This document shows positions 1 to 64,000 of a stretch of DNA of 64,000 nt, piece after piece (position 1 is the first letter of the stretch; each line of letters starts with the position of its first letter). Location of the stretch: the NCBI GenBank assembly GCA_028554795.2, contig CM068839.1, positions 16,171,220 to 16,235,219 of the forward strand, given 5' to 3'. The notes under the pieces were generated by a model, which searched no databases, was not told where the DNA came from, and saw nothing but the letters and a program-made list of their open reading frames with translations. The position numbers and the translations under genes were made by a program. This DNA is from Sinohyriopsis cumingii (Eukaryota > Mollusca > Bivalvia > Unionida > Unionidae).

Positions 1-1046
1 TACACTTGGAAGTTCGCAGAATGTATTGCACTAAAGATCTTTTTCTTCGTTGTAATTTCTATATTAGTATGAACTAATATTAGTTTTTTTTTTTTTATGA
101 GCCAATGCTGCTTTTGCGGTAGACTAAAGTATGTTTCTAATAGTGGGCAATTCTTTTTCAGTAGAAAAAATTGTTTGAAATCTCCTCTCTCAAGGGTAAA
201 TTAAAAATGACCAAACTGTGTTTGTCACAAATTCACACCTATTCGAGAGTCATGAATTGATAATTTAGTTTGCTTAATTTTCAACATAAGAATTTTACGA
301 CGATTTTATAGCTTTCTCCACCCACCCGGTGTCGGTTGTCACTAAGGTGGAAACTTGATATCGTGTCTGTTATTTTATAAACTCTGGAGTTCTGGCAAAA
401 ATCTCTAGATCTCTAGAAGCTTAGCGACATCGACAGCGATTTATACTCCATATGAGAGCGAGAATTTTAACGAAAGTGTGCATGTAGTCGGTTCTGGGTC
501 TGAACATTCGGGTTTCGTTATTATTGAAACACCTCGCAAGGTTCTGAGAGAATGACTATAGGAAGTTGGTGTTGGGAAGTTTTTTTTTCCAACCCGAGTT
601 ATGGGAACAGACGTTATAATAGATAGTTTTCACGAGACTTGCTGATCGCATGGATTAGTTTCATACAATGAACCGTCCCTGATTTCTTACCATAGGAAAT
701 TCTTTTGATATTTTCATGTATGCGTGTTTAGTAATTTGAGATAGGAATATGTTTTCTTTGTATTGTGCGTTTGGGTCGTGGGTTGTATTGCAGAGCGTAC
801 AAAATATTCGGCTTGGAAAGTCGTACTAATAAGTCATAAATAATATGAAACAATGAAAACCATGCTAGAGTGAAATTAGAGTTTATTGATGTGTGATCAT
901 TAGGTGAATAGAGTAAAACTACCTATAACATTCGCCAGTTATAAAACCCTTAAATTGACGATGAAGACGACGACTATTTCTCCAGGTCCTTGGAAACAGG
1001 GGTGACATGCAGTTGTTTGATTCGCTCGGTAGCGAGATCCATAGCG

Positions 1047-1090
1047 TGTATGTATGTATGTATGTATGTATGTATGTGTATGTGTATGTG

Positions 1091-1122
<32 letters not shown>

Positions 1123-1209
1123 TGCATGCATGCATGCGTGTGTATGTATGTATGTATGTGTGTGTATGTGTGTGTGTGTATGTATGTATGTATGTATGTA
1201 TGTATGTAT
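1047..1209. repeat. TATG/TGTA-type microsatellite
   Basis: About 160 bases of TATG units with interspersed TGTGTA and GCATGCATG variants. Open frames in all directions over it are low-complexity (MYVCMYV-like) and are not genes. Confidence 0.95.
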
Positions 1210-1539
1210 GGGTAACATAGCTCAGAATGACAAAAATAAAGGATGTATTCCAGTCTGAAGATGTATTTGTCAGTAAATAAATTAATGTAATCGAATTACA
1301 TGTTCTTTAATTATATTCTTTCTGTTTTATGATTGAAATGACAGTAGTGATCAGAAACACTAACACTAAAATCACAATAACAAACAAATTCAAATAGAAT
1401 TATCATTTGAAAAGGATTATCATTTCTGTTATAAAATTACAGTAATACAATTCATTTGCTTGTATGTAGACCCAATATCATTCTGTGTAAATACTCTGTG
1501 TTATAATATCTTTACTTTGTTTTCTTTGGTACAGAACTT

Positions 1540-1542
<3 letters not shown>

Positions 1543-1609
<67 letters not shown>
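1543..1609. repeat. (TA)n microsatellite
   Basis: Uninterrupted TA dinucleotide tract of about 67 bases. Confidence 0.95.
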
Positions 1610-1616
<7 letters not shown>

Positions 1617-3672
1617 TTAAATTAATTTCTTTTTAGAACATTATAACATTCCCTAACTCTTTTGGGAGCTGATTTGCAAAATTGGGACGCTGTATATACC
1701 GTAATTTTACAAGAACCTGATTCTAATCGAAGGAAAAAGTACTGGTGTGTACAACATTACTGTCTATAGCTATGGATTGCACTATGCCATGTAACACTGC
1801 CCAACTGTGGACATTTTAAAACAGAGATTTAAGACACAATTCATGTTACTACCACTAAATTATTATGTTTCAAGACAAATATGGTAATTATATTTTTGCA
1901 CATTGGGCTACAAATATATTACCAAACACTTAATTCCTTGTGTATGACGAGTAACACTAAACAGTGGCCTCCATTTTAGGGTGCGGGGAAATAAAAGAGT
2001 TCACAATACAAATGTGTCATCTTTGCAGCGATGGTAGTGCAGTTTATTTATTGTTAAGCTGTACTTTTTTCCACGTAAAAACTCATTATATAACGGTTTG
2101 TTACAGTTCAACTACGCTTCACATACCGCTTAGTGCAAACTGATGCTGCGTCCAATACACAAATTGCTTCCAATCAAAGACGACGGACAGTGAACAAAGC
2201 ACAAAATAAAAAATCTTTCTTCTTTCTTCAGTCATGCAGAAAAATTATTTTTCAAAACATCGTACTGAACTTGTTCTCAATATACCCATATTTACAAGGA
2301 TTTTCTAGAATAAGTATTGTATGTGTAATTGGCAGCATTCAAACAGTGTAAAAAAAATGATGTGAAATAAATGCTTGCTTTGCTTTATATACACACACTT
2401 GATAAGAGAATGGTGCATATAAATAAAGCACAACAAATTCCTCCGAAAATGTAAATGCTATGAATTCATGCAACATTTGCAACAATTTTACCCTATAATT
2501 TAGTTTCTGCAGTATCGATGTAAGTTTACTTTATCAATCAGTTATTTAGCAGATACCCTTGCGGCCGTGTTTGTCTGCAAGTTATCGTTTGTACAAATTC
2601 ATGGCATCCATATATTCCAAAAACATGGTCCTTGTTTTTAAGACTTGTATCAAACCTGTAACTAAGTTACACACGACAGTGGTTTATATCTCTTCATATA
2701 GCATGCACAAAACAGCCCGAAACTTTTATTTTTGTACAGATTAATTATCGCCAATCAAAGCACTAAATCATATTTGCATCTCGGTGCTAAGTTATAAGTT
2801 TTTTTTGTTTGATGATTGGCGCATCGTTCTGATGCATCCCAATACAGCGCACACACACACGAATAACCAAGGAAGAACAAGTAACACAACCATTTATAAA
2901 GCACATCATCAGTGACAAGTTTTTTTAAAATTTTGTTTTGCTTGAGTGACGTAATTTGTTTGGGTCTCAGTCGTGGCTAGCTACGATGTCGTAGCCTCAA
3001 CTTGATTGTGTTGTGGTTGAGGCTACGAACTGATCCCATATCAGGTAATGGAGCAAAAAATATCATCACTAAAGTAAGAAAAACAAACAGTATAGAAATC
3101 AACTACATAAGTATAATCATGCTGTGAAAGAAGTTTGGCTTATTTTGAATTTATTAAGCCCTTATACGATAAAATAAATTGGCATGGTTACTCTAACCTT
3201 ATACTGTACGCCATGACAGATAACGCGAGACTCTCGCCGTGACCCCTTTTCTACGTAAGGCTTGCCAGACCATATTTTGGATATTCTACGCTATATTATT
3301 ATCAATCAAGTGCGAATAATCGCTTCTTGGTGAATTTCAAAGTTGCCGATAAACCGTATTTACTTTTAATGCGCAGAATTTCTGACCCAAACGGCGCCAA
3401 ATTTTTACTAAGATTTGTTTACATTTCCAAATAAGGCGTCAATGTCCTTATATGGCACACAAACAAACAAGGCTGAGAACGGAAGTAATCATTATTTGAA
3501 ATAATATGGAGGACGATCTAAACGAAAATATCGGCTAAAAAAGGTAAACGAGATTTTTCAACTATTTCTACAATAATTTTCGATATTTCCGGTATTAAAT
3601 AAGAGGACAACTCAATTTATTGGATTATATGCAAGGAATATGTTTAAAGTGTTATTATTAGGCTAAGAGAGC

Positions 3673-3695
3673 GCCGGGTGTGAATCACACCCGGC
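3673..3695. repeat. Perfect short inverted repeat
   Basis: GCCGGGTGTG, a 3-base AAT spacer, then CACACCCGGC. The 10-bp GC-rich arm stands out in AT-rich surroundings. No gene abuts it; it could be a cruciform or part of a decayed transposon end. Confidence 0.7.
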
Positions 3696-3818
3696 TTGCT
3701 CCATTAACACGTATATGCTCATGTTAGTACCCTGTCCACGAGGTACGAGTAAGGGTACCAATATTAGTACTCAGTCGTGGCAAAATCCACATCTTAACCT
3801 CATCAAAAGATGTACGCT

Positions 3819-3971
3819 GATCGTGGGAAATGGCAGGGTAGCTCAGTAATGTAAAAATTTGTACGATGTGACATTTTCATGCAGAATTTGTTACGCGGAT
3901 CGTGGGAATGGCAGGGTAGCTCAGTAATGTAAAAATTTGTACGATGTGACATTTTCATGCAGAATTTGTTG
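3819..3971. repeat. Two-copy 75-bp tandem duplication
   Basis: The segment from GATCGTGGGAAATGGCAGGG to GCAGAATTTGTT is repeated immediately downstream with one or two differences. No coding content. Confidence 0.9.
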
Positions 3972-5308
3972 GTGGTATTTTCTGAGATTTGTTATTAACA
4001 TCATAAGAATCTTTACATCCATTTTACACCTACAATCATCAAAATTGGTATGTGGATACAAGTATTTTACTGTGACCAGGATTGTGCTTTGTCAGCTCGG
4101 CCACTAAGGATAGTTTACTGTATATTGAACACTAGAATCCCTACATCTATCAATTGTTTTATGTTCTCTCATTTTTAGAAATGTTGTGCGCTGATTATTA
4201 CTGCGACATGCTTTTATTTTGTCTTTAAACATGAATTTTGAAGCTGCATCTTTAGTATTGTCTCCAATTCCAATTAAATCTTAAATTAGGTTAAAGTGTA
4301 CATTAACTGTAGCAGTATAATCAATAATGACTATACAACAAGAACTCAGCTTTCTGAAAAAAAAATGTTTCATATTTGTAGAATAGTTTTGACAATTGAA
4401 GGCCATTTGTCGGTCCTTTTACTTTTGGAAAATGCCCGCGTGGTTAGTTCAGTTGTTTATGCAACAACCTTTCTTTATAACGTCAAAGAAAGCATATCCT
4501 GTGGTCTTTTATCTTGCATAATAAATAGTGTGACGTCATCAGACTTGAAGCATCAACACATCGTTCTTTTAAGTGTTACAGACTGCCTGATGGCACTTAG
4601 GAACACCAAGCCTAAGGTAAAGAAGTTGTAGTTTTCTTTGCTTTTGGTTGGAATTACGTGTCAACTTAGTCTTGTAAATTGTAAAGGATTAATGTATTTC
4701 AAATGTTTGAAGATTTTGTTAGAGATGCATAAGTGCACAGTACTTCATAGCTCTTTCTTCTGTCATTACAATCAGTCGATTTTACGTCGTGTAACCTTTG
4801 TACATGCTTCCTATCTTGTTTATGTTACTATCTTGAATGATTTTTTTTTTTCAGGATTGACTTGTGTTAATTGTATTGATGTAGTGCTCTAACATCTGGT
4901 AATATTCACTTCCTTTTAATTGTAAAATTGTATCCCAACAGTCTGTTTGGAACATGGAAGGAACAGAAAGAATCGTGTGGCATGCATTATTACTGTAATT
5001 ACAGTAATGTCCGATCGCTGTTACCAATTATCAGTTTCTTGTAAATTTATTAATATTCCCGTATTGAATTTATTGAATGGCTAATAAGTCAGGTGTATTA
5101 CTGGACCTATCGTGATCTCTTGCCATACAGAATACTGTCCCTGCTGTTAATGAAATGTTAACGTGTTTGAAAAGTTTTACTTTGTAGTAGAATGTGAAAA
5201 AAAATGTTTTATGTTCAGCGACTTACATTTTCACATCATATTTTGTAAATTTTGATGTTCTTTCAGCCATATACAATTTTTGCAGTATCACCACCATTCT
5301 TGCAAATT

Positions 5309-5590
5309 ATGCAGCAGTTTCGTGAAGCCCAGAGGTTGTACAGGTCAATTTTGAACGGAGATGATCCTACTGAAGAGAGAAAGAAGATCTACATTCTTAT
5401 CTACCAGTTCTTGTGTCTCTGTGCCCCCGAAGAACGGTTCAGGTCAAAGGAAATAGAAAACGTTATTTTCGAGACCGCTAAGGCAGACATGTTAACTCCA
5501 CTCAAGGCTGCGAAAGCCTTTAGCCATCTTGAGAGATACTTAACAATCTTGTATAAAACACCTTGGAAAAGGGAATATCACAAACTTAAC
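5309..5590 (+). CDS. SPATA2/tamozhennic-like PUB-domain protein, exon 1 (94 codons)
   Basis: N-terminal coding exon of a PUB-domain adaptor. Human SPATA2 links the deubiquitinase CYLD to the linear-ubiquitin ligase subunit HOIP; fly tamozhennic is the related protein (established knowledge). A 3' splice site (TTCTTTCAG) ends at 5266, the first in-frame ATG is 5309 (MQQFREAQRLYRS), and a strong GTAAGT donor begins at 5591. The piece LTPLKAAKAFSHLERYLTIL followed by PWKREYHKLN resembles the helical first half of the SPATA2 PUB region, including its PWKKEF-like motif. The phase-0 junction continues directly into TYSGFF of the exon at 15622, which matches the family. A non-coding 5' exon probably lies upstream. 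Family assignment is from remembered similarity, not a search. Confidence 0.8.
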
Positions 5591-7397
5591 GTAAGTATCG
5601 TACTTGTGCCTACTGTACTACAGATGTGTCTTCTCCTCTTCCTCTACATTAATAATGAACATTTTACCTGTACACATAGATGGACATTCCACTGGAAATG
5701 AGGTATCAAGTTTAGCATATGGGTTAAACAGCCTACATTGCGTCGATATGATGGAAGTTAAAGGTCACATTTCGGAACAACAGGAATATACATTGCTTTC
5801 ACCAGTAGGTGACTGGTAGATTAATAACTTCGTCTTAAGCAAGTAAGATCATATATCCACTCGAAATACATTGTTTTCACCAGTAGGTGTCAGATTAAAC
5901 TAATAACGTCGTCTTAAATAAAATCATGAAGATATAAATACTGTAAGTCAGGGACCATTTGTATTAGATTTTAATCCATCTAGTTTAAATCATTATTCTT
6001 ATTTACAAAGTCGTGCATTGGATTTTGGTAATATTGATTATTTATGATACAGTCATTTTAGACTTTTTGTTTAAGATAATTTTCCATGATTATTCGTGTC
6101 AGAGGAGAAGAGAAACACATTTCATTTTATGATAGTATTATACTTTTAATATTATGCTAGTTGTTCATCATGCAATATGTTATTGACGTAAAAACAAAGA
6201 AATACTCCTGGCCAAACTTAATTTTTTTCTTTCATTGTCTGAAACGAAGATAACATGATCGATAACGAGTACCATTCTCTATCATTCATTTAAGATGCGA
6301 TGAGTGTAGTTTTAGACACTGATTTTTAGAATTTTAGAAGACGTGTTTATTTTTTTACGATAAAATTTGAAGGATAGTTTTAAAATTATTGGCCAGTCGA
6401 AATAACATGGTTTAAATGAAAAAGGGTGTCTGCATTAAATTTAAAAAATGAACAACGTTTACTGTAAGCATGCATCTGGAGGACTCTCGAAGCTGTTAAT
6501 CAGCTTCTTGTTCAACTGGTCATATTGCTGAGTGAGCTTATGGTAAGACAGTGCTTTCATTGCACGTCCTCCTTCATATGTAGTGCGTACAGAGGTATCC
6601 TTCATTATTTGCTTTTTTCAAATTCGTTCTGAGAAAAAAAACTGGACTAATTTCAGCTAAATGTTCAAGATAAAATCCAAGTTTTCAGGCCTGTCAAGTG
6701 ATACCATTTCGCTATATCATATGGCCGCCTCTGTTGAAAATAGAGACGTTTTGAAATAGCAGTTCATAAACCGAAGTTAATACTATTGTGACAGAAAGCA
6801 CCACGTCATGAAGGCCTGTCAATCTTTTATCATTAATGCAGATGCGCCAAACAGTTTGGATGCTATTGCTATCAAAATGATGCCAAACTTCCAACAAATA
6901 TGTTCGCTGGTCCTAAAAATATGCAACTTTTAACTTTTTCCAGAGTAATCACCAGTACTTTAGTCCAGATTTGAATGAAAACATTTTGGCAAGAAGGCAT
7001 TTCAACGAATGATGCCGATCCGTTTTCCAGTACGGACATCGTTACCAAAAATAGCAAACCTTTAAATGACTTTGTCAAATTTGACAGAGCAGTCTGAAAA
7101 CACCTTTCAAAGTTAAACAAGTCATGTAGATTAACTTTCAAATATAACTACTGATAAAATAAGAGATATTAAAACCTTTAAACGACTTTTAACAAATGTA
7201 AGCGAATTTGATCTAAAGTATAGTTAGTGTCCTAAAGATATATTAACTTTTCTAATGTGGTGCAGATACCTAAATAGTATGATGGTCGTTACTGAAATTT
7301 ATGAAAAAGTTGAACAACGACCTCGTATTGCCTGCTGAACAGAATGTAACAAATTTTGACCGAATGTCTTGGCATGAAGCCGTTTAAGTTTATACAG

Positions 7398-8310
7398 CGT
7401 TACGTTTAGGCTTTCAGTAAACGCAAAAGAAAAGAGTGAAGACAACAAGCTTTCTAAAATTTGACAAATAATTTATTTCCCTAGAAAAGCAAAGTAAAAA
7501 TGAGGAAAAGAACTTTTAAAAATGAAATCCAAAAATAATCCAAGAATGATCCAAGAATTATAAATTATTAGCCCTAGTAATAAAATGTTATAATGAATTT
7601 GAGTTCGAGTCCCGATGAAAAATCCAAAATGGAAGGCGATGACTTATGCTATAGCCAGTGTAGTACTGATGTGTTTACATTTGTTTGTTGTACCACAGAA
7701 AATAATATTCCGGTGATTGAATTCTGAATAAAATTTCAGTAAATGTCTTTGTCCAAGAAATCTGTTAGAGCACTTAAAATATTCTCCAGGGAAATGAATT
7801 AATCTCTTAGAATCCAAATAATTTGAAGAAAAATTAAAATGTAACAACAACTGGTCAGAACAGAAGAAAAAAACATTTCAATGTCAAAGGTAAAAAGTCC
7901 AACTCGGATTATTTCTCTAAACTTCGGTATTAAACCTAGCTACTGCGCAAAACAGATGCCCGTATGAGGGTCACGTGATCACTTTCCAGAAACCAATAGA
8001 AACTTTTAAATCTCGTACTCCCATTCAGCATCAATCTCACTCTTATCAATCCCACATTACGAATGAATAAAGAAAAAGAAGTTGCTTACTTGATTCTCAG
8101 TCTAAGTCAGGAACTAGGTCAGCATAAAGATACAAAGTTCTTTTATTAGGTGTTTACGAAAATAACAGTCAGGTCGAACTAATTTCTGGAAAATGTCAAA
8201 TTCCAGTAAACAAAATTACATTACTATAACGTGTAATCGAATAAAAAAAATTAAACATTCAAACAAACAATTAAATTAAATCAAATATAAATTATATCAA
8301 ATATACATAG
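7398..8310 (-). mobile_element. Ty3/gypsy LTR (3' LTR, minus-strand orientation)
   Basis: About 0.9 kb sharing long stretches with the LTR at 24669 and with fragments at 9482-9665 and 10288-10730. On the minus strand, a polypurine tract ending GGGGGAAGTG (complement at about 8312-8336) precedes the presumed LTR 5' end near 8310. The opposite boundary is set by similarity to TGTTACG at 24669. The sequence is decayed and I see no clear target duplication. Confidence 0.7.
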
Positions 8311-8436
8311 CACTTCCCCCATAAAGAAAAAGAAAGATTTATATGATAACGCTTTCTTTTTACGATATATTAATTATACGTGAGGTTAAAAAGAACTCAT
8401 ATGAATTATACAAGGTGTACATGAAATAATACATTT

Positions 8437-9475
8437 CTATGCACGGGAAAGTGCATCTGCTATTAAATTATCTTTTTCTTTGATGTGCCTGAGGTCAGTA
8501 TCATGATCCGGTAACAACAATCTCCACCTAAGTAGTATTTTCTTTTTATTTTTCATCTTGCCGATAAAAGTAAGAGGGTTGTGGTCACTAAACACAATAA
8601 TCGAAGAAGGAGCTGAACAAATGTAAACTTCAAAATGTTGTAATGTCAATATCAAAGCCATACATTCCTTCTCGATTGTTGAATAATTTTTTTGGTGCTT
8701 ATTTAATTTCCTAGAAAAATATCACTCTGGATTATCAATACCATTTTCGTCTTCTTGAATCAAGACTGCTCCAACCCCAACATCACTTGCATCATGTAAG
8801 GGCCGTAATACCTAAACTGAAGAAAATTTTGAAGAATGAGCAAGAGAGACAGAACTCTATTACCAGACTCAAAAGTTCTCTCCATTGTAGTTTTGTCAAA
8901 CCATAATTTAACTTTTGACTTGAACTGCTGAATGTCAAATTCAAGCATAAAATTTTACCCTTGACCCGATTGGACGGATTTGTGAAGGCCAAATTGATTT
9001 ATTTTTTTAAAAATTATTAAAGCTTTTACTGTTGTTTTATATTTAATATTCCTCAAAGGAATTGCCTCTGGAAACCTTGTTGACGTACACTTTATGGTCA
9101 ACCAGTATTGGTTACCTAACTTGGTCTACACAACACTCTCTACCATAATTGTACTAAACGGTTCGTCAAATGCAGGACTAGGTTGCAGATGAGCCTTAGG
9201 TATCATCTGATTGGGTTTTCCTACTATTTGACAAGTATGACAAGATCTACAGTATTTGCAAGCATCGGTTTTGATTTTTGGCCATTAGAAGTTAGTCAAG
9301 ATCTTGTATTACGCCTTATTAATCCCTAAATGACCAGCCAAATGAGTTTCATCGGCCAGACTAAGTATTTTCTGTGTTTAAGATTTTGGAACCACAATTT
9401 GTATGTTCACTGACCACTCATCACCAGCAGGTACCTCGGGAGGTCTCCATTTTCTCATAATAATTGTCGTTTGTC
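8437..9475 (-). pseudogene. pol: Gypsy pol fragments: RNase H, integrase C-terminus and integrase zinc finger, rearranged
   Basis: On the minus strand, three parts of a Ty3/gypsy polyprotein can be read. At 9150-9475 is the integrase zinc-finger region, with KWRPPEVPAGDEWSV upstream and SCHTCQIVGKPNQMIPKAHL as the CxxC part. At 8820-9000 is a piece like the integrase C-terminus (KVKLWFDKTTMERTFESGN). At 8437-8830 is RNase H with VFSDHNPLTFI and HIKEKDNLIADALSRA. In an intact element RNase H comes before integrase, so the order is scrambled by deletion or by fusion of two copies. Stops and frameshifts separate the pieces. Confidence 0.8.
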
Positions 9476-9481
9476 ACCCAG

Positions 9482-10730
9482 AATTATAAATTATTAGTCC
9501 TAGTAATAAAATATTCTAAGGAATTGGAGTTCGAGTCCCGACGAAAAATCCGAAATGGAAGGCGATGACGTATGCTATCGCCAGCTTAGTACTGATGTGT
9601 CTAAATTTCTGTGTTGTACCATGGAAAATAATATTCCGGTGATTGAATTCCGAATAAAATTTTAAAGAGAAAGAATTTCCCCGGGTTTCCTCACTGGTTA
9701 TACTGGCTATTTAAAAAAGACCTTGTATATCTTAGGTATTGTTCAATGAACCTTTAATTCCATTTATTCTGGTGCATGATTAATGGGTGTAATATGGGTT
9801 ATAGACTGTACAGCTTGGCCTTACCACAGATGTGCATCTTTCAAAAACTGCTAGCTCCGCTTGGTCCTTTTCACTTCCTGGACTTCAAAGGTAAATTGCA
9901 TTTTAAAAAAATAGCAGATAACTCTTTTTTTTTATACATTTTCTGTATTACATTTTCTATATGTAGTAATTCATCCATTGCACTTTCAGAAGCTGGTATT
10001 GTCTAGTTGGGCAAAATTCATTTTTCTATTTTAATAGGTGCTAAAGATAGTGTACATTAGACTAATTCAGGCTGATTTTTTTTAGCATACGTGAGCAGTC
10101 ATTTTAGTTGCAGTGTGTTTTGATTATGTACAATTTCCATAAGTACAATATCCAAAGAAATGTCAGCCACATTATATTAAAGTTGCATAGAGGTATGTCA
10201 ACATTCTCTCCACTGTGCATGTTTCAAATGCAAACAACTTCACCTTACATACGCCACTCTCTCAAAAGTACATATTAACTGGTGAGCGCTCCCATAAATA
10301 TTTTTGTCAAAGAATTCTGTATGAGCACTTAAATATTTTCCAGGGAAAAGAATTAATCTCTTCGAATTCAAATAATTTAAAGAAAAATTAAAATGTAACT
10401 CCAACTGGTCACAACAGAAGAAAAAAAAACACCTTTCAGTGTCAAAGGTAAAAAGCCCAACTCAGATTATTTCTCTAAACATTGGTATTAAACCTAGCTA
10501 CTGCGCAAAACAGATGCCCGTATGAGGGTCACGTGATCGTTTTCCAGAAACAAATAGAAGTTTTAAATCACGTACTCACAGTCAGCCTCAAGCTCACTAT
10601 TATCAATCCCACATTATGAATGAATTTTAAAAAAGTTGTTCACTAACATGTAATGGAATTTAAAAAAATTAAACTTTCAACCAGCCATTAAATAAAATCA
10701 AATATAAATTAAATCAAATATACACAACAG
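9482..10730 (-). mobile_element. Second gypsy LTR copy, split by about 0.6 kb of unrelated DNA
   Basis: 9482-9665 matches LTR positions 7558-7745, and 10288-10730 matches 7751-8310, including TGCGCAAAACAGATGCCCGT. The intervening 9666-10287 is unrelated AT-rich DNA with no gene I can recognise, probably a later insertion. Confidence 0.7.
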
Positions 10731-11774
10731 ATGATGCTGATATGCAGTCCAACATGGTTATCTTTATTAAAAATAAAAATTGTTGAACTGCTTCGTCTGA
10801 AGAAAAAGAAAAAGAAAAAACTGCAGGATTCGAATACATTTGAAAGAAAACATCCGGTTATGAAAGCCTTCAAAGATTTTGCAGGTGAGGTCAATTGATT
10901 GTCAAATACGGCCGCTAATAGAAAGAAAAGAAATAGACCTTGAAACGAATGCTAGCAGCAGCAAAAAAAAAAAAAAAAAAAAAAAAGCAAGACAGAATGT
11001 GACCTAATATCACGGAAATCATCATGACTTGGACATTTTTCGAGTTTTTGCAAGTGGTGTAGATACTGTTCATTGTGATAGTCATTACTGAAAATTGAGG
11101 CAAAAGCCTTATAGGGCATCTCATAGCCTGCTCAACAGAATATTCAAAATCTTGACAGCGCGTGTTGGCATGAAGCGTTTTAAGTTTGAACAAATTATAC
11201 TGTTCAGTAATCCAATACGCCTACCGTTACTGAAGTTATTAATAACGTTAAAAGTCTTGTACCCCAAAAAACCGGCCCTTCAGAAACAAGTCAGATTTTT
11301 CTTAAAAATCGTTCTTGTTGGAGGTCTTCAATATATGTATACAAATGACGCCATCAAATTTGGCTCCTTATATTTAGAAAGAAAACCTTCAAACTTCTTC
11401 GCACTAGTATCCCGTGAACATAAGTTCTAAACATTTTGACCGAAAGCCTCCAATTGACTTAGATCGGCCAAGTGATCTTCCATTCGGACATATGGCGTGT
11501 CACTAAGCAATCGATCGCAAGGCCTTTGGGGTGTCTTGTTTAGATTCTGATTCGTAGTGCATCAAGTTGTTTCAGTTAAAATTTAATTGGCACGTAGAGC
11601 GTGCTGTACAAATAATTAAATATTGAATTATTCCCTGGATGTTTCTTTCGGTCTGACTCCTTATTCTCTAAACATATTGAGAAAGAAACTTAAGCACCAA
11701 CTCAAAATCGGGAAATGTTATCAGTCTTCGTTCGATAATTTGATTAAAATAAAGTTAGCTTCATATATAATTTT

Positions 11775-12859
11775 CAGGATTTTCTTTTCTGGAATGATGT
11801 TGACTGTCAATACTTTGGTCCTTATGTGATTGTCGTATCTAAATTTTAGACTTTTCTTTTCTGGAATGATGTTGACTGTCAATAGCATGGTCCTTATGTG
11901 ATTGTCGTATCTAAATTTTAGACTTTTCTTTTCTGGAATGATGTTGACTGTCAATAGCATGGTCCTTATGTGATTGTCGTATCTAAATTTTAGACTTTTC
12001 TTTTCTGGAATGATGTTGACTGTCAATAGCATGGTCCTTATGTGATTGTCGTATCTAAATTTTAGACTTTTCTTTTCTGGAATGATGTTGACTGTCAATA
12101 GCATGGTCCTTACGTGATTGTCGTATCTAAATTTTAGACTTTTCTTTTCTGGAATGATGTTGACTGTCAATAGCATGGTCCTTACGTGATTGTCGTATCT
12201 AAATTTTAGACTTTTCTTTTCTGGAATGATGTTGACTGTCAATAGCATGGTCCTTATGTGATTGTCGTATCTAAATTTTAGACTTTTCTTTTCTGGAATG
12301 ATGTTGACTGTCAATAGCATGGTCCTTATGTGATTGTCGTATCTAAATTTTAGACTTTTCTTTTCTGGAATGATGTTGACTGTCAATAGCATGGTCCTTA
12401 TGTGATTGTCGTATCTAAATTTTAGACTTTTCTTTTCTGGAATGATGTTGACTGTCAATACTTTGGTCCTTATGTGATTGTCATATCTAAATTTTAGACT
12501 TTTCTTTTCTGGAATGATGTTAACTGTCAATAGCATGGCCCTTACGTGATTGTCGTATCTAAATTTTAGACTTTTCTTTTCTGGAATGATGTTGACTGTC
12601 AATAGCATGGTCCTTATGTGATTGTCGTATCTAAATTTTAGACTTTTCTTTTCTGGAATGATGTTGACTGTCAATAGCATGGTCCTTATGTGATTGTCGT
12701 ATCTAAATTTTAGACTTTTCTTTTCTGGAATGATGTTGACTGTCAATAGCATGGTCCTTATGTGATTGTCGTATCTAAATTTTAGACTTTTCTTTTCTGG
12801 AATGATGTTAACTGTCAATAGCATGGTCCTTACGTGATTGTCATATCTCAGTTTTAGAC
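11775..12859. repeat. 72-bp minisatellite, 15 copies
   Basis: Fifteen near-identical head-to-tail 72-bp units, each containing CTGGAATGATGTTGACTGTC. Because 72 is a multiple of three, the minus strand stays open and reads a 24-residue repeat (RYDNHIRTMLLTVNIIPEKK plus SLKF). Units differ by a few substitutions (TTATGTG/TTACGTG, AGCATGG/CTTTGG). I treat it as non-coding: it lies in an intron and the repeat explains the open frame. Confidence 0.95.
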
Positions 12860-13185
12860 TTTGAGCTTGAGCGTAAATCACATACTCAAAATATTTCGAG
12901 AAACTATCCCTGGCCTCGTCCTTCATTCCAAACACAGCGAACTCTAGCTTTCATTCTACGTTTATCAAAACTTACTAGAGTAACTAAAATAAATTTAAAA
13001 AGCTCCACTTTTGTAAACTTCTTATACATCGAAATTATACAGCCTCGTTTGGCAACTACAGTAGAGTTTTGTTTAATAAAATAAAAAAAATAACGAGATT
13101 CTTAGGTTAGTAAGCTCGAGACGAAACAAGTACCGATAGTGGATTATACATTTAATTATGATGACTCCGATCAGGTTAAGGTCAC

Positions 13186-13186
<1 letters not shown>

Positions 13187-13243
<57 letters not shown>
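13187..13243. repeat. (TA)n microsatellite
   Basis: Pure TA tract of about 57 bases in the intron. Confidence 0.95.
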
Positions 13244-13245
<2 letters not shown>

Positions 13246-13999
13246 CTTAGATTTAAGTAGTTACAGACCGAAAAGTTGTTTTGTTTAACAGTCTACACAG
13301 GGGCTGTCAGAAGAACGGTCGTTGTGAAGAAAGCTATATAGAAGACATACGTTCTAGTAATCTTTCAGACAAGAGGTTAGAATTGTATCAGCCACATCTC
13401 TTGGCATCTTGGTAATGCAGGGCCAAAGAAGCGATCTCATACCATTAACTTTTCTTGCAGTCCTTCATATATTTAAATGGAACATAAATACAAAATGTGT
13501 CACAGGGTTGGATAGATTATTATAGTTACACTTTTTCAAGGACGAATGGAATTTTAAATTTTACCTTCATCTTCACGGAAAATTGCTTGTTTGACTGTTT
13601 AAAATACGAAATATGTCTTAGCTGTACGAGGAAATAAGAATAGCTTTTTCAGGTCTAATGATACATGTACATAATGTTTGTGTCTCAGCAGTCGAAATTT
13701 CTTTGCAGATAGCTACGGAGTGTAGGCAGCAGCATGTGATCAGATTTTTTGTCTGGCAAAAACAAAAACGCCATAAAACAAAATCTTAATTAAAGCTTTT
13801 GCCAGAAGCTGGTGATTTAATATAACAGGTGAAGAATACTTACCGGTCTCGTTTTTTTAAACTCACCAGGCTGTAAGGCCAATTGAACTTTGGCATGGCC
13901 ATGGATACATCGTGCGTAAACTTGTCAAAACCCATATCACCAATTTTGCGTGATTTGTGCAGATCCTGGTAGGATAGGGTATCAGATTTTTGTAAACGA

Positions 14000-14960
14000 T
14001 TCCTATCCAACTTCAGATATGGTCGGCGTTACTAAAACTCCAAATAACCGCGCTACAGAACTTGAGATAATTTGACACAAAGCGCTCTGGCACGACGTTC
14101 TGTTGATTATTTTCGTACAAATTTTGTCTTTCTGTCTTCGTTTGTAAAATTAGAACAAAAGTTCATCGACCTCTTGCAACGCTTCTCAACATAATTCTGC
14201 TTAATTGTACAAAAGGCTACATGTTTAAATAAGGAACCTGTCGTAAAAGGCTTTCAAATTTGTACAAAAGATGTCAATCCAAACTAGAATGTGGCCTTGA
14301 ATAATTAAAGTAGACAAAGTTTGAATCGTCTTCTCAGAAAGCTGCTCAACAGAATTTCCCAAAGTTGACAGAAAGCCTCCATGCAAAAATGAGTTTCAAA
14401 TTTGTGCGTACGATGCTGATCCACGGTGACATATTGTCGCCGTTACCACCAATAGATAAACCGTCAAATGATTGAACTGCTTAGCATAATTTGATCCTGG
14501 CATGAACGGCCTTCAAGTTTGTGCAAATCACGCTGTTCTGCCATCATTTATGATCGCGGCTATGAAACAATTTAAAAACCTTTAAGCAAATTATTTATTT
14601 TAAGTAATGCCAACTAAATTTTGACTGAATTTGACAGAAAACATCCTGTCACAAAGTGATTCATGTTTGTGCAAATGATGATCATCCCCTATGAAAATAT
14701 GATGTCGTTATTAAAAAAGAAAAACCTTATAACAAAGCCATCTCAGAATATTCTCAGCAAAATAGTGACCAAATTTGACAAATCCAGGAGAAAAGGGCTT
14801 TCAGTTACGTACTAAATGAATTACAAATTAGCAGCCGTTACTAAAATTAGAAAGACTTCTTCGGAACAGCTGATGAGAATTTTACCAACTTGAACAGAAA
14901 ATGTCCTGGCATAAATGCCTTTCAGTATTGGACAAAGATACTGATGTACCGTTATACGTA
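14000..14960. repeat. Degenerate repeat field with periodic phrases
   Basis: Recurring diverged phrases (TTTGACAGAAA..., GGCATGAA.GCCTTTCA, GTTTGTGCAAAT, GATGCTGATC, CGTTACTAAAA) return every 130-170 bases. The same phrases occur at 6.7-7.4 kb on the opposite strand and at 11.0-11.5 kb. This looks like an old tandem or interspersed repeat family; no coding content. Confidence 0.6.
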
Positions 14961-15069
14961 GATGAAGGTACAAATATCGACAAGCCTTGAAACAATCGTT
15001 TTAGTAATATATGCGATCAGCTACATGGGAAGAAAATTCTATAGAAAGTGTTCTTCTGATTCAACTTTT

Positions 15070-15265
15070 TTGTTCTTGCATTTAGCTACTGGGCAGTTAG
15101 CAAACTATCCCGGCAAGCCTTTTATTATAATAGTTGCATTTGGCTATTGGGCAGTTAGTTGTCAGCCAGTTAAACTATCCCGATAAGCATTTTATTATAA
15201 TAGTTGCATTTGGCTATTGGGCAGTTGTCAGCAATTAAACTATCCCGACAAGCCTTTTATTATAA
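15070..15265. repeat. Three-copy tandem repeat, about 65 bp
   Basis: Three copies of a unit containing GCATTTGGCTATTGGGCAGT, then AAACTATCCCG and TTTTATTATAATAGTTG, with small indels. Confidence 0.9.
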
Positions 15266-15621
15266 TAGTTGTTGACGTGTTAAAAACAAGCCTTGCAACA
15301 TCGATATTTAATTCTAATTTTCAGGAGACGTACTTGCGTCTGGAAGGGTGAGCATTATAGATTTTGAATCAAAACACGACCCTAAACCAAAGATTAATTC
15401 AGGTCATGAACAATCTAGAGACACAAGATTCGTTGACACATCCGTTATAGAGCAATCGCATCAGTAGTGCTAGAATTCATTAATAATTCTGTAAAACAAT
15501 ATCAAAACCACTTTCCTCCTGGAACGTATAGCATAATGCAATACTTCCTGTTATGTAGATTTAATATTATTTATGGTTTTGGCCTTTGAAAGCTCTAATT
15601 TCACTGTTCATTTTTTTACAG

Positions 15622-16965
15622 ACATATAGCGGCTTTTTCCAAACGAATATCACATCCCATCTAAAGTCTGCCGATGTGATATTTCAGTTGATCGGTTATA
15701 GAGAAGAAAGTAATGGTTTATTTGTGTTAACCAAAGAAATTGACAAAGAACAGCAAGCGACTGTTGCTTTTGAATGTTTCGTCGCATCAGTGGAATGCAA
15801 ATTAATACATGACATCCGAGAAAGGTTACTCGCAGAAACTGTATCAATTATGGAAGTTGTTCAGATTCGATTTTCAAACCGAGGGAACCCAGAAAGCATA
15901 GCACTAATTATAAACCATAGACATGGTAAAATCGACACTCCAGTTGGCCAAGCCAAGCCGCAAAAACAAAGGGGATCCCAAGGTGATGTAAAACAGGGAA
16001 TATCAGACGGGGATGATTCATTCAAGGCGCCTTTTCGAGATAGACTACATGAGCACTTAAAAGTGGCACAAAAGCACAGTTCTGTCGGTGATAAGGATAT
16101 ACCTTACATGGACGAGGATTCAGCAGGTAATTTAGCAGAGGGAACGCTTGATGAACATTTACTGGCAAGTCTTCAGTTGATTCAAAAGGACGCAACAAGA
16201 CTATCTGAAGAAAAACCGCATATGCGAGCATCACAGGAATGGTCTTTTGTGAATGAAGAATTGGAAAGAAGAAAGAAAAGTGGCATTCAAGAACACAAGT
16301 TAATTGAGAGGGGTATGGAAACCAGTCAGAAGGTTAAACGAAAAGTTGCAACAAGTCAAGCTCCTTTGGATTTGAAAATTTCATCGGAAGGAAATTTTTC
16401 AGGAGGATTGTCCACTAGTACTGAAATGCAGCGACATGTTCTGCAATCCAACGTAATGGACAGTGTCTTTAGACAACAGGAACCTTATAAATTCCCTACA
16501 ACTCAAGAGGTCCAGATTTCATCTGCTCCTAGCAGGCACTCAGTCAATCTTCCCGCATATTTAAAGCCGCTTTCAAATGCTGGTGGTTTTTCTGCTCCTG
16601 TTATGACAAGATCAACTGATACCATTCTTAGTAATCACCAAAACATCTCTATGTATAAGAAAAAAGCTTCGGCTCCTCCCGCAGCTAGAGAGAAACTTCA
16701 AACAAGTTACTCGGCTCCTATTGCTGTTAGATCAAATGACTTTAAAGAAAGTGTGTGGCATTGTAAACATTGTACCTTTCGTAATTCAGAAGATAAAGTC
16801 ATTTGTGGAATGTGCTATAGGTCACGTGATAATCTGGAAACAGACTCGCCCGCCATGGGGAAAACTTCAAAGGTTTGTGCGAAATGTACCCTTGATAATT
16901 CAACTGATAATGTAATATGTGATGCTTGTGGAAGCGAGCTAAGGAATGTGCATACTGCAGTTTGA
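15622..16965 (+). CDS. SPATA2/tamozhennic-like PUB-domain protein, exon 2 (447 codons, stop)
   Basis: Continues in phase 0 from the exon ending at 5590, giving a predicted 541-residue protein. It opens with TYSGFFQTNITSHL and VAFECFVASVECKLIHDI, the second half of the PUB domain as in SPATA2. A long low-complexity middle carries repeated SAP motifs (SAPSRH, FSAPVM, ASAPPA, YSAPIA). At about residues 430-442, NHQNISMYKKKASAPPA resembles the PUB-interacting motif by which human SPATA2 binds HOIP. Two RanBP2-type fingers follow at about 473-500 (WHCKHCTFRNSEDKVICGMC) and 513-536 (KVCAKCTLDNSTDNVICDAC); fly tamozhennic also has this finger type. No RBR domain is present, so it is not HOIP itself. 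TTG-initiated extension upstream of 15622 is intronic. Confidence 0.85.
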   Translation, partial: TYSGFFQTNITSHLKSADVIFQLIGYREESNGLFVLTKEIDKEQQATVAFECFVASVECKLIHDIRERLLAETVSIMEVVQIRFSNRGNPESIALIINHRHGKIDTPVGQAKPQKQRGSQGDVKQGISDGDDSFKAPFRDRLHEHLKVAQKHSSVGDKDIPYMDEDSAGNLAEGTLDEHLLASLQLIQKDATRLSEEKPHMRASQEWSFVNEELERRKKSGIQEHKLIERGMETSQKVKRKVATSQAPLDLKISSEGNFSGGLSTSTEMQRHVLQSNVMDSVFRQQEPYKFPTTQEVQISSAPSRHSVNLPAYLKPLSNAGGFSAPVMTRSTDTILSNHQNISMYKKKASAPPAAREKLQTSYSAPIAVRSNDFKESVWHCKHCTFRNSEDKVICGMCYRSRDNLETDSPAMGKTSKVCAKCTLDNSTDNVICDACGSELRNVHTAV

Positions 16966-17133
16966 ACATTTACACTGGAATGGTAGTTAAAAATCACATG
17001 TATGTGCTCTTTAAGGGTTTCGTACCTACCACGTCTTTCATTTTTTTCCAGTGCTACATTATTTATCATTCAAACACAATGCTCCTGCTAGCCTATGGAA
17101 AATATAAACTATGATTCCTTTCTTTTTTTATAG

Positions 17134-17139
17134 AATAAA
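17134..17139 (+). terminator. Poly(A) signal AATAAA of the SPATA2-like gene
   Basis: Canonical hexamer 169 bases after the stop codon, in an AT-rich 3' region. It fits transcript end near 17150-17160. Confidence 0.7.
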
Positions 17140-18086
17140 GTAATAAATTGTAGACCGCTATTGACGCTTGCTGAAATCAGCAGAAATGGCTATTTTGTAG
17201 CTCGAATAATTAACCGCAAACGCCTCCTTCTGCAAATCCTCTAACTTTACGTACTTCTTGTTCGCAGGGATTCCTTTGGGATGGACCGTCTTTCGCATAT
17301 ACGGTTAAACTGAATTAACTTTTTGACTAGTCTCCCAATATGACAAATTGCTATATAACATATGTTTTTGTTTGTCTCGCAGTAGTAACATACTCAGGCC
17401 ATCAGATTTTCTTAGTGGTCCATTAAATTTTCAAATGACCACTGGTTTTTTCTTAATTTTGCGTTGCTTTATATAGATATGTGAGCCATAGGCCCATCAC
17501 AAGGACCCATTGGGTTTTCTGAGATATGTTGATCTTTTGTAAGTACATGCAAGTTATTTCCTTTTCTATATAATTTCGCTAAAATGTGAATGATCGGTAT
17601 GGATACTGGCCACCATTATCATGTGCTAAAAAAAATGGCGCCCCCCCTCCCAATAACAGCAATAACAGATTATTTGTACCTTTAGAAAATCTTCATAAAC
17701 GAAAATAAACGAAATTTTCACAGCACATCTAGAGAACGGTTCGTAAATTGAGGTAATTTTCCGTTTAGGGCGATCAGTCTTAAGGGTACCTCAAAATAAG
17801 TTTTATATCGTGAGAACTTGTCTTGATTTTTATTGATAATAAATGCGTGGTGGGGTTGATAATGTATGCGTATGGTTGATATTGCAAGTACCTTCGACTG
17901 TCTCTAATATGTTAGAATACAAAAATAGTAATATTACTGTTGCTTTTACTTTAATTACTTTAATCATAATTTGGTGTATGGCTATTCGGTTTTTCAATTG
18001 ATATATATTTTGCCTGTAGCTTTCAGAGTTGCAATGTATTTTACTGACATAAACAAGTAAGAGGTACATTTCCAAGAAACCGAGTT

Positions 18087-18350
18087 CTCTCGACTGTCTT
18101 CACCCAGTCATATTTTAAACCCTATTTCAGACGCGAGTGTCATTATTATCATCTCTCGACTATCTTCACCCAGTCATATTTTAAACCCTATTTCAGACAG
18201 GAGTGTCATTATTATCATCTCTCGGCTATGTTCACCCAATCATATTTTAAACCCTATTTCAGACAGGAGTGTCATTATTGTCATCTCACGGTTATGTTCA
18301 CCCAGTCATATTTTAAACCCTATTTCGGACACGAGTGTTATTATTATTTA
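18087..18350. repeat. 66-bp tandem repeat, four copies
   Basis: Four head-to-tail units containing TTCACCCAGTCATATTTTAA and GAGTGTCATTATTATCAT, with about 5-10% divergence. Confidence 0.95.
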
Positions 18351-20841
18351 TGAAACTAATATAAATAATAGCTGCAAACGTGCGTCTTTCCATGTGTTCT
18401 GTGTTTTTATATTTTGCAAATTTGCAGTAAAGCAGTAGAGTTCAGAATGATTCCACACAAATGACGATGTGTATTCGAAACAGTAACTTAAAATTATTTT
18501 TCTGATTACGAAGAGAGCGAGTTATTTTTTACTTACTTGTTTTTACAGGAAATAAAGTTATAACAACAGTCCAGAAGATATTTATGTATAATTGTATGTA
18601 TTAATAAAATCCACGACTTGACCACAGTTTGTGGAAGTAAAAGTGTGCGCTGTGTGTTATGGTCTCGTCTCTGTCGTCTGTCTTGTGTCGTCCATTTGTC
18701 AGCTGTTGGTAGGTACTACCCAAATGGGATTTGTTTTAGATCAGGTTTTCACCAAAGCAGATACGTGTATACTTGCACCATCAAGATCCTGGATAAGTTT
18801 CATTTTGAGTTTCGCTACCTTCAAAGCATATAATGAACTCTGCTTAACACGTGTCAGATCAACTCGATTTCACATTAAAGCCTGTTTTATATCATTATAA
18901 TATGAAATGATCATAGTACACGTATTTGAAGTTTTCAACTTTTATCTTCCAAACAAACCCAGCTCTCTCCTCTTTTGTGAGATTTTAAGGAATGGTATGG
19001 TTTTTTCCCCACACCCGATTTATGGAGTCACCGATACTTAATTACTTTCATTTAGTACCTGTCCTTTATAAACTATGTTATTTCTTCTCTACAAACAATA
19101 TATATTGTTGAAACGTATTTTATTGTACAAATGTTCAATACTGATGATACAATAAACGTGTGCAAAGTGGAATAATTTTTGGACAAACAAAACAAATTTC
19201 CCAGTTCAGTTTTGCACACAAAGTTATGCGGAAACTAAAGTAATAGCAAATATGCTACAGTATGTTATTTTAACCACATCCGGATACAATGGAAACCGAT
19301 ACGCTTATTTTTTTAAATCATAATTTTTATTGTTATTTCTTTTTCTCCTCGGCTGAATATTGTTTTGCTGGAGACGAGATGTTGACACATTTTTTCTAGA
19401 GCTGGGTACCACGAACATTTTTGTATAGCGGTATTTCTGAACATATTGCAATTCGTACCACGGTATACCGCATGTACATTAGGGACTAACAATTTAATTG
19501 TTTATGGCGGGGGTTAACACTTTTTTAAGAAAAATTTACGTCGGTCAGCAGTTGGATAAGATATCTTGCTCAGATTTATAGTAATAGTTATAGGTTACTG
19601 CATTTGTATGGGAAAATATGAACAAGATTTTTGGATGAAAATACTGCACGACCTTGGGAGTGAAGTATATCTATCTGACAAAACGAGCATGCCGTATTCC
19701 AGACTAAATACAAAACCGCAGATTCATCATTACACAAAACACACAACCGCAGATTCATCATTACACAACAACAACATTATTAATGCGCACATAACTCCGC
19801 CCAGATAAATTTGAACTTATGAGCGCGCTAGACATAAATTTCGAAAGAAAATGGCGTGTCTAGTTAAAATTTAAATTTGGAGCATATTTTGAATTAATGT
19901 GCATTGCAACAACTTTCCCATTTGATCTGGAATGAATAGAGTTTGGTAAAAAAAAAATTCTTTTGATTCAAAGAAATTTTGTGATTATGGACTGGATTTA
20001 TATGTGACAATTCCACTTGAAATACATCGGATTGAAGAAGCGAGGGAGAAGCGTGTTGACATCTGCAGATGTGTTTCTGTTTCTGTCATTGAATGTTTGA
20101 AATCATAATGTGGGAAAAATATGAAGTCTTTCAATTGCAATTATCAAAAATTCGCTATGAAATTTAATGCTTATTTCATTTTGAGTGCAGTAAGGAGGAT
20201 GTAATTGAACTTGGAATATATTTGAAATTACAGTACAATTTCGAAATGTGTAATCAAGATTGAAAACCTATGACATGGCTAACCTAATTTGGATTTGCAG
20301 AACTAAAAAAGTAAATTTTGAGGAAATTCAGGAAGTAAAACTGTAAGTGTATTTTTTGCCATTCTTATTACCAGCTAAAGAAGACAAGTTTATTCCTTGT
20401 CACTTGCATGTTATTTGTAAAGACCCTGTCTGGCGTCTGCTGTATAGCTAGCCTAAATGTGAAACATTGTATTAAAAAGGTTAACGCGAAGTGTGCCAAA
20501 TCAGCTGGTATGTGGCAATCCACGAAACATATGGTTTATTTCATTCATAAACAAATTTCATCATCCAAAACGTAAAGCGCCTACTACGATAGTATAAATT
20601 ATTTGATTACAAATCAAAAGTGCTGGTGCCTGCGTCCATTGTTTGTTTACAATAGAAACAAACATGCACGTGAATGGAATATGAAGGTGTGCAATATCGT
20701 AAAATACTGAACGATTCTGACAATGTAAAGTTAACGGAGAAAAAAAATAAGCCTATAATAAAAACATCATATTATATCCATTATATTTTTTGAAATAATA
20801 TTATCTTATTAAAGAAAATAAAGCATCTCCCTTAAAAGAGA

Positions 20842-20847
20842 ATCGCA
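20842..20847. repeat. Left target-site duplication ATCGCA
   Basis: Identical to 35123-35128, directly abutting the 5'-AG terminus. Confidence 0.9.
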
Positions 20848-21144
20848 AGTAGTATAGTGGGATACCCTACTGACAATGGGAAAATACATTACAGATCCCC
20901 CTTGGAAACGTTTACAGACAGGATTTTTCAGACCCCCCCCCGGGAACGTGTACAGACAAGGGGAATATTGGGACTGTATACGGACAAGGGAAAGTGGGGT
21001 TGTAGTATAGTGACAATAAAAATGGAACAGGTGAGGTGACGTCACCATACTGAAGATTGGTAACAATGTAGCAAGGGGCTCATTCAATTTGACTGAACAG
21101 CGGGGAAAAATCTAGAATGCTTGGCGGAGCGGGGCTGGCGGGAC

Positions 21145-21200
<56 letters not shown>
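21145..21200. repeat. (AT)n microsatellite inside the left TIR
   Basis: About 56 bases of AT dinucleotide. The corresponding place in the right TIR has only GTTATATATG, so the tract expanded after insertion. Confidence 0.9.
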
Positions 21201-21202
<2 letters not shown>

Positions 21203-21313
21203 CACATACAACATACAGACATAGATTGATTAACATCAGTCTATGACAAACAACTATACAACCAATTGAAAATAGTTTAGGCAAGAAAGAAAATCTTTTC
21301 GAGGCATATGAGT

Positions 21314-21329
21314 GGCCCTGAAAAGGGCC
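21314..21329 (-). terminator. Histone-type mRNA 3' stem-loop in the left TIR
   Basis: On the minus strand: GGCCCTTTTCAGGGCC, a 6-bp stem with TTTC loop, preceded by CCCAAA and followed by ACTCA. GAAAAGA begins exactly 13 nt after the stem, as a U7 snRNA target would. It ends the K/E-rich gene at 21563. Confidence 0.8.
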
Positions 21330-21339
21330 TTTGGGTTTT

Positions 21340-21907
21340 TTCTTGTTCGTCTTCTAATCTCTTCTTTTTTTCCACCAACTTTTTTTCTCTCCTACATTCA
21401 TCTCTTTTCTTCTCTTTCTCCTGTTTCTCCTCCTCTTTTTTCCTTTTTTCGTTCTCTTCTTTTTCTATTTTCTCATTCCACTCTCGTCCTTATTCTGTCT
21501 TCTTCGTCCTCCTTGCCTTCTACTTTTTTCCAGCAGGTCTTTCAATCTTTCCTTCGTCTTCTTTACATTGTCTCCATCTTGGCTATGTGAATGTTATAGA
21601 CACCGGACTCCAATTTCATGATGAATTCCTCCACCATCCCAGGATCGTCTATAGCCTCTTGCAATATCTTCATGACGTCGAGCTGATTTGAAGCCATCTT
21701 CTTTAAGTATTCCGTGTAGAATGGCGCGAATTGTTGTATTGAATTACCGTCGATTTCATGCCAATTGGCAACTTGAATAGTCTCTTTTCTAGAGATTTGG
21801 TTAGCCCTGAGATGGGTTGTTGCTTTGAACTTAAGATGCACATGGTTAATGGTTACATCTCCCAGGCCTGGCACCACAGACAACGGCGGCTCCAGTAATT
21901 GTCCCAA
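21340..21907 (-). pseudogene. K/E-rich coiled-coil accessory gene, frameshifted
   Basis: Terminal minus-strand gene of the old element. The open frame 21563-21907 reads HLKFKATTHLRANQISRKET and then MASNQLDVMKILQEAIDDPG, with the likely ATG at about 21695. Further downstream, in another frame, a strongly charged coiled coil (EKRKKEEEKQEKEKKRDECR) runs down to the stem-loop, so at least one frameshift separates the parts. Its position matches the 205-residue coiled-coil gene of the young element, but I do not see clear sequence homology. The upstream part of the open frame overlaps the 3' end of the next gene and is probably not translated. Function unknown. Confidence 0.5.
21803..21818 (-). 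terminator. Decayed histone-type stem-loop
   Basis: AACCCATCTCAGGGCT on the minus strand lies 28 nt after the RPGRCNH stop, the same place as the intact loop in the homologous gene at 45048. Only four of six pairs remain. The downstream TCTAGAAAAGAGAC purine element is preserved. Confidence 0.5.
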
Positions 21908-22344
21908 TTGACTGTAGCTGCTGAGAGTGCGGAGGCAGCTGGGGTGGTCTCATGATCCCAAGCTTCAGTTTGCGGGACCCTGAAGACTTCCCTCCTCCTA
22001 TTCTGCAGGCATGGATACAGCCTCCTGTGGACCCTGAGGCTCCCGCACTTGCCTCTCCAATTCTTGGAACCAATTCTCTGTTTGTGGGACGACGGCTGTC
22101 TGTGCTGGTAGTGGCTGCGGTGATTGTCTGCGGAGGTGTCCTCACCATCGGTTTGACTTCACAGCGCTGTCTTAGCATCAGGTGAGGCGTGATAATTTCT
22201 TTTCTTCTCCTCTTCTTTCTTTTTCTTCTCATCTTTTTCAAGCCTGGCACTTTCCAGGATTGCCTCCATGGCCAGCTCATTCAGGAGTCGTCTGGCATAT
22301 TCCATGTGCATCTGGAGTTCCAGAAGCTTGGTGAGTCTGCTCAT
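21846..22344 (-). pseudogene. Homologue of the 122-residue accessory gene (SRLTKLLEL family), frameshifted
   Basis: The start at 22344 reads MSRLTKLLELQMHMEYARRL and LNELAMEAILESARLEKDEK, clearly homologous to MNTRLAKLLELHVHLDYARR of the gene at 45091-45459. A frameshift in the charged region moves the rest into another frame, which ends CGARPGRCNH, matching CGARPGRCHH. Upstream are TATAAA (about 22395-22400) and the shared promoter box at 22412-22434. The N-terminal helix resembles that of the neighbouring accessory gene, so the two are old paralogues. Function unknown; not a histone. Confidence 0.75.
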
Positions 22345-22411
22345 CTTTCAGTTGATCAATCAACGATGGGTAGCCAGACTGGCAAGTGCTCTCCTTTATA
22401 TGTGTGAAGCG

Positions 22412-22434
22412 CGGACGAGAAGGAAAACACCCCC
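22412..22434 (-). promoter_or_regulatory. Shared accessory-gene promoter box plus TATA
   Basis: The minus strand reads TGTTTTCCTTCTCGTCCGCG, then ATATAAAG about 10 nt further on, then CCAGTCTGGCTACCC near the expected start. The same arrangement precedes genes at 45459 and 46352. Confidence 0.7.
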
Positions 22435-23755
22435 ATTCATTCTTTCAGGAGGTAGACACGGAGAAGGCAGGACCGGAGTATCAGAGGCTCATGAATGGGT
22501 GCAGGCGGGAAAACGGGCAAAGCGTGCTACACGCAGGACCACTACAAAACAACGTGGAGACAACGTGGTAGCTTCCTGCTTTTGTCGAGGAACCCATAAT
22601 GGAAATTAATAAGCTGCTGATATAAAGAAGTCGATGGACAGCCGCAACTGAAAAATTGGAGAAAGGCCAGAACACGAGGCAGCCGAAAGAGGGGTCCCCA
22701 CCAGAAACCAAATGGTAGTAAGCCAGCGATAAAGGACCAGGCTGCCTGAGGCAACAATGTTGCACCACAGGAGTTTAATGGAAATTCACCAGACACAAAG
22801 CTATCCAGAGCCAGTGTTGAGTTGTCACCAGAGAAACATACACCAGAGCAGCCTACCATCCCAGATGATACCTTCGAAAAGCAGAAACAGAAAAAGCAAG
22901 ATTTACTGACATATTGCCTGAATGTATACGGTTTTCACTTGGCTTGAAAACTGTTTTTGATGATATCTTTATTGTTAAGATCCTAATTTGATCTGTTTTG
23001 TTATCACCATCAACATTTTTATGCTTCAAATTTTATTTTGCGTAATACAGATTATGCATACGTCATTCCGACTTTACTGATTGGTTTTTAATTAGTTTGT
23101 CCTATGTACACATTGTACACTAAATTCCATCTTCATAAATGAATCATTTTCAATTTATTTTACTTAGTTCATTAATTGCATAGGTGGCTTACACACAATT
23201 GGTACTTTAATTGTCCATTAAAATAACTGGACTAGATTTGGTTAAGTTTCAGGACCCTGTGCGTTGGTGCCTGCTGCCGGGTACCTCTCCTCTCTTGCTT
23301 CTCCCGTGGCGGAGATGTGGAACCATTTTCACCCGTCCAAATCCAGACGTCCCGATGTGAGACATAGAGCTCTGTGAGCACATAAACGCCTGGGGGATGA
23401 GGCACTAATTCCTTCCCTCAGGATCAATTTACAAGCCTGTCGTGCAGGCATAAACAAGTGGTACATATACATATATATGCACACCACTATAATTCAAATA
23501 GTCATATCATCACCCAAAACAAACATGGAACTCGTGGACCTAAAAGAAACACTCACTTTTTACGTATAAATGCTAACTACAAACAAAAACACACCGACTA
23601 TATTTGACAAGCTACGGAAACGAAATGATTATAGACACACTTCTATTTTTTTTTTACATAAAACAAAGAAATGAAGTGCTTATAGACACGTCTATTTTTT
23701 TTAACTTACTAACATACAATTGGCAATTTAACTAGTATGTCTTTTTCTGAGTATT
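22435..23755. other. Spacer between accessory genes of the old Polinton
   Basis: No recognisable gene; open frames here lack support. A decayed second-type box (GGACCTAAAAGAAACACTCA) at 23536-23555 matches 45598-45617, showing that this spacer descends from the same module duplicated in the young element. Confidence 0.5.
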
Positions 23756-23760
23756 GGTGT

Positions 23761-23776
23761 ACCCCTGAAAAAGGCT
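23761..23776 (-). terminator. Partly decayed histone-type stem-loop
   Basis: The minus strand reads AGCCTTTTTCAGGGGT, with one mismatch and one wobble in the stem. The TTTC loop and a downstream CAGAAAAAGA element at the conserved spacing remain. It follows the homologue of the poly-Q gene. Confidence 0.6.
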
Positions 23777-23789
23777 GTTCTTGTGGACG

Positions 23790-24153
23790 GAGAGTTATGG
23801 CAAACTTGTATTGTCTAAGATTCTGTCGCCCCATCTGGCGGCAGGTTTTCCCACAGGATAAGGTCTGCTTCTTCGGAAAGAGAAGGAAGGAGAACTCTTT
23901 TGTGTCTAGACGGCAGTCGACAAGTCCTCTGTCTTGTTGCTGTTGTTCTCTCTGCTTATGAAGTCTTTATATCTCCACCCATTCTTCTCTGTTTCTTGAT
24001 TTCTTCTCTGAAGAGCTCTTCTATCAGGTCTTCGGTCACTTTTAACATTCTGACATTCTCTGTCTCTTCAGGTTTGGGTATCAGGGTTTGCCTGACATGA
24101 TGTATATTCACGTAAGCTTCGTTCAGCTTGGCTAGTCTTGAACACATCTTCAT
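23790..24153 (-). pseudogene. Homologue of the poly-Q accessory gene, frameshifted
   Basis: MKMCSRLAKLNEAYVNIHHV and KVTEDLIEELFREEIKKQRR match the gene at 45984-46352 almost residue for residue. The frame stops at 23956 (GGDIKTS). In a second frame the match resumes with DRGLVDCRLDTKEF, so a frameshift broke it. Only a short QQQQ remains where the young copy has a long glutamine tract. Upstream, ATATAAAG lies at about 24200-24207 and a diverged promoter box at 24221-24238. Function unknown. Confidence 0.75.
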
Positions 24154-24220
24154 AGGAGGATGAGTCAACAATGGATGATCAGAATGCAGAATGCGTCGCT
24201 TTATATGGTTCAAGAGAGAA

Positions 24221-24238
24221 CGCGATAGAAAACACCCC
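24221..24238 (-). promoter_or_regulatory. Diverged promoter box and TATA of the poly-Q gene homologue
   Basis: The minus strand reads GGGGTGTTTTCTATCGCG, about 15 nt before CATATAAAGC. It is homologous to the box at 46421-46442. Confidence 0.6.
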
Positions 24239-24359
24239 TTCGATATCTAGAGTCGCAACGTTATGATGATTGATTTGAGGGAGAGGGATAAAGAGAAGTC
24301 AAAGAGCATGTATCATGATAAAAATTTAAAACAAACGACAGACAATTTTTCGAAACACA

Positions 24360-24366
24360 TTTTTAT
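24360..24366 (-). terminator. Poly(A) signal equivalent to the young element's structural operon
   Basis: AATAAAA on the minus strand, matching the position of AATAAA at 46570-46575. In the old element only the tail of the last operon gene remains upstream. Confidence 0.55.
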
Positions 24367-24564
24367 TCAAATAACTAACAACCAACAATTAACCATAAAA
24401 CATTTGTTTCAACCAAACATACAAACATTTATCAAATTACAAACTATTTTTGACAAGGTTGACTACGTTGTGAAATAAAGCTAGACATCCACTGATGGAA
24501 GTCATTGGGCCATTAATGTACACTATGTTTCCTAGCTAAAGACAAAAGATAACCAAAAAGGTAA

Positions 24565-24635
24565 CTAAACCATCGATCTACTTTGTCATCGTTTCTAGAA
24601 GAGTGACGGTCAAAATAAGTCACTAAATATTCTAA
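24565..24635 (-). pseudogene. C-terminal remnant of the 160-residue operon gene
   Basis: The minus strand reads YLVTYFDRHSSRNDDKVDR, matching the end of the protein at 46811-47293 (HLVTYFDHDFSRNDEKVNR). Homology stops at about 24633, just before the gypsy LTR. Confidence 0.75.
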
Positions 24636-24668
24636 GGAATATGCAAGACTGCGTTGATGAAGTCTTAT

Positions 24669-25550
24669 GTTACGTGTTTATGCTCGAATAAACAGTAACA
24701 CAAGAAAGAGTGAACACAACAAGCTTTGAAAAAATATAATAATTTATTTCCCTGGAAAAAATATGTAAAAATGAAAAATATGAACTTACGGTTTTAAGAA
24801 TCAAATCCAAAAATAATCTAAGAATAATCTACTAACAAAAAGTCCTAATAACAAAATGTTCAAATGATTTCAATTTCGAGTCCCGACGAAGAATCCAAGA
24901 TGGAAGGCGATGACGTATGCTGTAACCTGTAGTGTTGAAGTCTACATTTCCTTGTAGAAACAAGAAATATCACTCCGGTTTCTTAAATCTGAATAAATTT
25001 TTATAAGAGCTGTCTTTGTTCAGGAATTTCACATAAGCACACGTATTTTCCAGGAAGAAAAGAATTAATCCTTTTGAATCCAAATAATTTGAAATAACTC
25101 TCAACAGCACAGCATACACCTTCCAGCATAAAGAAAAAGCCCAGCTACTAAGAATATCTCTCCACAACATAGATTATATCGTATTCAAAAACGCAAAAGA
25201 GAGTCACCACGTGATCATGTTACAGAAACTCGTCGAAATTATATACTTGTTTAAGATCACGTACACCCATTGCGGCCATGACGAAAACCAATCAATTTAT
25301 TCTAAGAAATAAAAAAATTAAATCAGTAGTCCCATCATGACCTCGACAACAACCAATCATTTTAAAATTAAACTAAAACTTATTTACGTGGTTGCTACTA
25401 ATTTTGAATCAAGATCAGGACCTAGATCAACACCTGGTGTTTACTAAAACGAACAGTCAAAGTCAAACTATGTTCTGGAAAAAGTATCATCTCTAATGAA
25501 TAAATTTACATTACAATAGCAATTGATGAAAAATATAAAAAATGTAAAAT
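24669..25550 (-). mobile_element. Gypsy LTR inside the old Polinton
   Basis: Similar over its length to 7398-8310; the minus-strand 3' end is ...CACGTAACA. It is followed on the right by internal gypsy sequence. The polypurine region is partly lost. Confidence 0.7.
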
Positions 25551-27245
25551 GTATGCATAAAGCTTTCTTGTTACCGCACACTAATTATGCATGAGGTTAA
25601 AAAGATCTTGTATAAATTACACAGTGTACATGAAATAATACATAGTTGTACACGGTAAAGCGCGTCTGCTATAAATTATCTTTTCCCTTGATGTGCCTGG
25701 TGTCAAGATGATATACCTGTAACAACAAACTCCATCTCAGTATTTGATTTTTATTTTTCATCTTGCCGATGAAAGTAAAGGAGTTGTGGTCACTAAACTA
25801 AATAATCGAAGAATTAGCTGAACTATGGTAAACATCAAAATGTTGTAATGCCAATATCAAAGCCAAACATTCCTTTTCGAATGTTGACTAATTTCTTTGG
25901 TTCTCATTTAATTTCTTAGAAAAATAGCACAAGGAATGATCAAAACTGCTCCAACCCCAGCATCACTTGCATCAACAGACAATTTAAACGATTGGCTGAC
26001 ATTTTAAGGTATAAGAACTGTCGCGCTTTTAAGTATGACTTTTAACTTCTCAAAAGCCTCCTAACATTTTTCAGGCGAAAGGAACATGTTTTTCTTAATA
26101 AATTCGTAAGGGGTTCAGCAATTATAGATAAATTGGAACAAAATTCCCGACAGTATACGGCCATACCTAAAAATCGCATCAGTTACTTTTTATTAACAGG
26201 CATGGGATTCAGAGATGGCCTTGTCCTTAGCATCTATAGGTTTAACTTTTCCATGTCTCACGATGTCTCCAAGAAAAATTACACTAGCACGGCAGAACTC
26301 ACTTTTAGATAAATTCATTGTCAACCATGCATCAGTGAGTCTGTCAAACAATTTCCGAATTTTTTGCTAAATGTTCTTTCCAGATGTCGTTGTAGATGAT
26401 GACATCATTGATGCAAGCATCACAATTGTCAAGACCAGTGGTAATCATATTCATGAGACGTTCAAATGTACTTGGCGACCCTTTGATCCCAAAAGGCATT
26501 ACTTTATATTGGTAAAGTTCATCTGGAGTCACGAATGCCGAAATTTCCTTTGTTCTTGATGTTAGTGGAATCTGCCATAATCCTTTCAGAAGGTCAAATT
26601 TGGTGATATATTTGGCATTCCCGATATTATGAATACGGTCACCGATTCTTGGTAATGGGAATAAATCTGTTTTTGTCACACTATTCACCTTCCTATAATC
26701 AGTACACATACGGAAAGTTTTATCTGGTTTTGGAACAAGTATGCATGGTGAACTCCAGTCACTTTTACTGTGCTCTATAAAATCATTCTCCAGCAAATAT
26801 TGAATTTTTTTTCCCAAGTATTCCTGTTTGAAAGGGTTCATCAAGTACGGGTATTGTTTGACAGGTTTGGAATGTACAATTTCAACGTCATGGAAAATGT
26901 TGCCTGTTCTTGTAGAAACATCTGGAAATAAGTGCACGTATTGTAATGATAACTGTTTAAGTTCATTTCTTTCTTGCTCTTGCAAATGTGAAAGTTTCTG
27001 GTCCAGATCTTTCATAATTTCTGAATTCCGAAGATTTGTCACTCAAATATCAGTAGAATCCGATGATATTCCTTCACTTAGATCTTCACCGAGTGGGACA
27101 GGTACAACTAAATTAATTGCATGTTTAACCTGGATATCTCTTTCAATTTATTCCCAGCTTGTGCAGTTACCAGAGATAAGACAAAGAAAGCTCTTGATAA
27201 GGAAGTATTTCTTTAGCTGACACGTGTATTGGTCAAGCTTTTCAT
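25551..27245 (-). pseudogene. pol: Gypsy pol fragment: reverse transcriptase and RNase H
   Basis: The open frame 26344-27042 carries the RT core: YRKVNSVTKTDLFPLPRI, YITKFDLLKGLWQIPLT (motif A) and FVTPDELYQYKVMPFGIKGS (motif B). The catalytic YVDD of motif C is replaced around INDVIIY. RNase H remnants with stops follow at 25.6-26.1 kb. The 5' part (gag, protease, 5' LTR) is missing. It occupies the place where a 6.8-kb capsid/integrase block sits in the young Polinton. Confidence 0.85.
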
Positions 27246-27334
27246 GAGGTCAGTTTCACTCCTTGTTTGGATCATTGAGAAGGTATTGATCATAGTGATC
27301 CTCTTTTAACCACTCATTCTCTTTATAATCGGGA

Positions 27335-27973
27335 GTAGTGGGCTTTAAATTCATGAGTAAATGGGCGTCTGGGGTTTGAGTGGCATCGTCGTACGCATGA
27401 GTTAGTCAAGGCGTTCCTAACTGTTTGGGTAAGACTTGCACTTGCGATTTATCTCTAGGGCTTTTAAACAAAACCACATAATGTGCATTGAGACTGATGG
27501 TGTGATGGGCTTTATTTTGTTGAAGCACATTTTGGGTGATGTAAATGACACTGGCATTACGATGATGCCCTTTGCGATTAAACCACAGTTTAATTTCTTC
27601 TTCGTCTTTTTCTAACATGTAGTCGAAAATGACCAGATTGGTTTTTACTGGGGTCAGACACGATCCCGTTGTCTTCACCAGGAATGTCTTCCACAAAGAT
27701 GATGGAATCGCCTTGCCTTTCTCGCAAGAGGCTGTATGCCCATTGCTACTCTTTGTAACACCACACGATCCGTTGAGGTGGAAGATCGATCAAATGATTT
27801 TTATATTCGATCCAACGTTTGACGAATTCGGTTTTGCCTGAACTGCTAGGCCCCACTATTAACATGTTAAAGGGATGGCGAAGATAAAAGGCCTCCCAAC
27901 TGGTGCGATCTAAGTGCTCGTCGATGACTTTGAAAGTGGAGGAAGAAGGAATAGGTACAGCAGATGCAGCCAT
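27335..27973 (-). pseudogene. Polinton packaging ATPase, broken
   Basis: ATG at 27973; MAASAVPIPSSSTFKVIDEH and a Walker A at IVGPSSSGKTEFVKR (about residues 43-57) align with the intact gene at 53684-54412. A stop after WCYKE (27746) is followed by further frames (YITQNVLQQNKAHHTISLNA, positions 27406-27696) that continue the homology, so there is at least one stop and one frameshift. FtsK/HerA-type ATPases of this family drive genome packaging. Confidence 0.85.
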
Positions 27974-28045
27974 AGTGCAAGGAATGTCACTTTTGACACG
28001 AAGACAGATAAGACAAGTGTCTTTATAATTTTTTTCGGGACAGGT

Positions 28046-28051
28046 TTATTT
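28046..28051 (-). terminator. Poly(A) signal after the small-gene cassette
   Basis: AATAAA on the minus strand just before the ATPase promoter, same position as 54484-54489 in the young element. Confidence 0.55.
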
Positions 28052-28153
28052 TTTTAAATAAGAACAACACGAAAGACAAAAATGCATAAAAGCCAAATGG
28101 TTAAGTACAGCGTTAGAATACACATCAAAATGATCAGAGTTGAATATAACAAG

Positions 28154-28402
28154 TTACTGTACAAAATGTTTTGGTAACAAAGGTGTCCTAGGTACAGTGT
28201 GTAATGTTCTTACAGTCTCCACATCGGGTACAGTCACACAGGTGTCCTTCCGGAGTGGCCTTTCGGGAATGTCCATGACAATCCAGTCCTGAAGGAAGTG
28301 GTTTTCCTCGGTGACGGGTTCTTCTAGCACTGTCACTAACACATGTTCAAAAGTTACTTTATTCACTGGTCGTTTGAACTGAGAATCACAACTCTTGGAC
28401 AT
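28154..28402 (-). CDS. Unknown small protein (MSKSCDSQF..., 82 residues)
   Basis: Minus-strand frame from ATG 28402. Its middle and end (FEHVLVTVLEEPVTEEN, DTCVTVPDVETVRTL) match the out-of-place tail at 54600-54750 in the young element (PVLVTVPEEPVTQD, DTCVTLPPIELVRTL), which is evidence that it is a real gene retained in both copies. No family recognised; no membrane segment. Confidence 0.55.
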   Translation of the reverse strand: MSKSCDSQFKRPVNKVTFEHVLVTVLEEPVTEENHFLQDWIVMDIPERPLRKDTCVTVPDVETVRTLHTVPRTPLLPKHFVQ

Positions 28403-28632
28403 AATTGGCCACTTCTTTGGTCCAAGCCTCGAAACTCCAATTTTTATATTCACGTACATCTGTCCAGTGAGGGTGTAAGTCACAAGCTACATACACATCG
28501 ATGTTCACATCTTCAGTACCTAAACGTTGACGAATCTTTCTTTCCCCGTAGAGGTCGAGAAGAATCCATATGAAAATGCAAGGCTTTTAACAAAACGAGT
28601 TTCTTGTGCTCATTTAAAGGGACCACTTTCAT
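28385..28632 (-). pseudogene. Unknown small gene, frameshifted
   Basis: ATG at 28632 gives MKVVPLNEHKKLVLLKALHF, which stops after DSSTFRY. The neighbouring frame continues GTEDVNIDVYVACDLHPHWT and ends YVQEL at 28385. One frameshift joins them. It overlaps the next gene by a few codons. Not present in the young element; function unknown. Confidence 0.5.
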
Positions 28633-28853
28633 GTTTTATTTGGTGGCAAGTAATGTTGGTAAAGAGTCCACAAGGAATCGGCTGGTAAACGAAACCACAG
28701 AAAGGAACTCACTAAGACACACACCACACGTCGACTCCAATTCAATGGAAACAGTTCTCGTCGTAAGTGTTGGTAATCCTCCACCGTTTGAATACTCTCA
28801 TCAATTACCCTCCACGGAATCTGTTGTACCACCACTGATAAAGGCCGTGGCAT
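28629..28853 (-). CDS. Unknown 74-residue protein
   Basis: Intact frame from ATG 28853 (MPRPLSVVVQQIPWRV) to 28629, overlapping the next gene's ATG by four bases. A TATAAAA lies only about 12 nt upstream, inside the end of the previous frame, so it may be read from a polycistronic message. Not recognised. Confidence 0.4.
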   Translation of the reverse strand: MPRPLSVVVQQIPWRVIDESIQTVEDYQHLRRELFPLNWSRRVVCVLVSSFLWFRLPADSLWTLYQHYLPPNKT

Positions 28854-28865
28854 GGTAGCCCGTTT

Positions 28866-29247
28866 TTATACCTCTTTTTGTCGGAGGCAATAAGTGTACT
28901 TTCTGCATAGAGATGATCGTACTCCAGTGGCGAGTCTAAATGGTTTGGTCACTAACTTGCACATCACAAGACACCGTTCAGAAGTTTCATCTTGAACTAA
29001 GTTTACGTTGAGCAAAAGATTTTGGTAACCCTCTAACTCTTCCTCTGGAATTCCTTACAGTATGACTACCTTGTAGTAAAAGGAAGCAGTCACAAGAAAC
29101 CAATCTTGCTCGCCCACATCCAGCTTAACAATGTCTGACCACCGGAACACTTTCATCTGAATCATTTGTCTTATAGCATTCAGGTACCAATGGTTTAAAC
29201 ATCGGTGACGTGACAGATGCAGTTGTTCTTGCGTTTCACTTTTATTT
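28866..29247 (-). pseudogene. Unknown small gene with in-frame stop
   Basis: One minus-strand frame reads HLSRHRCLNHWYLNAIRQMI and VFRWSDIVKLDVGEQDWFLV, then TAA at 29055-29057, then GIPEEELEGYQNLLLNVNLV to a stop at 28866. The long shared frame on both sides of one stop suggests a single decayed gene. No family recognised; start not located. Confidence 0.45.
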
Positions 29248-29382
29248 TGACCAGCTTTCGGTAAACGCGTTATCTAAACTACACAGGCAAACTACGAATG
29301 TTCTCTTATAAAGTATCCATGGATCATGTCACTCATTATTTATACCCACGTTAGGGATCACTTCTAATTGTCCTTATTTTAT

Positions 29383-29769
29383 TTACAATCTTCTCCTAGA
29401 GCGAAAGTAATGGACATAGTGAGTAATTTCTGACCACTGCCATTCAGGGTACCGGTCAAAAATGTCAATAAAATCTTCAAATGTAAACAGTATAAAGCGG
29501 AATAATCGGATAAACGCAGTCTTGATCCAGAGAAATCTAACGAGATTGTTGACTTTTTTAATTTTCCTCTTGTGAATTTCTTGACACAAAAGGTCTACAG
29601 TCACCAATGGAGATTTTGCTCTGGCAAGTCCTTGCAAAACATTATTGTAGATCTTCTCTTCCAGATCGTTTGGTATTCCTTGAGTATTACTTTTCAGACG
29701 GGGTTTAAATACTTGTCTCGGCGTTGTCCAATGTTTGACTTCTAGCCAAGCTGGTTTCTTAAACAACAT
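29383..29769 (-). CDS. Unknown basic protein, 128 residues
   Basis: Starting at ATG 29769 (MLFKKPAWLEVKHWTTPRQV), just downstream of the BIR gene. Rich in K/R, with a hydrophobic, aromatic centre (IRLFRFILFTFEDFIDIF) and an arginine-rich end (FRSRRRL). Part of the minus-strand cassette. No homologue in the young element; function unknown. Confidence 0.5.
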   Translation of the reverse strand: MLFKKPAWLEVKHWTTPRQVFKPRLKSNTQGIPNDLEEKIYNNVLQGLARAKSPLVTVDLLCQEIHKRKIKKVNNLVRFLWIKTAFIRLFRFILFTFEDFIDIFDRYPEWQWSEITHYVHYFRSRRRL

Positions 29770-29780
29770 GGTATGCCACT

Positions 29781-30127
29781 TCAATGACTACGTCCCACTA
29801 AAGGTAGGTAGTGACAATGCTGAGAACATCGAGCATGTTCCAGGTAAGCCGAATCTTTCTGATTCCACTCGTAAAGTGACACACCGCAACTGGAGCACTT
29901 GATTTTATTCCCTGTGCCCAAATAGATAAATCCGGCTCTGGCTAATTCTTCGGTGGTAGGTCCTCCCAGATATTAAGGCCATTTTCCTTGGAAAGTTTGG
30001 AATTGACTTTCAAAGTATTCAGGTAATCATACAGGGAACGAATACTCGTCTTTCACAGGTTCATTTCGATGAGAGTACGGTGAAATCCGCTCAATTTTGG
30101 ATGACATCCGTAGGGTGGTAGCTGCAT
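29781..30127 (-). pseudogene. BIR-domain (IAP-type) gene, broken
   Basis: The minus strand encodes ELARAGFIYLGTGNKIKCSS and CGVSLYEWNQKDSAYLEHAR, then CSQHC: the full zinc-binding spacing C-x2-C-x16-H-x6-C of a baculovirus IAP repeat, with the usual AGF.Y.G lead-in and a TFQGKWP stretch before it. BIR proteins bind caspases or IAP partners and usually restrain apoptosis (established). The copy is dead: a TGA after the first 23 codons from ATG 30127, a frameshift, and a TAA at 29973-29975 directly before the core. No RING is visible. It is absent from the young element, where the segment is deleted. Host acquisition is likely, since animals carry many BIR genes. Confidence 0.8.
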
Positions 30128-30219
30128 GGTTTCACGTGGAGGATGACAATGATAATGAAAACCAGTAAAGTGTTAAGGTGTTCTGTAACGAGTGGCATCG
30201 CTTTCGCATCCGTCAGGTT

Positions 30220-30408
30220 TCACACGCACAGCATCACTTTCTCGGTAAGTGTAGTGGTAGTAGTAGTAGTAGTCAAAGCAAAGTTCCCATGATGTGATAC
30301 TGAATCGCTGAGGTCACAGTGTACGGCAGCGCTGTCATCGCAAGGCATAGCTTCGCACTCCACTTGAGAATCCCCGAACTTGAATGAAGTCTGTTTAAAA
30401 GTAATCAT
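30220..30408 (-). CDS. Small acidic/threonine-rich protein (62 residues)
   Basis: ATG 30408: MITFKQTSFKFGDSQVECEA, with a run of threonines near the end (ACT/ACC repeat). The first 25 residues match MNTFRETQNKFRQAQFKCGA of the gene at 54680-54844. A TATAAAAAG lies at about 30463-30471, also inside the 3' end of PolB as in the young copy. Function unknown. Confidence 0.6.
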   Translation of the reverse strand: MITFKQTSFKFGDSQVECEAMPCDDSAAVHCDLSDSVSHHGNFALTTTTTTTTLTEKVMLCV

Positions 30409-30466
30409 CTTTCTCCCTTGGTCTTGGTAGTTACAATTAACTAACGGTCTTGGACGTTGTCCCTTT

Positions 30467-33400
30467 TTATAGGCTGACCAATATCGACGTGACCGTAAAG
30501 TTGTTGGGAAGCCACACTCGCTTCTGGTATACGATTTCATACATTTTTTCCAAAGGCCGACTGAAAATTTGGTGTGTGGGTAAACGTGCAATCTTGTGCA
30601 GCACGTAGAAGGTCGCTTTAAAATTTACATCCTGTCCAGACTGCAAGGCTTCTTTCAACACGCCAAAGTTCACCACTCGACTGGTGCGATAATTGAGAGT
30701 CAATCCTTTCACTTTACACTCGGTGTGCACTTCTCCTTGTTTGTTCAGGTATTCGTAATGTAATTTTGGAACCTCCACTAGCAAAAATTAAAAATCTTAT
30801 CGTCGGGGCGCTTGTGCGTCCAGGTTCCAAAACGGTCTCCTTCGATTCTAGGGTTACAGTGACCCAAGCGATCGATGTAGTTGCAACTGTCCGTGTCAAA
30901 GTACAGAACGCGATCCCCTAACAGTTCTAAAACTTCGTACAATTTTAAGCGAGCATGAGATGTCACGTAAGCCACAATGATAACATTTCCAAATTCGTCG
31001 GCTTCTACAAGGTCCAGTTCTTCTTCGCAATTGACTAAGATCAAGTCCTCATGAAGGACATTCGCGTGTTTCGTATATTAGTTGTTCTAGTAAATCATCT
31101 GGAAATAGCAGGATGGTTCTGTCAAATACTCCGTCTTGGGTAAACACGGTCGTTGTGCCAATTTACCCAAAAAGCAATTTGACATCACTTTGGCAAACGA
31201 TCGCCTTCCTTCCTTTTTCTCCACGTGGTCTAAACAAAAGTGTTGCCTTCCTGCTCCCATTATTTCTCTTTAAATTTCTTTTGGTCTTCAGGAGTATGGC
31301 ACCAGGAAGGATAGCTGTTGGCTTCTTGTTTCAGTTTCAAAAAGGCATCCACTTAGTCGGCAAAAATGTGTTTCTGAGTCCCGTCGCCCTTGTGGTATTA
31401 TTCTGTCTTGGGAAAGTGGTAAATTTTGTACACTTGTAACAGTTGGTATCCCAAGTCCAGAGCTTTGAACAATTCCACGCTGACCCACGTTATCGTCAAG
31501 GCGCGTTCTTCCTGGGTGTGCTGACAATGCTGGTCTTGATTGCACATTTCGGCACAAGTACTGCACAATGGAAACATCAGTTTTCCTTGGCAATGGTGAG
31601 GTAAAAAGAGAGGGTACAAGGCTGTGGGAGCAAGACTTTGCACTTGATCATTCCTTCGTATTGTCGAACGTCGTCCAGGTCGATGTGCTCGGTTAGTAAT
31701 TGCAAGTGCCCTGGGGGAAAGTGGCAATATTTGCACACGTAAGGATACATCGAACACACGTCCAAGTATTTGATTTCTTGTCCTTTCTCCTCATTGGGGT
31801 GGTACAGTAAACAGATGCCATTCGTCCGTCCTCCGTACAAATTATCCCGCGGATTCAGTGGGTCCACCAGCATGTAACTTTCCACGATGCGTTTAAACTC
31901 GGGATCGGTTTTCAAACGGTGATCATACTCGTTTTCCCACATTTCCACCACTTGGTATCCTTGCAGTTCTAACTTCAAGCGTCGCTGACAAGTGGTCTCG
32001 TACAAGTCTTCCATGGTCCATTGTAAAAACTGATTTTTAGTGTCACGTTGAGGGTAGCAAAGGGGAAATCAGTGAAAAAAGCATCCGTTAAACTCGTACA
32101 CGATCTTGGAGTTTTCTAAGTTTAAGTCCCAGCCATCCACAGAATACGTTCCGATGGTCTATTTGCCGCCTCCGTTGCGGGCATGTTGAATCCATTTGTC
32201 TTCTTTGTTATACGAGCAATGTAGCCAGCGTAGGGCTTTGACCGAGTATTGACGTTTGACATGGTCGTTTGAAGGCAGATGACAGCTAGGGTGTTTTCGG
32301 GCATGAATCGTTGGCGGTACACTAAGGAACACGCTTTGGCAATGGAGCATGCTTCATTCAAAGGATTGATCCCTCTGTGTTCCGTGAACAGTTCTCGCAA
32401 TTTTCCACAGCAACGCCTTAAAATGTCCACGTCGGAACGACAATACTTTAACATTTCTTCCTGAAAGTCAAAGGGGTCTGAGGTGTGAGTCTGGTACCAA
32501 GCGTAGAATGCTTCTCGTTGTTCATGCACATGTTGTCGGGGTCGTAGTAGTGAGCCTCAGGTGAATGGGGTAGAACGGCGTTTTATTGGCTTCGGTATTG
32601 AAAAAGTGCGGAAAATAGCCTTTGGTCATTTCTGTCATTCCAAACGTTTTAGGTGTTCAACTCAAAAGTAAGGCCAAGTAAATCATCGAATCATTAAACG
32701 GCATTTGTCCCACTTGCATGAAAATGATTTTGGCTCCGTTCAAAGTCACTTTCGGACGTTCGGTACTTTGTTCCATATAGTATCTCATAGGAAACTGTCC
32801 ATCGTATCCCGAGAAATTGTGAGCCATCACCGTGACATGGCGATGGCAATCTCCGTAACGTTCGATGTCGTCTTGGCTCCACGTTTCGTCGCTGGGGTCT
32901 AAGTTCCATTGGGCGAAATCGGCTAGCGTGTTTGGTCCCCGGAAGATTTTTCACGTCCTCCAGGAATCTTGCTGCGGTGAGGACAATGACAAAAGATAGA
33001 TTCTTGGATGCAGTTATCACACGCTCGATGAGCCACGCAGAAATTTGGAAGGTGAATGCCAGTTTCTTGCATGCATTCGAAATCGAAAAAGATGAAATTG
33101 CCTTTCTTCTGTTCATCTTCTTCGTGTTAGGGCTGATATTTTTTAATGTAGCATTCGTGTTCCAAGTCAACGATTTGGTGACAAATGTGACATCGTTTCT
33201 TTCCTGAACATACGTGCGTCTTGGCATTATTGCTATGTATGACTTGTCCACTAGTAGGGCACAATCTCAGGAGTTGACAAGCACTTTCTGATGTGAACCT
33301 TACGTCTTCAGATGTTGTTGGTAACAGGCAGGGCTGACAAAGGTGTGCTGACAAGCAGAGCAATGCACTCGTTCTTGTCCTTCGTCAAGACAGAGTTGAG

Positions 33401-34386
33401 AAGCCAAACATACTGAGCATTTCTGTCCACAATGCTTGTATTGCTCTCCATTGCTATAGCCATAGACACATTTCTCACAGCAATAACCGTATTCCAGGAA
33501 TGCAGCGATACTGGTGATGGCATCGAAATGTTCATCGTGATAATAGACGTGAATGTATTTTCCGTCTTTGAAATGTTTGCCTCGAAACAATAGAGGTCCA
33601 CGCACCTCATGAGGGTGTACATTCAAGGTGTAGCATGAAGCCAAGACGTCTTGCAATTTTTGCATTTCATGAATGCCTCAGGGTGTGTCTTTGGATAGCC
33701 CTGCTTGCTGTAACAGGAGTTTTGCTGTTCTTGGTTATTTGGCTCGGTTCGATTTTTGAATAGTTTGCCGGGCTCATTTCCATTCTACCATCTCGTTCTT
33801 GTCGGCATACGTTCGTCCTACGACGATGGCACGCGCTAAACACATCTAGTATTGAGGGTTATTAATTCGGACGAGACTCTTTTCGGTGCTGCGAAGGTCG
33901 TCCACCAATAACACTTTTTTACGTCCTGTCCCTTGAGGAAGATACACGTGGTCGTGAACAGTGTCGCTTTTCCATCGGTGATGTGAAACTTGTCGTAGGT
34001 TGTTCCACGTGTTGAATCTTGTAAATGACTTTGGAAGATGTCAGTTCTCCTGGGCTGCTAAACTCGATCCAAACGGGGGACTTCAAACTGTCGTGATGAC
34101 TAGAAAATCTCAAGCGATCGTCTTCTTTGGCTTGACAATGACATTTCAGTGTGGTTAACAAAGAATCCCACACCTCGGTGATGAACCCTATGCTTTCTCC
34201 AACGGTTAATGGTGGTGAATTTTGGTTGGATGTAGGATCTCTGGGTCTGGATTCTGGCTCACTCATGTCTTCAAAAACGCTTGCATGAAGTTGAGCTAAG
34301 ACTTCAGCTACTGTGCTAGGCGATAAATCACGTTTCTGCCTCTTACTTTCTTCTCATTTCTCCACGAAATGATGCGATCATTTCAT
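30467..34386 (-). pseudogene. polB: Polinton protein-primed DNA polymerase B, heavily broken
   Basis: Colinear with 54877-58931 of the young element. Fragments retain the N-terminal region (34266-33919), zinc-ribbon-like cysteine pairs (33665-33127), exonuclease motif III (YCRSDVDILRR), motif A (DVCSMYPYVCKYC) and motif C (YFDTDSCNYI), but many frameshifts and stops separate them. Start homologous to ATG at 34386. At two places where the young copy is broken (near 57835 and 55197) this copy keeps the ancestral open frame, which helps to polarise the changes. Confidence 0.9.
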
Positions 34387-34457
34387 CTTGACTGCAAAAT
34401 ATCAAAAGACTACATTTTGAAAGCCATGGATCCTTTTATATCCATGTCAGACCAGTG

Positions 34458-34466
34458 TATATAAAG
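34458..34466 (+). promoter_or_regulatory. TATA box of the truncated CCHC gene
   Basis: TATATAAAG about 55 nt before the ATG at 34519; same place as 59004-59012 in the young element, divergent from PolB. Confidence 0.7.
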
Positions 34467-34518
34467 GGTCAGTGTTTTCCCTTCCAGTATTCATTTCACT
34501 CTCAAACCGGCCAGAACG

Positions 34519-34655
34519 ATGAAAGAGCCCACATAGATCGAACTTCTCATCAGACCTTTGCGAGGTATCATACGAAAGTTTTCTACAGAGAAGCCGACGG
34601 ACTACTCCCCCTTCTTTCTAGATAAAAGTCAAGATACTTGCTATATATGTTACAT
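34519..34655 (+). pseudogene. CCHC-gene remnant fused to the right TIR
   Basis: ATG at 34519 and about 130 bases homologous to 59067-59193 (GATAAAAGTCAAGATACTTG is shared exactly). After CTATAT the match jumps to TIR sequence, so both zinc knuckles and all genes to the right (59193 to about 60820 equivalents) are deleted. Confidence 0.75.
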
Positions 34656-35122
34656 AAACCCAAAGGCCCTTTTCAGGGCCATTCCTATGCCTAGAAAAGA
34701 TTTACTTTCTTGCCTAAAATTTATTTAGTCGGTTGTATAGTTGTTTGCGTCATAGATTAATATCCATAAATCTGTCTGTATGTTGTATGTGTTATATATG
34801 TCTTTATCTTGCCAATCCCGCTCTTCCAAGCGTTCTAGGTTTTCCCCCGCTGTTTAGTCAAATTGAGGTCAGCCCCTTACGGCATTGTTACCAATCTTCA
34901 GTACCATGACGTCACCGCACCTGTTTCGTTTATATGGCCCCTATACAACAACCCCACTTTCCCTTGTCCGTATACAGTCCCAATATTCCCTATGTTAAAT
35001 TCCCATTGTCCGTAAACGTTCCCAGGGGTGTCTGAAAAATCTTGTCCGTAAACGTTGCCAAGGGGGGGGGGGGGCTGTAATATAGTTTCCCCATTGTCCG
35101 TAGAGTATTCCACTATACTACT
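34656..35122 (-). repeat. Right terminal inverted repeat of the old Polinton
   Basis: Inverted match to 20848-21338. It ends ...CCACTATACTACT before the duplication ATCGCA, and includes a TGACGTCA and spaced GGACAANGGG sub-repeats on the complementary strand. Confidence 0.9.
34665..34680 (+). terminator. Histone-type stem-loop in the right TIR
   Basis: GGCCCTTTTCAGGGCC on the plus strand with CCCAAA before it; GAAAAGA begins 13 nt after the stem. The 3' flank ATTCC is diverged from ACCCA. Confidence 0.75.
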
Positions 35123-35128
35123 ATCGCA
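35123..35128. repeat. Right target-site duplication ATCGCA
   Basis: Matches 20842-20847. Confidence 0.9.
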
Positions 35129-38100
35129 GTCGACAATTTATAATAGACACAGTGTTGACATTAGAGAGCTAGGTGATAAAAATAGGAAGTGTTCACAATG
35201 AAGCCTACAATTTATTACATTACGTTATTGGTTTAGTAGGCACTGAAATGAGAGTGGGAGGCCAGCACACATGCCAGATATTTATCATACAGGGTCAGTA
35301 AATATAAACCATTGACCCGACAAACGACAAAACATATTTATTTGACTCAGAAATCATGTAAAATTCAAACGAAAACAATTGCTCACCCGAAATTTATTCG
35401 CAGTATTTCAAATGAATATATATGCTGAACACCTTGGCATGCGCTGAAAAATAACTTTAAATGACTTTTTTCAAAAAAAGGTTTTACAAATTTGCACATG
35501 GTGCGAAAATCTTTCACAACATTCCATTGGGCAACACGTTGACATACGTGACACGTGTCAAACGTGATTTTAAAAATCTAAATTATTGGCTATATTATGT
35601 GCAGGAAATGAGAGTTAAGGGACGAACTATTTAATATTGGAGTAACAGAACAAGGGATTGTCTTTAGGGAGAAAAGAAAACATACCAGCTCCCAACTGGA
35701 TTCAAAACTTTACTTGCCCAGACTTATAATAAAAATAACCTATTATATCCATTATTTTGGTGAAAATAGAAAAATCTATCTAAATATCTTGCTTAAATAA
35801 TTTTTTACAAATCACAACACTATAGATAGTCTCAGCCCCTCTCACCCCACCCCGTTTGGGAAATTAAGTTGTAAGACTCTTTCTCAACAAAACAGAGAAG
35901 CAGCCGAACAGAGCTGACCTGGGTGGGTATCGAACCCACGGTCTTAGATTGCGAGTTAGACACTACCAACTAAGCTACCGCGGCTGCCAGTTTAAAACCA
36001 AATGAAGGACTCGACCTATCACAGTATAACCGCATAAACGAAGCTATAAATTTTAAATTGAAATTTTGGATAGATTCCACTAGTCTTTGACCTTCACTAG
36101 TAAAAATATTTATGATGCTGATGTAGCCATTGTAAGAGAATATTGGAAAGTGTAAAAAAATGATTAATGTTAAGTATTTATAAATATATTGTACAAAATA
36201 ATGCTTGAATCATCCAACGGCTTCATGATATTAACCTATTTACTAAGCTTGATTAAAAACGGGTCAGCAAATTAATGTAATGCCATAACTCGAGTGGTCA
36301 GTCGGAACATTCTCTGCCCTTTCCATCGGTGTGAGAAAGAAGCCTCGGATGCAATTCTTCGCTTTTAAGAACTATATTTTGAACTGCTTTGTTGATACTG
36401 GACAATCTTGTAACGGAAGAAAGCAAAGTCACAACTGAATAATCTCACCCTTTGCTGTCGTAACCATTGATACACTCCGCCAGAGGCGAATCACCAAACA
36501 CATCAAATTGAGATGTATTTCTACAACTACTTCCAACGTTATTTCAATATCTGACGGAAAGAGCTCAGCGATTTTGCAGTCGTCGATTCGTAAGAAGTCT
36601 TCGAATCGGACGATTGCATGCTTTGGTATAGTGCTATACGGCACAGCAGCACAATTAGTCAAGACGGTGTACAGTGCCTTGCTAATGAACGCACCACAGT
36701 AGCTCACCAGTGCTAATCAAATTGTATGACTTGCACCCGCACCCTTTCGCTCACTAGTCTGGCATTATGATCACTGAGCCACTGTGGTATCAGCCAGTGC
36801 GATGCAATAACACTTCATTAGTTTGTGTAACTCTCGCTTATAATAAAACTTGGATATCTTGATCATATGAGCCTATGTACAAAGTTTGATAAATATTAAC
36901 TTGGGTAGAGTCGCTAAAGTGTTGACAAGTGCAGTCAATAGGATGCAAAATAATCACATTAATATACGCGGATGACTGGTGATCTTGGTAATTTTAGTCC
37001 ACACGTATTTATCAAGTTGTATCAAAGTCGAATCAGACATTATCTTGAGTTGTAACAACTCTAGCCATTCAGATGCGAGGCCATCTTATTATTGTTGAAT
37101 TCGCCCAAGATCTTGATGACAGAAATATATTCCAAGCTTGATAAAAATAGGATCAGAAATATGGTATTATGAGTCGCAACAAACTCGCCTTGTTATTATG
37201 CTTGGATCTCGTTCGTTACAAGGGACAACTATTCTCAAGCCCAGCTATCCTGCACAACTAAAAATCTTTGTTGGGCAAGTAAAATTTCAATTCGATGGTC
37301 CAATTTATAGCTAAAAATATAAATGAAAAGCTTAATTTAATTACCTTTCTCCGGGCATCATCAACCAGGGCTATTAAGTGAAAACTGGAACTGGCGACCA
37401 TGTCATTATTAAACTCTTGAACGATTTTGATATTCCATCTTTGATCAAAACCATATTATAAATTTGGTCATAAGAGTAGTTGGAAATTCAGTCAGTCAGA
37501 CACATGGTCACAATCTTTAATATGACTTGATCCTGCTTGTTATCGAACTTGCATTAGATCTTGATGATATAAGCCAGTGTTCTAAACTCGATACAGATCG
37601 GATCAGAAATATGGCCTCCAGATTTGTAACAAGCCGTTCTTGACGGACATGGGACCAAATCTAAGCTCTATTGGTCTTACGGCCACGAGAAGTAATGATG
37701 ATGTATGTCACGAGGTGGGATGTGTGATCTCCCACTTCTTGCAGTTTTTAGTTATTGTTATCTAGGAGATGATCGACCACAATGGTATTGCCAAGATCAA
37801 GTAAACAATAAAATATGAAATTAATGGATGGAATAACAGATCTGAGCAGAGATATAGAAAAAATGTACACGAGCCCCCGTATGTATAATAATTTATCAAT
37901 TACATAAACAACATGAAATTGAAAATGACATTTGAATGATTCACTTTCGCTCAGAAATAATTACAAAATTTACGTGAAATTTAGTTACCCGTTCTGTTAC
38001 ATCGATAGAACAAATTTCATCATATTATCGAGAGACAGGTCGAAGTCGTATTGCCAGAATATCAGCATCACCGGTTGCTTCTGGTCTTTTCCAAATCACT

Positions 38101-41100
38101 GTTGGTGGTAGGTCTGAGTTGCAGTATCTTTCCTTCTCTGTCTATCTATATCTCTATATATGTCTCCCTTTCTATGGTTTTCGGGCCATCAACAAGTCTT
38201 GGCTGTAAACTATGCTCCTTTCCACTGTGCAATACAGGTTTGGAGCTGTTTTATCCATTGTGCCTTCCAGATCCCTCGCTAGTTTATCAGCAGAGAATTC
38301 CCTCTGTGTATTCTCTGGCTTCGGGTCTCTAAAATTTCGAGACCCCTGTCCCTTTGACGATTTAACGAGAAAATACTTTTCACTAATTGTCGGAACTAAT
38401 TTCCGGCTTGCCTCAGAAACCCAGACTGGCTAATTTTCCGAGGGAGATGGCTAATTTCGCGAGAGAGATTAACTTAAACCTTGAATTTCGTCAGGGGAAC
38501 TCACACTCGTATTTAGTTTAGCCAATCAGGATTACTTTCTCTAACCGCCAAAAATGTTAACACTCCCATCGACATTAGGATAGTCCTGTCTAGCCCGCCT
38601 TTATTAATAACTATTCTGGAACATATAATTTTATGATACCTGTTTCGCATGGGCTACGATTTTCCAAAAATTTTGCTCTGGCTTGTCTCGGCTCTGTCAG
38701 TCCCTACACTTAACTCTACATTAACATATCTGTTAGACCATTATCGAACGGACTCTAATTAAAATTGAATTCATGTCCCAAACAGAGCATATCCAATCCA
38801 TCACAGTCCATAATGTATTGCGTGACTACCCCATACGTGAAACTTAATGGTTATATATCAGGTTGACCACTACATAATGTACTGCGAAATTATCGACAAA
38901 ATTTTCCACCATTGCAACGTAGATTACTGGAAAATTTATTCAGAACCTTGATAATAACATTAATAATAATCGAAAAGAAATAAAACATTGATCTTAATCT
39001 ATGTTGTGGACGGACGCCAAAATGTTCGCTCTGTAGAACTTCTGTCAAGGCGGACTTGAAATTGAAGCGGTATGCAAAATTTGGTTAAGATCTTCCAATT
39101 CCTGTGAAGTTGTGATGCGGAAACCTAAATTCTGGTGAAAATGAACTAATTCCTCAAATGATGAATTTCAAAATGAAAATCCAACTTGTCCTGTCAGTAA
39201 ACCCCACCCCCATTGTTAGAGACTAAGTGGAAAAATGCAAATGCAGTTCTGTTCACGTACCTGCTTCCAAACACTCGTGAGAAACGCGGAGAATGACCAA
39301 TTTGTTAAAATAGCCTTGAAAAGTAATGTCTACAATGTGAACGAACCTTGCATAGGTGAGACTGAGCAAATAAAGTGCACGGGGGAAAAAAAAGTGAAGT
39401 GGCGTTAAGAAGGTGTAAGGGATCAGTGCAGCCATCACGAAGTTGTTGGGATCCCGATACATCTTATTGGTCTGGAGAAAACACTACCTAGGATTCATCG
39501 GTATGAAGCAGAAGACCACATTTAACTGAAATCCATTGATTTCCAGTAAAACTACCTCATGAAAACCAAACTGCTGACAGACTTCATTATTTTGTGAGTT
39601 CAAAGCTTGTACTGCAGGGTTGTAATCAGACGTGCACAAACGTTAGAGACGAAGACAAACAAACAAATATTTTGTAAGGGTAGATTTATCCAGTGTTGAA
39701 GGAGTGTGAACAATCCACCTACGGCGCCGATATGATTTCTGGGCGCAGACATGCAAAGGGCATTATTTAGACCAGTTCATGCTACAACATGTCAGCTAAA
39801 AGTGACCAGAAGTTTTGATAATTTGTTGAAAGTTTGGGTTTAATTCTGGATATAATTCAATTTTATATGAAAAAGTATACATTTTATCTCAGAGTGTTAT
39901 GTAATGAATAATAATATAAGTTTATGTAATGAATCAGATACAGCTGTCCTGCCATAGTTAAAAACAGTTCATTCATGGAACAGTTTGCACATATCTGACA
40001 ACCTTAAAAACTGATTCCTCGTTCTCTTATAAGTTTAAAATAATTTTTCTTTGTTGCGATTTGTTTAAGGATTCAAAAATGAACTTACCGTCAATAGATA
40101 GACTGAATGCGACTTAGTGACATCACAGCAATGCACATGCTGTCGATGTGAATTTTTTTAATTATTAATTCATATCTTTACTTAAACTGGTTAGTGGATT
40201 CGAATAACATTTTAAGGTATAATTGTATTCTCTCAGTAAATTCATTCAAGACGAACGAAAATAACAGATCCTATTCCGTTACGGTGTTTCTACATAACCT
40301 CGGCGAATCGGCTTTTATTGCACCCTTCTATTTCCTCAAAAAATGATCTTACCCTCCAGATTTACTAAGTAGTGACTAACGTTACTTGCATTAAATAGAG
40401 AGCATCATTACAATTTAAGGAAGATAAAAGCGTGATTCGGTCATTTCCAGAAAGGTCATGAATGTACAAAAAGTTAAAGAAATACACAAGGAACTTAATT
40501 AGTAATACCTTTTAGACAGCATTGTTAGTAATATCTAAGTCACATGTTCATAAACACAACTTATAAATTATACTTGAAAATACAACAACAAAAAATTCTT
40601 TATGGGTCTAAGCACGATTAATGCTCGACAAAGTTGTGCTACGAAGAGATACATTTATGATACATTTATGATGTGTTTTTTAAGTTCTAAAAGCATAATT
40701 CATAATAATTGTTGAACACGATGTATAAACAGCAAACATTGTATTTCTTTTATAGCCCAACGCAATCGAAATATAACCAAACACGAGTAAAATGTAATTA
40801 TATTTTCTTTAAAATGTGTTTATAAGCACTACTAACGCCCCAACAATGACGACTTCATAGCACGACAAAATTACATAGTATTTAATCTGTCGCATTATGA
40901 TCTATCACCGATTGTTCGCCTTTCTGTTCTACACGCTCTGGGAAAGCCCGCTTCGGTACCTCTCAGTTTGGGTATTAGTATAGCTAGATATATGCACGTT
41001 CACGTACACGATCATGATTTGCATAAAATCTCGCGTGGTAAACAATTCGGCCACCAATATTAGAATTGGAATACATACAACCTATCCACACGAGTGTAAC

Positions 41101-41368
41101 CTCAAAGTGAAGTTCTCAGTACAGCCACTTATAGGCACTGGCAAAGCTGCTGGCAGACTGATCAATATATACAAGCTAAGTGAAGTTGTATATTATGTCA
41201 CGGTAAAACGGTACCGGCTGTTGTATAAAGACGTATTAAATCAAGAAATAGCATATTTCTGCCTTTAATTCTTAAGGAAGAAATAGCGATTTATCAATAT
41301 AACCAAGAGATTGATTATTCTGGCGTGTCTGTCATTTTCAAGGCGGAATCAAACATATATTGTCTTTT
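35129..41368. other. Intergenic DNA between the two Polintons
   Basis: No gene recognised. Contents are one tRNA-derived SINE on the minus strand (35.8-36.0 kb), a possible decayed tRNA-like segment at 36720-36795, and at 36.8-37.7 kb several diverged copies of a phrase like GATCGGATCAGAAATATGGC followed by TTGTAACAA. The remainder is unique AT-rich sequence. Confidence 0.5.
35800..35989 (-). mobile_element. tRNA-derived SINE
   Basis: The minus strand has an A box (GGTAGCTTAGTTGG, about 35966-35979) and B box (GGGTTCGATACCC, 35925-35937) in tRNA spacing (tRNA-like part 35917-35989). The ends do not pair as an acceptor stem, so it is not a functional tRNA. The left boundary is uncertain. Confidence 0.65.
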
Positions 41369-41380
41369 TAAATGAGACGA

Positions 41381-41698
41381 CCGCTCCGGTGGCTTAATGG
41401 TTAGAGCGTCCGACTCTGATGCGGGAGGTCGTGGGTTCGATCCCTGGCCGAGTCATACCAAAGACTTACAAAAATGGTACTAACATCTGCCTCGCTTCGC
41501 GCTCAGCATTAAGAGGTTAGTATTAGGACTGGTCGGCCTGGTGTTAGGATAATGTGACTGGGTGGGACAACATGCTACATGTCTGCATGATGACACAGTG
41601 CTAAACATCACTATAAACTGCCACACTGCAGACATCATAGCGATATGACTGAAAAATTGTTAAAGCTACGTTAAAAATCCAAATCACACACACACACT
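41381..41698 (+). mobile_element. tRNA-derived SINE with perfect target duplication
   Basis: The tRNA-like head has an A box TGGCTTAATGGTTAG (from 41391) and B box GGTTCGATCCC (41434-41444). A conserved body (AATGTGACTGGGTGGGACAA and ATATGACTGAAAAATTGTTA) and a CA-rich tail follow. TAAATGAGACGA occurs at 41369-41380 and 41699-41710. I recall this body type from mollusc SINEs. Confidence 0.9.
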
Positions 41699-42928
41699 TA
41701 AATGAGACGATCGAATTGATAACTGTCAATGTGAAAAACTACTCAAATTATAGCTTGTGGAAGTGCTAATCAATATTTGAGACCTAGAATTACTATTCTG
41801 GGAATATGCATACTTATCATTACACTGGGCCATATACGGGTATGTATATGATAAGTTAAAGAATGGTAAGGCAACAATGGCTTTGTGTTTCACTTTTGCT
41901 TGACTTAACAGGGGTGAGCACACGTTTTTCACGAGCGCTGTTAGATTCAAGTACGAGTTATTTTCACTTACTCGTTAAGAACACTCGTGGACTAAACAGT
42001 TTACGTATCAAGCTTCTGATCAAGACAATGCATGTTTGAATCGCACTCGCCGAAAATAATATTTTTCCATAATAATTGACAAAACATACGGCTTAGGATT
42101 CGTTGTGCATATACATGATAAATTAAACTTACTCTGATGATGTACATTGCTGTCAATTATAATTGCTTAGTACGCATAATTCTTTGAGACCTAATTTGGT
42201 TCGAAACCAAAGACTGTCTGTCGTTTTCACACTAGGGGCTCATATGGTGTTGCACATTCAAGCCGCCGTAATTGACATTTGACCACACACATGGGTTCAC
42301 TGTAACAAATTTAAGTGTAAACTCAAAATCACCAGAATGCTTATGAAACAGTGATTCACAAGCACAGCCCAATCAGGAGGCTGTTTCTTTTCATGCTAAA
42401 TAATTACATCGGTATATATAGTATTTTGAGAGGATTTATGAGCGTATCTGACGCAGGCCTCACATTGCCCGAACTATGGACTGTTTGTAACTTCACAGAA
42501 AAGACTAAATCTCGATTCCACTAAAATGTGTCATACGCACTGGTCATAGGGGTTCAAAACATACGTGATTTTCCAATACGTATCTTGAGCTTCTCTTAAG
42601 AAATTAATTGAATTAAGGAATTATATTGGAACAAGAACGAAGTAAACTCTGTCAAGCTTGTTTTCAAAACGTGGAAAGTCATTGTATGATATTGTGCAAG
42701 AAAATGCAAGTTCGGTTGCGGGTCGCCAGTGAGCTAACCTAGCGAGAAAGACAGTGAATACGTCATCAGTGAAGGTGAATATAACTAGAATCATCATAAT
42801 TAAAGAAATACTTTCAGTATCAACATAGCAATGGCATCCATTCTCAATAACAAATAGAAGAGATTTTATGAAAACCTTTTCTTTTGGTCCAGAGGAGCGA
42901 AATCCATAGCTCAGATATACTAATAATC

Positions 42929-43172
42929 TCCAGAGTGGCCGAGTGGCCTAAAGCGCTCTCCGTTACGGATCACTGCCATCTCACCTCTGTCTGCGTGGGT
43001 TCGAGTCTCGGATTCGGCCAATGTGGGTATGTGAGAAAGCTTGCCAGTAGCTTCTCGTGGTTCAGTGGTTCTTTCCGGGGATTTCCCGGGTTCTTCCTCC
43101 ACCATTAATACTGGCCGCCATGTATGGCCTATCGTGTGCTGAAAAATGGCGTTAAACCCTACAACAACAACA
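42929..43172 (+). mobile_element. tRNA(Leu/Ser)-like SINE with target duplication
   Basis: Head AGAGTGGCCGAGTGGCC with B box GGTTCGAGTCTC (42998-43009), a body with CCGGGTTCTTCCTCCACC, and a CAACAACAA tail. ACTAATAATC flanks it at 42919-42928 and 43173-43182. Confidence 0.9.
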
Positions 43173-43352
43173 ACTAATAATCCAAAACATTTATAATTAT
43201 TGTATTTGATGCAGCGAATGGACCATGTGGGTTTATCCAGCGCTCAGTTATGAGTCATTTGAGCTCATTTTGGCCGATATTAACTTAAGACACATTTTAC
43301 ATGTTTCCAATTTAATTTGTTGCTGATATTCAGATTATCGTTTGTTTGTGAG

Positions 43353-43358
43353 ACCATA
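43353..43358. repeat. Left target-site duplication ACCATA
   Basis: Identical to 61332-61337. Confidence 0.95.
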
Positions 43359-43821
43359 AGTAGTGAATGGGGTGAGATTAGCGACAATGGGAATTAGCAT
43401 TAAAAACACCCCCTGGGTAAGATTAGCGACAATGGAAATTTAACATGGGCAAAAAACCCTGGGTAAGATTAGCGACAATGGAATTTAACATTGGAGAAAG
43501 GAAAAAAAGGAAATATCCATTTTAGCGACAAAGGCATTCGAACAATGGAAAAAAAATATCGATTCTAGGGACAAAGGCAATTGAACATGGGGAATAGAGT
43601 TTGGGTCTGTCTAGGGACAAGGGGAATTGAACATGGGAATAGAGTTTGGGTTTGTCTAGGGACAAAGGGGAATTGAACATGTTAGAAAAAAAAACTACTT
43701 TAGGGACAAGGGGAATTGAACATGGGATTTTAAAAAAAAAAAAATTAAAAATGGGGTAGGCAATCGAAAGGCTATCTCTTTTCGAGAAATGTGGGTGGCC
43801 CTGAAAAGGGCCTTTGGGTTT
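43359..43821 (+). repeat. Left TIR with eight internal sub-repeats
   Basis: 463 bases matching 60828-61331 inverted. It contains eight spaced copies of a unit GMGACAANGGNAATTNAACAT (for example GCGACAATGGAAATTTAACA and GGGACAAGGGGAATTGAACA) at roughly 35-60 base intervals. A histone-type stem-loop lies at the inner edge. Repeated terminal sites of this kind would suit binding by replication or integration proteins (inference). Confidence 0.95.
43797..43812 (-). terminator. Histone-type mRNA 3' stem-loop, gene 1
   Basis: Minus strand: CCCAAA, then GGCCCTTTTCAGGGCC, then ACCCACATTTCTC, then GAAAAGAGA. Stem 6 bp, loop TTTC, purine element 13 nt after the stem. It starts 15 nt after the stop codon at 43828. 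Confidence 0.85.
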
Positions 43822-43827
43822 CTTCTT

Positions 43828-44445
43828 CTAACTCCTCCACTTCTTCCACCAAGTCCTCACTTTTTCCATTATTCCTTTCTTCTTCTTTTTCTCGTCTGGC
43901 ATCCAGTCTGGATGGCCCAAGGCTCTAAACTTTTCCTGGACTTTGATCCAATTCTGATTTAGCCTTTCAAAATCAGCCTGTTTCTTTTTGTTTTCCTGAT
44001 CTTTTCTTTCTTTATTCCATCTCTCTTTAATCTTCTTTACCTCTACCTCCATCACTCTTCTCATCAACTCTTCTCCTTTCCTCAGTCTTTCCTGACCTCT
44101 CTCCACAGAAGAGCACTCTGTCCCATGTGACATATTTTCAAGAAAGCACCTGACTTTGCTTGCATTGTCAAGTGCTTCCTTTAGGCTTCCCACTCTGACA
44201 TAGGTGGGATTTATCATACCTCTCAATCTCTTTTCCTCCTCTTCTATCATTTCTGCTATCACTTCTTTTGCTACGTTTAGGCATTTATCGTAGTCCAGAT
44301 ACTCTGCTATCTTCCATTCTTTTTCTAGTCTCTCCACTACATAGATACCATCCATTATCCAATTGTATATATGTACCAAATTGTTGAACAACTCACTTGC
44401 AACCACCATCTTCGTTTTTATTATTCCGTAGAATGGTTCGAACAT
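43828..44445 (-). CDS. Charged coiled-coil accessory protein, 205 residues
   Basis: ATG at 44445 (MFEPFYGIIKTKMVVASELF). A TATA-like ACTATAAG lies only about 20 nt upstream, so translation may really begin at the second ATG, 44409 (MVVASELFNN). The C-terminal half is K/E/R-rich and predicted coiled coil (VEVKKIKERWNKERKDQENK), followed by HPDWMPDEKKKKK and a tryptophan/lysine tail. No recognised domain, signal peptide or membrane span. The gene is preceded by the shared promoter box and ends 15 nt before a histone-type stem-loop in the TIR. Role unknown. Confidence 0.75.
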   Translation of the reverse strand: MFEPFYGIIKTKMVVASELFNNLVHIYNWIMDGIYVVERLEKEWKIAEYLDYDKCLNVAKEVIAEMIEEEEKRLRGMINPTYVRVGSLKEALDNASKVRCFLENMSHGTECSSVERGQERLRKGEELMRRVMEVEVKKIKERWNKERKDQENKKKQADFERLNQNWIKVQEKFRALGHPDWMPDEKKKKKGIMEKVRTWWKKWRS

Positions 44446-44475
44446 CAAACCTTGTGGGTTCTTATAGTTAAAGTA

Positions 44476-44498
44476 CGGACGTGAAGGAAAACATCCCC
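44476..44498 (-). promoter_or_regulatory. Shared promoter box of gene 1
   Basis: The minus strand reads GGGGATGTTTTCCTTCACGT followed by CCG, then ACTTTAACTATAAG. A second copy (44545-44567) lies 69 nt further upstream. Confidence 0.75.
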
Positions 44499-44544
44499 TA
44501 AAAACATAAAATTGATCTTACCTAGATCATGACCAAGCAACGCG

Positions 44545-44567
44545 CGGACGTGAAGGAAAACATCCCC
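44545..44567 (-). promoter_or_regulatory. Second copy of the promoter box
   Basis: The same GATGTTTTCCTTCACGTCCG core, followed by GCGCG and a spacer also found at 45548-45600. No TATA follows directly, so it may be a duplicated remnant or an upstream element. Confidence 0.55.
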
Positions 44568-44606
44568 CTAGCTTTCTCATTTCATATAATATACTATCCA
44601 CATAAG

Positions 44607-44930
44607 TGAAGCAACAATAAACAAACCCCAAATCTACTATTTACACACGCAAATCATTAAAACAAAATCCATAATCTACTATCCACACAATTGTACGTGA
44701 GCGGTTACAAAACCCAAACTATACTCTTCACATACGCTAAGAAACAATAAACAAACCCCAAATCTACTATTTACACACGCAAATCATTAAAACAAAATCC
44801 ATAATCTACTATCCACACAATCGTACGTGAGCGGTTACAAAACCCAAACTATACTCTCCACATACGCTAAGAAACAATAAACAAACCCATAATCTACTAT
44901 TCACACAAACTTACGTGAGCGGTTACAAAC
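44607..44930. repeat. Tandem repeat, about 120-bp unit, 2.6 copies
   Basis: Units contain AACAATAAACAAACCCCAAA, then TCTACTATTTACACACGCAA and GTACGTGAGCGGTTACAAAA. A diverged partial copy lies at 45680-45800 in the equivalent spacer of the next module. Confidence 0.9.
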
Positions 44931-45047
44931 ACAAACACACAAACACATACACTCGCACTATGAAAAAAGAGTCAGTGTTTATATTCACACTACTCTATCT
45001 ACACACATTGGCAAATTGATGGTTATTTCTTTTCTAGAGTATTGGGT

Positions 45048-45063
45048 AGCCCTGAAAAGGGCT
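45048..45063 (-). terminator. Histone-type stem-loop, gene 2
   Basis: Minus strand: AGCCCTTTTCAGGGCT, then ACCCAATACTCTA, then GAAAAGAAA. It lies 27 nt after the stop at 45091. The stem's outer pair is A-T rather than G-C. Confidence 0.85.
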
Positions 45064-45090
45064 GTTTTTTGGAACTTCATGGACACCTGG

Positions 45091-45459
45091 TTAATGATGG
45101 CACCTTCCAGGCCTGGCGCCACATACACATCTTGTTCTCCAGTTGCTTTTTACTTTTTTTGGGGAGAGAGCAGAGGGAGGATAAATAGCTTCAGAATCCC
45201 AATTTTCTGTCTCTGGGATTCTGAAATTTCTTCTCTCCTTTTCCTCCTCTTCTTTGTTTCTTCTCTCCTCCGCCTCTTCTTTGTATCTTCTCTCCGCCTC
45301 TTCTTTGTATCTTCTCTCCTCCTCTTCTTTGTTTCTTTTCTCCTCCTCTTTCATCCTTCCCTCTTCCACAATGGCTTCCGCGGCCAGTTCGTTCAACAGG
45401 CGCCTGGCATAATCCAGATGCACATGAAGCTCCAACAGTTTCGCTAGTCTGGTGTTCAT
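45091..45459 (-). CDS. Accessory protein with E/K/R repeats, 122 residues
   Basis: ATG at 45459 (MNTRLAKLLELHVHLDYARR), about 50 nt after a TATA (AGTATAAATT at 45508-45517). An N-terminal amphipathic helix is followed by an imperfect repeat of EERRYKEEAERRYKEEAEER and NKEEEEKERR, then CVCGARPGRCHH at the C-terminus. Homologous to the frameshifted copy at 21846-22344 and, in its first 25 residues, paralogous to the next gene (MCSKLAKLNEAYVNLHRVR). No known domain. The promoter box lies at 45526-45547; the message ends in a histone-type stem-loop. Confidence 0.75.
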   Translation of the reverse strand: MNTRLAKLLELHVHLDYARRLLNELAAEAIVEEGRMKEEEKRNKEEEERRYKEEAERRYKEEAEERRNKEEEEKERRNFRIPETENWDSEAIYPPSALSPKKVKSNWRTRCVCGARPGRCHH

Positions 45460-45525
45460 TCTGGTGTTGATCAATCAACAAGGGTAGCTGGACTGCCGAA
45501 CGAGTTTCAATTTATACTAAAAGTG

Positions 45526-45547
45526 CGGACGTGAAGGAAAACATCCC
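45526..45547 (-). promoter_or_regulatory. Shared promoter box and TATA of gene 2
   Basis: GGGATGTTTTCCTTCACGTC then CGCACTTTTAGTATAAATT on the minus strand; CAGTCCAGCTACCC follows where transcription should start. The last element recurs as CAGTCTGGCTACCC at the old copy. Confidence 0.8.
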
Positions 45548-45595
45548 AATAAAAACATAAAATTGATCTTACCTAGATCAGGACCAAACAACGCG

Positions 45596-45615
45596 CGGAC
45601 CTAAAAGAAACACTC
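45596..45615 (-). promoter_or_regulatory. Variant second box
   Basis: GAGTGTTTCTTTTAGGTCCG on the minus strand. The same variant occurs at 23534-23553 of the old element, so it is conserved between families. Meaning unknown. Confidence 0.45.
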
Positions 45616-45919
45616 ACTCACTTTTTTATACTACCCATTCCTATTCTAAAATTTTTTTTCATTAATCACTTCAATATACTATTCACATACGCAAAGCAAT
45701 CCAATCAAACCCCCCAAATCTACTCTCCCCACACCTCAAACAGCCAAAAAAACATGATCTTAATCTACTATCCACACCAACGTACGTGAGATGTTACAAA
45801 CACAAACACACAAACACATACACTCGCACTATCAAAAAAAGAGTCAGTGTTTATATTCACACTACTCTACCTACACACATTGGCAAATTGATGGTTATTT
45901 CTTTTCTAGAGTATTGGGT

Positions 45920-45935
45920 AGCCCTGAAAAGGGCT
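45920..45935 (-). terminator. Histone-type stem-loop, gene 3
   Basis: AGCCCTTTTCAGGGCT on the minus strand with ACCCAATACTCTA and GAAAAGAAA after it; identical to gene 2's 3' end through at least 130 bases of spacer. It follows the stop at 45984 by 48 nt, across a poly-A-rich leader. Confidence 0.85.
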
Positions 45936-45983
45936 GTTTTTTTTTTGTTTTTTTGTTTTTTTTTTGTTTGCTATGGCAATCTT

Positions 45984-46352
45984 TTAGTTTCTAAGAATGC
46001 GATGTCCTCTGAGGATAGACTTTCTGGCGATAGGTCTGCTTCTTCGGAAAGAGAAGAAGAACTCTTTGGTGTCGATACGACAATCGACAAAGCCTCTGTC
46101 AGGTTCAGGTTGCTGCTGCTGCTGCTGCTGCTGTTGCTGTTGTTGTTGCTGTTGCTGTCTCTGAAGTCTGTACTTCTCTGTCCATTCTTCTTTCTCCCTG
46201 TTCACTTCTTCTCTGAAGAGCTCTTCTATCAGGTCTTCAGTAACTTTTAACATTCTCACATTCTCTATCTCTTCTGGCTTCGGTATCAGACTGTGTCTGA
46301 CCCTATGCAAATTCACGTAGGCTTCGTTTAGCTTAGCTAGTTTGGAGCACAT
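45984..46352 (-). CDS. Poly-glutamine accessory protein, 122 residues
   Basis: ATG at 46352 (MCSKLAKLNEAYVNLHRVRH). A helical N-terminal half (KVTEDLIEELFREEVNREKE) is followed by about 16 consecutive glutamines encoded by CAG/CAA (46105-46160), then DRGFVDCRIDTKEF and an arginine-rich end. The old copy at 23790-24153 conserves everything except the long Q tract, so the tract is a recent expansion. It has the shared promoter box (46421-46442) and a TTTAAG TATA-like site about 55 nt before the ATG. No recognised family. Confidence 0.75.
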   Translation of the reverse strand: MCSKLAKLNEAYVNLHRVRHSLIPKPEEIENVRMLKVTEDLIEELFREEVNREKEEWTEKYRLQRQQQQQQQQQQQQQQQQPEPDRGFVDCRIDTKEFFFSFRRSRPIARKSILRGHRILRN

Positions 46353-46420
46353 CTTCGTAGGAGGATGAGTCGACAATGGATGGTTAGACTGGAAACAACC
46401 AGGTTCTTAAAGTCAAAGCG

Positions 46421-46442
46421 CGGACGTGAAGGAAAACATCCC
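46421..46442 (-). promoter_or_regulatory. Shared promoter box of gene 3
   Basis: GGGATGTTTTCCTTCACGTC then CGCGCTTTGACTTTAAG on the minus strand, same spacing to the start as genes 1 and 2. Confidence 0.8.
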
Positions 46443-46569
46443 TCTACGGTTTTCGAGCCGCAACGTTCAATGAGTGCCATGAGAGGGATAGTAAGAAGTC
46501 AAAGAGCATAAATCAACATTCTTATAGCCAAACAAACCACAAAGGCATTTTTTTCAAAACACAACATTT

Positions 46570-46575
46570 TTTATT
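46570..46575 (-). terminator. Poly(A) signal of the structural operon
   Basis: AATAAA on the minus strand about 235 nt after the last operon stop (46811). No histone-type stem-loop occurs here. Confidence 0.65.
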
Positions 46576-46810
46576 CAAAATCACTTAACATTAACCAACA
46601 ACTCTAACATTTTTTAACAATAATCCAACAATATAACATCAAACATTTTTTTCAAATGACAAACATTTTTTTCAATTTACACTCTACTTTAAACAGGGTT
46701 GGCAACGTTGTGAATGAAATTGTGATTTCCACTGTTGCAAGTCATTGAGTCATGGATGGACACTACGTTTCCTAGCTGAATACAACAAAATAAGCATACT
46801 AGTCACAAAA

Positions 46811-47293
46811 TCAACGATTTACTTTCTCATCGTTTCTAGAAAAATCATGATCAAAATAAGTCACTAAATGTTCTTTTGCTGATAATAAGTGATCAATTTC
46901 GATCTCGACTTTCTCTTTGAATTTGTCAAAGAGGGCTTTGATATAATGGATTTCTTGAGTCGTTAATGGAGGACAGAAATGTTCACGCAAGTCTTTATAC
47001 CACCAACGTAACACGTCTTTTTTAAACAGACTCCAAGCTTCGTCCAGATATTCGTTGAATTTTTCTTCTTGACTGATGTTTTGACATTCATAGTAATCAT
47101 GCTTCATCCATATCGTAACTGTGTCTGCCAGGTATGTAGCACAGTAGGAGACCAATTGCTGTTCTTGTTCTGGACATCTCGACTTGATCATGATGTCCTT
47201 TTCGTCTTTGTCTTGGCATTCTCCTTCCACGGTCTCCTCACATTTCATGTCTAAAGTTTCTCCACTAGGCAAAGAGGGATAACAGTCTTCCAT
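46811..47293 (-). CDS. Conserved element protein of unknown function, 160 residues
   Basis: ATG at 47293, six nt after the MCP stop, so probably co-transcribed with it. Acidic N-terminus (MEDCYPSLPSGETLDMKCEE) and a helical C-terminal two-thirds (NEYLDEAWSLFKKDVLRWWY). The C-terminus is preserved in the old element (24565-24635). No cysteine-protease motif is apparent. Position at the end of the capsid operon suggests a virion or assembly role, which is inference only. Confidence 0.7.
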   Translation of the reverse strand: MEDCYPSLPSGETLDMKCEETVEGECQDKDEKDIMIKSRCPEQEQQLVSYCATYLADTVTIWMKHDYYECQNISQEEKFNEYLDEAWSLFKKDVLRWWYKDLREHFCPPLTTQEIHYIKALFDKFKEKVEIEIDHLLSAKEHLVTYFDHDFSRNDEKVNR

Positions 47294-47298
47294 GGCTT

Positions 47299-48624
47299 CT
47301 AATAGTCTAGAATGACTTCTCTCAAACTGTTGATTTCTATGGTATTGTCGAATTCTGCATACAGGAGGACGTTCACTGTGTGATCTGGAGGTGGATTTGC
47401 AAACTGAAGTTCCACACGAACCTGGCCCACTTTTATAGGGTAGAAATGTCCCTCGTCGCTGCCTTGGTCTGGAGTGAAATCAAAACCCCACAAAGCATAG
47501 CCTCCTGCATAATCGTCGTACGAAATACCGTGACTGGTGTTGGTTCCTAACTGTCCCGTGGCTTCGTACAGGGACAAGTACGATCTCAAATAATTCTTTG
47601 CGACACCAAAGTTGGGCTAAAAGGGTCGGGTACACAAGGTCTTGCCGTCGCGACTGACTTCGATCTTGGACACATTGTAATGTTGAAACTCAAAAGGATT
47701 TTGATCGTGGGTTCCGTTGAAGGCTGAATTCCTGACGATACCAACAATCAAACGCTTGGGTAACTGTCCTTGGAACAGATGATCTTCAATCATAGATCGC
47801 TGTCCAGCGGGAATGGTGAACGTTTTCACTTCTACGCGTCGTATCGGATACTTGGCGGTCGTTCTGCTCAACGTCTGACTGACGTCATTTTCCACTTTAG
47901 GTAACACTTCCACACGACGCACGTAAAGTCGGGCTTCTTGAATGATAGTTTTGTATTCGTTGGCATGGGCCATCAAATGGAAAGCGGCACTGCGACGATT
48001 CAGTCTCAGACGGATATCCACCCCGTTCAGCAAATACTTTTCTTGTAACCACATGTCCAAATGCAAACGATCCATCAGTTCTAAACTTCGCCCTTGCAGA
48101 ATTTTCTTACGACGGTCGTTAAACCCCACATTGTGAGGATTGTCATCTTCTGTCAGGACTGTGTCGTTAAACGTGCCTACACCTGCCGTGTCAGGTTTCC
48201 ATACCACGCAAGCATCCAGATGAGTATTCTTGGCTTCTTTTCCGTACGTCAAGAGATTTTCCAAGTAGGCACGATATGGGTAAATATCCATGCTGCTGCT
48301 GACCAGTTTGTTATTCAAGTACAAGGCAACTTCGCTGAACAAGGAATGCATGAAATTGTTGACAGGAGCTACTCTAGCATCGCCTTCTGGAATGGTGTTG
48401 TCCGTTTTGATCACTTTCACATTCAAATACAGGTAACTGCTATTCAGATCGATGTAATCTTCGGGCTGTCCTTTGATTTCAAACTCGATGGGAGCGGAAT
48501 CCGTCAAAGAGGAGACGGGATGAAATTCCACCCATTGGGATTCTTGCATCGTCATCATGGTAGGGGGCATGGCAAAGAGATCCAGTTCCGACTTGGAACA
48601 AGCACAAGACTCTCGGTGCATCAT
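47299..48624 (-). pseudogene. MCP: Major capsid protein (double jelly-roll hexon), one in-frame TAG
   Basis: Polinton/adintovirus hexon-like capsid protein. The first part (48624-47617, 335 residues) includes QWVEFHPVSSLTDSAPIEFE, NNFMHSLFSEVALYLNNKLV and YPYRAYLENLLTYGKEAKNT, typical of this family. The frame meets TAG at 47617-47619 and then continues in the same frame for 105 codons (PNFGVAKNY, ..., GTNTSHGISYDDYAGGYALW) to 47299. The second part is the expected C-terminal barrel and shows no decay, so this is a single nonsense change. No ATG allows the tail to be made separately. Full length would be about 441 codons, usual for the family. Confidence 0.9.
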
Positions 48625-48637
48625 TTTGTTCTGTGTC

Positions 48638-49045
48638 TCAATAATCGAAAACGTCTAAGTCTCGAACGGTTCTTCTTTTCTTTGTCTTTCTCGCTTTAGA
48701 CGTGTGAAGTCTGGTGAAAGGGTGTTTTCTTCGTCGTCTCTTTCTGCCTTGTCCTTGCTGAATGCTTGACTCGGTAGCGTGCAGGGCATTTATAGGTGTT
48801 TCGCGTCGGTCCAAAAGGTCTTTGCCCGTTTGCAGCAAAACATTTTTGCCTGCCCTCATGAAGGCTTCTTTAGGGTTTTGTTTGTCGATGATGACATTTT
48901 GGAGAAATTCTTTGCCTTGCGTCAGTGCCGCATCTTTCAAGGCGTGCAATCCGCGTGTCACCATCGGTTTCAACACCGGGGTCACCGAACGAAAGGCCGA
49001 TTTTAACATATCTCCTAAACCGTGTCCTCGCTGTCGAGCACCCAT
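48638..49045 (-). CDS. Basic pX/pVI-like virion protein, 135 residues
   Basis: Starts at ATG 49045: MGARQRGHGLGDMLKSAFRS, then VTPVLKPMVTRGLHALKDAA. This glycine-start, amphipathic segment followed by a strongly basic stretch (GQGRKRRRRKHPF, ARKTKKRRTVRD) is the common pattern of the protein next to the hexon in adintoviruses, compared with adenovirus core or membrane-lytic proteins. It ends 13 nt before the MCP start. Intact. The family comparison is from memory. Confidence 0.75.
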   Translation of the reverse strand: MGARQRGHGLGDMLKSAFRSVTPVLKPMVTRGLHALKDAALTQGKEFLQNVIIDKQNPKEAFMRAGKNVLLQTGKDLLDRRETPINALHATESSIQQGQGRKRRRRKHPFTRLHTSKARKTKKRRTVRDLDVFDY

Positions 49046-49103
49046 CGGTACACTGGATACATGACTTACGAGTCGTGAGAGAACCGTTTTCGAAAATGGA
49101 GTT

Positions 49104-49997
49104 TCACCGTGACTTTTCCTTTGGTGAATGAATATTTTGTCCCAAATCTCCTTTTATAGCAATGTTGACCGTGTCCAAATACGACTTGCTGGCAGGCAAA
49201 TAGTGAGGATGTACAAATTCGCGGTGAACGTGATAAGTGTTTCCACCTTCCTCGTCAGTGACCGTGGCAGAATCCACTTTGAAAGGAATGACACGCAGTA
49301 ACGGTGCGGAGGTGTGTCCCACCACATTGTACTCCACCACATCGGAGTATACAAACATCAAATTCAGTCCTTGGTTCAGTTCTACCGGGGCACGAAATAA
49401 CTTGCTAAAAGACTCGTTGTCGTAAACGATTGGTAATTCGTTTTTCTTGAGCATGGCCATTCTCATGTCCATGTCTCCGCCCAACATGTCAAACAATTCA
49501 GGACAAAATAAAATGGACAGGATTTTACTCCCGTCAAATTTCATCAAGAAACGACGAGCTGCTTTGTGGTATTCCATGGTGACACTTTTTTTGACTCTCT
49601 CCAAAGCTTTCAGAAACACGACATTAAATCTGGAGGTTATGGTGCTGACCAAATGTTGACCACTAAAATAATAGCCTGGAGGAATGAACAAGTGATAGGT
49701 GGCGTACTTTTGATTCTTTGTGCCAGGGGTTTTCTTGTCATATTTGCCATAGGTATCCAAGTACTGTTGCAATTGTTCGTCATGCACTTCTACATCAAAA
49801 AAATTTTGATTGGGAAGGACATTGAGGACTTGGGTCGGGTGAATGATTTCTACTAAAGCCACTTCCCAATGGGCTTCGTGATCTAAGGGGATAGTCTGAG
49901 GTAATTTGGCCGTGTAACAGCACAACGTGTTCTTGGGAAACACCTCCATGGAACTGTCACTGGGTAAGGTTAAGTAAAATTGGTTTTGGTGACTCAT
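49104..49997 (-). CDS. Minor capsid (penton-like, single jelly-roll) protein, 297 residues
   Basis: ATG at 49997. MSHQNQFYLTLPSDSSMEVF, PKNTLCCYTAKLPQTIPLDH and HWEVALVEIIHPTQ form the characteristic N-terminus of Polinton/adintovirus penton proteins, which occupy capsid vertices. NLMFVYSDVVEYNVVGHTSA and LLRVIPF are conserved strands of the C-terminal half. It lies between the membrane-protein gene and the pX-like gene, in usual order. The frame is intact with no membrane span. Confidence 0.88.
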   Translation of the reverse strand: MSHQNQFYLTLPSDSSMEVFPKNTLCCYTAKLPQTIPLDHEAHWEVALVEIIHPTQVLNVLPNQNFFDVEVHDEQLQQYLDTYGKYDKKTPGTKNQKYATYHLFIPPGYYFSGQHLVSTITSRFNVVFLKALERVKKSVTMEYHKAARRFLMKFDGSKILSILFCPELFDMLGGDMDMRMAMLKKNELPIVYDNESFSKLFRAPVELNQGLNLMFVYSDVVEYNVVGHTSAPLLRVIPFKVDSATVTDEEGGNTYHVHREFVHPHYLPASKSYLDTVNIAIKGDLGQNIHSPKEKSR

Positions 49998-50056
49998 AAT
50001 TCCAGAGTTCTGTGGCTGTCCGAGGGGTTACTGGACGTCAGAGGCGTGTCCCCGCA

Positions 50057-50410
50057 CTAAATGGGGTTCTGGTTGTGGTTGTTGTTTGAGTGGTGACTTG
50101 CACTGGGACTGGACACAAGGTTCCCGTGGTTCCCGTTCGAAGAGAATTTCAGGGAGGGATTAGGAAGCAGGTAACCAATGCAACTGCTCAATAAAATGGT
50201 CCACAATTGTTTGTCTCCTTGTTGCAAACTCAAATTGGGGATGGCTGCACCGTTGACACAATACACCACGAAGATTTGGCAGAAAAAGACGATTTGCGTT
50301 TTAGGCACTCGTTCTCCGCACCACACCCACAAGGGTTGTTTTTGTAAATCTTGCAGAGAAGAACTGGGTGAAGGAGTGGTCGACGTAGCTGCGTCTGTGT
50401 GAAAGGGCAT
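50057..50410 (-). CDS. Conserved two-span membrane protein, 117 residues
   Basis: ATG at 50410 (MPFHTDAATSTTPSPSSSLQ); the GTG nine bases upstream is not needed. It has the motif QKQPLWVWCGERVPKTQIVF leading into a first hydrophobic span (IVFFCQIFVVYCVNGAAI), then LWTILLSSCIGYLLPNPSL as a second. I recognise this as a common Polinton ORF adjacent to integrase and penton. The C-terminus is asparagine-rich low complexity. It begins five nt after the integrase stop. Role unknown; membrane location inferred. Confidence 0.75.
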   Translation of the reverse strand: MPFHTDAATSTTPSPSSSLQDLQKQPLWVWCGERVPKTQIVFFCQIFVVYCVNGAAIPNLSLQQGDKQLWTILLSSCIGYLLPNPSLKFSSNGNHGNLVSSPSASHHSNNNHNQNPI

Positions 50411-50415
50411 GATGG

Positions 50416-51525
50416 TCACTTCTTTTTATAGTCGATGACTTGCGAAGCGCCGATCCAAGAATCAAAACTGGGTGGATATCCTTTCCAACGTACTTTGACT
50501 TCTTTGACACGTCGTTTGCATACTTTACGGGTTCTGCGTTCGAGAATGCGTTCGATGTCGTACACGTCGTCTTCTTTTTTGGTGACACGTTGTAACTCGG
50601 GCAAATAAAACGTTCCTTTGAGCACTTCTCCGTTCATGTCTTCCAATTTATAGACGGCAGGATCACGGCCATGCACTCGTCCAGTGACACGAAACAATTC
50701 GGTCGTCCAGTTAGGTAAGTAACCTTTGTCGAAAGTGCGTTTGGTTTTGCCAATGCGCACCCAATCTCCTACGGTCAACTCTCCACTTTTCTTGGGGACA
50801 GCCCTCGTCGGGGACGTACCAAACAGGCGCTCAAACACCAACACTTCGTTGTCGGGAGTCACTTCTTGCGGGGCACGTCCGATGCTCCGATGGTAAGATT
50901 GGTTGTACGCTTGCACCAGGTGCGGTAAGATGTCGATGTACTTCAGAGTGTGGTGATGCGTAAAATATTTCCACATGCGTTCTTTCAAAGTGCGTTGAAA
51001 ACGTTCCACGATGCTGGCTTTGGTTTCGGGATTCTCGGTGGTAAAAAAATGAATGTCAGGTTTCTTTAATTCTTTTTGGAAAGCTTGGTTCAGAAATTCG
51101 GTACCTTTGTCCGCTTGCCATCGAAGAGGGTGACGACCACTTTGTTTCAACACTCGTTGCAGGGCTCGCACTAACTCGCTGCTCGATTTGGAAGTCAAGG
51201 GCACGACCCAGGCAAATTTGGAAAAGACGTCGATGACACAAAACAAATATTTGTAGCCACGATTGTAGCTGGCCAAATGAGAGACATCGGCTAAATCGGC
51301 TTGCCATTGATGATCGATGCCTTCCACTCGGGTGCGACTTCTGGCAAACTTGCGTCGAATGGGTTTGTGTAAAGTGTAGGTAGCTTGTTCTTGTAACCAT
51401 CGTTGCACTTGAGGTAAACGGAGACTTTTCAATCGAGTTTTGGCAGCACGATACAATTTTTGAACTCCTGCGTAACCTGCAGGATGGGAGGGATCGTAGT
51501 AAATGCTGGCTAAGACTTTTTCCAT
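50416..51525 (-). CDS. INT: Retroviral-type integrase with chromodomain, 369 residues
   Basis: ATG at 51525 (MEKVLASIYYDPSHPAGYAG). The rve core shows the DDE triad: Asp in QWQADLADVSH, Asp in RWQADKGTEFLNQAF, Glu in ETKASIVERFQRTLKE; the D-to-E spacing fits about 35. Upstream RKFARSRTRVEGIDHQW is the usual linker. The C-terminus (VYDIERILERRTR, EVKVRWKGYPPSFDSW) is a chromodomain, as in many Polinton and gypsy integrases, where it can steer insertion to modified chromatin. It inserts the element with a 6-bp target duplication, which fits ACCATA. The frame is intact. Confidence 0.95.
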   Translation of the reverse strand: MEKVLASIYYDPSHPAGYAGVQKLYRAAKTRLKSLRLPQVQRWLQEQATYTLHKPIRRKFARSRTRVEGIDHQWQADLADVSHLASYNRGYKYLFCVIDVFSKFAWVVPLTSKSSSELVRALQRVLKQSGRHPLRWQADKGTEFLNQAFQKELKKPDIHFFTTENPETKASIVERFQRTLKERMWKYFTHHHTLKYIDILPHLVQAYNQSYHRSIGRAPQEVTPDNEVLVFERLFGTSPTRAVPKKSGELTVGDWVRIGKTKRTFDKGYLPNWTTELFRVTGRVHGRDPAVYKLEDMNGEVLKGTFYLPELQRVTKKEDDVYDIERILERRTRKVCKRRVKEVKVRWKGYPPSFDSWIGASQVIDYKKK

Positions 51526-51542
51526 TTTTTTGTGTTTGTGTG

Positions 51543-52280
51543 TTAATAAGACACCCACTCCTGGAGGATGCTACTCTTTTTCTCTTGGGGTACTTTCTTG
51601 GATTGCAATGCTTTGCGTGTGCGACCGGCAATAGGTGTTGAAGAGGAGGATGTCTGAGCGGGGGATATCGGTTCTTGTTTCACTTCTGTCTTCACTTCTG
51701 TCTTCACTTTCTTTTTCTCTTGTGATGAAGAAGGGGTGGCCATCATCTTTTTAATCCATCCAATTCTGGAGGTAGGTGGTGTTGTTAACTTGCGTACTTT
51801 TTCTGGTGGAGTTTGAAACCCTTCTTCTTCTTCTTCTTCTCCTTTTTCTGTCTTGGTCACTGGTACTGGTGGAACTGGTACTGGTACTGGTGATGGTGCT
51901 GGACTTTTCATCAAGGTCTTAAAATCTTTCAGAGTGGGTAGAGCTGTTTCGTCTAAAGCTTTCTGGTGAAAAAGTTGCAGTCGTTGCAAGAGTTGACCGT
52001 ACTTTTGCGATTTTTCTGTTTCGGACAAATCTTGGCGATCCATGAAGGACTGCAATTCGTGTTGCAACTGGGACATCTCGCTCAAATGGGGATTGGGAGG
52101 TAAATGCGGGGTGCGTTGTTCTTGCCACCGATGGTATTCCATCCATCGTTTGTAAGGCACTAAAGCTAGTTTTCGTCCTTCCATGGGGTTGTCAGGGGTC
52201 AATTCTGAGATCTTGGGACTTCCGAGGACCTTTTCATCTTGCTCCCACCAGTCTTCCCAACATGGTTCCCAAGACTCCAT
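51543..52280 (-). CDS. Conserved Polinton protein, 245 residues, acidic/proline-rich
   Basis: ATG at 52280 within the end of the next upstream gene (47-nt overlap). The segment MEGRKLALVPYKRWMEYHRW (residues 33-52) is of a type I recall from proteins near the integrase in Polintons. Then come a helical region (QLQHELQSFMDRQDLSETEK), proline/valine repeats, polyglutamate and lysine-rich stretches. It ends 17 nt before the integrase ATG. Low complexity in the second half; function unknown. Confidence 0.7.
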   Translation of the reverse strand: MESWEPCWEDWWEQDEKVLGSPKISELTPDNPMEGRKLALVPYKRWMEYHRWQEQRTPHLPPNPHLSEMSQLQHELQSFMDRQDLSETEKSQKYGQLLQRLQLFHQKALDETALPTLKDFKTLMKSPAPSPVPVPVPPVPVTKTEKGEEEEEEGFQTPPEKVRKLTTPPTSRIGWIKKMMATPSSSQEKKKVKTEVKTEVKQEPISPAQTSSSSTPIAGRTRKALQSKKVPQEKKSSILQEWVSY

Positions 52281-52638
52281 TCAGTAAGGGACCTAACAAG
52301 AGGGGTAAAATGCCTCCACGTTGGACCAACATCTTTTTCTTTTGACGAATGGGAATTTTCTTTTGAACCATTTGGCGAAGAACGTGACGATGTTTACCTA
52401 AGCATTGTTTCTGGTGTTTGGACAAAGGGATCGTGCCTTTCAAGACGTTCAAACAGCATTCGCACACGGTATCGATGACCTCTTTGGAGGCCGATTGAAT
52501 GAGTTTTTTTCGTAGGGGTGGAGAAGCTTTGGACAGGACAGATAACATGTCCCCATGTTTAACTAAATGAGGAGGCAGACCTTTTCTTTTCTTTCCTTGG
52601 GGCTGTTTAGCAGAGGGATGTTTTCTGGAGAGTGACAT
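52234..52638 (-). CDS. Conserved basic Polinton protein, 134 residues
   Basis: ATG at 52638. The core KKLIQSASKEVIDTVCECCL, NVLKGTIPLSKHQKQCLGKH and QKKKMLVQRGGILPLLLGPL is a pattern I have seen repeatedly in Polinton/adintovirus ORFs. The C-terminal 35 residues are hydrophobic and glycine-rich (LLLGPLLNGVLGTMLGRLVG), suggesting membrane contact or packing in the virion. Overlaps the following gene. Function unproven. Confidence 0.75.
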   Translation of the reverse strand: MSLSRKHPSAKQPQGKKRKGLPPHLVKHGDMLSVLSKASPPLRKKLIQSASKEVIDTVCECCLNVLKGTIPLSKHQKQCLGKHRHVLRQMVQKKIPIRQKKKMLVQRGGILPLLLGPLLNGVLGTMLGRLVGAR

Positions 52639-52693
52639 CTTTGAGTCTTCAGCACCAAAAACACTGATACCCCTACTTGGTCACAGACCTTTT

Positions 52694-53614
52694 TTATACT
52701 GGAACGCGTCGCCACTGATTGTCTTTACGTCGTATCAGTTTGAGGACAGGCATGACACGTCGTGGAGGGGTACGTAACGGACTAAATCGAGCCAGTTCTT
52801 GCTTGGACAAATCCAGTAAACTTTGTAACATGCCCGATCTTTCTTGGACTTTGATTTTGGGAGAAGGTACTTTGTGAGCAGCAGCCACTGCCACTAAATT
52901 GGAGGGTCCTGCCACTGGGGAAGTTCTTCTTGGGGTCATCAACGGAGATGTTCTTGGTGTGATCAACGTCTCCAAGTACTCTTCAGTTCTTGGTGTCATC
53001 AACGGAGAACTGGACGAACTTGAGGATGCCGAAGACGCAGTCACCGCCGTGGCAGGTCGTGGTTTGCGAGTGTAAAGTTGCGTCCTGGCCGAAGTGCCTC
53101 TCTTGCGACTAGTTTTCTTCTGTGGACTTTTCTTTTTCTGGGGGTTTCTTTTCTTTTTCCGGGGTGGCGTCTGGTAAGAGGAGGGTCCCGCCACTGGAGA
53201 AGTTCTCCTTGGGGACCTGGTCTTTTTCTTCTTCTTGGAGCTTCGTTTGACTTTTTTCTTGGGGAGAAGTTTGGGGGCATTAGGATCCCATCTTAAGAGA
53301 GAGCGAATGATGACCCCTCCTAGAGTACCGCTTCCTCCAGGTTTCAAAATGATTTGTTTTTTGGTTTGAGTGTCGATGCGGGGATCGGCCAGTTGGGTCA
53401 AAGCGACTTTGTTTCAATCAAAAAAGCGTTTGGTTTGATGAGGAATCTGAATGATTCCTTGGAGTAATTGACGTGCCGTCACCGTGAACCATCGTAAGAC
53501 TTCTTTGAGACTAGCTTCTAAGACACGAGCTCGTGTTTGTGGATTTTTTTCTCGACTGATGCCATACAAGGCACGAATCAATTTGACGGGAAGATGCGAC
53601 TGAAGGGACGTCAT
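52694..53614 (-). pseudogene. Basic virion-type protein, interrupted by in-frame TGA
   Basis: ATG at 53614 (MTSLQSHLPVKLIRALYGIS) to TGA at 53414-53416, then open in the same frame (NKVALTQLADPRIDTQTKKQ) to 52694. The downstream part has no ATG of its own near its start, so one nonsense codon splits a gene of about 306 codons. The second part is very basic (KKKVKRSSKKKKKTRSPRRT) with repeated SPVAGPS and PLMTPR motifs, like a DNA-condensing or phosphorylated virion protein. A TATAAAAA lies at about 53655-53664. Function inferred from composition only. Confidence 0.75.
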
Positions 53615-53683
53615 GTTCAAAATGTGTGTGAGACAGACGAAAAGGGTCTGATGTTTTTATAGATTTTTTTTTGTGGAGTGAAA

Positions 53684-54412
53684 TTAAGTCGAGGACGGAG
53701 ACGTGTACAGGACAGGCCCTCCGTCTTGGCACCAGTGGTGAAACAAGTGGGTACGAAATCGCAAATCCTCGGGGGTCGTAGGTTTCAAATCGACGAGTAA
53801 ATAGGCGTGTGGAGTTTGAGTGGCATCGTCGTACGCCTGAGTTAGCCAAGGTGTCCCTAACTGTTTGGCTAAGACTTGCACGTGCGATTTATCTCGAGGG
53901 CTTTTAAACAAGACCACGTAATGCGCATTGAGACTGATGGTGCGATGGGCTTTACTTTGTTGAAACAAATTTTGGGTGATGTAAACGACACTGGCATTAC
54001 GGTGATGCCCTTTGCGCGTGAACCACAGTTTAATTTCTTCTTCGTCTTCTCCTAACATGTCGTCGAAAATGACCAAATGGGTTTGACGGGAGTCAGAGAC
54101 GATGCCGTCGTCTTCTTTAGGAATGCCTTCCACAAACACGATGGAATCGCCTTGACTTTTTCGCAAGAGGCTGTACGCCGATTGCCACTCTTTGTAACAC
54201 CACACGATCCGTTGAGGTGGCCGATCGATCAAATGATGTTCATGTTCGATCAAACGTTTGACGAATTCGGTTTTGCCTGAACCGCTAGGTCCAGCAATGA
54301 GCATGTTAAAAGGATGGCGAAGATACAAAGAAACCCAACTGGCACGATCTAAGTGTTCGTCGATGACTTTGTCAGTGGAGGAAGAGGGAGCAGAGACAGT
54401 AGAGGTAGCCAT
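53684..54412 (-). CDS. ATP: Genome-packaging ATPase (FtsK/HerA, A32-like), 242 residues
   Basis: ATG at 54412. Walker A: MLIAGPSGSGKTEFVKRLIE (about residues 38-57). Walker B: THLVIFDDMLGEDEEEIKLW, followed by the sensor-like VVYITQNLFQQ. This family translocates viral DNA into preformed capsids. TATA (AGTATATAAACTC) at about 54460-54472, roughly 50 nt before the ATG. Frame intact; the old element has a broken homologue at 27335-27973. Confidence 0.95.
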   Translation of the reverse strand: MATSTVSAPSSSTDKVIDEHLDRASWVSLYLRHPFNMLIAGPSGSGKTEFVKRLIEHEHHLIDRPPQRIVWCYKEWQSAYSLLRKSQGDSIVFVEGIPKEDDGIVSDSRQTHLVIFDDMLGEDEEEIKLWFTRKGHHRNASVVYITQNLFQQSKAHRTISLNAHYVVLFKSPRDKSHVQVLAKQLGTPWLTQAYDDATQTPHAYLLVDLKPTTPEDLRFRTHLFHHWCQDGGPVLYTSPSST

Positions 54413-54459
54413 AGTGTCTGGAATGTCACTTGTGACACGAAAACAAACAAGACGAGAGT

Positions 54460-54472
54460 TTATATACTTTTT
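54460..54472 (-). promoter_or_regulatory. TATA box of the ATPase gene
   Basis: AGTATATAAACTC on the minus strand, about 50 nt before the ATG at 54412. Confidence 0.75.
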
Positions 54473-54483
54473 TTCAGAGCACG

Positions 54484-54489
54484 TTTATT
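54484..54489 (-). terminator. Poly(A) signal before the ATPase promoter
   Basis: AATAAA on the minus strand, 11 nt upstream of the ATPase TATA box; it would end transcripts coming from PolB and the small gene. Confidence 0.65.
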
Positions 54490-54589
54490 GAATGTTTCAA
54501 ACATGAATACGAAAGACAAAGAAATACATAAAAACCAAAGGCTTAAGTACAAGGATAAAAGGCACATGATAACCATCAACGTGGAATAA

Positions 54590-54775
54590 ACACAAGTGTC
54601 TGTACAGCATGTTTTGGGTAATGTTCTGACCAGTTCTATAGGGGGTAAGGTCACACAAGTGTCCTCCCGAAAGGGTCTTTCAGGCCTGTCCACGACATTC
54701 CTGTCCTGGGTGACGGGTTCTTCTGGCACCGTCACTAACACAGGTTGAAAAGTCGCAAGGCTCACAATCGCATTC
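54590..54775 (-). pseudogene. Orphan tail of a small gene left by deletion
   Basis: The stretch reading PVLVTVPEEPVTQDRNVVDR and DTCVTLPPIELVRTL matches the protein at 28154-28402, but its start and about 1.7 kb of neighbouring genes seen in the old element are missing. It now continues out of frame from the 54-residue gene. The homology break is close to AAAAGT at about 54750. Confidence 0.6.
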
Positions 54776-54844
54776 CAATTCAGAAGCCCCACACTTGAAT
54801 TGTGCCTGTCTAAACTTGTTTTGTGTTTCTCTGAAAGTATTCAT
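54680..54844 (-). CDS. Small cysteine-containing protein, 54 residues
   Basis: ATG at 54844: MNTFRETQNKFRQAQFKCGA, then ELECDCEPCDFSTC with five closely spaced cysteines. The first 25 residues match the old gene at 30220-30408; the remainder runs through the deletion junction, so the C-terminus is new. A TATATAAAAAG box lies at about 54902-54912. Confidence 0.55.
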   Translation of the reverse strand: MNTFRETQNKFRQAQFKCGASELECDCEPCDFSTCVSDGARRTRHPGQECRGQA

Positions 54845-54876
54845 CTTGTTCGCTCGGTCTTGGTAGTCACAATGAA

Positions 54877-57800
54877 CTATTGATCTTGCCTAGGGTTCCT
54901 TTTTATATACAGACCAATACCGACGTGTCCATACGGTAAGGTGAAATGATTGGAAAGTCGCACTCGCTCGTGGTACACGATTTGATAGTCTTTTTCCAGG
55001 GTCGATTGACGATGTGGTGAGTGGGTAAACGTACAATCTTGTTCGGTTGATAGGTGGTCACTTTAAAGTTTCCATCCTCTCCCGATTGCAAGGCTTCTTT
55101 CAATACCCCAAAGTTCACCACACGACTGGTACGATAATTCAGAGTCAATCCTTTCACTTTACACGTCGTGTGCAATTCTCCTTGTGGGTCCCGGTATTAG
55201 TAGCCGTAATTTTTGGGACCACCACTGACGAAACTTAGAATCTTGTCGTCGGGATGTTCGTCTGTCCAGGCTCCTAAACGGTCTCCTTCGATGTCAGGGT
55301 GCTGTTGACTCGGGTGATGGATGTAAATGCAACTGTCCGTGTCAAAGTACAGGACACGTTCCCCTAACAGTTCTAAAGCTTCGTACAATTTTAAGCGAGC
55401 ATGAGCTGTCACGTAAGCCGCAATGATGACATTTCCAAAGGGTTCGTCTTGTACAAAGTCCAGATCTTCTTCGTAATTGACCAAGATCAAATCCTCGCGA
55501 ACGACGTCCACGTGTTTCATGTATTTGGTTTTGTCGTGAATCATCTGAAAGTAGCGGGAAGGTTCTGTCAAATATTTCGTCTTGGGTAAACACGGTCGTT
55601 GTGCCATTTTACCCCACAAGCAATTTAACATCACTTTGGCAAACGACCGCCTGCCTTCGTTTATTTCGATGTGGTCTAAAGGGATGCCCTCTTGTTCATA
55701 GTATTTCTCTTTGAATGTCTTTTCGTCTTCGGAAGTGTGACACCAGGAAGGATAGCCGCTGGCTTCTTGCTTCAGTTTCAAAAAGGCATCCACGTAGTCG
55801 GCGAAAATGCCTTTCTGCGTGGGGTCACCCTTGTGGTATTGTTGTGTCTTGGGAAAGTGGCAAATTTCGTACACTTCTAACAGTTGGTATCCCATGTCCA
55901 GAGCTTTGAACAATTCTACGCTGACACAGGTTCCCGTCAAGGCCCGTTCTTCCTGGGTGTGCTGACAAGGTTGGTCTTGGTTGCACGTTTCGGCACAAGT
56001 ACGGCACAAAGGAAACATCAGTTTGCCTTGGCAATGGTGAGGTAAGACGGGATGGTATAGGTTCGTGGGAGGCAAAACTTTACACTTGATCAAGCCTTCG
56101 TATTGTCGAATGTTTTTTAGGTCGATGTGTTCCGTGAACAATTGTGGGTGCCCTGCAGGAAAGCGACAATATTTGCACACGTAAGGATACAGCGAACACA
56201 CGTCCAAGTATTTGATTTCTTCTCCTTTCTCTTCGTCGGCTTGGTACATCAAACAGGTGGCATTGGTCCTTCCTCCGTACAAACTATCCCTCGGGTTTAG
56301 GGGGTCCATCAGCTTGTAACTTTCCACGGCACGTTTAAACTCGGGATCGGTTTTCATACGGTGATCGTACTCGTGTTCCCACATTTCCACCACTTGGTAT
56401 CCTTGCTGTTCTAACTTTAGGCGTCGCTGACAAGTATCCTGGTACAAGTCTTCCATGGTTCGTTGTAAAAATTGATTTTTAGTGCTACGATCAGGGTAAC
56501 AGACGGGACATCCGTGACATAAGCAACCGTTAAACTCGTACACGATCTTGGGGTTTTCTAAGTCCCAGCCATCGACCGAATACGTTTCGATGGTCTTTTC
56601 GCCTCCTCCGTTGCGGGCATGCTGAATCCATTTATCTTCCTTGTCGCACAAGTAACGTAACCAACGTAGGGGTTTGACCGAGTATGGACGTTTGACATAG
56701 TGGGTCGTTTGAGAACTGATGACAGCCACGGTGTTTTCAGGCATGAATCGTTGTCGATACACTAAGGAACACGCTTTGGCAATGGTGCAAGCTTCTTTCA
56801 AAGGATCGACCCCTCCGTGTTCCATGAACAGTTCTCGAAATTTTCCACAGCAACGCCGTAAAATGTCCACGTCGGAACGACAATACTTTAGCATTTCTTC
56901 CTGAAAGTTGAAAGGGTCTGAGGCGTGAGTCTGGTACCAAGCGTAGAAAGCTTCTCGTTGTTCGGTACGCATGTTGTCGGGGTCGTAATAGTGAACCTCA
57001 GGGAAATGGGGTAGAACGGTGTGTTGATTGGCTTCCGTATTGAAAAAGTGTGGAAAGTACCCTTTAGCCATTTCTGTCATTCCAAACGTTTTAGGCATTC
57101 GACTCAAAGGCATGGCCAAATAGCTCATCGAATCTTTAAACTGCACTTGTCCCACTTGCATGAAAATGATTTTGGCTCCGTTCAAAGTGACTTTAGGACG
57201 TTCGGTGCCTTGTTCCGTATAGTATCTGAGAAGAAACTGTCCATCGTATCCGGAGAAATTGTGAGCCATCACTGTGGCATGACGATGACAATCTCCGTAA
57301 CGTTCGATGTCCTCTTGGCTCCACGTCTTGTCGATGGGATCTAAGACCCATTGGGCAAAATCGGCTAACGTGTTCGGTCCTCCAAAGATTTTTTCACGCC
57401 CTCCGGGAATCTTGCTGCAGTGAGGGCAATGACTGAAGATAGGTTCTTGAATGCACTTCTCGCACGCTCGATGAGCCACGCAGAAATTAGGAATGTGAAT
57501 GCCAGTCTCTTGCATGCATTCGAAATCGAAAAAGATGAAATTGCCTTTCTTCTTGTGACCGTCCTCTTTCTCTGGTGGGGGTTGATATTTTTGCACGTAG
57601 CATTCGTGTTGCAGGTCCACGATGTGGTGACAAATGTGACATTTTTATTTCCTGAACATACGTGTGTCTTGGTACTGTTGGTACGTAGGCCTTGTCGACA
57701 CGTAGGGCACAATCGCAGCAGTTGACAAGCACATTTCTGCTGTGAACCTTGCGTCTTCAGATGTTGTTGGTAACAGGCAAGGCTGACAAACGTGCGCAGA

Positions 57801-58931
57801 CAAGCAGGACAATGTACTCTTTCTTGTCCTTCGAGAGGCCAAACATCCTGGGCATTTCCATCCGCAATGTTTGTGTTGCTCTTGATTGTTATAGCGACAG
57901 TCACATTTCTCACAGTAATAACTGTATCCCAGGAATCCAGTGATAGTGGTAATGGTATCGAAATGGTCATCATGATAATAGACATGAATGTATTTTCCGT
58001 CCTTAAAGTCTTTCCCTCGAAACAACAGAGGTCCGCGCATTTCTTGAGGGTGCACTTTCAAGATGTAGAGTGGAGCTAGGACATCTTGCAATTTCTGCAT
58101 CTCAGGAATGCCACAGGGTGTGTCTTTGGACAGTCCGGCTTGTTGTAACAGGAGTTCTGCTTCGTTTCGTTGTTTGGCTCGGTCGGATCGTTGAATAGTT
58201 TTCCAGGCTCTTTTCCATTCTACCGTGTCGTTCTTGTTGGCATAGGTTCGTCCCACAACGATGGCTCGGGCTAAACACATCTGGTCTTGAGAATTGTGAA
58301 TTTGGACGAGACTCTTTTTGGTGTTGCGAAGGTCGTTCACCAATAACACCTTATTGCGTTGTCCGGTCCCTTGAGGAGGAGAGACGTGGGCCATTTTCAG
58401 TGTGGCTTTACCATCGGTGATGTCAAACTGGTCATTAGATTGTTGTACGTGTTGAATCTTGTCCATGACTTTGGAAGGGGTTAGTTCTGCGGGTCTTCTA
58501 AACTCGATCCAAACAGGGGATTTCAAGCTGTCGTGATCTATGGATAGTGTCAAGCGATCGTCTTCTTTGGGTTGACATTGTCGCTTGAGTGCGGTGAGCA
58601 AAGAATCCCACATCTCGGTGATAAACCCTTCTGCTTTCTCCAATGGTACGTCGGACTTGAAATCTTTAAACTTCACTGTGTAGGTGTAAGCCGTGGTTCT
58701 AAATTTTCTAGAGGAGCGCTTTTCCGTCTCTCGAATGGAATAGTACTGTTCAGGGTTGACTAAGGGTGGTGAACTTTGTTTAGAGGGTTCGGATTCTGGT
58801 TCACTCATGTCCTCTTCAAAATCACTGGCATGAATTTGTGCCAAGACTTCAGCTCTGGTACGAGGCGATAGATCACGTTTCTGCCTCTTACTTTCTTCTT
58901 CTTTCTTCTCGAATGAATAGGATCGTTCCAT
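54877..58931 (-). pseudogene. polB: Protein-primed family B DNA polymerase, several breaks
   Basis: Replicates the element. N-terminal part 58931-57645 (428 codons) includes cysteine pairs CEKCDC and KCPGC. The main frame 57620-55197 (807 codons) carries exonuclease motifs (FIFFDFECMQ, AHNFSGYDGQFLLRYY, YCRSDVDILRR), motif A (DVCSLYPYVCKYC), motif B (KVMLNCLWGKMAQR) and motif C (YFDTDSCIYI). Breaks seen against the old copy: a 14-base deletion near 57835, a one-base loss near 57648 with TAA at 57645-57647, TAA at 55197-55199 after KNYGY, and a one-base loss near 55003. The C-terminal part continues to about 54877. All catalytic residues remain, so loss of function is from the breaks alone. 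Confidence 0.93.
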
Positions 58932-58976
58932 CTTGAGTGCAAAACGTCAAATGACTCAAGTTTAAACACCATAGAC

Positions 58977-59012
58977 TAATTTATGGTCATGGCAAACCAG
59001 CGTATATAAAAA
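58977..59012. promoter_or_regulatory. Divergent promoter between PolB and the CCHC gene
   Basis: Plus strand GTATATAAAAAGGG (59003-59016) serves the CCHC gene. On the minus strand ACCATAAATTA at about 58975-58985 is a candidate for PolB. The old element has the same arrangement. Confidence 0.6.
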
Positions 59013-59066
59013 GGGTGTGTGTCTTGTCCTTTCACTATTCATTTCACTCTCAAACCGAGCACAACT

Positions 59067-59582
59067 ATGGAAGAGACTACGCAGATGGAACGTTTCATCA
59101 GAGCTTTGCGAGGGGTCATTAGAAAATTCTCTTCAGACCAGCCGACGGACTGCTCTCCTTCCTTTCGAGATAAAAGTCAAGATACTTGCTATATCTGTCA
59201 GAAGAAAGGGCACTGGTCTTCAGAGTGTCCAGACCGTCAAAAAAGAACAAAAACAGGGGCTAGAAAAGACAGAAGTCAAGATACCTGTTATTATTGTCAA
59301 GAAAAAGGACATTGGTCTCCAGATTGCCCAAAAAAGAAACAAGAGGAGTCGGAAGAAAAGAGGGATTCTTCAGAAGAAGAGAGAGATTCTTCAGAGGAAG
59401 AAAGCAGCCAGGTGAAGAAAAAGAAACACGAGAAGAAAAGAAGGGAAGAAAGTGAGGAGGAAGAGGAGGAAAAGACTGTGACGGTGAAGAAATTGAAAAA
59501 AAGAGAGTGTAAAAAAAAAGAAACAGAAGAAGTGAATGTAATTTATAAAGTGTTCTGTTGTGAATTGCGAATTGGATTGTAA
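59067..59582 (+). CDS. Two-knuckle CCHC zinc-finger protein, 171 residues
   Basis: ATG at 59067 (MEETTQMERFIRALRGVIRK), about 60 nt after a TATA box. Two zinc knuckles, CYICQKKGHWSSEC and CYYCQEKGHWSPDC, each with C-x2-C-x4-H-x4-C, are joined by a basic linker. A long E/K/S tail has repeats of RDSSEEE. Such knuckles bind single-stranded nucleic acid in retroviral nucleocapsid and CNBP-type proteins, so RNA or ssDNA binding is a fair inference. Transcribed opposite to PolB. The old element keeps only its start. No plus-strand stem-loop or AATAAA is obvious after it. Confidence 0.8.
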   Translation: MEETTQMERFIRALRGVIRKFSSDQPTDCSPSFRDKSQDTCYICQKKGHWSSECPDRQKRTKTGARKDRSQDTCYYCQEKGHWSPDCPKKKQEESEEKRDSSEEERDSSEEESSQVKKKKHEKKRREESEEEEEEKTVTVKKLKKRECKKKETEEVNVIYKVFCCELRIGL

Positions 59583-59764
59583 CTATGGAGAAAAGAATAC
59601 ATTAATTATATAAGGTAAGTGTCTTTGAGTTTTGATTTTAAATAAGAAGCTACACTCACGCACTCATACACAGACATGTACTATAAGGGTAAAATGGTTT
59701 GTTTTTTGTTGATTTTTGAGTTATTGGCAAATTGAAAGGCTATCTCTTTTCGAGAGAAGTGGGT

Positions 59765-59780
59765 GGCCCTGAAAAGGGCC
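59765..59780 (-). terminator. Histone-type stem-loop after the small basic gene
   Basis: Minus strand: CCAAAAAA, GGCCCTTTTCAGGGCC, ACCCACTTCTCTC, GAAAAGAGA. It begins 20 nt after the stop at 59801. The flank from about 59735 to 59785 repeats TIR sequence internally. Confidence 0.85.
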
Positions 59781-59800
59781 TTTTTTGGTGTAGGGTGAGT

Positions 59801-59974
59801 TTAAGCAATCAACTTTAACTGCCTTAAGCCTTTGCCACGGCCGAGGCCTACTTCTGATGATGATGATTGGGTTGAAATCATGAAGGGTGGTACGATAGGC
59901 TTAGTCACAGGGTTGGCGTGTTTAGCTCGGGAAGGTCGTATTCTCTTCGGTCGTGATAAAGAAGTCTGATACAT
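59801..59974 (-). CDS. Small arginine/lysine-rich protein, 57 residues
   Basis: ATG at 59974: MYQTSLSRPKRIRPSRAKHA, then proline-rich NPVTKPIVPP, ending EVGLGRGKGLRQLKLIA. Net charge strongly positive, no acidic cluster, suggesting a DNA-binding or core protein (inference). It is too short for routine ORF calling, but it starts directly next to the stop (59975-59977) of an alternative frame of the gene upstream and ends 20 nt before a histone-type stem-loop, which supports it being real. Confidence 0.55.
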   Translation of the reverse strand: MYQTSLSRPKRIRPSRAKHANPVTKPIVPPFMISTQSSSSEVGLGRGKGLRQLKLIA

Positions 59975-60054
59975 TTATTTCAGACTTCTTAACTCCGCTA
60001 AAATGTCCAACAGTACTGTGGCCGTTTGATTTTCACCCTCTTGTATCTTTGCTG

Positions 60055-60360
60055 CTACTTCTTCTTGTTGTTGTTTTTTTTTCTTACCTCTTCTTGTTGA
60101 TGTTGCTGTTGCTGTAGGAGAAAAGCTTGTTCCGCTTCCTTTTGTCGTTGCATAAATTTCTCCAATTCTTCTTTCTGTCTCTGTCTAAAATTCTCCACTT
60201 GCGGTAATGAAGAATGAGACGAAGGTTCCGGAACAAATTCTTGCGAGGTAAGAAAATCCACAAAATTCCAATGTACCTCTTCTGAAAGTAAGTCCGGGTT
60301 CCCTTGGGCGGTGTCCACTGCTGGTGCACCCCAGTTAATCGTTTTCTGAGTTTCCGTCAT
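60055..60360 (-). CDS. Glutamine-rich coiled-coil accessory protein, 101 residues
   Basis: ATG at 60360 (MTETQKTINWGAPAVDTAQG). It has a predicted coiled coil with RQRQKEELEKFMQRQKEAEQ and a QQQQHQQEE stretch, ending in lysines at 60055. The stop follows a run of nine A (60074-60082). Past the run, another frame stays open through QQQEEVAAKIQEGENQTATV to 59975, which looks more protein-like than the lysine tail. A homopolymer length change has probably altered the C-terminus. TATA (TCTATATAGATT) at 60406-60417. Function unknown. Confidence 0.65.
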   Translation of the reverse strand: MTETQKTINWGAPAVDTAQGNPDLLSEEVHWNFVDFLTSQEFVPEPSSHSSLPQVENFRQRQKEELEKFMQRQKEAEQAFLLQQQQHQQEEVRKKNNNKKK

Positions 60361-60405
60361 GTTGAATCACTGTCTCGCATCGATTGACTGCACACAGGCG
60401 CTAGC

Positions 60406-60537
60406 GAATCTATATAGACCACGTGACGTCACAGACTGCTCTCTTCGGATTGCTTGCGGGCTGACTGAATTTTGTCACGCGTGTTTGGATTGGTCAATGA
60501 ACTCAATCCGTTTCAATCCTTCCTCTCCCTATAAATA
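60406..60537. promoter_or_regulatory. Divergent promoter with CRE, E-box and CCAAT
   Basis: Between the minus gene at 60360 and plus gene at 60582: TATATAGA (60411-60418, minus use), CACGTGACGTCA (to 60431; a CRE TGACGTCA at 60424-60431 overlapping CACGTG), an inverted CCAAT (GATTGGTCAAT, about 60488-60498), and TATAAATA (60530-60537, plus use). This factor-site layout is like many cell-cycle promoters; function is inferred. Confidence 0.65.
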
Positions 60538-60581
60538 AGCGCAGTTCAGTGCATTGATTCACCTGTTCTCGGAGCCTCACG

Positions 60582-60809
60582 ATGTGGACCACAGTTGAAT
60601 CATCCACCCTTGTGTCTTCAATGATGTTTAGGACGGACATACCCATGTATGTCCGATCCAAGTGGACTGTTGTTGATAGGACAGATACTAGTCTATGGAT
60701 GAGAAGAGTTTACATAGAAAGACAAGGATGCCTCAAGAGGGTACTTGTGTATGGAACTGCAGTTAGAAGGAATTTAAGAAGAAGATGTGACAGATGCCGT
60801 CTATGTTAA
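60582..60809 (+). CDS. Small arginine/cysteine-tailed protein, 75 residues
   Basis: ATG at 60582 (MWTTVESSTLVSSMMFRTDI), about 50 nt after TATAAATA. The C-terminal part is basic (RRVYIERQGCLKR, RRNLRRRCDRCRLC) and ends with a CxxCxxC cluster. No known family. It is the only plus-strand gene next to the right TIR, and its message runs directly into the histone-type stem-loop 24 nt after the stop. The old element has lost it. Confidence 0.65.
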   Translation: MWTTVESSTLVSSMMFRTDIPMYVRSKWTVVDRTDTSLWMRRVYIERQGCLKRVLVYGTAVRRNLRRRCDRCRLC

Positions 60810-60827
60810 TATTAATATTAACATAAA

Positions 60828-61331
60828 ACCAAAGGCCCTTTTCAGGGCCACCCACATTTCTCGAAAAGAGACAGCCTTTCGATTGCATACCCCATTTTTT
60901 AATTTTTTTTTTAAAAAAATCCCATGTTCAATTCCCCTTGTCCCTAAAGTAGTTTTTTTTTCTAACATGTTCAATTCCCCTTTGTCCCTTGACAAACCCA
61001 AACTCTATTCCCATGTTCAATTCCCCTTGTCCCTAGACAGACCCAAACTCTATTCCCCATGTTCAATTGCCTTTGTCCCTAGAATCGATATTTTTTTCCA
61101 TTGTTCGAATGCCTTTGTCGCTAAAATGGATATTTCCTTTTTTTTTCCTTTCTCCAATGTTAAATTCCATTGTCGCTAATCTTACCCAGGGATTTTTGCC
61201 CATGTTAAATTTCCATTGTCGCTAATCTTACCCAGGGTGGTTAATGTCAAATTTCCATTGTCGCTAATCTTACCCAGTGGGTGTTTTTAATGCTAATTCC
61301 CATTGTCGCTAATCTCACCCCATTCACTACT
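60828..61331 (-). repeat. Right TIR with nine internal sub-repeats
   Basis: Inverted match to 43359-43821, about 40 bases longer because it carries four GCGACAATGG-type units where the left arm has three. It ends ...CCCCATTCACTACT before ACCATA. Confidence 0.95.
60834..60849 (+). terminator. Histone-type stem-loop after the right-end gene
   Basis: Plus strand: AACCAAA, GGCCCTTTTCAGGGCC, ACCCACATTTCTC, then GAAAAGAGACAG (60863 onward). This is the textbook animal histone 3' end in stem, loop, both flanks and U7-site distance. It starts 24 nt after the stop at 60809. Confidence 0.88.
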
Positions 61332-61337
61332 ACCATA
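61332..61337. repeat. Right target-site duplication ACCATA
   Basis: Matches 43353-43358. Confidence 0.95.
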
Positions 61338-62629
61338 CAGCATTTATGATTATCATAAGTTTCGGGATAACATGTCATTATGATTATGCAATTCCTCGCA
61401 TTACGTATTGGTCAAGGTGCTCGACCATGCCTTGAATGTGGTATCTGAGTAAAGTTGCTTTATCAGCTTTGCCAGCCATGCGGATATGTTCGCGAGCATT
61501 ATCAGGCGAGGACTCACCAAACCTAATATGATTAAAAGAAACATGACGTCAACATCAATAAGGAAAATAATACAGATGTCGGTGAATTATATCCAGGATT
61601 GAAGCGATTGCATTTTCTGATCCTGGTAAAATAAAAACACTATTGCAAAAATGTAACAATTAGACAATGATTTTCCCTTATTTACCAGCATTCCTACTGG
61701 GAAGAAGCTCAAGCATCTCGGTCGAGTGCATGATATACGAATTTCAAGAGGAATGAGAAAAGTTGACATACTTGTAATGGTAGGACTTTCTCCACAGGCG
61801 CCTGTGAAGAAACAGCAGCACAGTATTATAGCCAGATTCAAACACTGGCCAAATAGGCCGAAATATCACAGGTGGTTGGCAATCAACAAGAGCGTCGCCA
61901 TATCTCAGCTGTTATTGCAACTGAGAGTACCACAACACAACGACTGCAAGTCCCCGAGTTTGAATTACACAAACATTGTGGTGATTTACAAGATTTTCGG
62001 CGGATTATCCAGAGTATCTCGAGCCAGGTAAATATGTGGTAACACATCATTCAGAGATGCGTCCTGGAATGTAATCAACGTTACAGCGTACGCTCACCTC
62101 CCCGGTTAAGATGGGCATTGTTCTATATTGTGCATCTGATTATGCCGCTTAACCGAGGCAATTAATGTGCGTTTAAAATCACAAGCCCATTCATTCATAC
62201 CGGTGCTCGCATGATGTTATATCGTAAAGACCCAGAGACAATCACTGATGAAATCGATAAAGCTTTTGCAAGGAGGCTCGAGACGTTGGAAAAATTCACC
62301 AACACAGGATCCAGATGGACTGGACAGATGCGTCGAAGTTCAGCATATATTTCCCCGTTAAAGCCTTTCCACTGATCAAGTAAGGATAACATTCCATGAC
62401 GAGCAATGATAACACTGGACAACAAATTTTTACAAAAGTCATGTTACTGAAATAAAATTAGTCAATTCTTATCAATTTTTATGTGCTGAACACGAATATG
62501 ACAGTCAAATTGCAAAATTGGCTCTAGTTTTTTTGTAATCTGCAAGAAATTAATGTTTACATAACGAAATGCATTCCAATAGTAAAAGGTCAACTGTAAT
62601 AGCCTACCTATAAAAAATCAAGTCATTGA
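61338..62629. other. Intergenic DNA right of the young Polinton
   Basis: Short open frames exist on both strands but none resembles a known protein. No tRNA, SINE or tandem repeat recognised. Confidence 0.45.
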
Positions 62630-64000
62630 CTACATCTTAGATTTCTTCGCCTGTCTCTTGTACAGCTGTTCGGGAGCATCTCTGAGGAGTGTCCAGCAGT
62701 AGTCAGCCAGCATTGTAGTGGACCATTTTCCCTGGTATCTTTGTTCCATTGTTGCGATATCTTGATGAAAACGTTCGCCGTGTTCATCACTAACAATACC
62801 ACAGTTGCTAGGAAAGAAATCCAAATGGGAATGAAGGAAGTGAATCTTTAGAGACATATTGCAGCCAAGTTTCTTATACTTCATCAACATGTCTTCTACT
62901 AGTTCCTTATAGTTTTCTGCCCTAACATTTCCGAGGAAGTTTGTAGAAACTAGGCGAAAAGCATTCCATGCTTGTTTCGCGTCACCTTCCAGCAAGTTGT
63001 TGAACCGGTCATCTTTGAAAAGCTCTCGAATCTGAGGACCCACAAAAACTCCCTCTTTAATCTTTGCTTCGCTGAGTCGAGGGAATTTTTCATGCAGGTA
63101 TCGGAATGCTGGCAAAGTCCGGTCAATGGCTTTCACGAAGTTCTTCATCAAACCTAGTTTGATGTGAAGGGGTGGTAGCAAGATTTTCTGAGCCTCAACC
63201 AGAGCTGGGTGTTGGATATTCTTCTCTCCAATGGCTACATTCTGCCTGTGAGTCCATTCCTTCCTCATGTAGTGCATTTCCCTTGCTCGGCTATCCCACT
63301 CGCATAAGAAACACATGTATTTTGTATATCCTTGCTGCAGTCCCATTAAAAGGGCAACTCCCTTCAAATCACCACAGAGGTGCCAGCTGTACTTGTTATA
63401 CTCAATGGAATTCAGTAGCTGCCTTAAGTTATCGTATGTCTCTTTCATGTGGACAGCATACGCTACTGGAATAGATGGAAGAATGTTTCCATTGTGCAAA
63501 AGCACAGCCTTGAGACTCAGTTTCGAAGAGTCCACAAATAGTCTCCATTCTTGTGGGTCATGAGTGATTTTTAAAGCATTCATGAGGCCCTCAATATCGG
63601 AACAGAATATCAGATTACTTTCCTTTCTGAAGAAAGGCTCCAATTGCTGGTGGCGCTTTCGATATGCAGTAATTGTGACATCTTCTTCTAGAAGATTCCA
63701 TTGTTGGAGTCTTGATCCTAGCAATTCTGCCTTGTTCTTTGATAAGTCCAAATCACGAATCAGGTCATTTAGTTCTTCCTGTGTTATTCTGTGTGGGGTT
63801 GATGATGCACCAGAGTGAAAATCTGGATCACTGCATGCTGATGGACCAGGAGAAGAACAGGTCGACTCACCTTTGTCTTCGTCAGATGAATCAAGAGAAT
63901 ATTCTGCTGGAGGTTCTGGAATAGGAAGTCCCTCACCATGTGGAACTGGTCTCAATGCAGACGGAATGTTTGGGTAGACTATTCTCGACTTCTTTCGCTT
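62630..64000 (-). CDS. Unidentified 456+ residue ORF, 5' end beyond the window
   Basis: Open on the minus strand from the window edge (KRKKSRIVYPNIPSA...) to a stop at 62630. The start called at 63955 would be TTG, so the true start lies outside. Notable pieces: EWRLFVDSSKLSLKAVLLHN, YSWHLCGDLKGVALLMGLQQ, YMCFLCEWDSRAREMHYMRK (CxxC) and VSDEHGERFHQDIATMEQRY. The acidic and His residues at spaced positions, and my recollection of similar multi-copy ORFs in many invertebrates, suggest a transposon-derived protein with an RNase H-like fold, but I cannot name the family. The frame is intact, so it is either a recent mobile element or a host gene. Confidence 0.5.
   Translation of the reverse strand, partial: KRKKSRIVYPNIPSALRPVPHGEGLPIPEPPAEYSLDSSDEDKGESTCSSPGPSACSDPDFHSGASSTPHRITQEELNDLIRDLDLSKNKAELLGSRLQQWNLLEEDVTITAYRKRHQQLEPFFRKESNLIFCSDIEGLMNALKITHDPQEWRLFVDSSKLSLKAVLLHNGNILPSIPVAYAVHMKETYDNLRQLLNSIEYNKYSWHLCGDLKGVALLMGLQQGYTKYMCFLCEWDSRAREMHYMRKEWTHRQNVAIGEKNIQHPALVEAQKILLPPLHIKLGLMKNFVKAIDRTLPAFRYLHEKFPRLSEAKIKEGVFVGPQIRELFKDDRFNNLLEGDAKQAWNAFRLVSTNFLGNVRAENYKELVEDMLMKYKKLGCNMSLKIHFLHSHLDFFPSNCGIVSDEHGERFHQDIATMEQRYQGKWSTTMLADYCWTLLRDAPEQLYKRQAKKSKM

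What the first reader, a model, noticed from the sequence alone, without database searches (positions are those of the whole stretch)
43797..60849. Polinton accessory genes end in histone-type stem-loops with U7-like downstream elements
Five sites in the complete element (43797, 45048, 45920, 59765 on minus; 60834 on plus) have a 6-bp stem, TTTC loop, ACCCA 3' flank and a GAAAAGA element exactly 13 nt past the stem. Each lies 15-48 nt downstream of an ORF and in its sense orientation. This matches the replication-dependent histone pre-mRNA 3' signal (stem-loop bound by SLBP, purine element paired to U7 snRNA). None of the ORFs is a histone. The element may therefore express a gene set as non-polyadenylated, S-phase-linked mRNAs. 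I do not know of such a report for Polintons.
Basis: partly seen in the sequence, partly recalled or inferred. Interest (0 to 1): 0.92.

Follow-up and report, generated by a model that had tools for sequence, protein, structure and literature searches.

The report
Virus-like transposon borrowing histone mRNA ends
A virus-like DNA transposon, probably of a bivalve mollusc, ends its small accessory genes with the RNA signal that animals otherwise use for replication-linked histone mRNAs, which suggests that it makes tail-less messages tied to DNA replication.

Summary
All five sites have a 6-bp stem, TTTC loop, ACCCA and GAAAAGA exactly 13 nt past the stem; 100 shuffles give none. The complete Polinton is 43359-61331, flanked by ACCATA. 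A second, decayed Polinton (20848-35122) has two intact and two decayed cassettes. The five cassettes are not independent: two are TIR copies, two a 99% duplicate. Stem-loop plus downstream element differ at 0 of 23 positions between the elements' TIR cassettes, the spacer at 4 and 7 of 13. Four accessory genes have a sense stem-loop 15-48 nt after the stop and no AATAAA/ATTAAA for over 500 nt; the fifth (p101) fits only if spliced. Of 15 other ORF ends, none has a stem-loop within 800 nt. None of the five is a histone by Pfam. Best reading: the element uses the host SLBP/U7 pathway to give accessory genes poly(A)-less mRNAs. S-phase coupling is inferred; no RNA was tested. Four distant, partial relatives lack the motif. 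Ten searches of open papers, some listings truncated, showed no report in Polintons or transposons.

The parts
43359..61331 (.). Complete Polinton E1, ends AGTAGTGAATGG, 6-bp target-site duplication ACCATA
   Evidence: core genes
43359..43821 (.). Left TIR; inner edge lies 9 nt 5' of the stem-loop
60825..61331 (.). Right TIR
43797..43812 (-). Histone-type stem-loop GGCCCTTTTCAGGGCC after p205
   Evidence: RF00032 42.5 bits
43777..43783 (-). Downstream element GAAAAGA (within AAAAGAGA)
43828..44409 (-). Accessory gene p205 (193 aa from the ATG at which its relatives start; ORF to 44445, 205 aa)
   Evidence: 4 homologs at 51-58% identity; no Pfam; no counterpart in E2
45048..45063 (-). Histone-type stem-loop AGCCCTTTTCAGGGCT after p122a; downstream element 45028-45034
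   Evidence: 31.0 bits, below cutoff
45091..45459 (-). Accessory gene p122a
   Evidence: decayed counterpart in E2 (28% over 159 columns)
45920..45935 (-). Histone-type stem-loop after p122b; downstream element 45900-45906
   Evidence: 31.0 bits, below cutoff; 99% copy of the preceding cassette
45984..46352 (-). Accessory gene p122b
   Evidence: counterpart in E2 at 80% over the first 54 aa
59765..59780 (-). Histone-type stem-loop (internal); downstream element 59745-59751
   Evidence: RF00032 38.4 bits
59801..60360 (-). Accessory gene p101: ORF 60055-60360, or spliced 60088-60360 + 59801-59965 (possible GT-AG intron containing an AATAAA at 59979)
   Evidence: no homologs; no counterpart in E2; gene model unconfirmed
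60582..60809 (+). Accessory gene p75, divergent from p101
   Evidence: no Pfam; no counterpart in E2; database homologs not searched for
60834..60849 (+). Histone-type stem-loop after p75, in the right TIR; downstream element 60863-60869
   Evidence: RF00032 41.1 bits
44476..44495 (-). Shared promoter box GATGTTTTCCTTCACGTCCG upstream of p205 (second copy 44545-44564)
45526..45545 (-). Same promoter box upstream of p122a
46421..46440 (-). Same promoter box upstream of p122b
46570..46575 (-). AATAAA after the structural-gene cluster, 235 nt past the stop of ORF 46811-47293
20848..35122 (.). Second, decayed Polinton E2, target-site duplication ATCGCA
21314..21329 (-). E2 left-TIR stem-loop, intact, GAAAAGA at +13
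   Evidence: RF00032 37.4 bits
34665..34680 (+). E2 right-TIR stem-loop, intact, GAAAAGA at +13
   Evidence: RF00032 34.8 bits
21803..21818 (-). E2 decayed stem-loop after the p122a counterpart, GAAAAGA retained at +13
23761..23776 (-). E2 decayed stem-loop after the p122b counterpart

Best explanation
A Polinton, probably of a bivalve mollusc, has equipped a block of small accessory genes at both of its ends with the host's replication-dependent-histone 3' end signal. Host SLBP would bind the hairpin, U7 snRNP would pair with the GAAAAGA(GA) element, and the nascent RNA would be cut just after ACCCA, giving mRNAs that end in a stem-loop without poly(A). The core replication and capsid genes would instead rely on ordinary poly(A) signals. 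The likely consequence is that accessory (early or host-interaction) proteins are made when SLBP is abundant, in S phase or in oocytes and embryos, when an element that replicates its own DNA benefits. Shown: the cis signals, their placement, conservation in two elements, and restriction to accessory genes. Inferred: processing, absence of poly(A), poly(A) use by core genes, cell-cycle coupling.
For: RF00032 hits above cutoff at 3 of 5 E1 sites and at 2 E2 sites. GAAAAGA at +13 in 5 of 5 E1 sites and in the 2 intact E2 sites. No match in 100 shuffles. E1 versus E2 TIR cassettes: 0/23 differences in stem-loop + element against 4/13 (p=0.012) and 7/13 (p=2e-4) in the spacer; BLAST similarity between the elements' TIRs (E up to 1e-3) is confined to stretches of 45-85 nt at the cassette. 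Bottom pair changed on both sides, G-C to A-U, in the duplicated cassettes, keeping the stem. Four accessory genes have a sense stem-loop within 48 nt of the stop and no AATAAA/ATTAAA for at least 511 nt, and p101 does so under the spliced model; of the 15 other ORF ends tabulated none has a stem-loop within 800 nt. In both elements the TIR inner edge lies 9 nt 5' of the stem-loop, so in E1 both outward-facing terminal genes end in it. Shared promoter box in three of five genes. p205 has four homologs. In a bivalve, histone mRNAs carry the stem-loop (PMC6210712, passage).
Against: No RNA data. Duplicated cassettes leave about three lineages in E1. Spacer comparisons within E1 and for E1_a/E2_a are not significant (p=0.12, 0.33, 0.65). 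Covariation is a single event and 78 of 500 shuffles do as well. Two cassettes fall below the Rfam cutoff, and their purine element reads AAAGAA rather than AAAGAG. The p101 gene fits only if spliced, unlike replication-dependent histone genes; unspliced it has an AATAAA 75 nt past its stop, before the stem-loop; it has no detected homolog. p205, p101 and p75 have no counterpart in E2, so the E2 TIR stem-loops do not follow recognisable relatives of the E1 terminal genes. Poly(A) motifs are not a clean marker of core genes: their distances are 235-3840 nt, many inside other ORFs. Four distant relatives lack the motif. Hairpin folding beats shuffles clearly in only 3 of 6 cassettes. Host histone genes and U7 snRNA of this genome could not be examined.
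Confidence: 0.75

Rival explanations
1. The signal makes stem-loop-ended mRNAs, but the benefit is not S-phase timing: it gives compact termination, or maternal storage in oocytes and embryos, or escape from poly(A)-dependent surveillance.
For: Very compact genes (stop to stem 15-48 nt in four of five); only the 3' signal, not any cell-cycle timing, was observed.
Against: Restriction to accessory genes and a promoter box shared by three of them suggest coordinated regulation rather than mere compactness.
Confidence: 0.3
2. A captured host histone 3' end spread through the element by duplication and TIR homogenisation and is a passive passenger.
For: Four of five E1 cassettes belong to TIR or tandem duplicates; E2 TIR cassettes lack recognisable relatives of p205 and p75 next to them.
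Against: Sense orientation just after an accessory ORF in four of five (the fifth if spliced); signal letters preserved while the spacer diverges between elements; compensatory bottom-pair change.
Confidence: 0.1
3. It is a DNA element of the TIR (hairpin for replication, packaging or integration), not an RNA signal.
For: Two of five copies lie in the TIRs, at the inner edge in both elements.
Against: Three of five copies are internal; the loop, ACCCA flank and spaced purine element fit RNA processing and have no evident DNA role.
Confidence: 0.05

Closest known systems
Metazoan replication-dependent histone 3' end signal (Rfam RF00032 plus histone downstream element)
   Same: 16-nt stem-loop, ACCCA flank, spaced purine element, short distance from the stop, no nearby poly(A) motif (four of five genes), TATA-like boxes close upstream
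   Different: On non-histone genes of a mobile element; E2 copies have diverged 3' flanks; one gene may be spliced
Polinton/Maverick elements and adintoviruses
   Same: PolB, rve+chromo integrase, A32-like ATPase, capsid-type gene, TIRs, 6-bp target-site duplication
   Different: Carries histone-type 3' ends on accessory genes; not found in four distant, partial relatives; no report found in the searches listed
Adenovirus-type early regions (analogy, recalled)
   Same: Small regulatory-looking genes at both ends of a linear genome
   Different: Adenovirus early mRNAs are polyadenylated (recalled); no homology shown here
Histone3 element named in coronavirus genomes (PMC7786107, passages)
   Same: An RF00032 label given to a viral sequence by bioinformatics
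   Different: There a 14.7-bit match, far below the cutoff of 34 shown, inside the nsp3 coding region of an RNA virus; no gene-end placement

Membership tests
Replication-dependent histone 3' processing signal | RF00032 match above curated cutoff | tested here: met
   3 of 5 E1 sites and 2 E2 sites; the other 2 E1 sites at 31.0 against a cutoff of 34, so not met for those
Replication-dependent histone 3' processing signal | ACCCA flank at the cleavage site | tested here: met
   5 of 5 in E1; diverged in both intact E2 cassettes (ACTCA, ATTCC)
Replication-dependent histone 3' processing signal | Purine-rich downstream element with AAAGAG core | tested here: met
   Exact AAAGAG in 3 of 5 E1 cassettes, AAAGAA in the other 2; GAAAAGA in 5 of 5; core as given for mouse H2a in PMC7026596 (passages)
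Replication-dependent histone 3' processing signal | SLBP binding and U7 cleavage, mRNA without poly(A) | not testable with these tools
   needs RNA or biochemistry
Replication-dependent histone genes | Encodes a histone | tested here: not met
   No histone domain in the 5 accessory ORFs scanned against Pfam
Replication-dependent histone genes | Intronless | tested here: inconclusive
   4 of 5 are single ORFs; p101 has a possible intron
Polinton/Maverick | TIRs and 6-bp target-site duplication (criterion recalled) | tested here: met
   E1 ACCATA, E2 ATCGCA
Polinton/Maverick | Viral-type PolB, retroviral-like integrase, A32-like ATPase | tested here: met
   Pfam PF03175, PF00665, PF04665
Polinton/Maverick | Double jelly-roll major capsid protein and protease | tested here: inconclusive
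   47617-48624 matches a large animal family; its capsid label is recalled and no fold was run; no protease was found in the ORFs scanned

The most novel reading that the evidence does not exclude
A eukaryotic mobile DNA virus-like element runs a regulon of non-histone genes as SLBP/U7-processed, poly(A)-less, replication-coupled mRNAs, the first non-histone clients of this pathway.
Probability: 0.55. Interest if true: 0.92.

Novelty: new variant of a known kind. Interest (0 to 1): 0.83.

Why it matters
[quoted passage not shown] A mobile element that uses the pathway would show it is open to non-histone genes, would suggest how Polintons tie their expression to host replication or the germ line, and would explain why such genes could be missed by poly(A)-selected RNA-seq.

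Tried and rejected
Chance was rejected. Misannotated histone genes were rejected (Pfam).

Searches for relatives with context. Capsid-type protein in IMG/VR: nothing. Stem-loop + ACCCA in IMG/VR: 0; stem core + spaced GAAAAGA: 0; 17-nt stem-loop core alone: 7 contigs, none reaching the RF00032 cutoff, taken as background. p205 alignment in IMG/VR: 234 pattern matches, no relative. Capsid alignment in prokaryote genome contigs: 147 pattern matches, 4 relatives, L001-L004, in MAGs, with no Histone3 hit at E up to 1. From their ORF lists they are partial or decayed: L002 ends 1.3 kb after the capsid-type gene, and L001 and L003 look decayed, so this negative is weak.

Homologs of p101: none. Fold of p205 (mean pLDDT 76, all-helical): no PDB match at E of 0.001 or better. 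The phrog_332 match of p122b covers its glutamine-rich stretch and was rejected as compositional. The CLPTM1 match of p101 is below its cutoff and was rejected. Covariation test: one event, 78 of 500 shuffles as good. Hairpin folding against 200 shuffles: none, none or one as good in 3 of 6 cassettes tested; 7, 10 and 16 as good in the other 3. The downstream 20-nt comparisons are ungapped and may be inflated by shifts, so I rely on the spacer-only values. A paper naming Histone3 in coronaviruses was opened (passages): its match is 14.7 bits inside a coding region, which I do not count as a precedent.
Full report
WHAT IS THERE. The window holds two Polinton elements. E1 (43359-61331) has TIRs of about 460-510 nt, termini AGTAGTGAATGG and identical 6-bp flanks ACCATA. 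It encodes a PolB (PF03175), an integrase with chromodomain (PF00665, PF00385) and an A32-like ATPase (PF04665), plus a capsid-type protein at 47617-48624. That protein has 1849 relatives, of which 120 were listed; 12 of the 14 listed ones that carry an organism name are bivalve (Mercenaria, Ostrea, Crassostrea, Saccostrea), one is amphioxus and one a bacterial MAG. The capsid name is recalled. The bivalve host is inferred from this. E2 (20848-35122, flanks ATCGCA) is decayed; stretches that align with E1 over 400 nt or more are 70-84% identical, the ATPase and PolB regions 80-84%.

THE SIGNAL. At five places in E1 there is a hairpin RGCCCTTTTCAGGGCY, followed by ACCCA and by GAAAAGA exactly 13 nt past the stem. 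Three are RF00032 hits above cutoff (42.5, 41.1, 38.4 bits); two score 31.0, below the cutoff of 34. None of 100 shuffled sequences gives a match.

INDEPENDENCE. The left and right cassettes are TIR copies, and the two 45-kb cassettes are 99% duplicates. The five share similar flanks and are probably paralogous, so E1 offers about three lineages. Against mere hitchhiking: between E1 and E2 the 23 signal letters are unchanged in both TIR cassettes while the 13-nt spacer differs at 4 (p=0.012) and 7 positions (p=2e-4); BLAST finds no similarity between the elements' TIRs beyond stretches of 45-85 nt at the cassette; and the bottom stem pair changed on both sides in the duplicated cassettes (one event, 78 of 500 shuffles as good). 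Within E1, and for the E1_a/E2_a pair, the spacer tests are not significant (p=0.12, 0.33, 0.65).

GENES. The cassettes lie in sense orientation after small accessory genes: p205 (15 nt after the stop), p122a (27), p122b (48), p75 (24) and p101. p101 is either an ORF stopping 274 nt upstream, with an AATAAA (59979) in between, or a spliced gene with a possible GT-AG intron (which would hold that AATAAA) whose last exon stops 20 nt before the stem. No accessory protein has a histone domain by Pfam. p205 has four homologs at 51-58% identity and an all-helical model without a significant PDB match. p101 has no detected homolog. p122a and p122b have counterparts in E2; p205, p101 and p75 do not. 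Database homologs of p122a, p122b and p75 were not searched for. In a table of 20 ORF ends that I chose (the interrupted capsid-type gene counts as two), the five accessory genes, with p101 in its spliced form, have the stem-loop within 48 nt and no AATAAA/ATTAAA for 511 nt or more. The other 15 have no stem-loop within 800 nt; their next AATAAA/ATTAAA lies 235-3840 nt away, often inside another ORF, so poly(A) use by core genes is plausible, not shown. The structural cluster is followed by an AATAAA at 46575, 235 nt past its last stop. Three accessory genes share the box GATGTTTTCCTTCACGTCCG just upstream of TATA-like sequences; one E2 copy has 2 mismatches. p101 and p75 are divergent, with a TGACGTCA/CACGTG overlap between them.

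ARCHITECTURE. In both elements the inner edge of the TIR falls 9 nt 5' of the stem-loop. In E1 the terminal outward-facing gene at each end thus runs into a TIR-borne 3' end signal.

MECHANISM. In animals SLBP binds this hairpin, and U7 snRNP pairs with the downstream element and cuts 4-5 nt past the stem, leaving no poly(A) (PMC7026596, passages; the purine core AAAGAG of mouse H2a is given there). Three of five E1 cassettes contain AAAGAG; the other two read AAAGAA. Hydractinia work calls stem-loop plus downstream element hallmarks of replication-dependent histones (PMC5011920, passages). In the bivalve Lucina pectinata the histone mRNAs carry the palindrome, though a nearby purine element was seen in only some (PMC6210712, passage). 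I infer that the element's accessory mRNAs are processed this way; S-phase or germ-line coupling is a further inference.

DISTRIBUTION. Four relatives in contigs of bacterial MAGs, probably host contamination (L001 Bathymodiolus symbiont, L002 Escarpia symbiont, L003 Breoghania, L004 Rickettsiaceae; capsid-type protein 27-46% identical), show no Histone3 hit. They are partial or decayed, so the negative is weak but suggests a lineage-restricted trait. IMG/VR gave no relatives and no cassette. The own assembly could not be searched.

NOVELTY. Ten full-text searches of open papers listed no report of histone-type 3' ends in Polintons or transposons. Five of the lists were cut: 20 of 29 shown, 20 of 35, 20 of 38, 15 of 22, 15 of 558. 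For viruses, one paper names a Histone3 element in coronaviruses; the passages show a 14.7-bit match inside nsp3 coding sequence, far below the cutoff. I judged the other papers by listings and abstract beginnings, except for passages read in PMC6303110, PMC7026596, PMC6210712, PMC5011920, PMC2781718 and PMC1924863. Subscription papers are mostly not held, and the adintovirus paper that I tried to open was not held. The signal is a known kind; its use by a mobile element for non-histone genes is the new part.

Noticed in passing
47299-48624 (-): The capsid-type ORF of E1 is 335 aa while most listed relatives are about 430-470 aa; a continuation seems to lie in another frame downstream, so E1 is probably not fully intact (or the assembly has an error).
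   Followed up: partly
60360-60582: Divergent promoter of p101 and p75 with overlapping CACGTG and TGACGTCA motifs and TATA-like boxes on both sides.
   Followed up: no
59067-59620 (+): Zinc-knuckle (CCHC) gene without AATAAA/ATTAAA for 1.9 kb and with a GGTAAGT soon after its stop; it might splice to the exon that ends in the right-TIR stem-loop. In E2 its first 44 codons lie directly before that stem-loop, probably through a deletion.
   Followed up: partly
44590-44849: 130-nt tandem repeat (two copies, 95%) between p205 and p122a, with related copies to 45839.
   Followed up: no
L001-L004: Polinton-bearing contigs inside bacterial MAGs (Bathymodiolus and Escarpia symbionts, Breoghania, Rickettsiaceae): probable contamination that can serve as a source of animal Polintons.
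   Followed up: partly
L001:11734-11798: Weak, below-cutoff twister-P1 ribozyme match downstream of the capsid-type gene.
   Followed up: no
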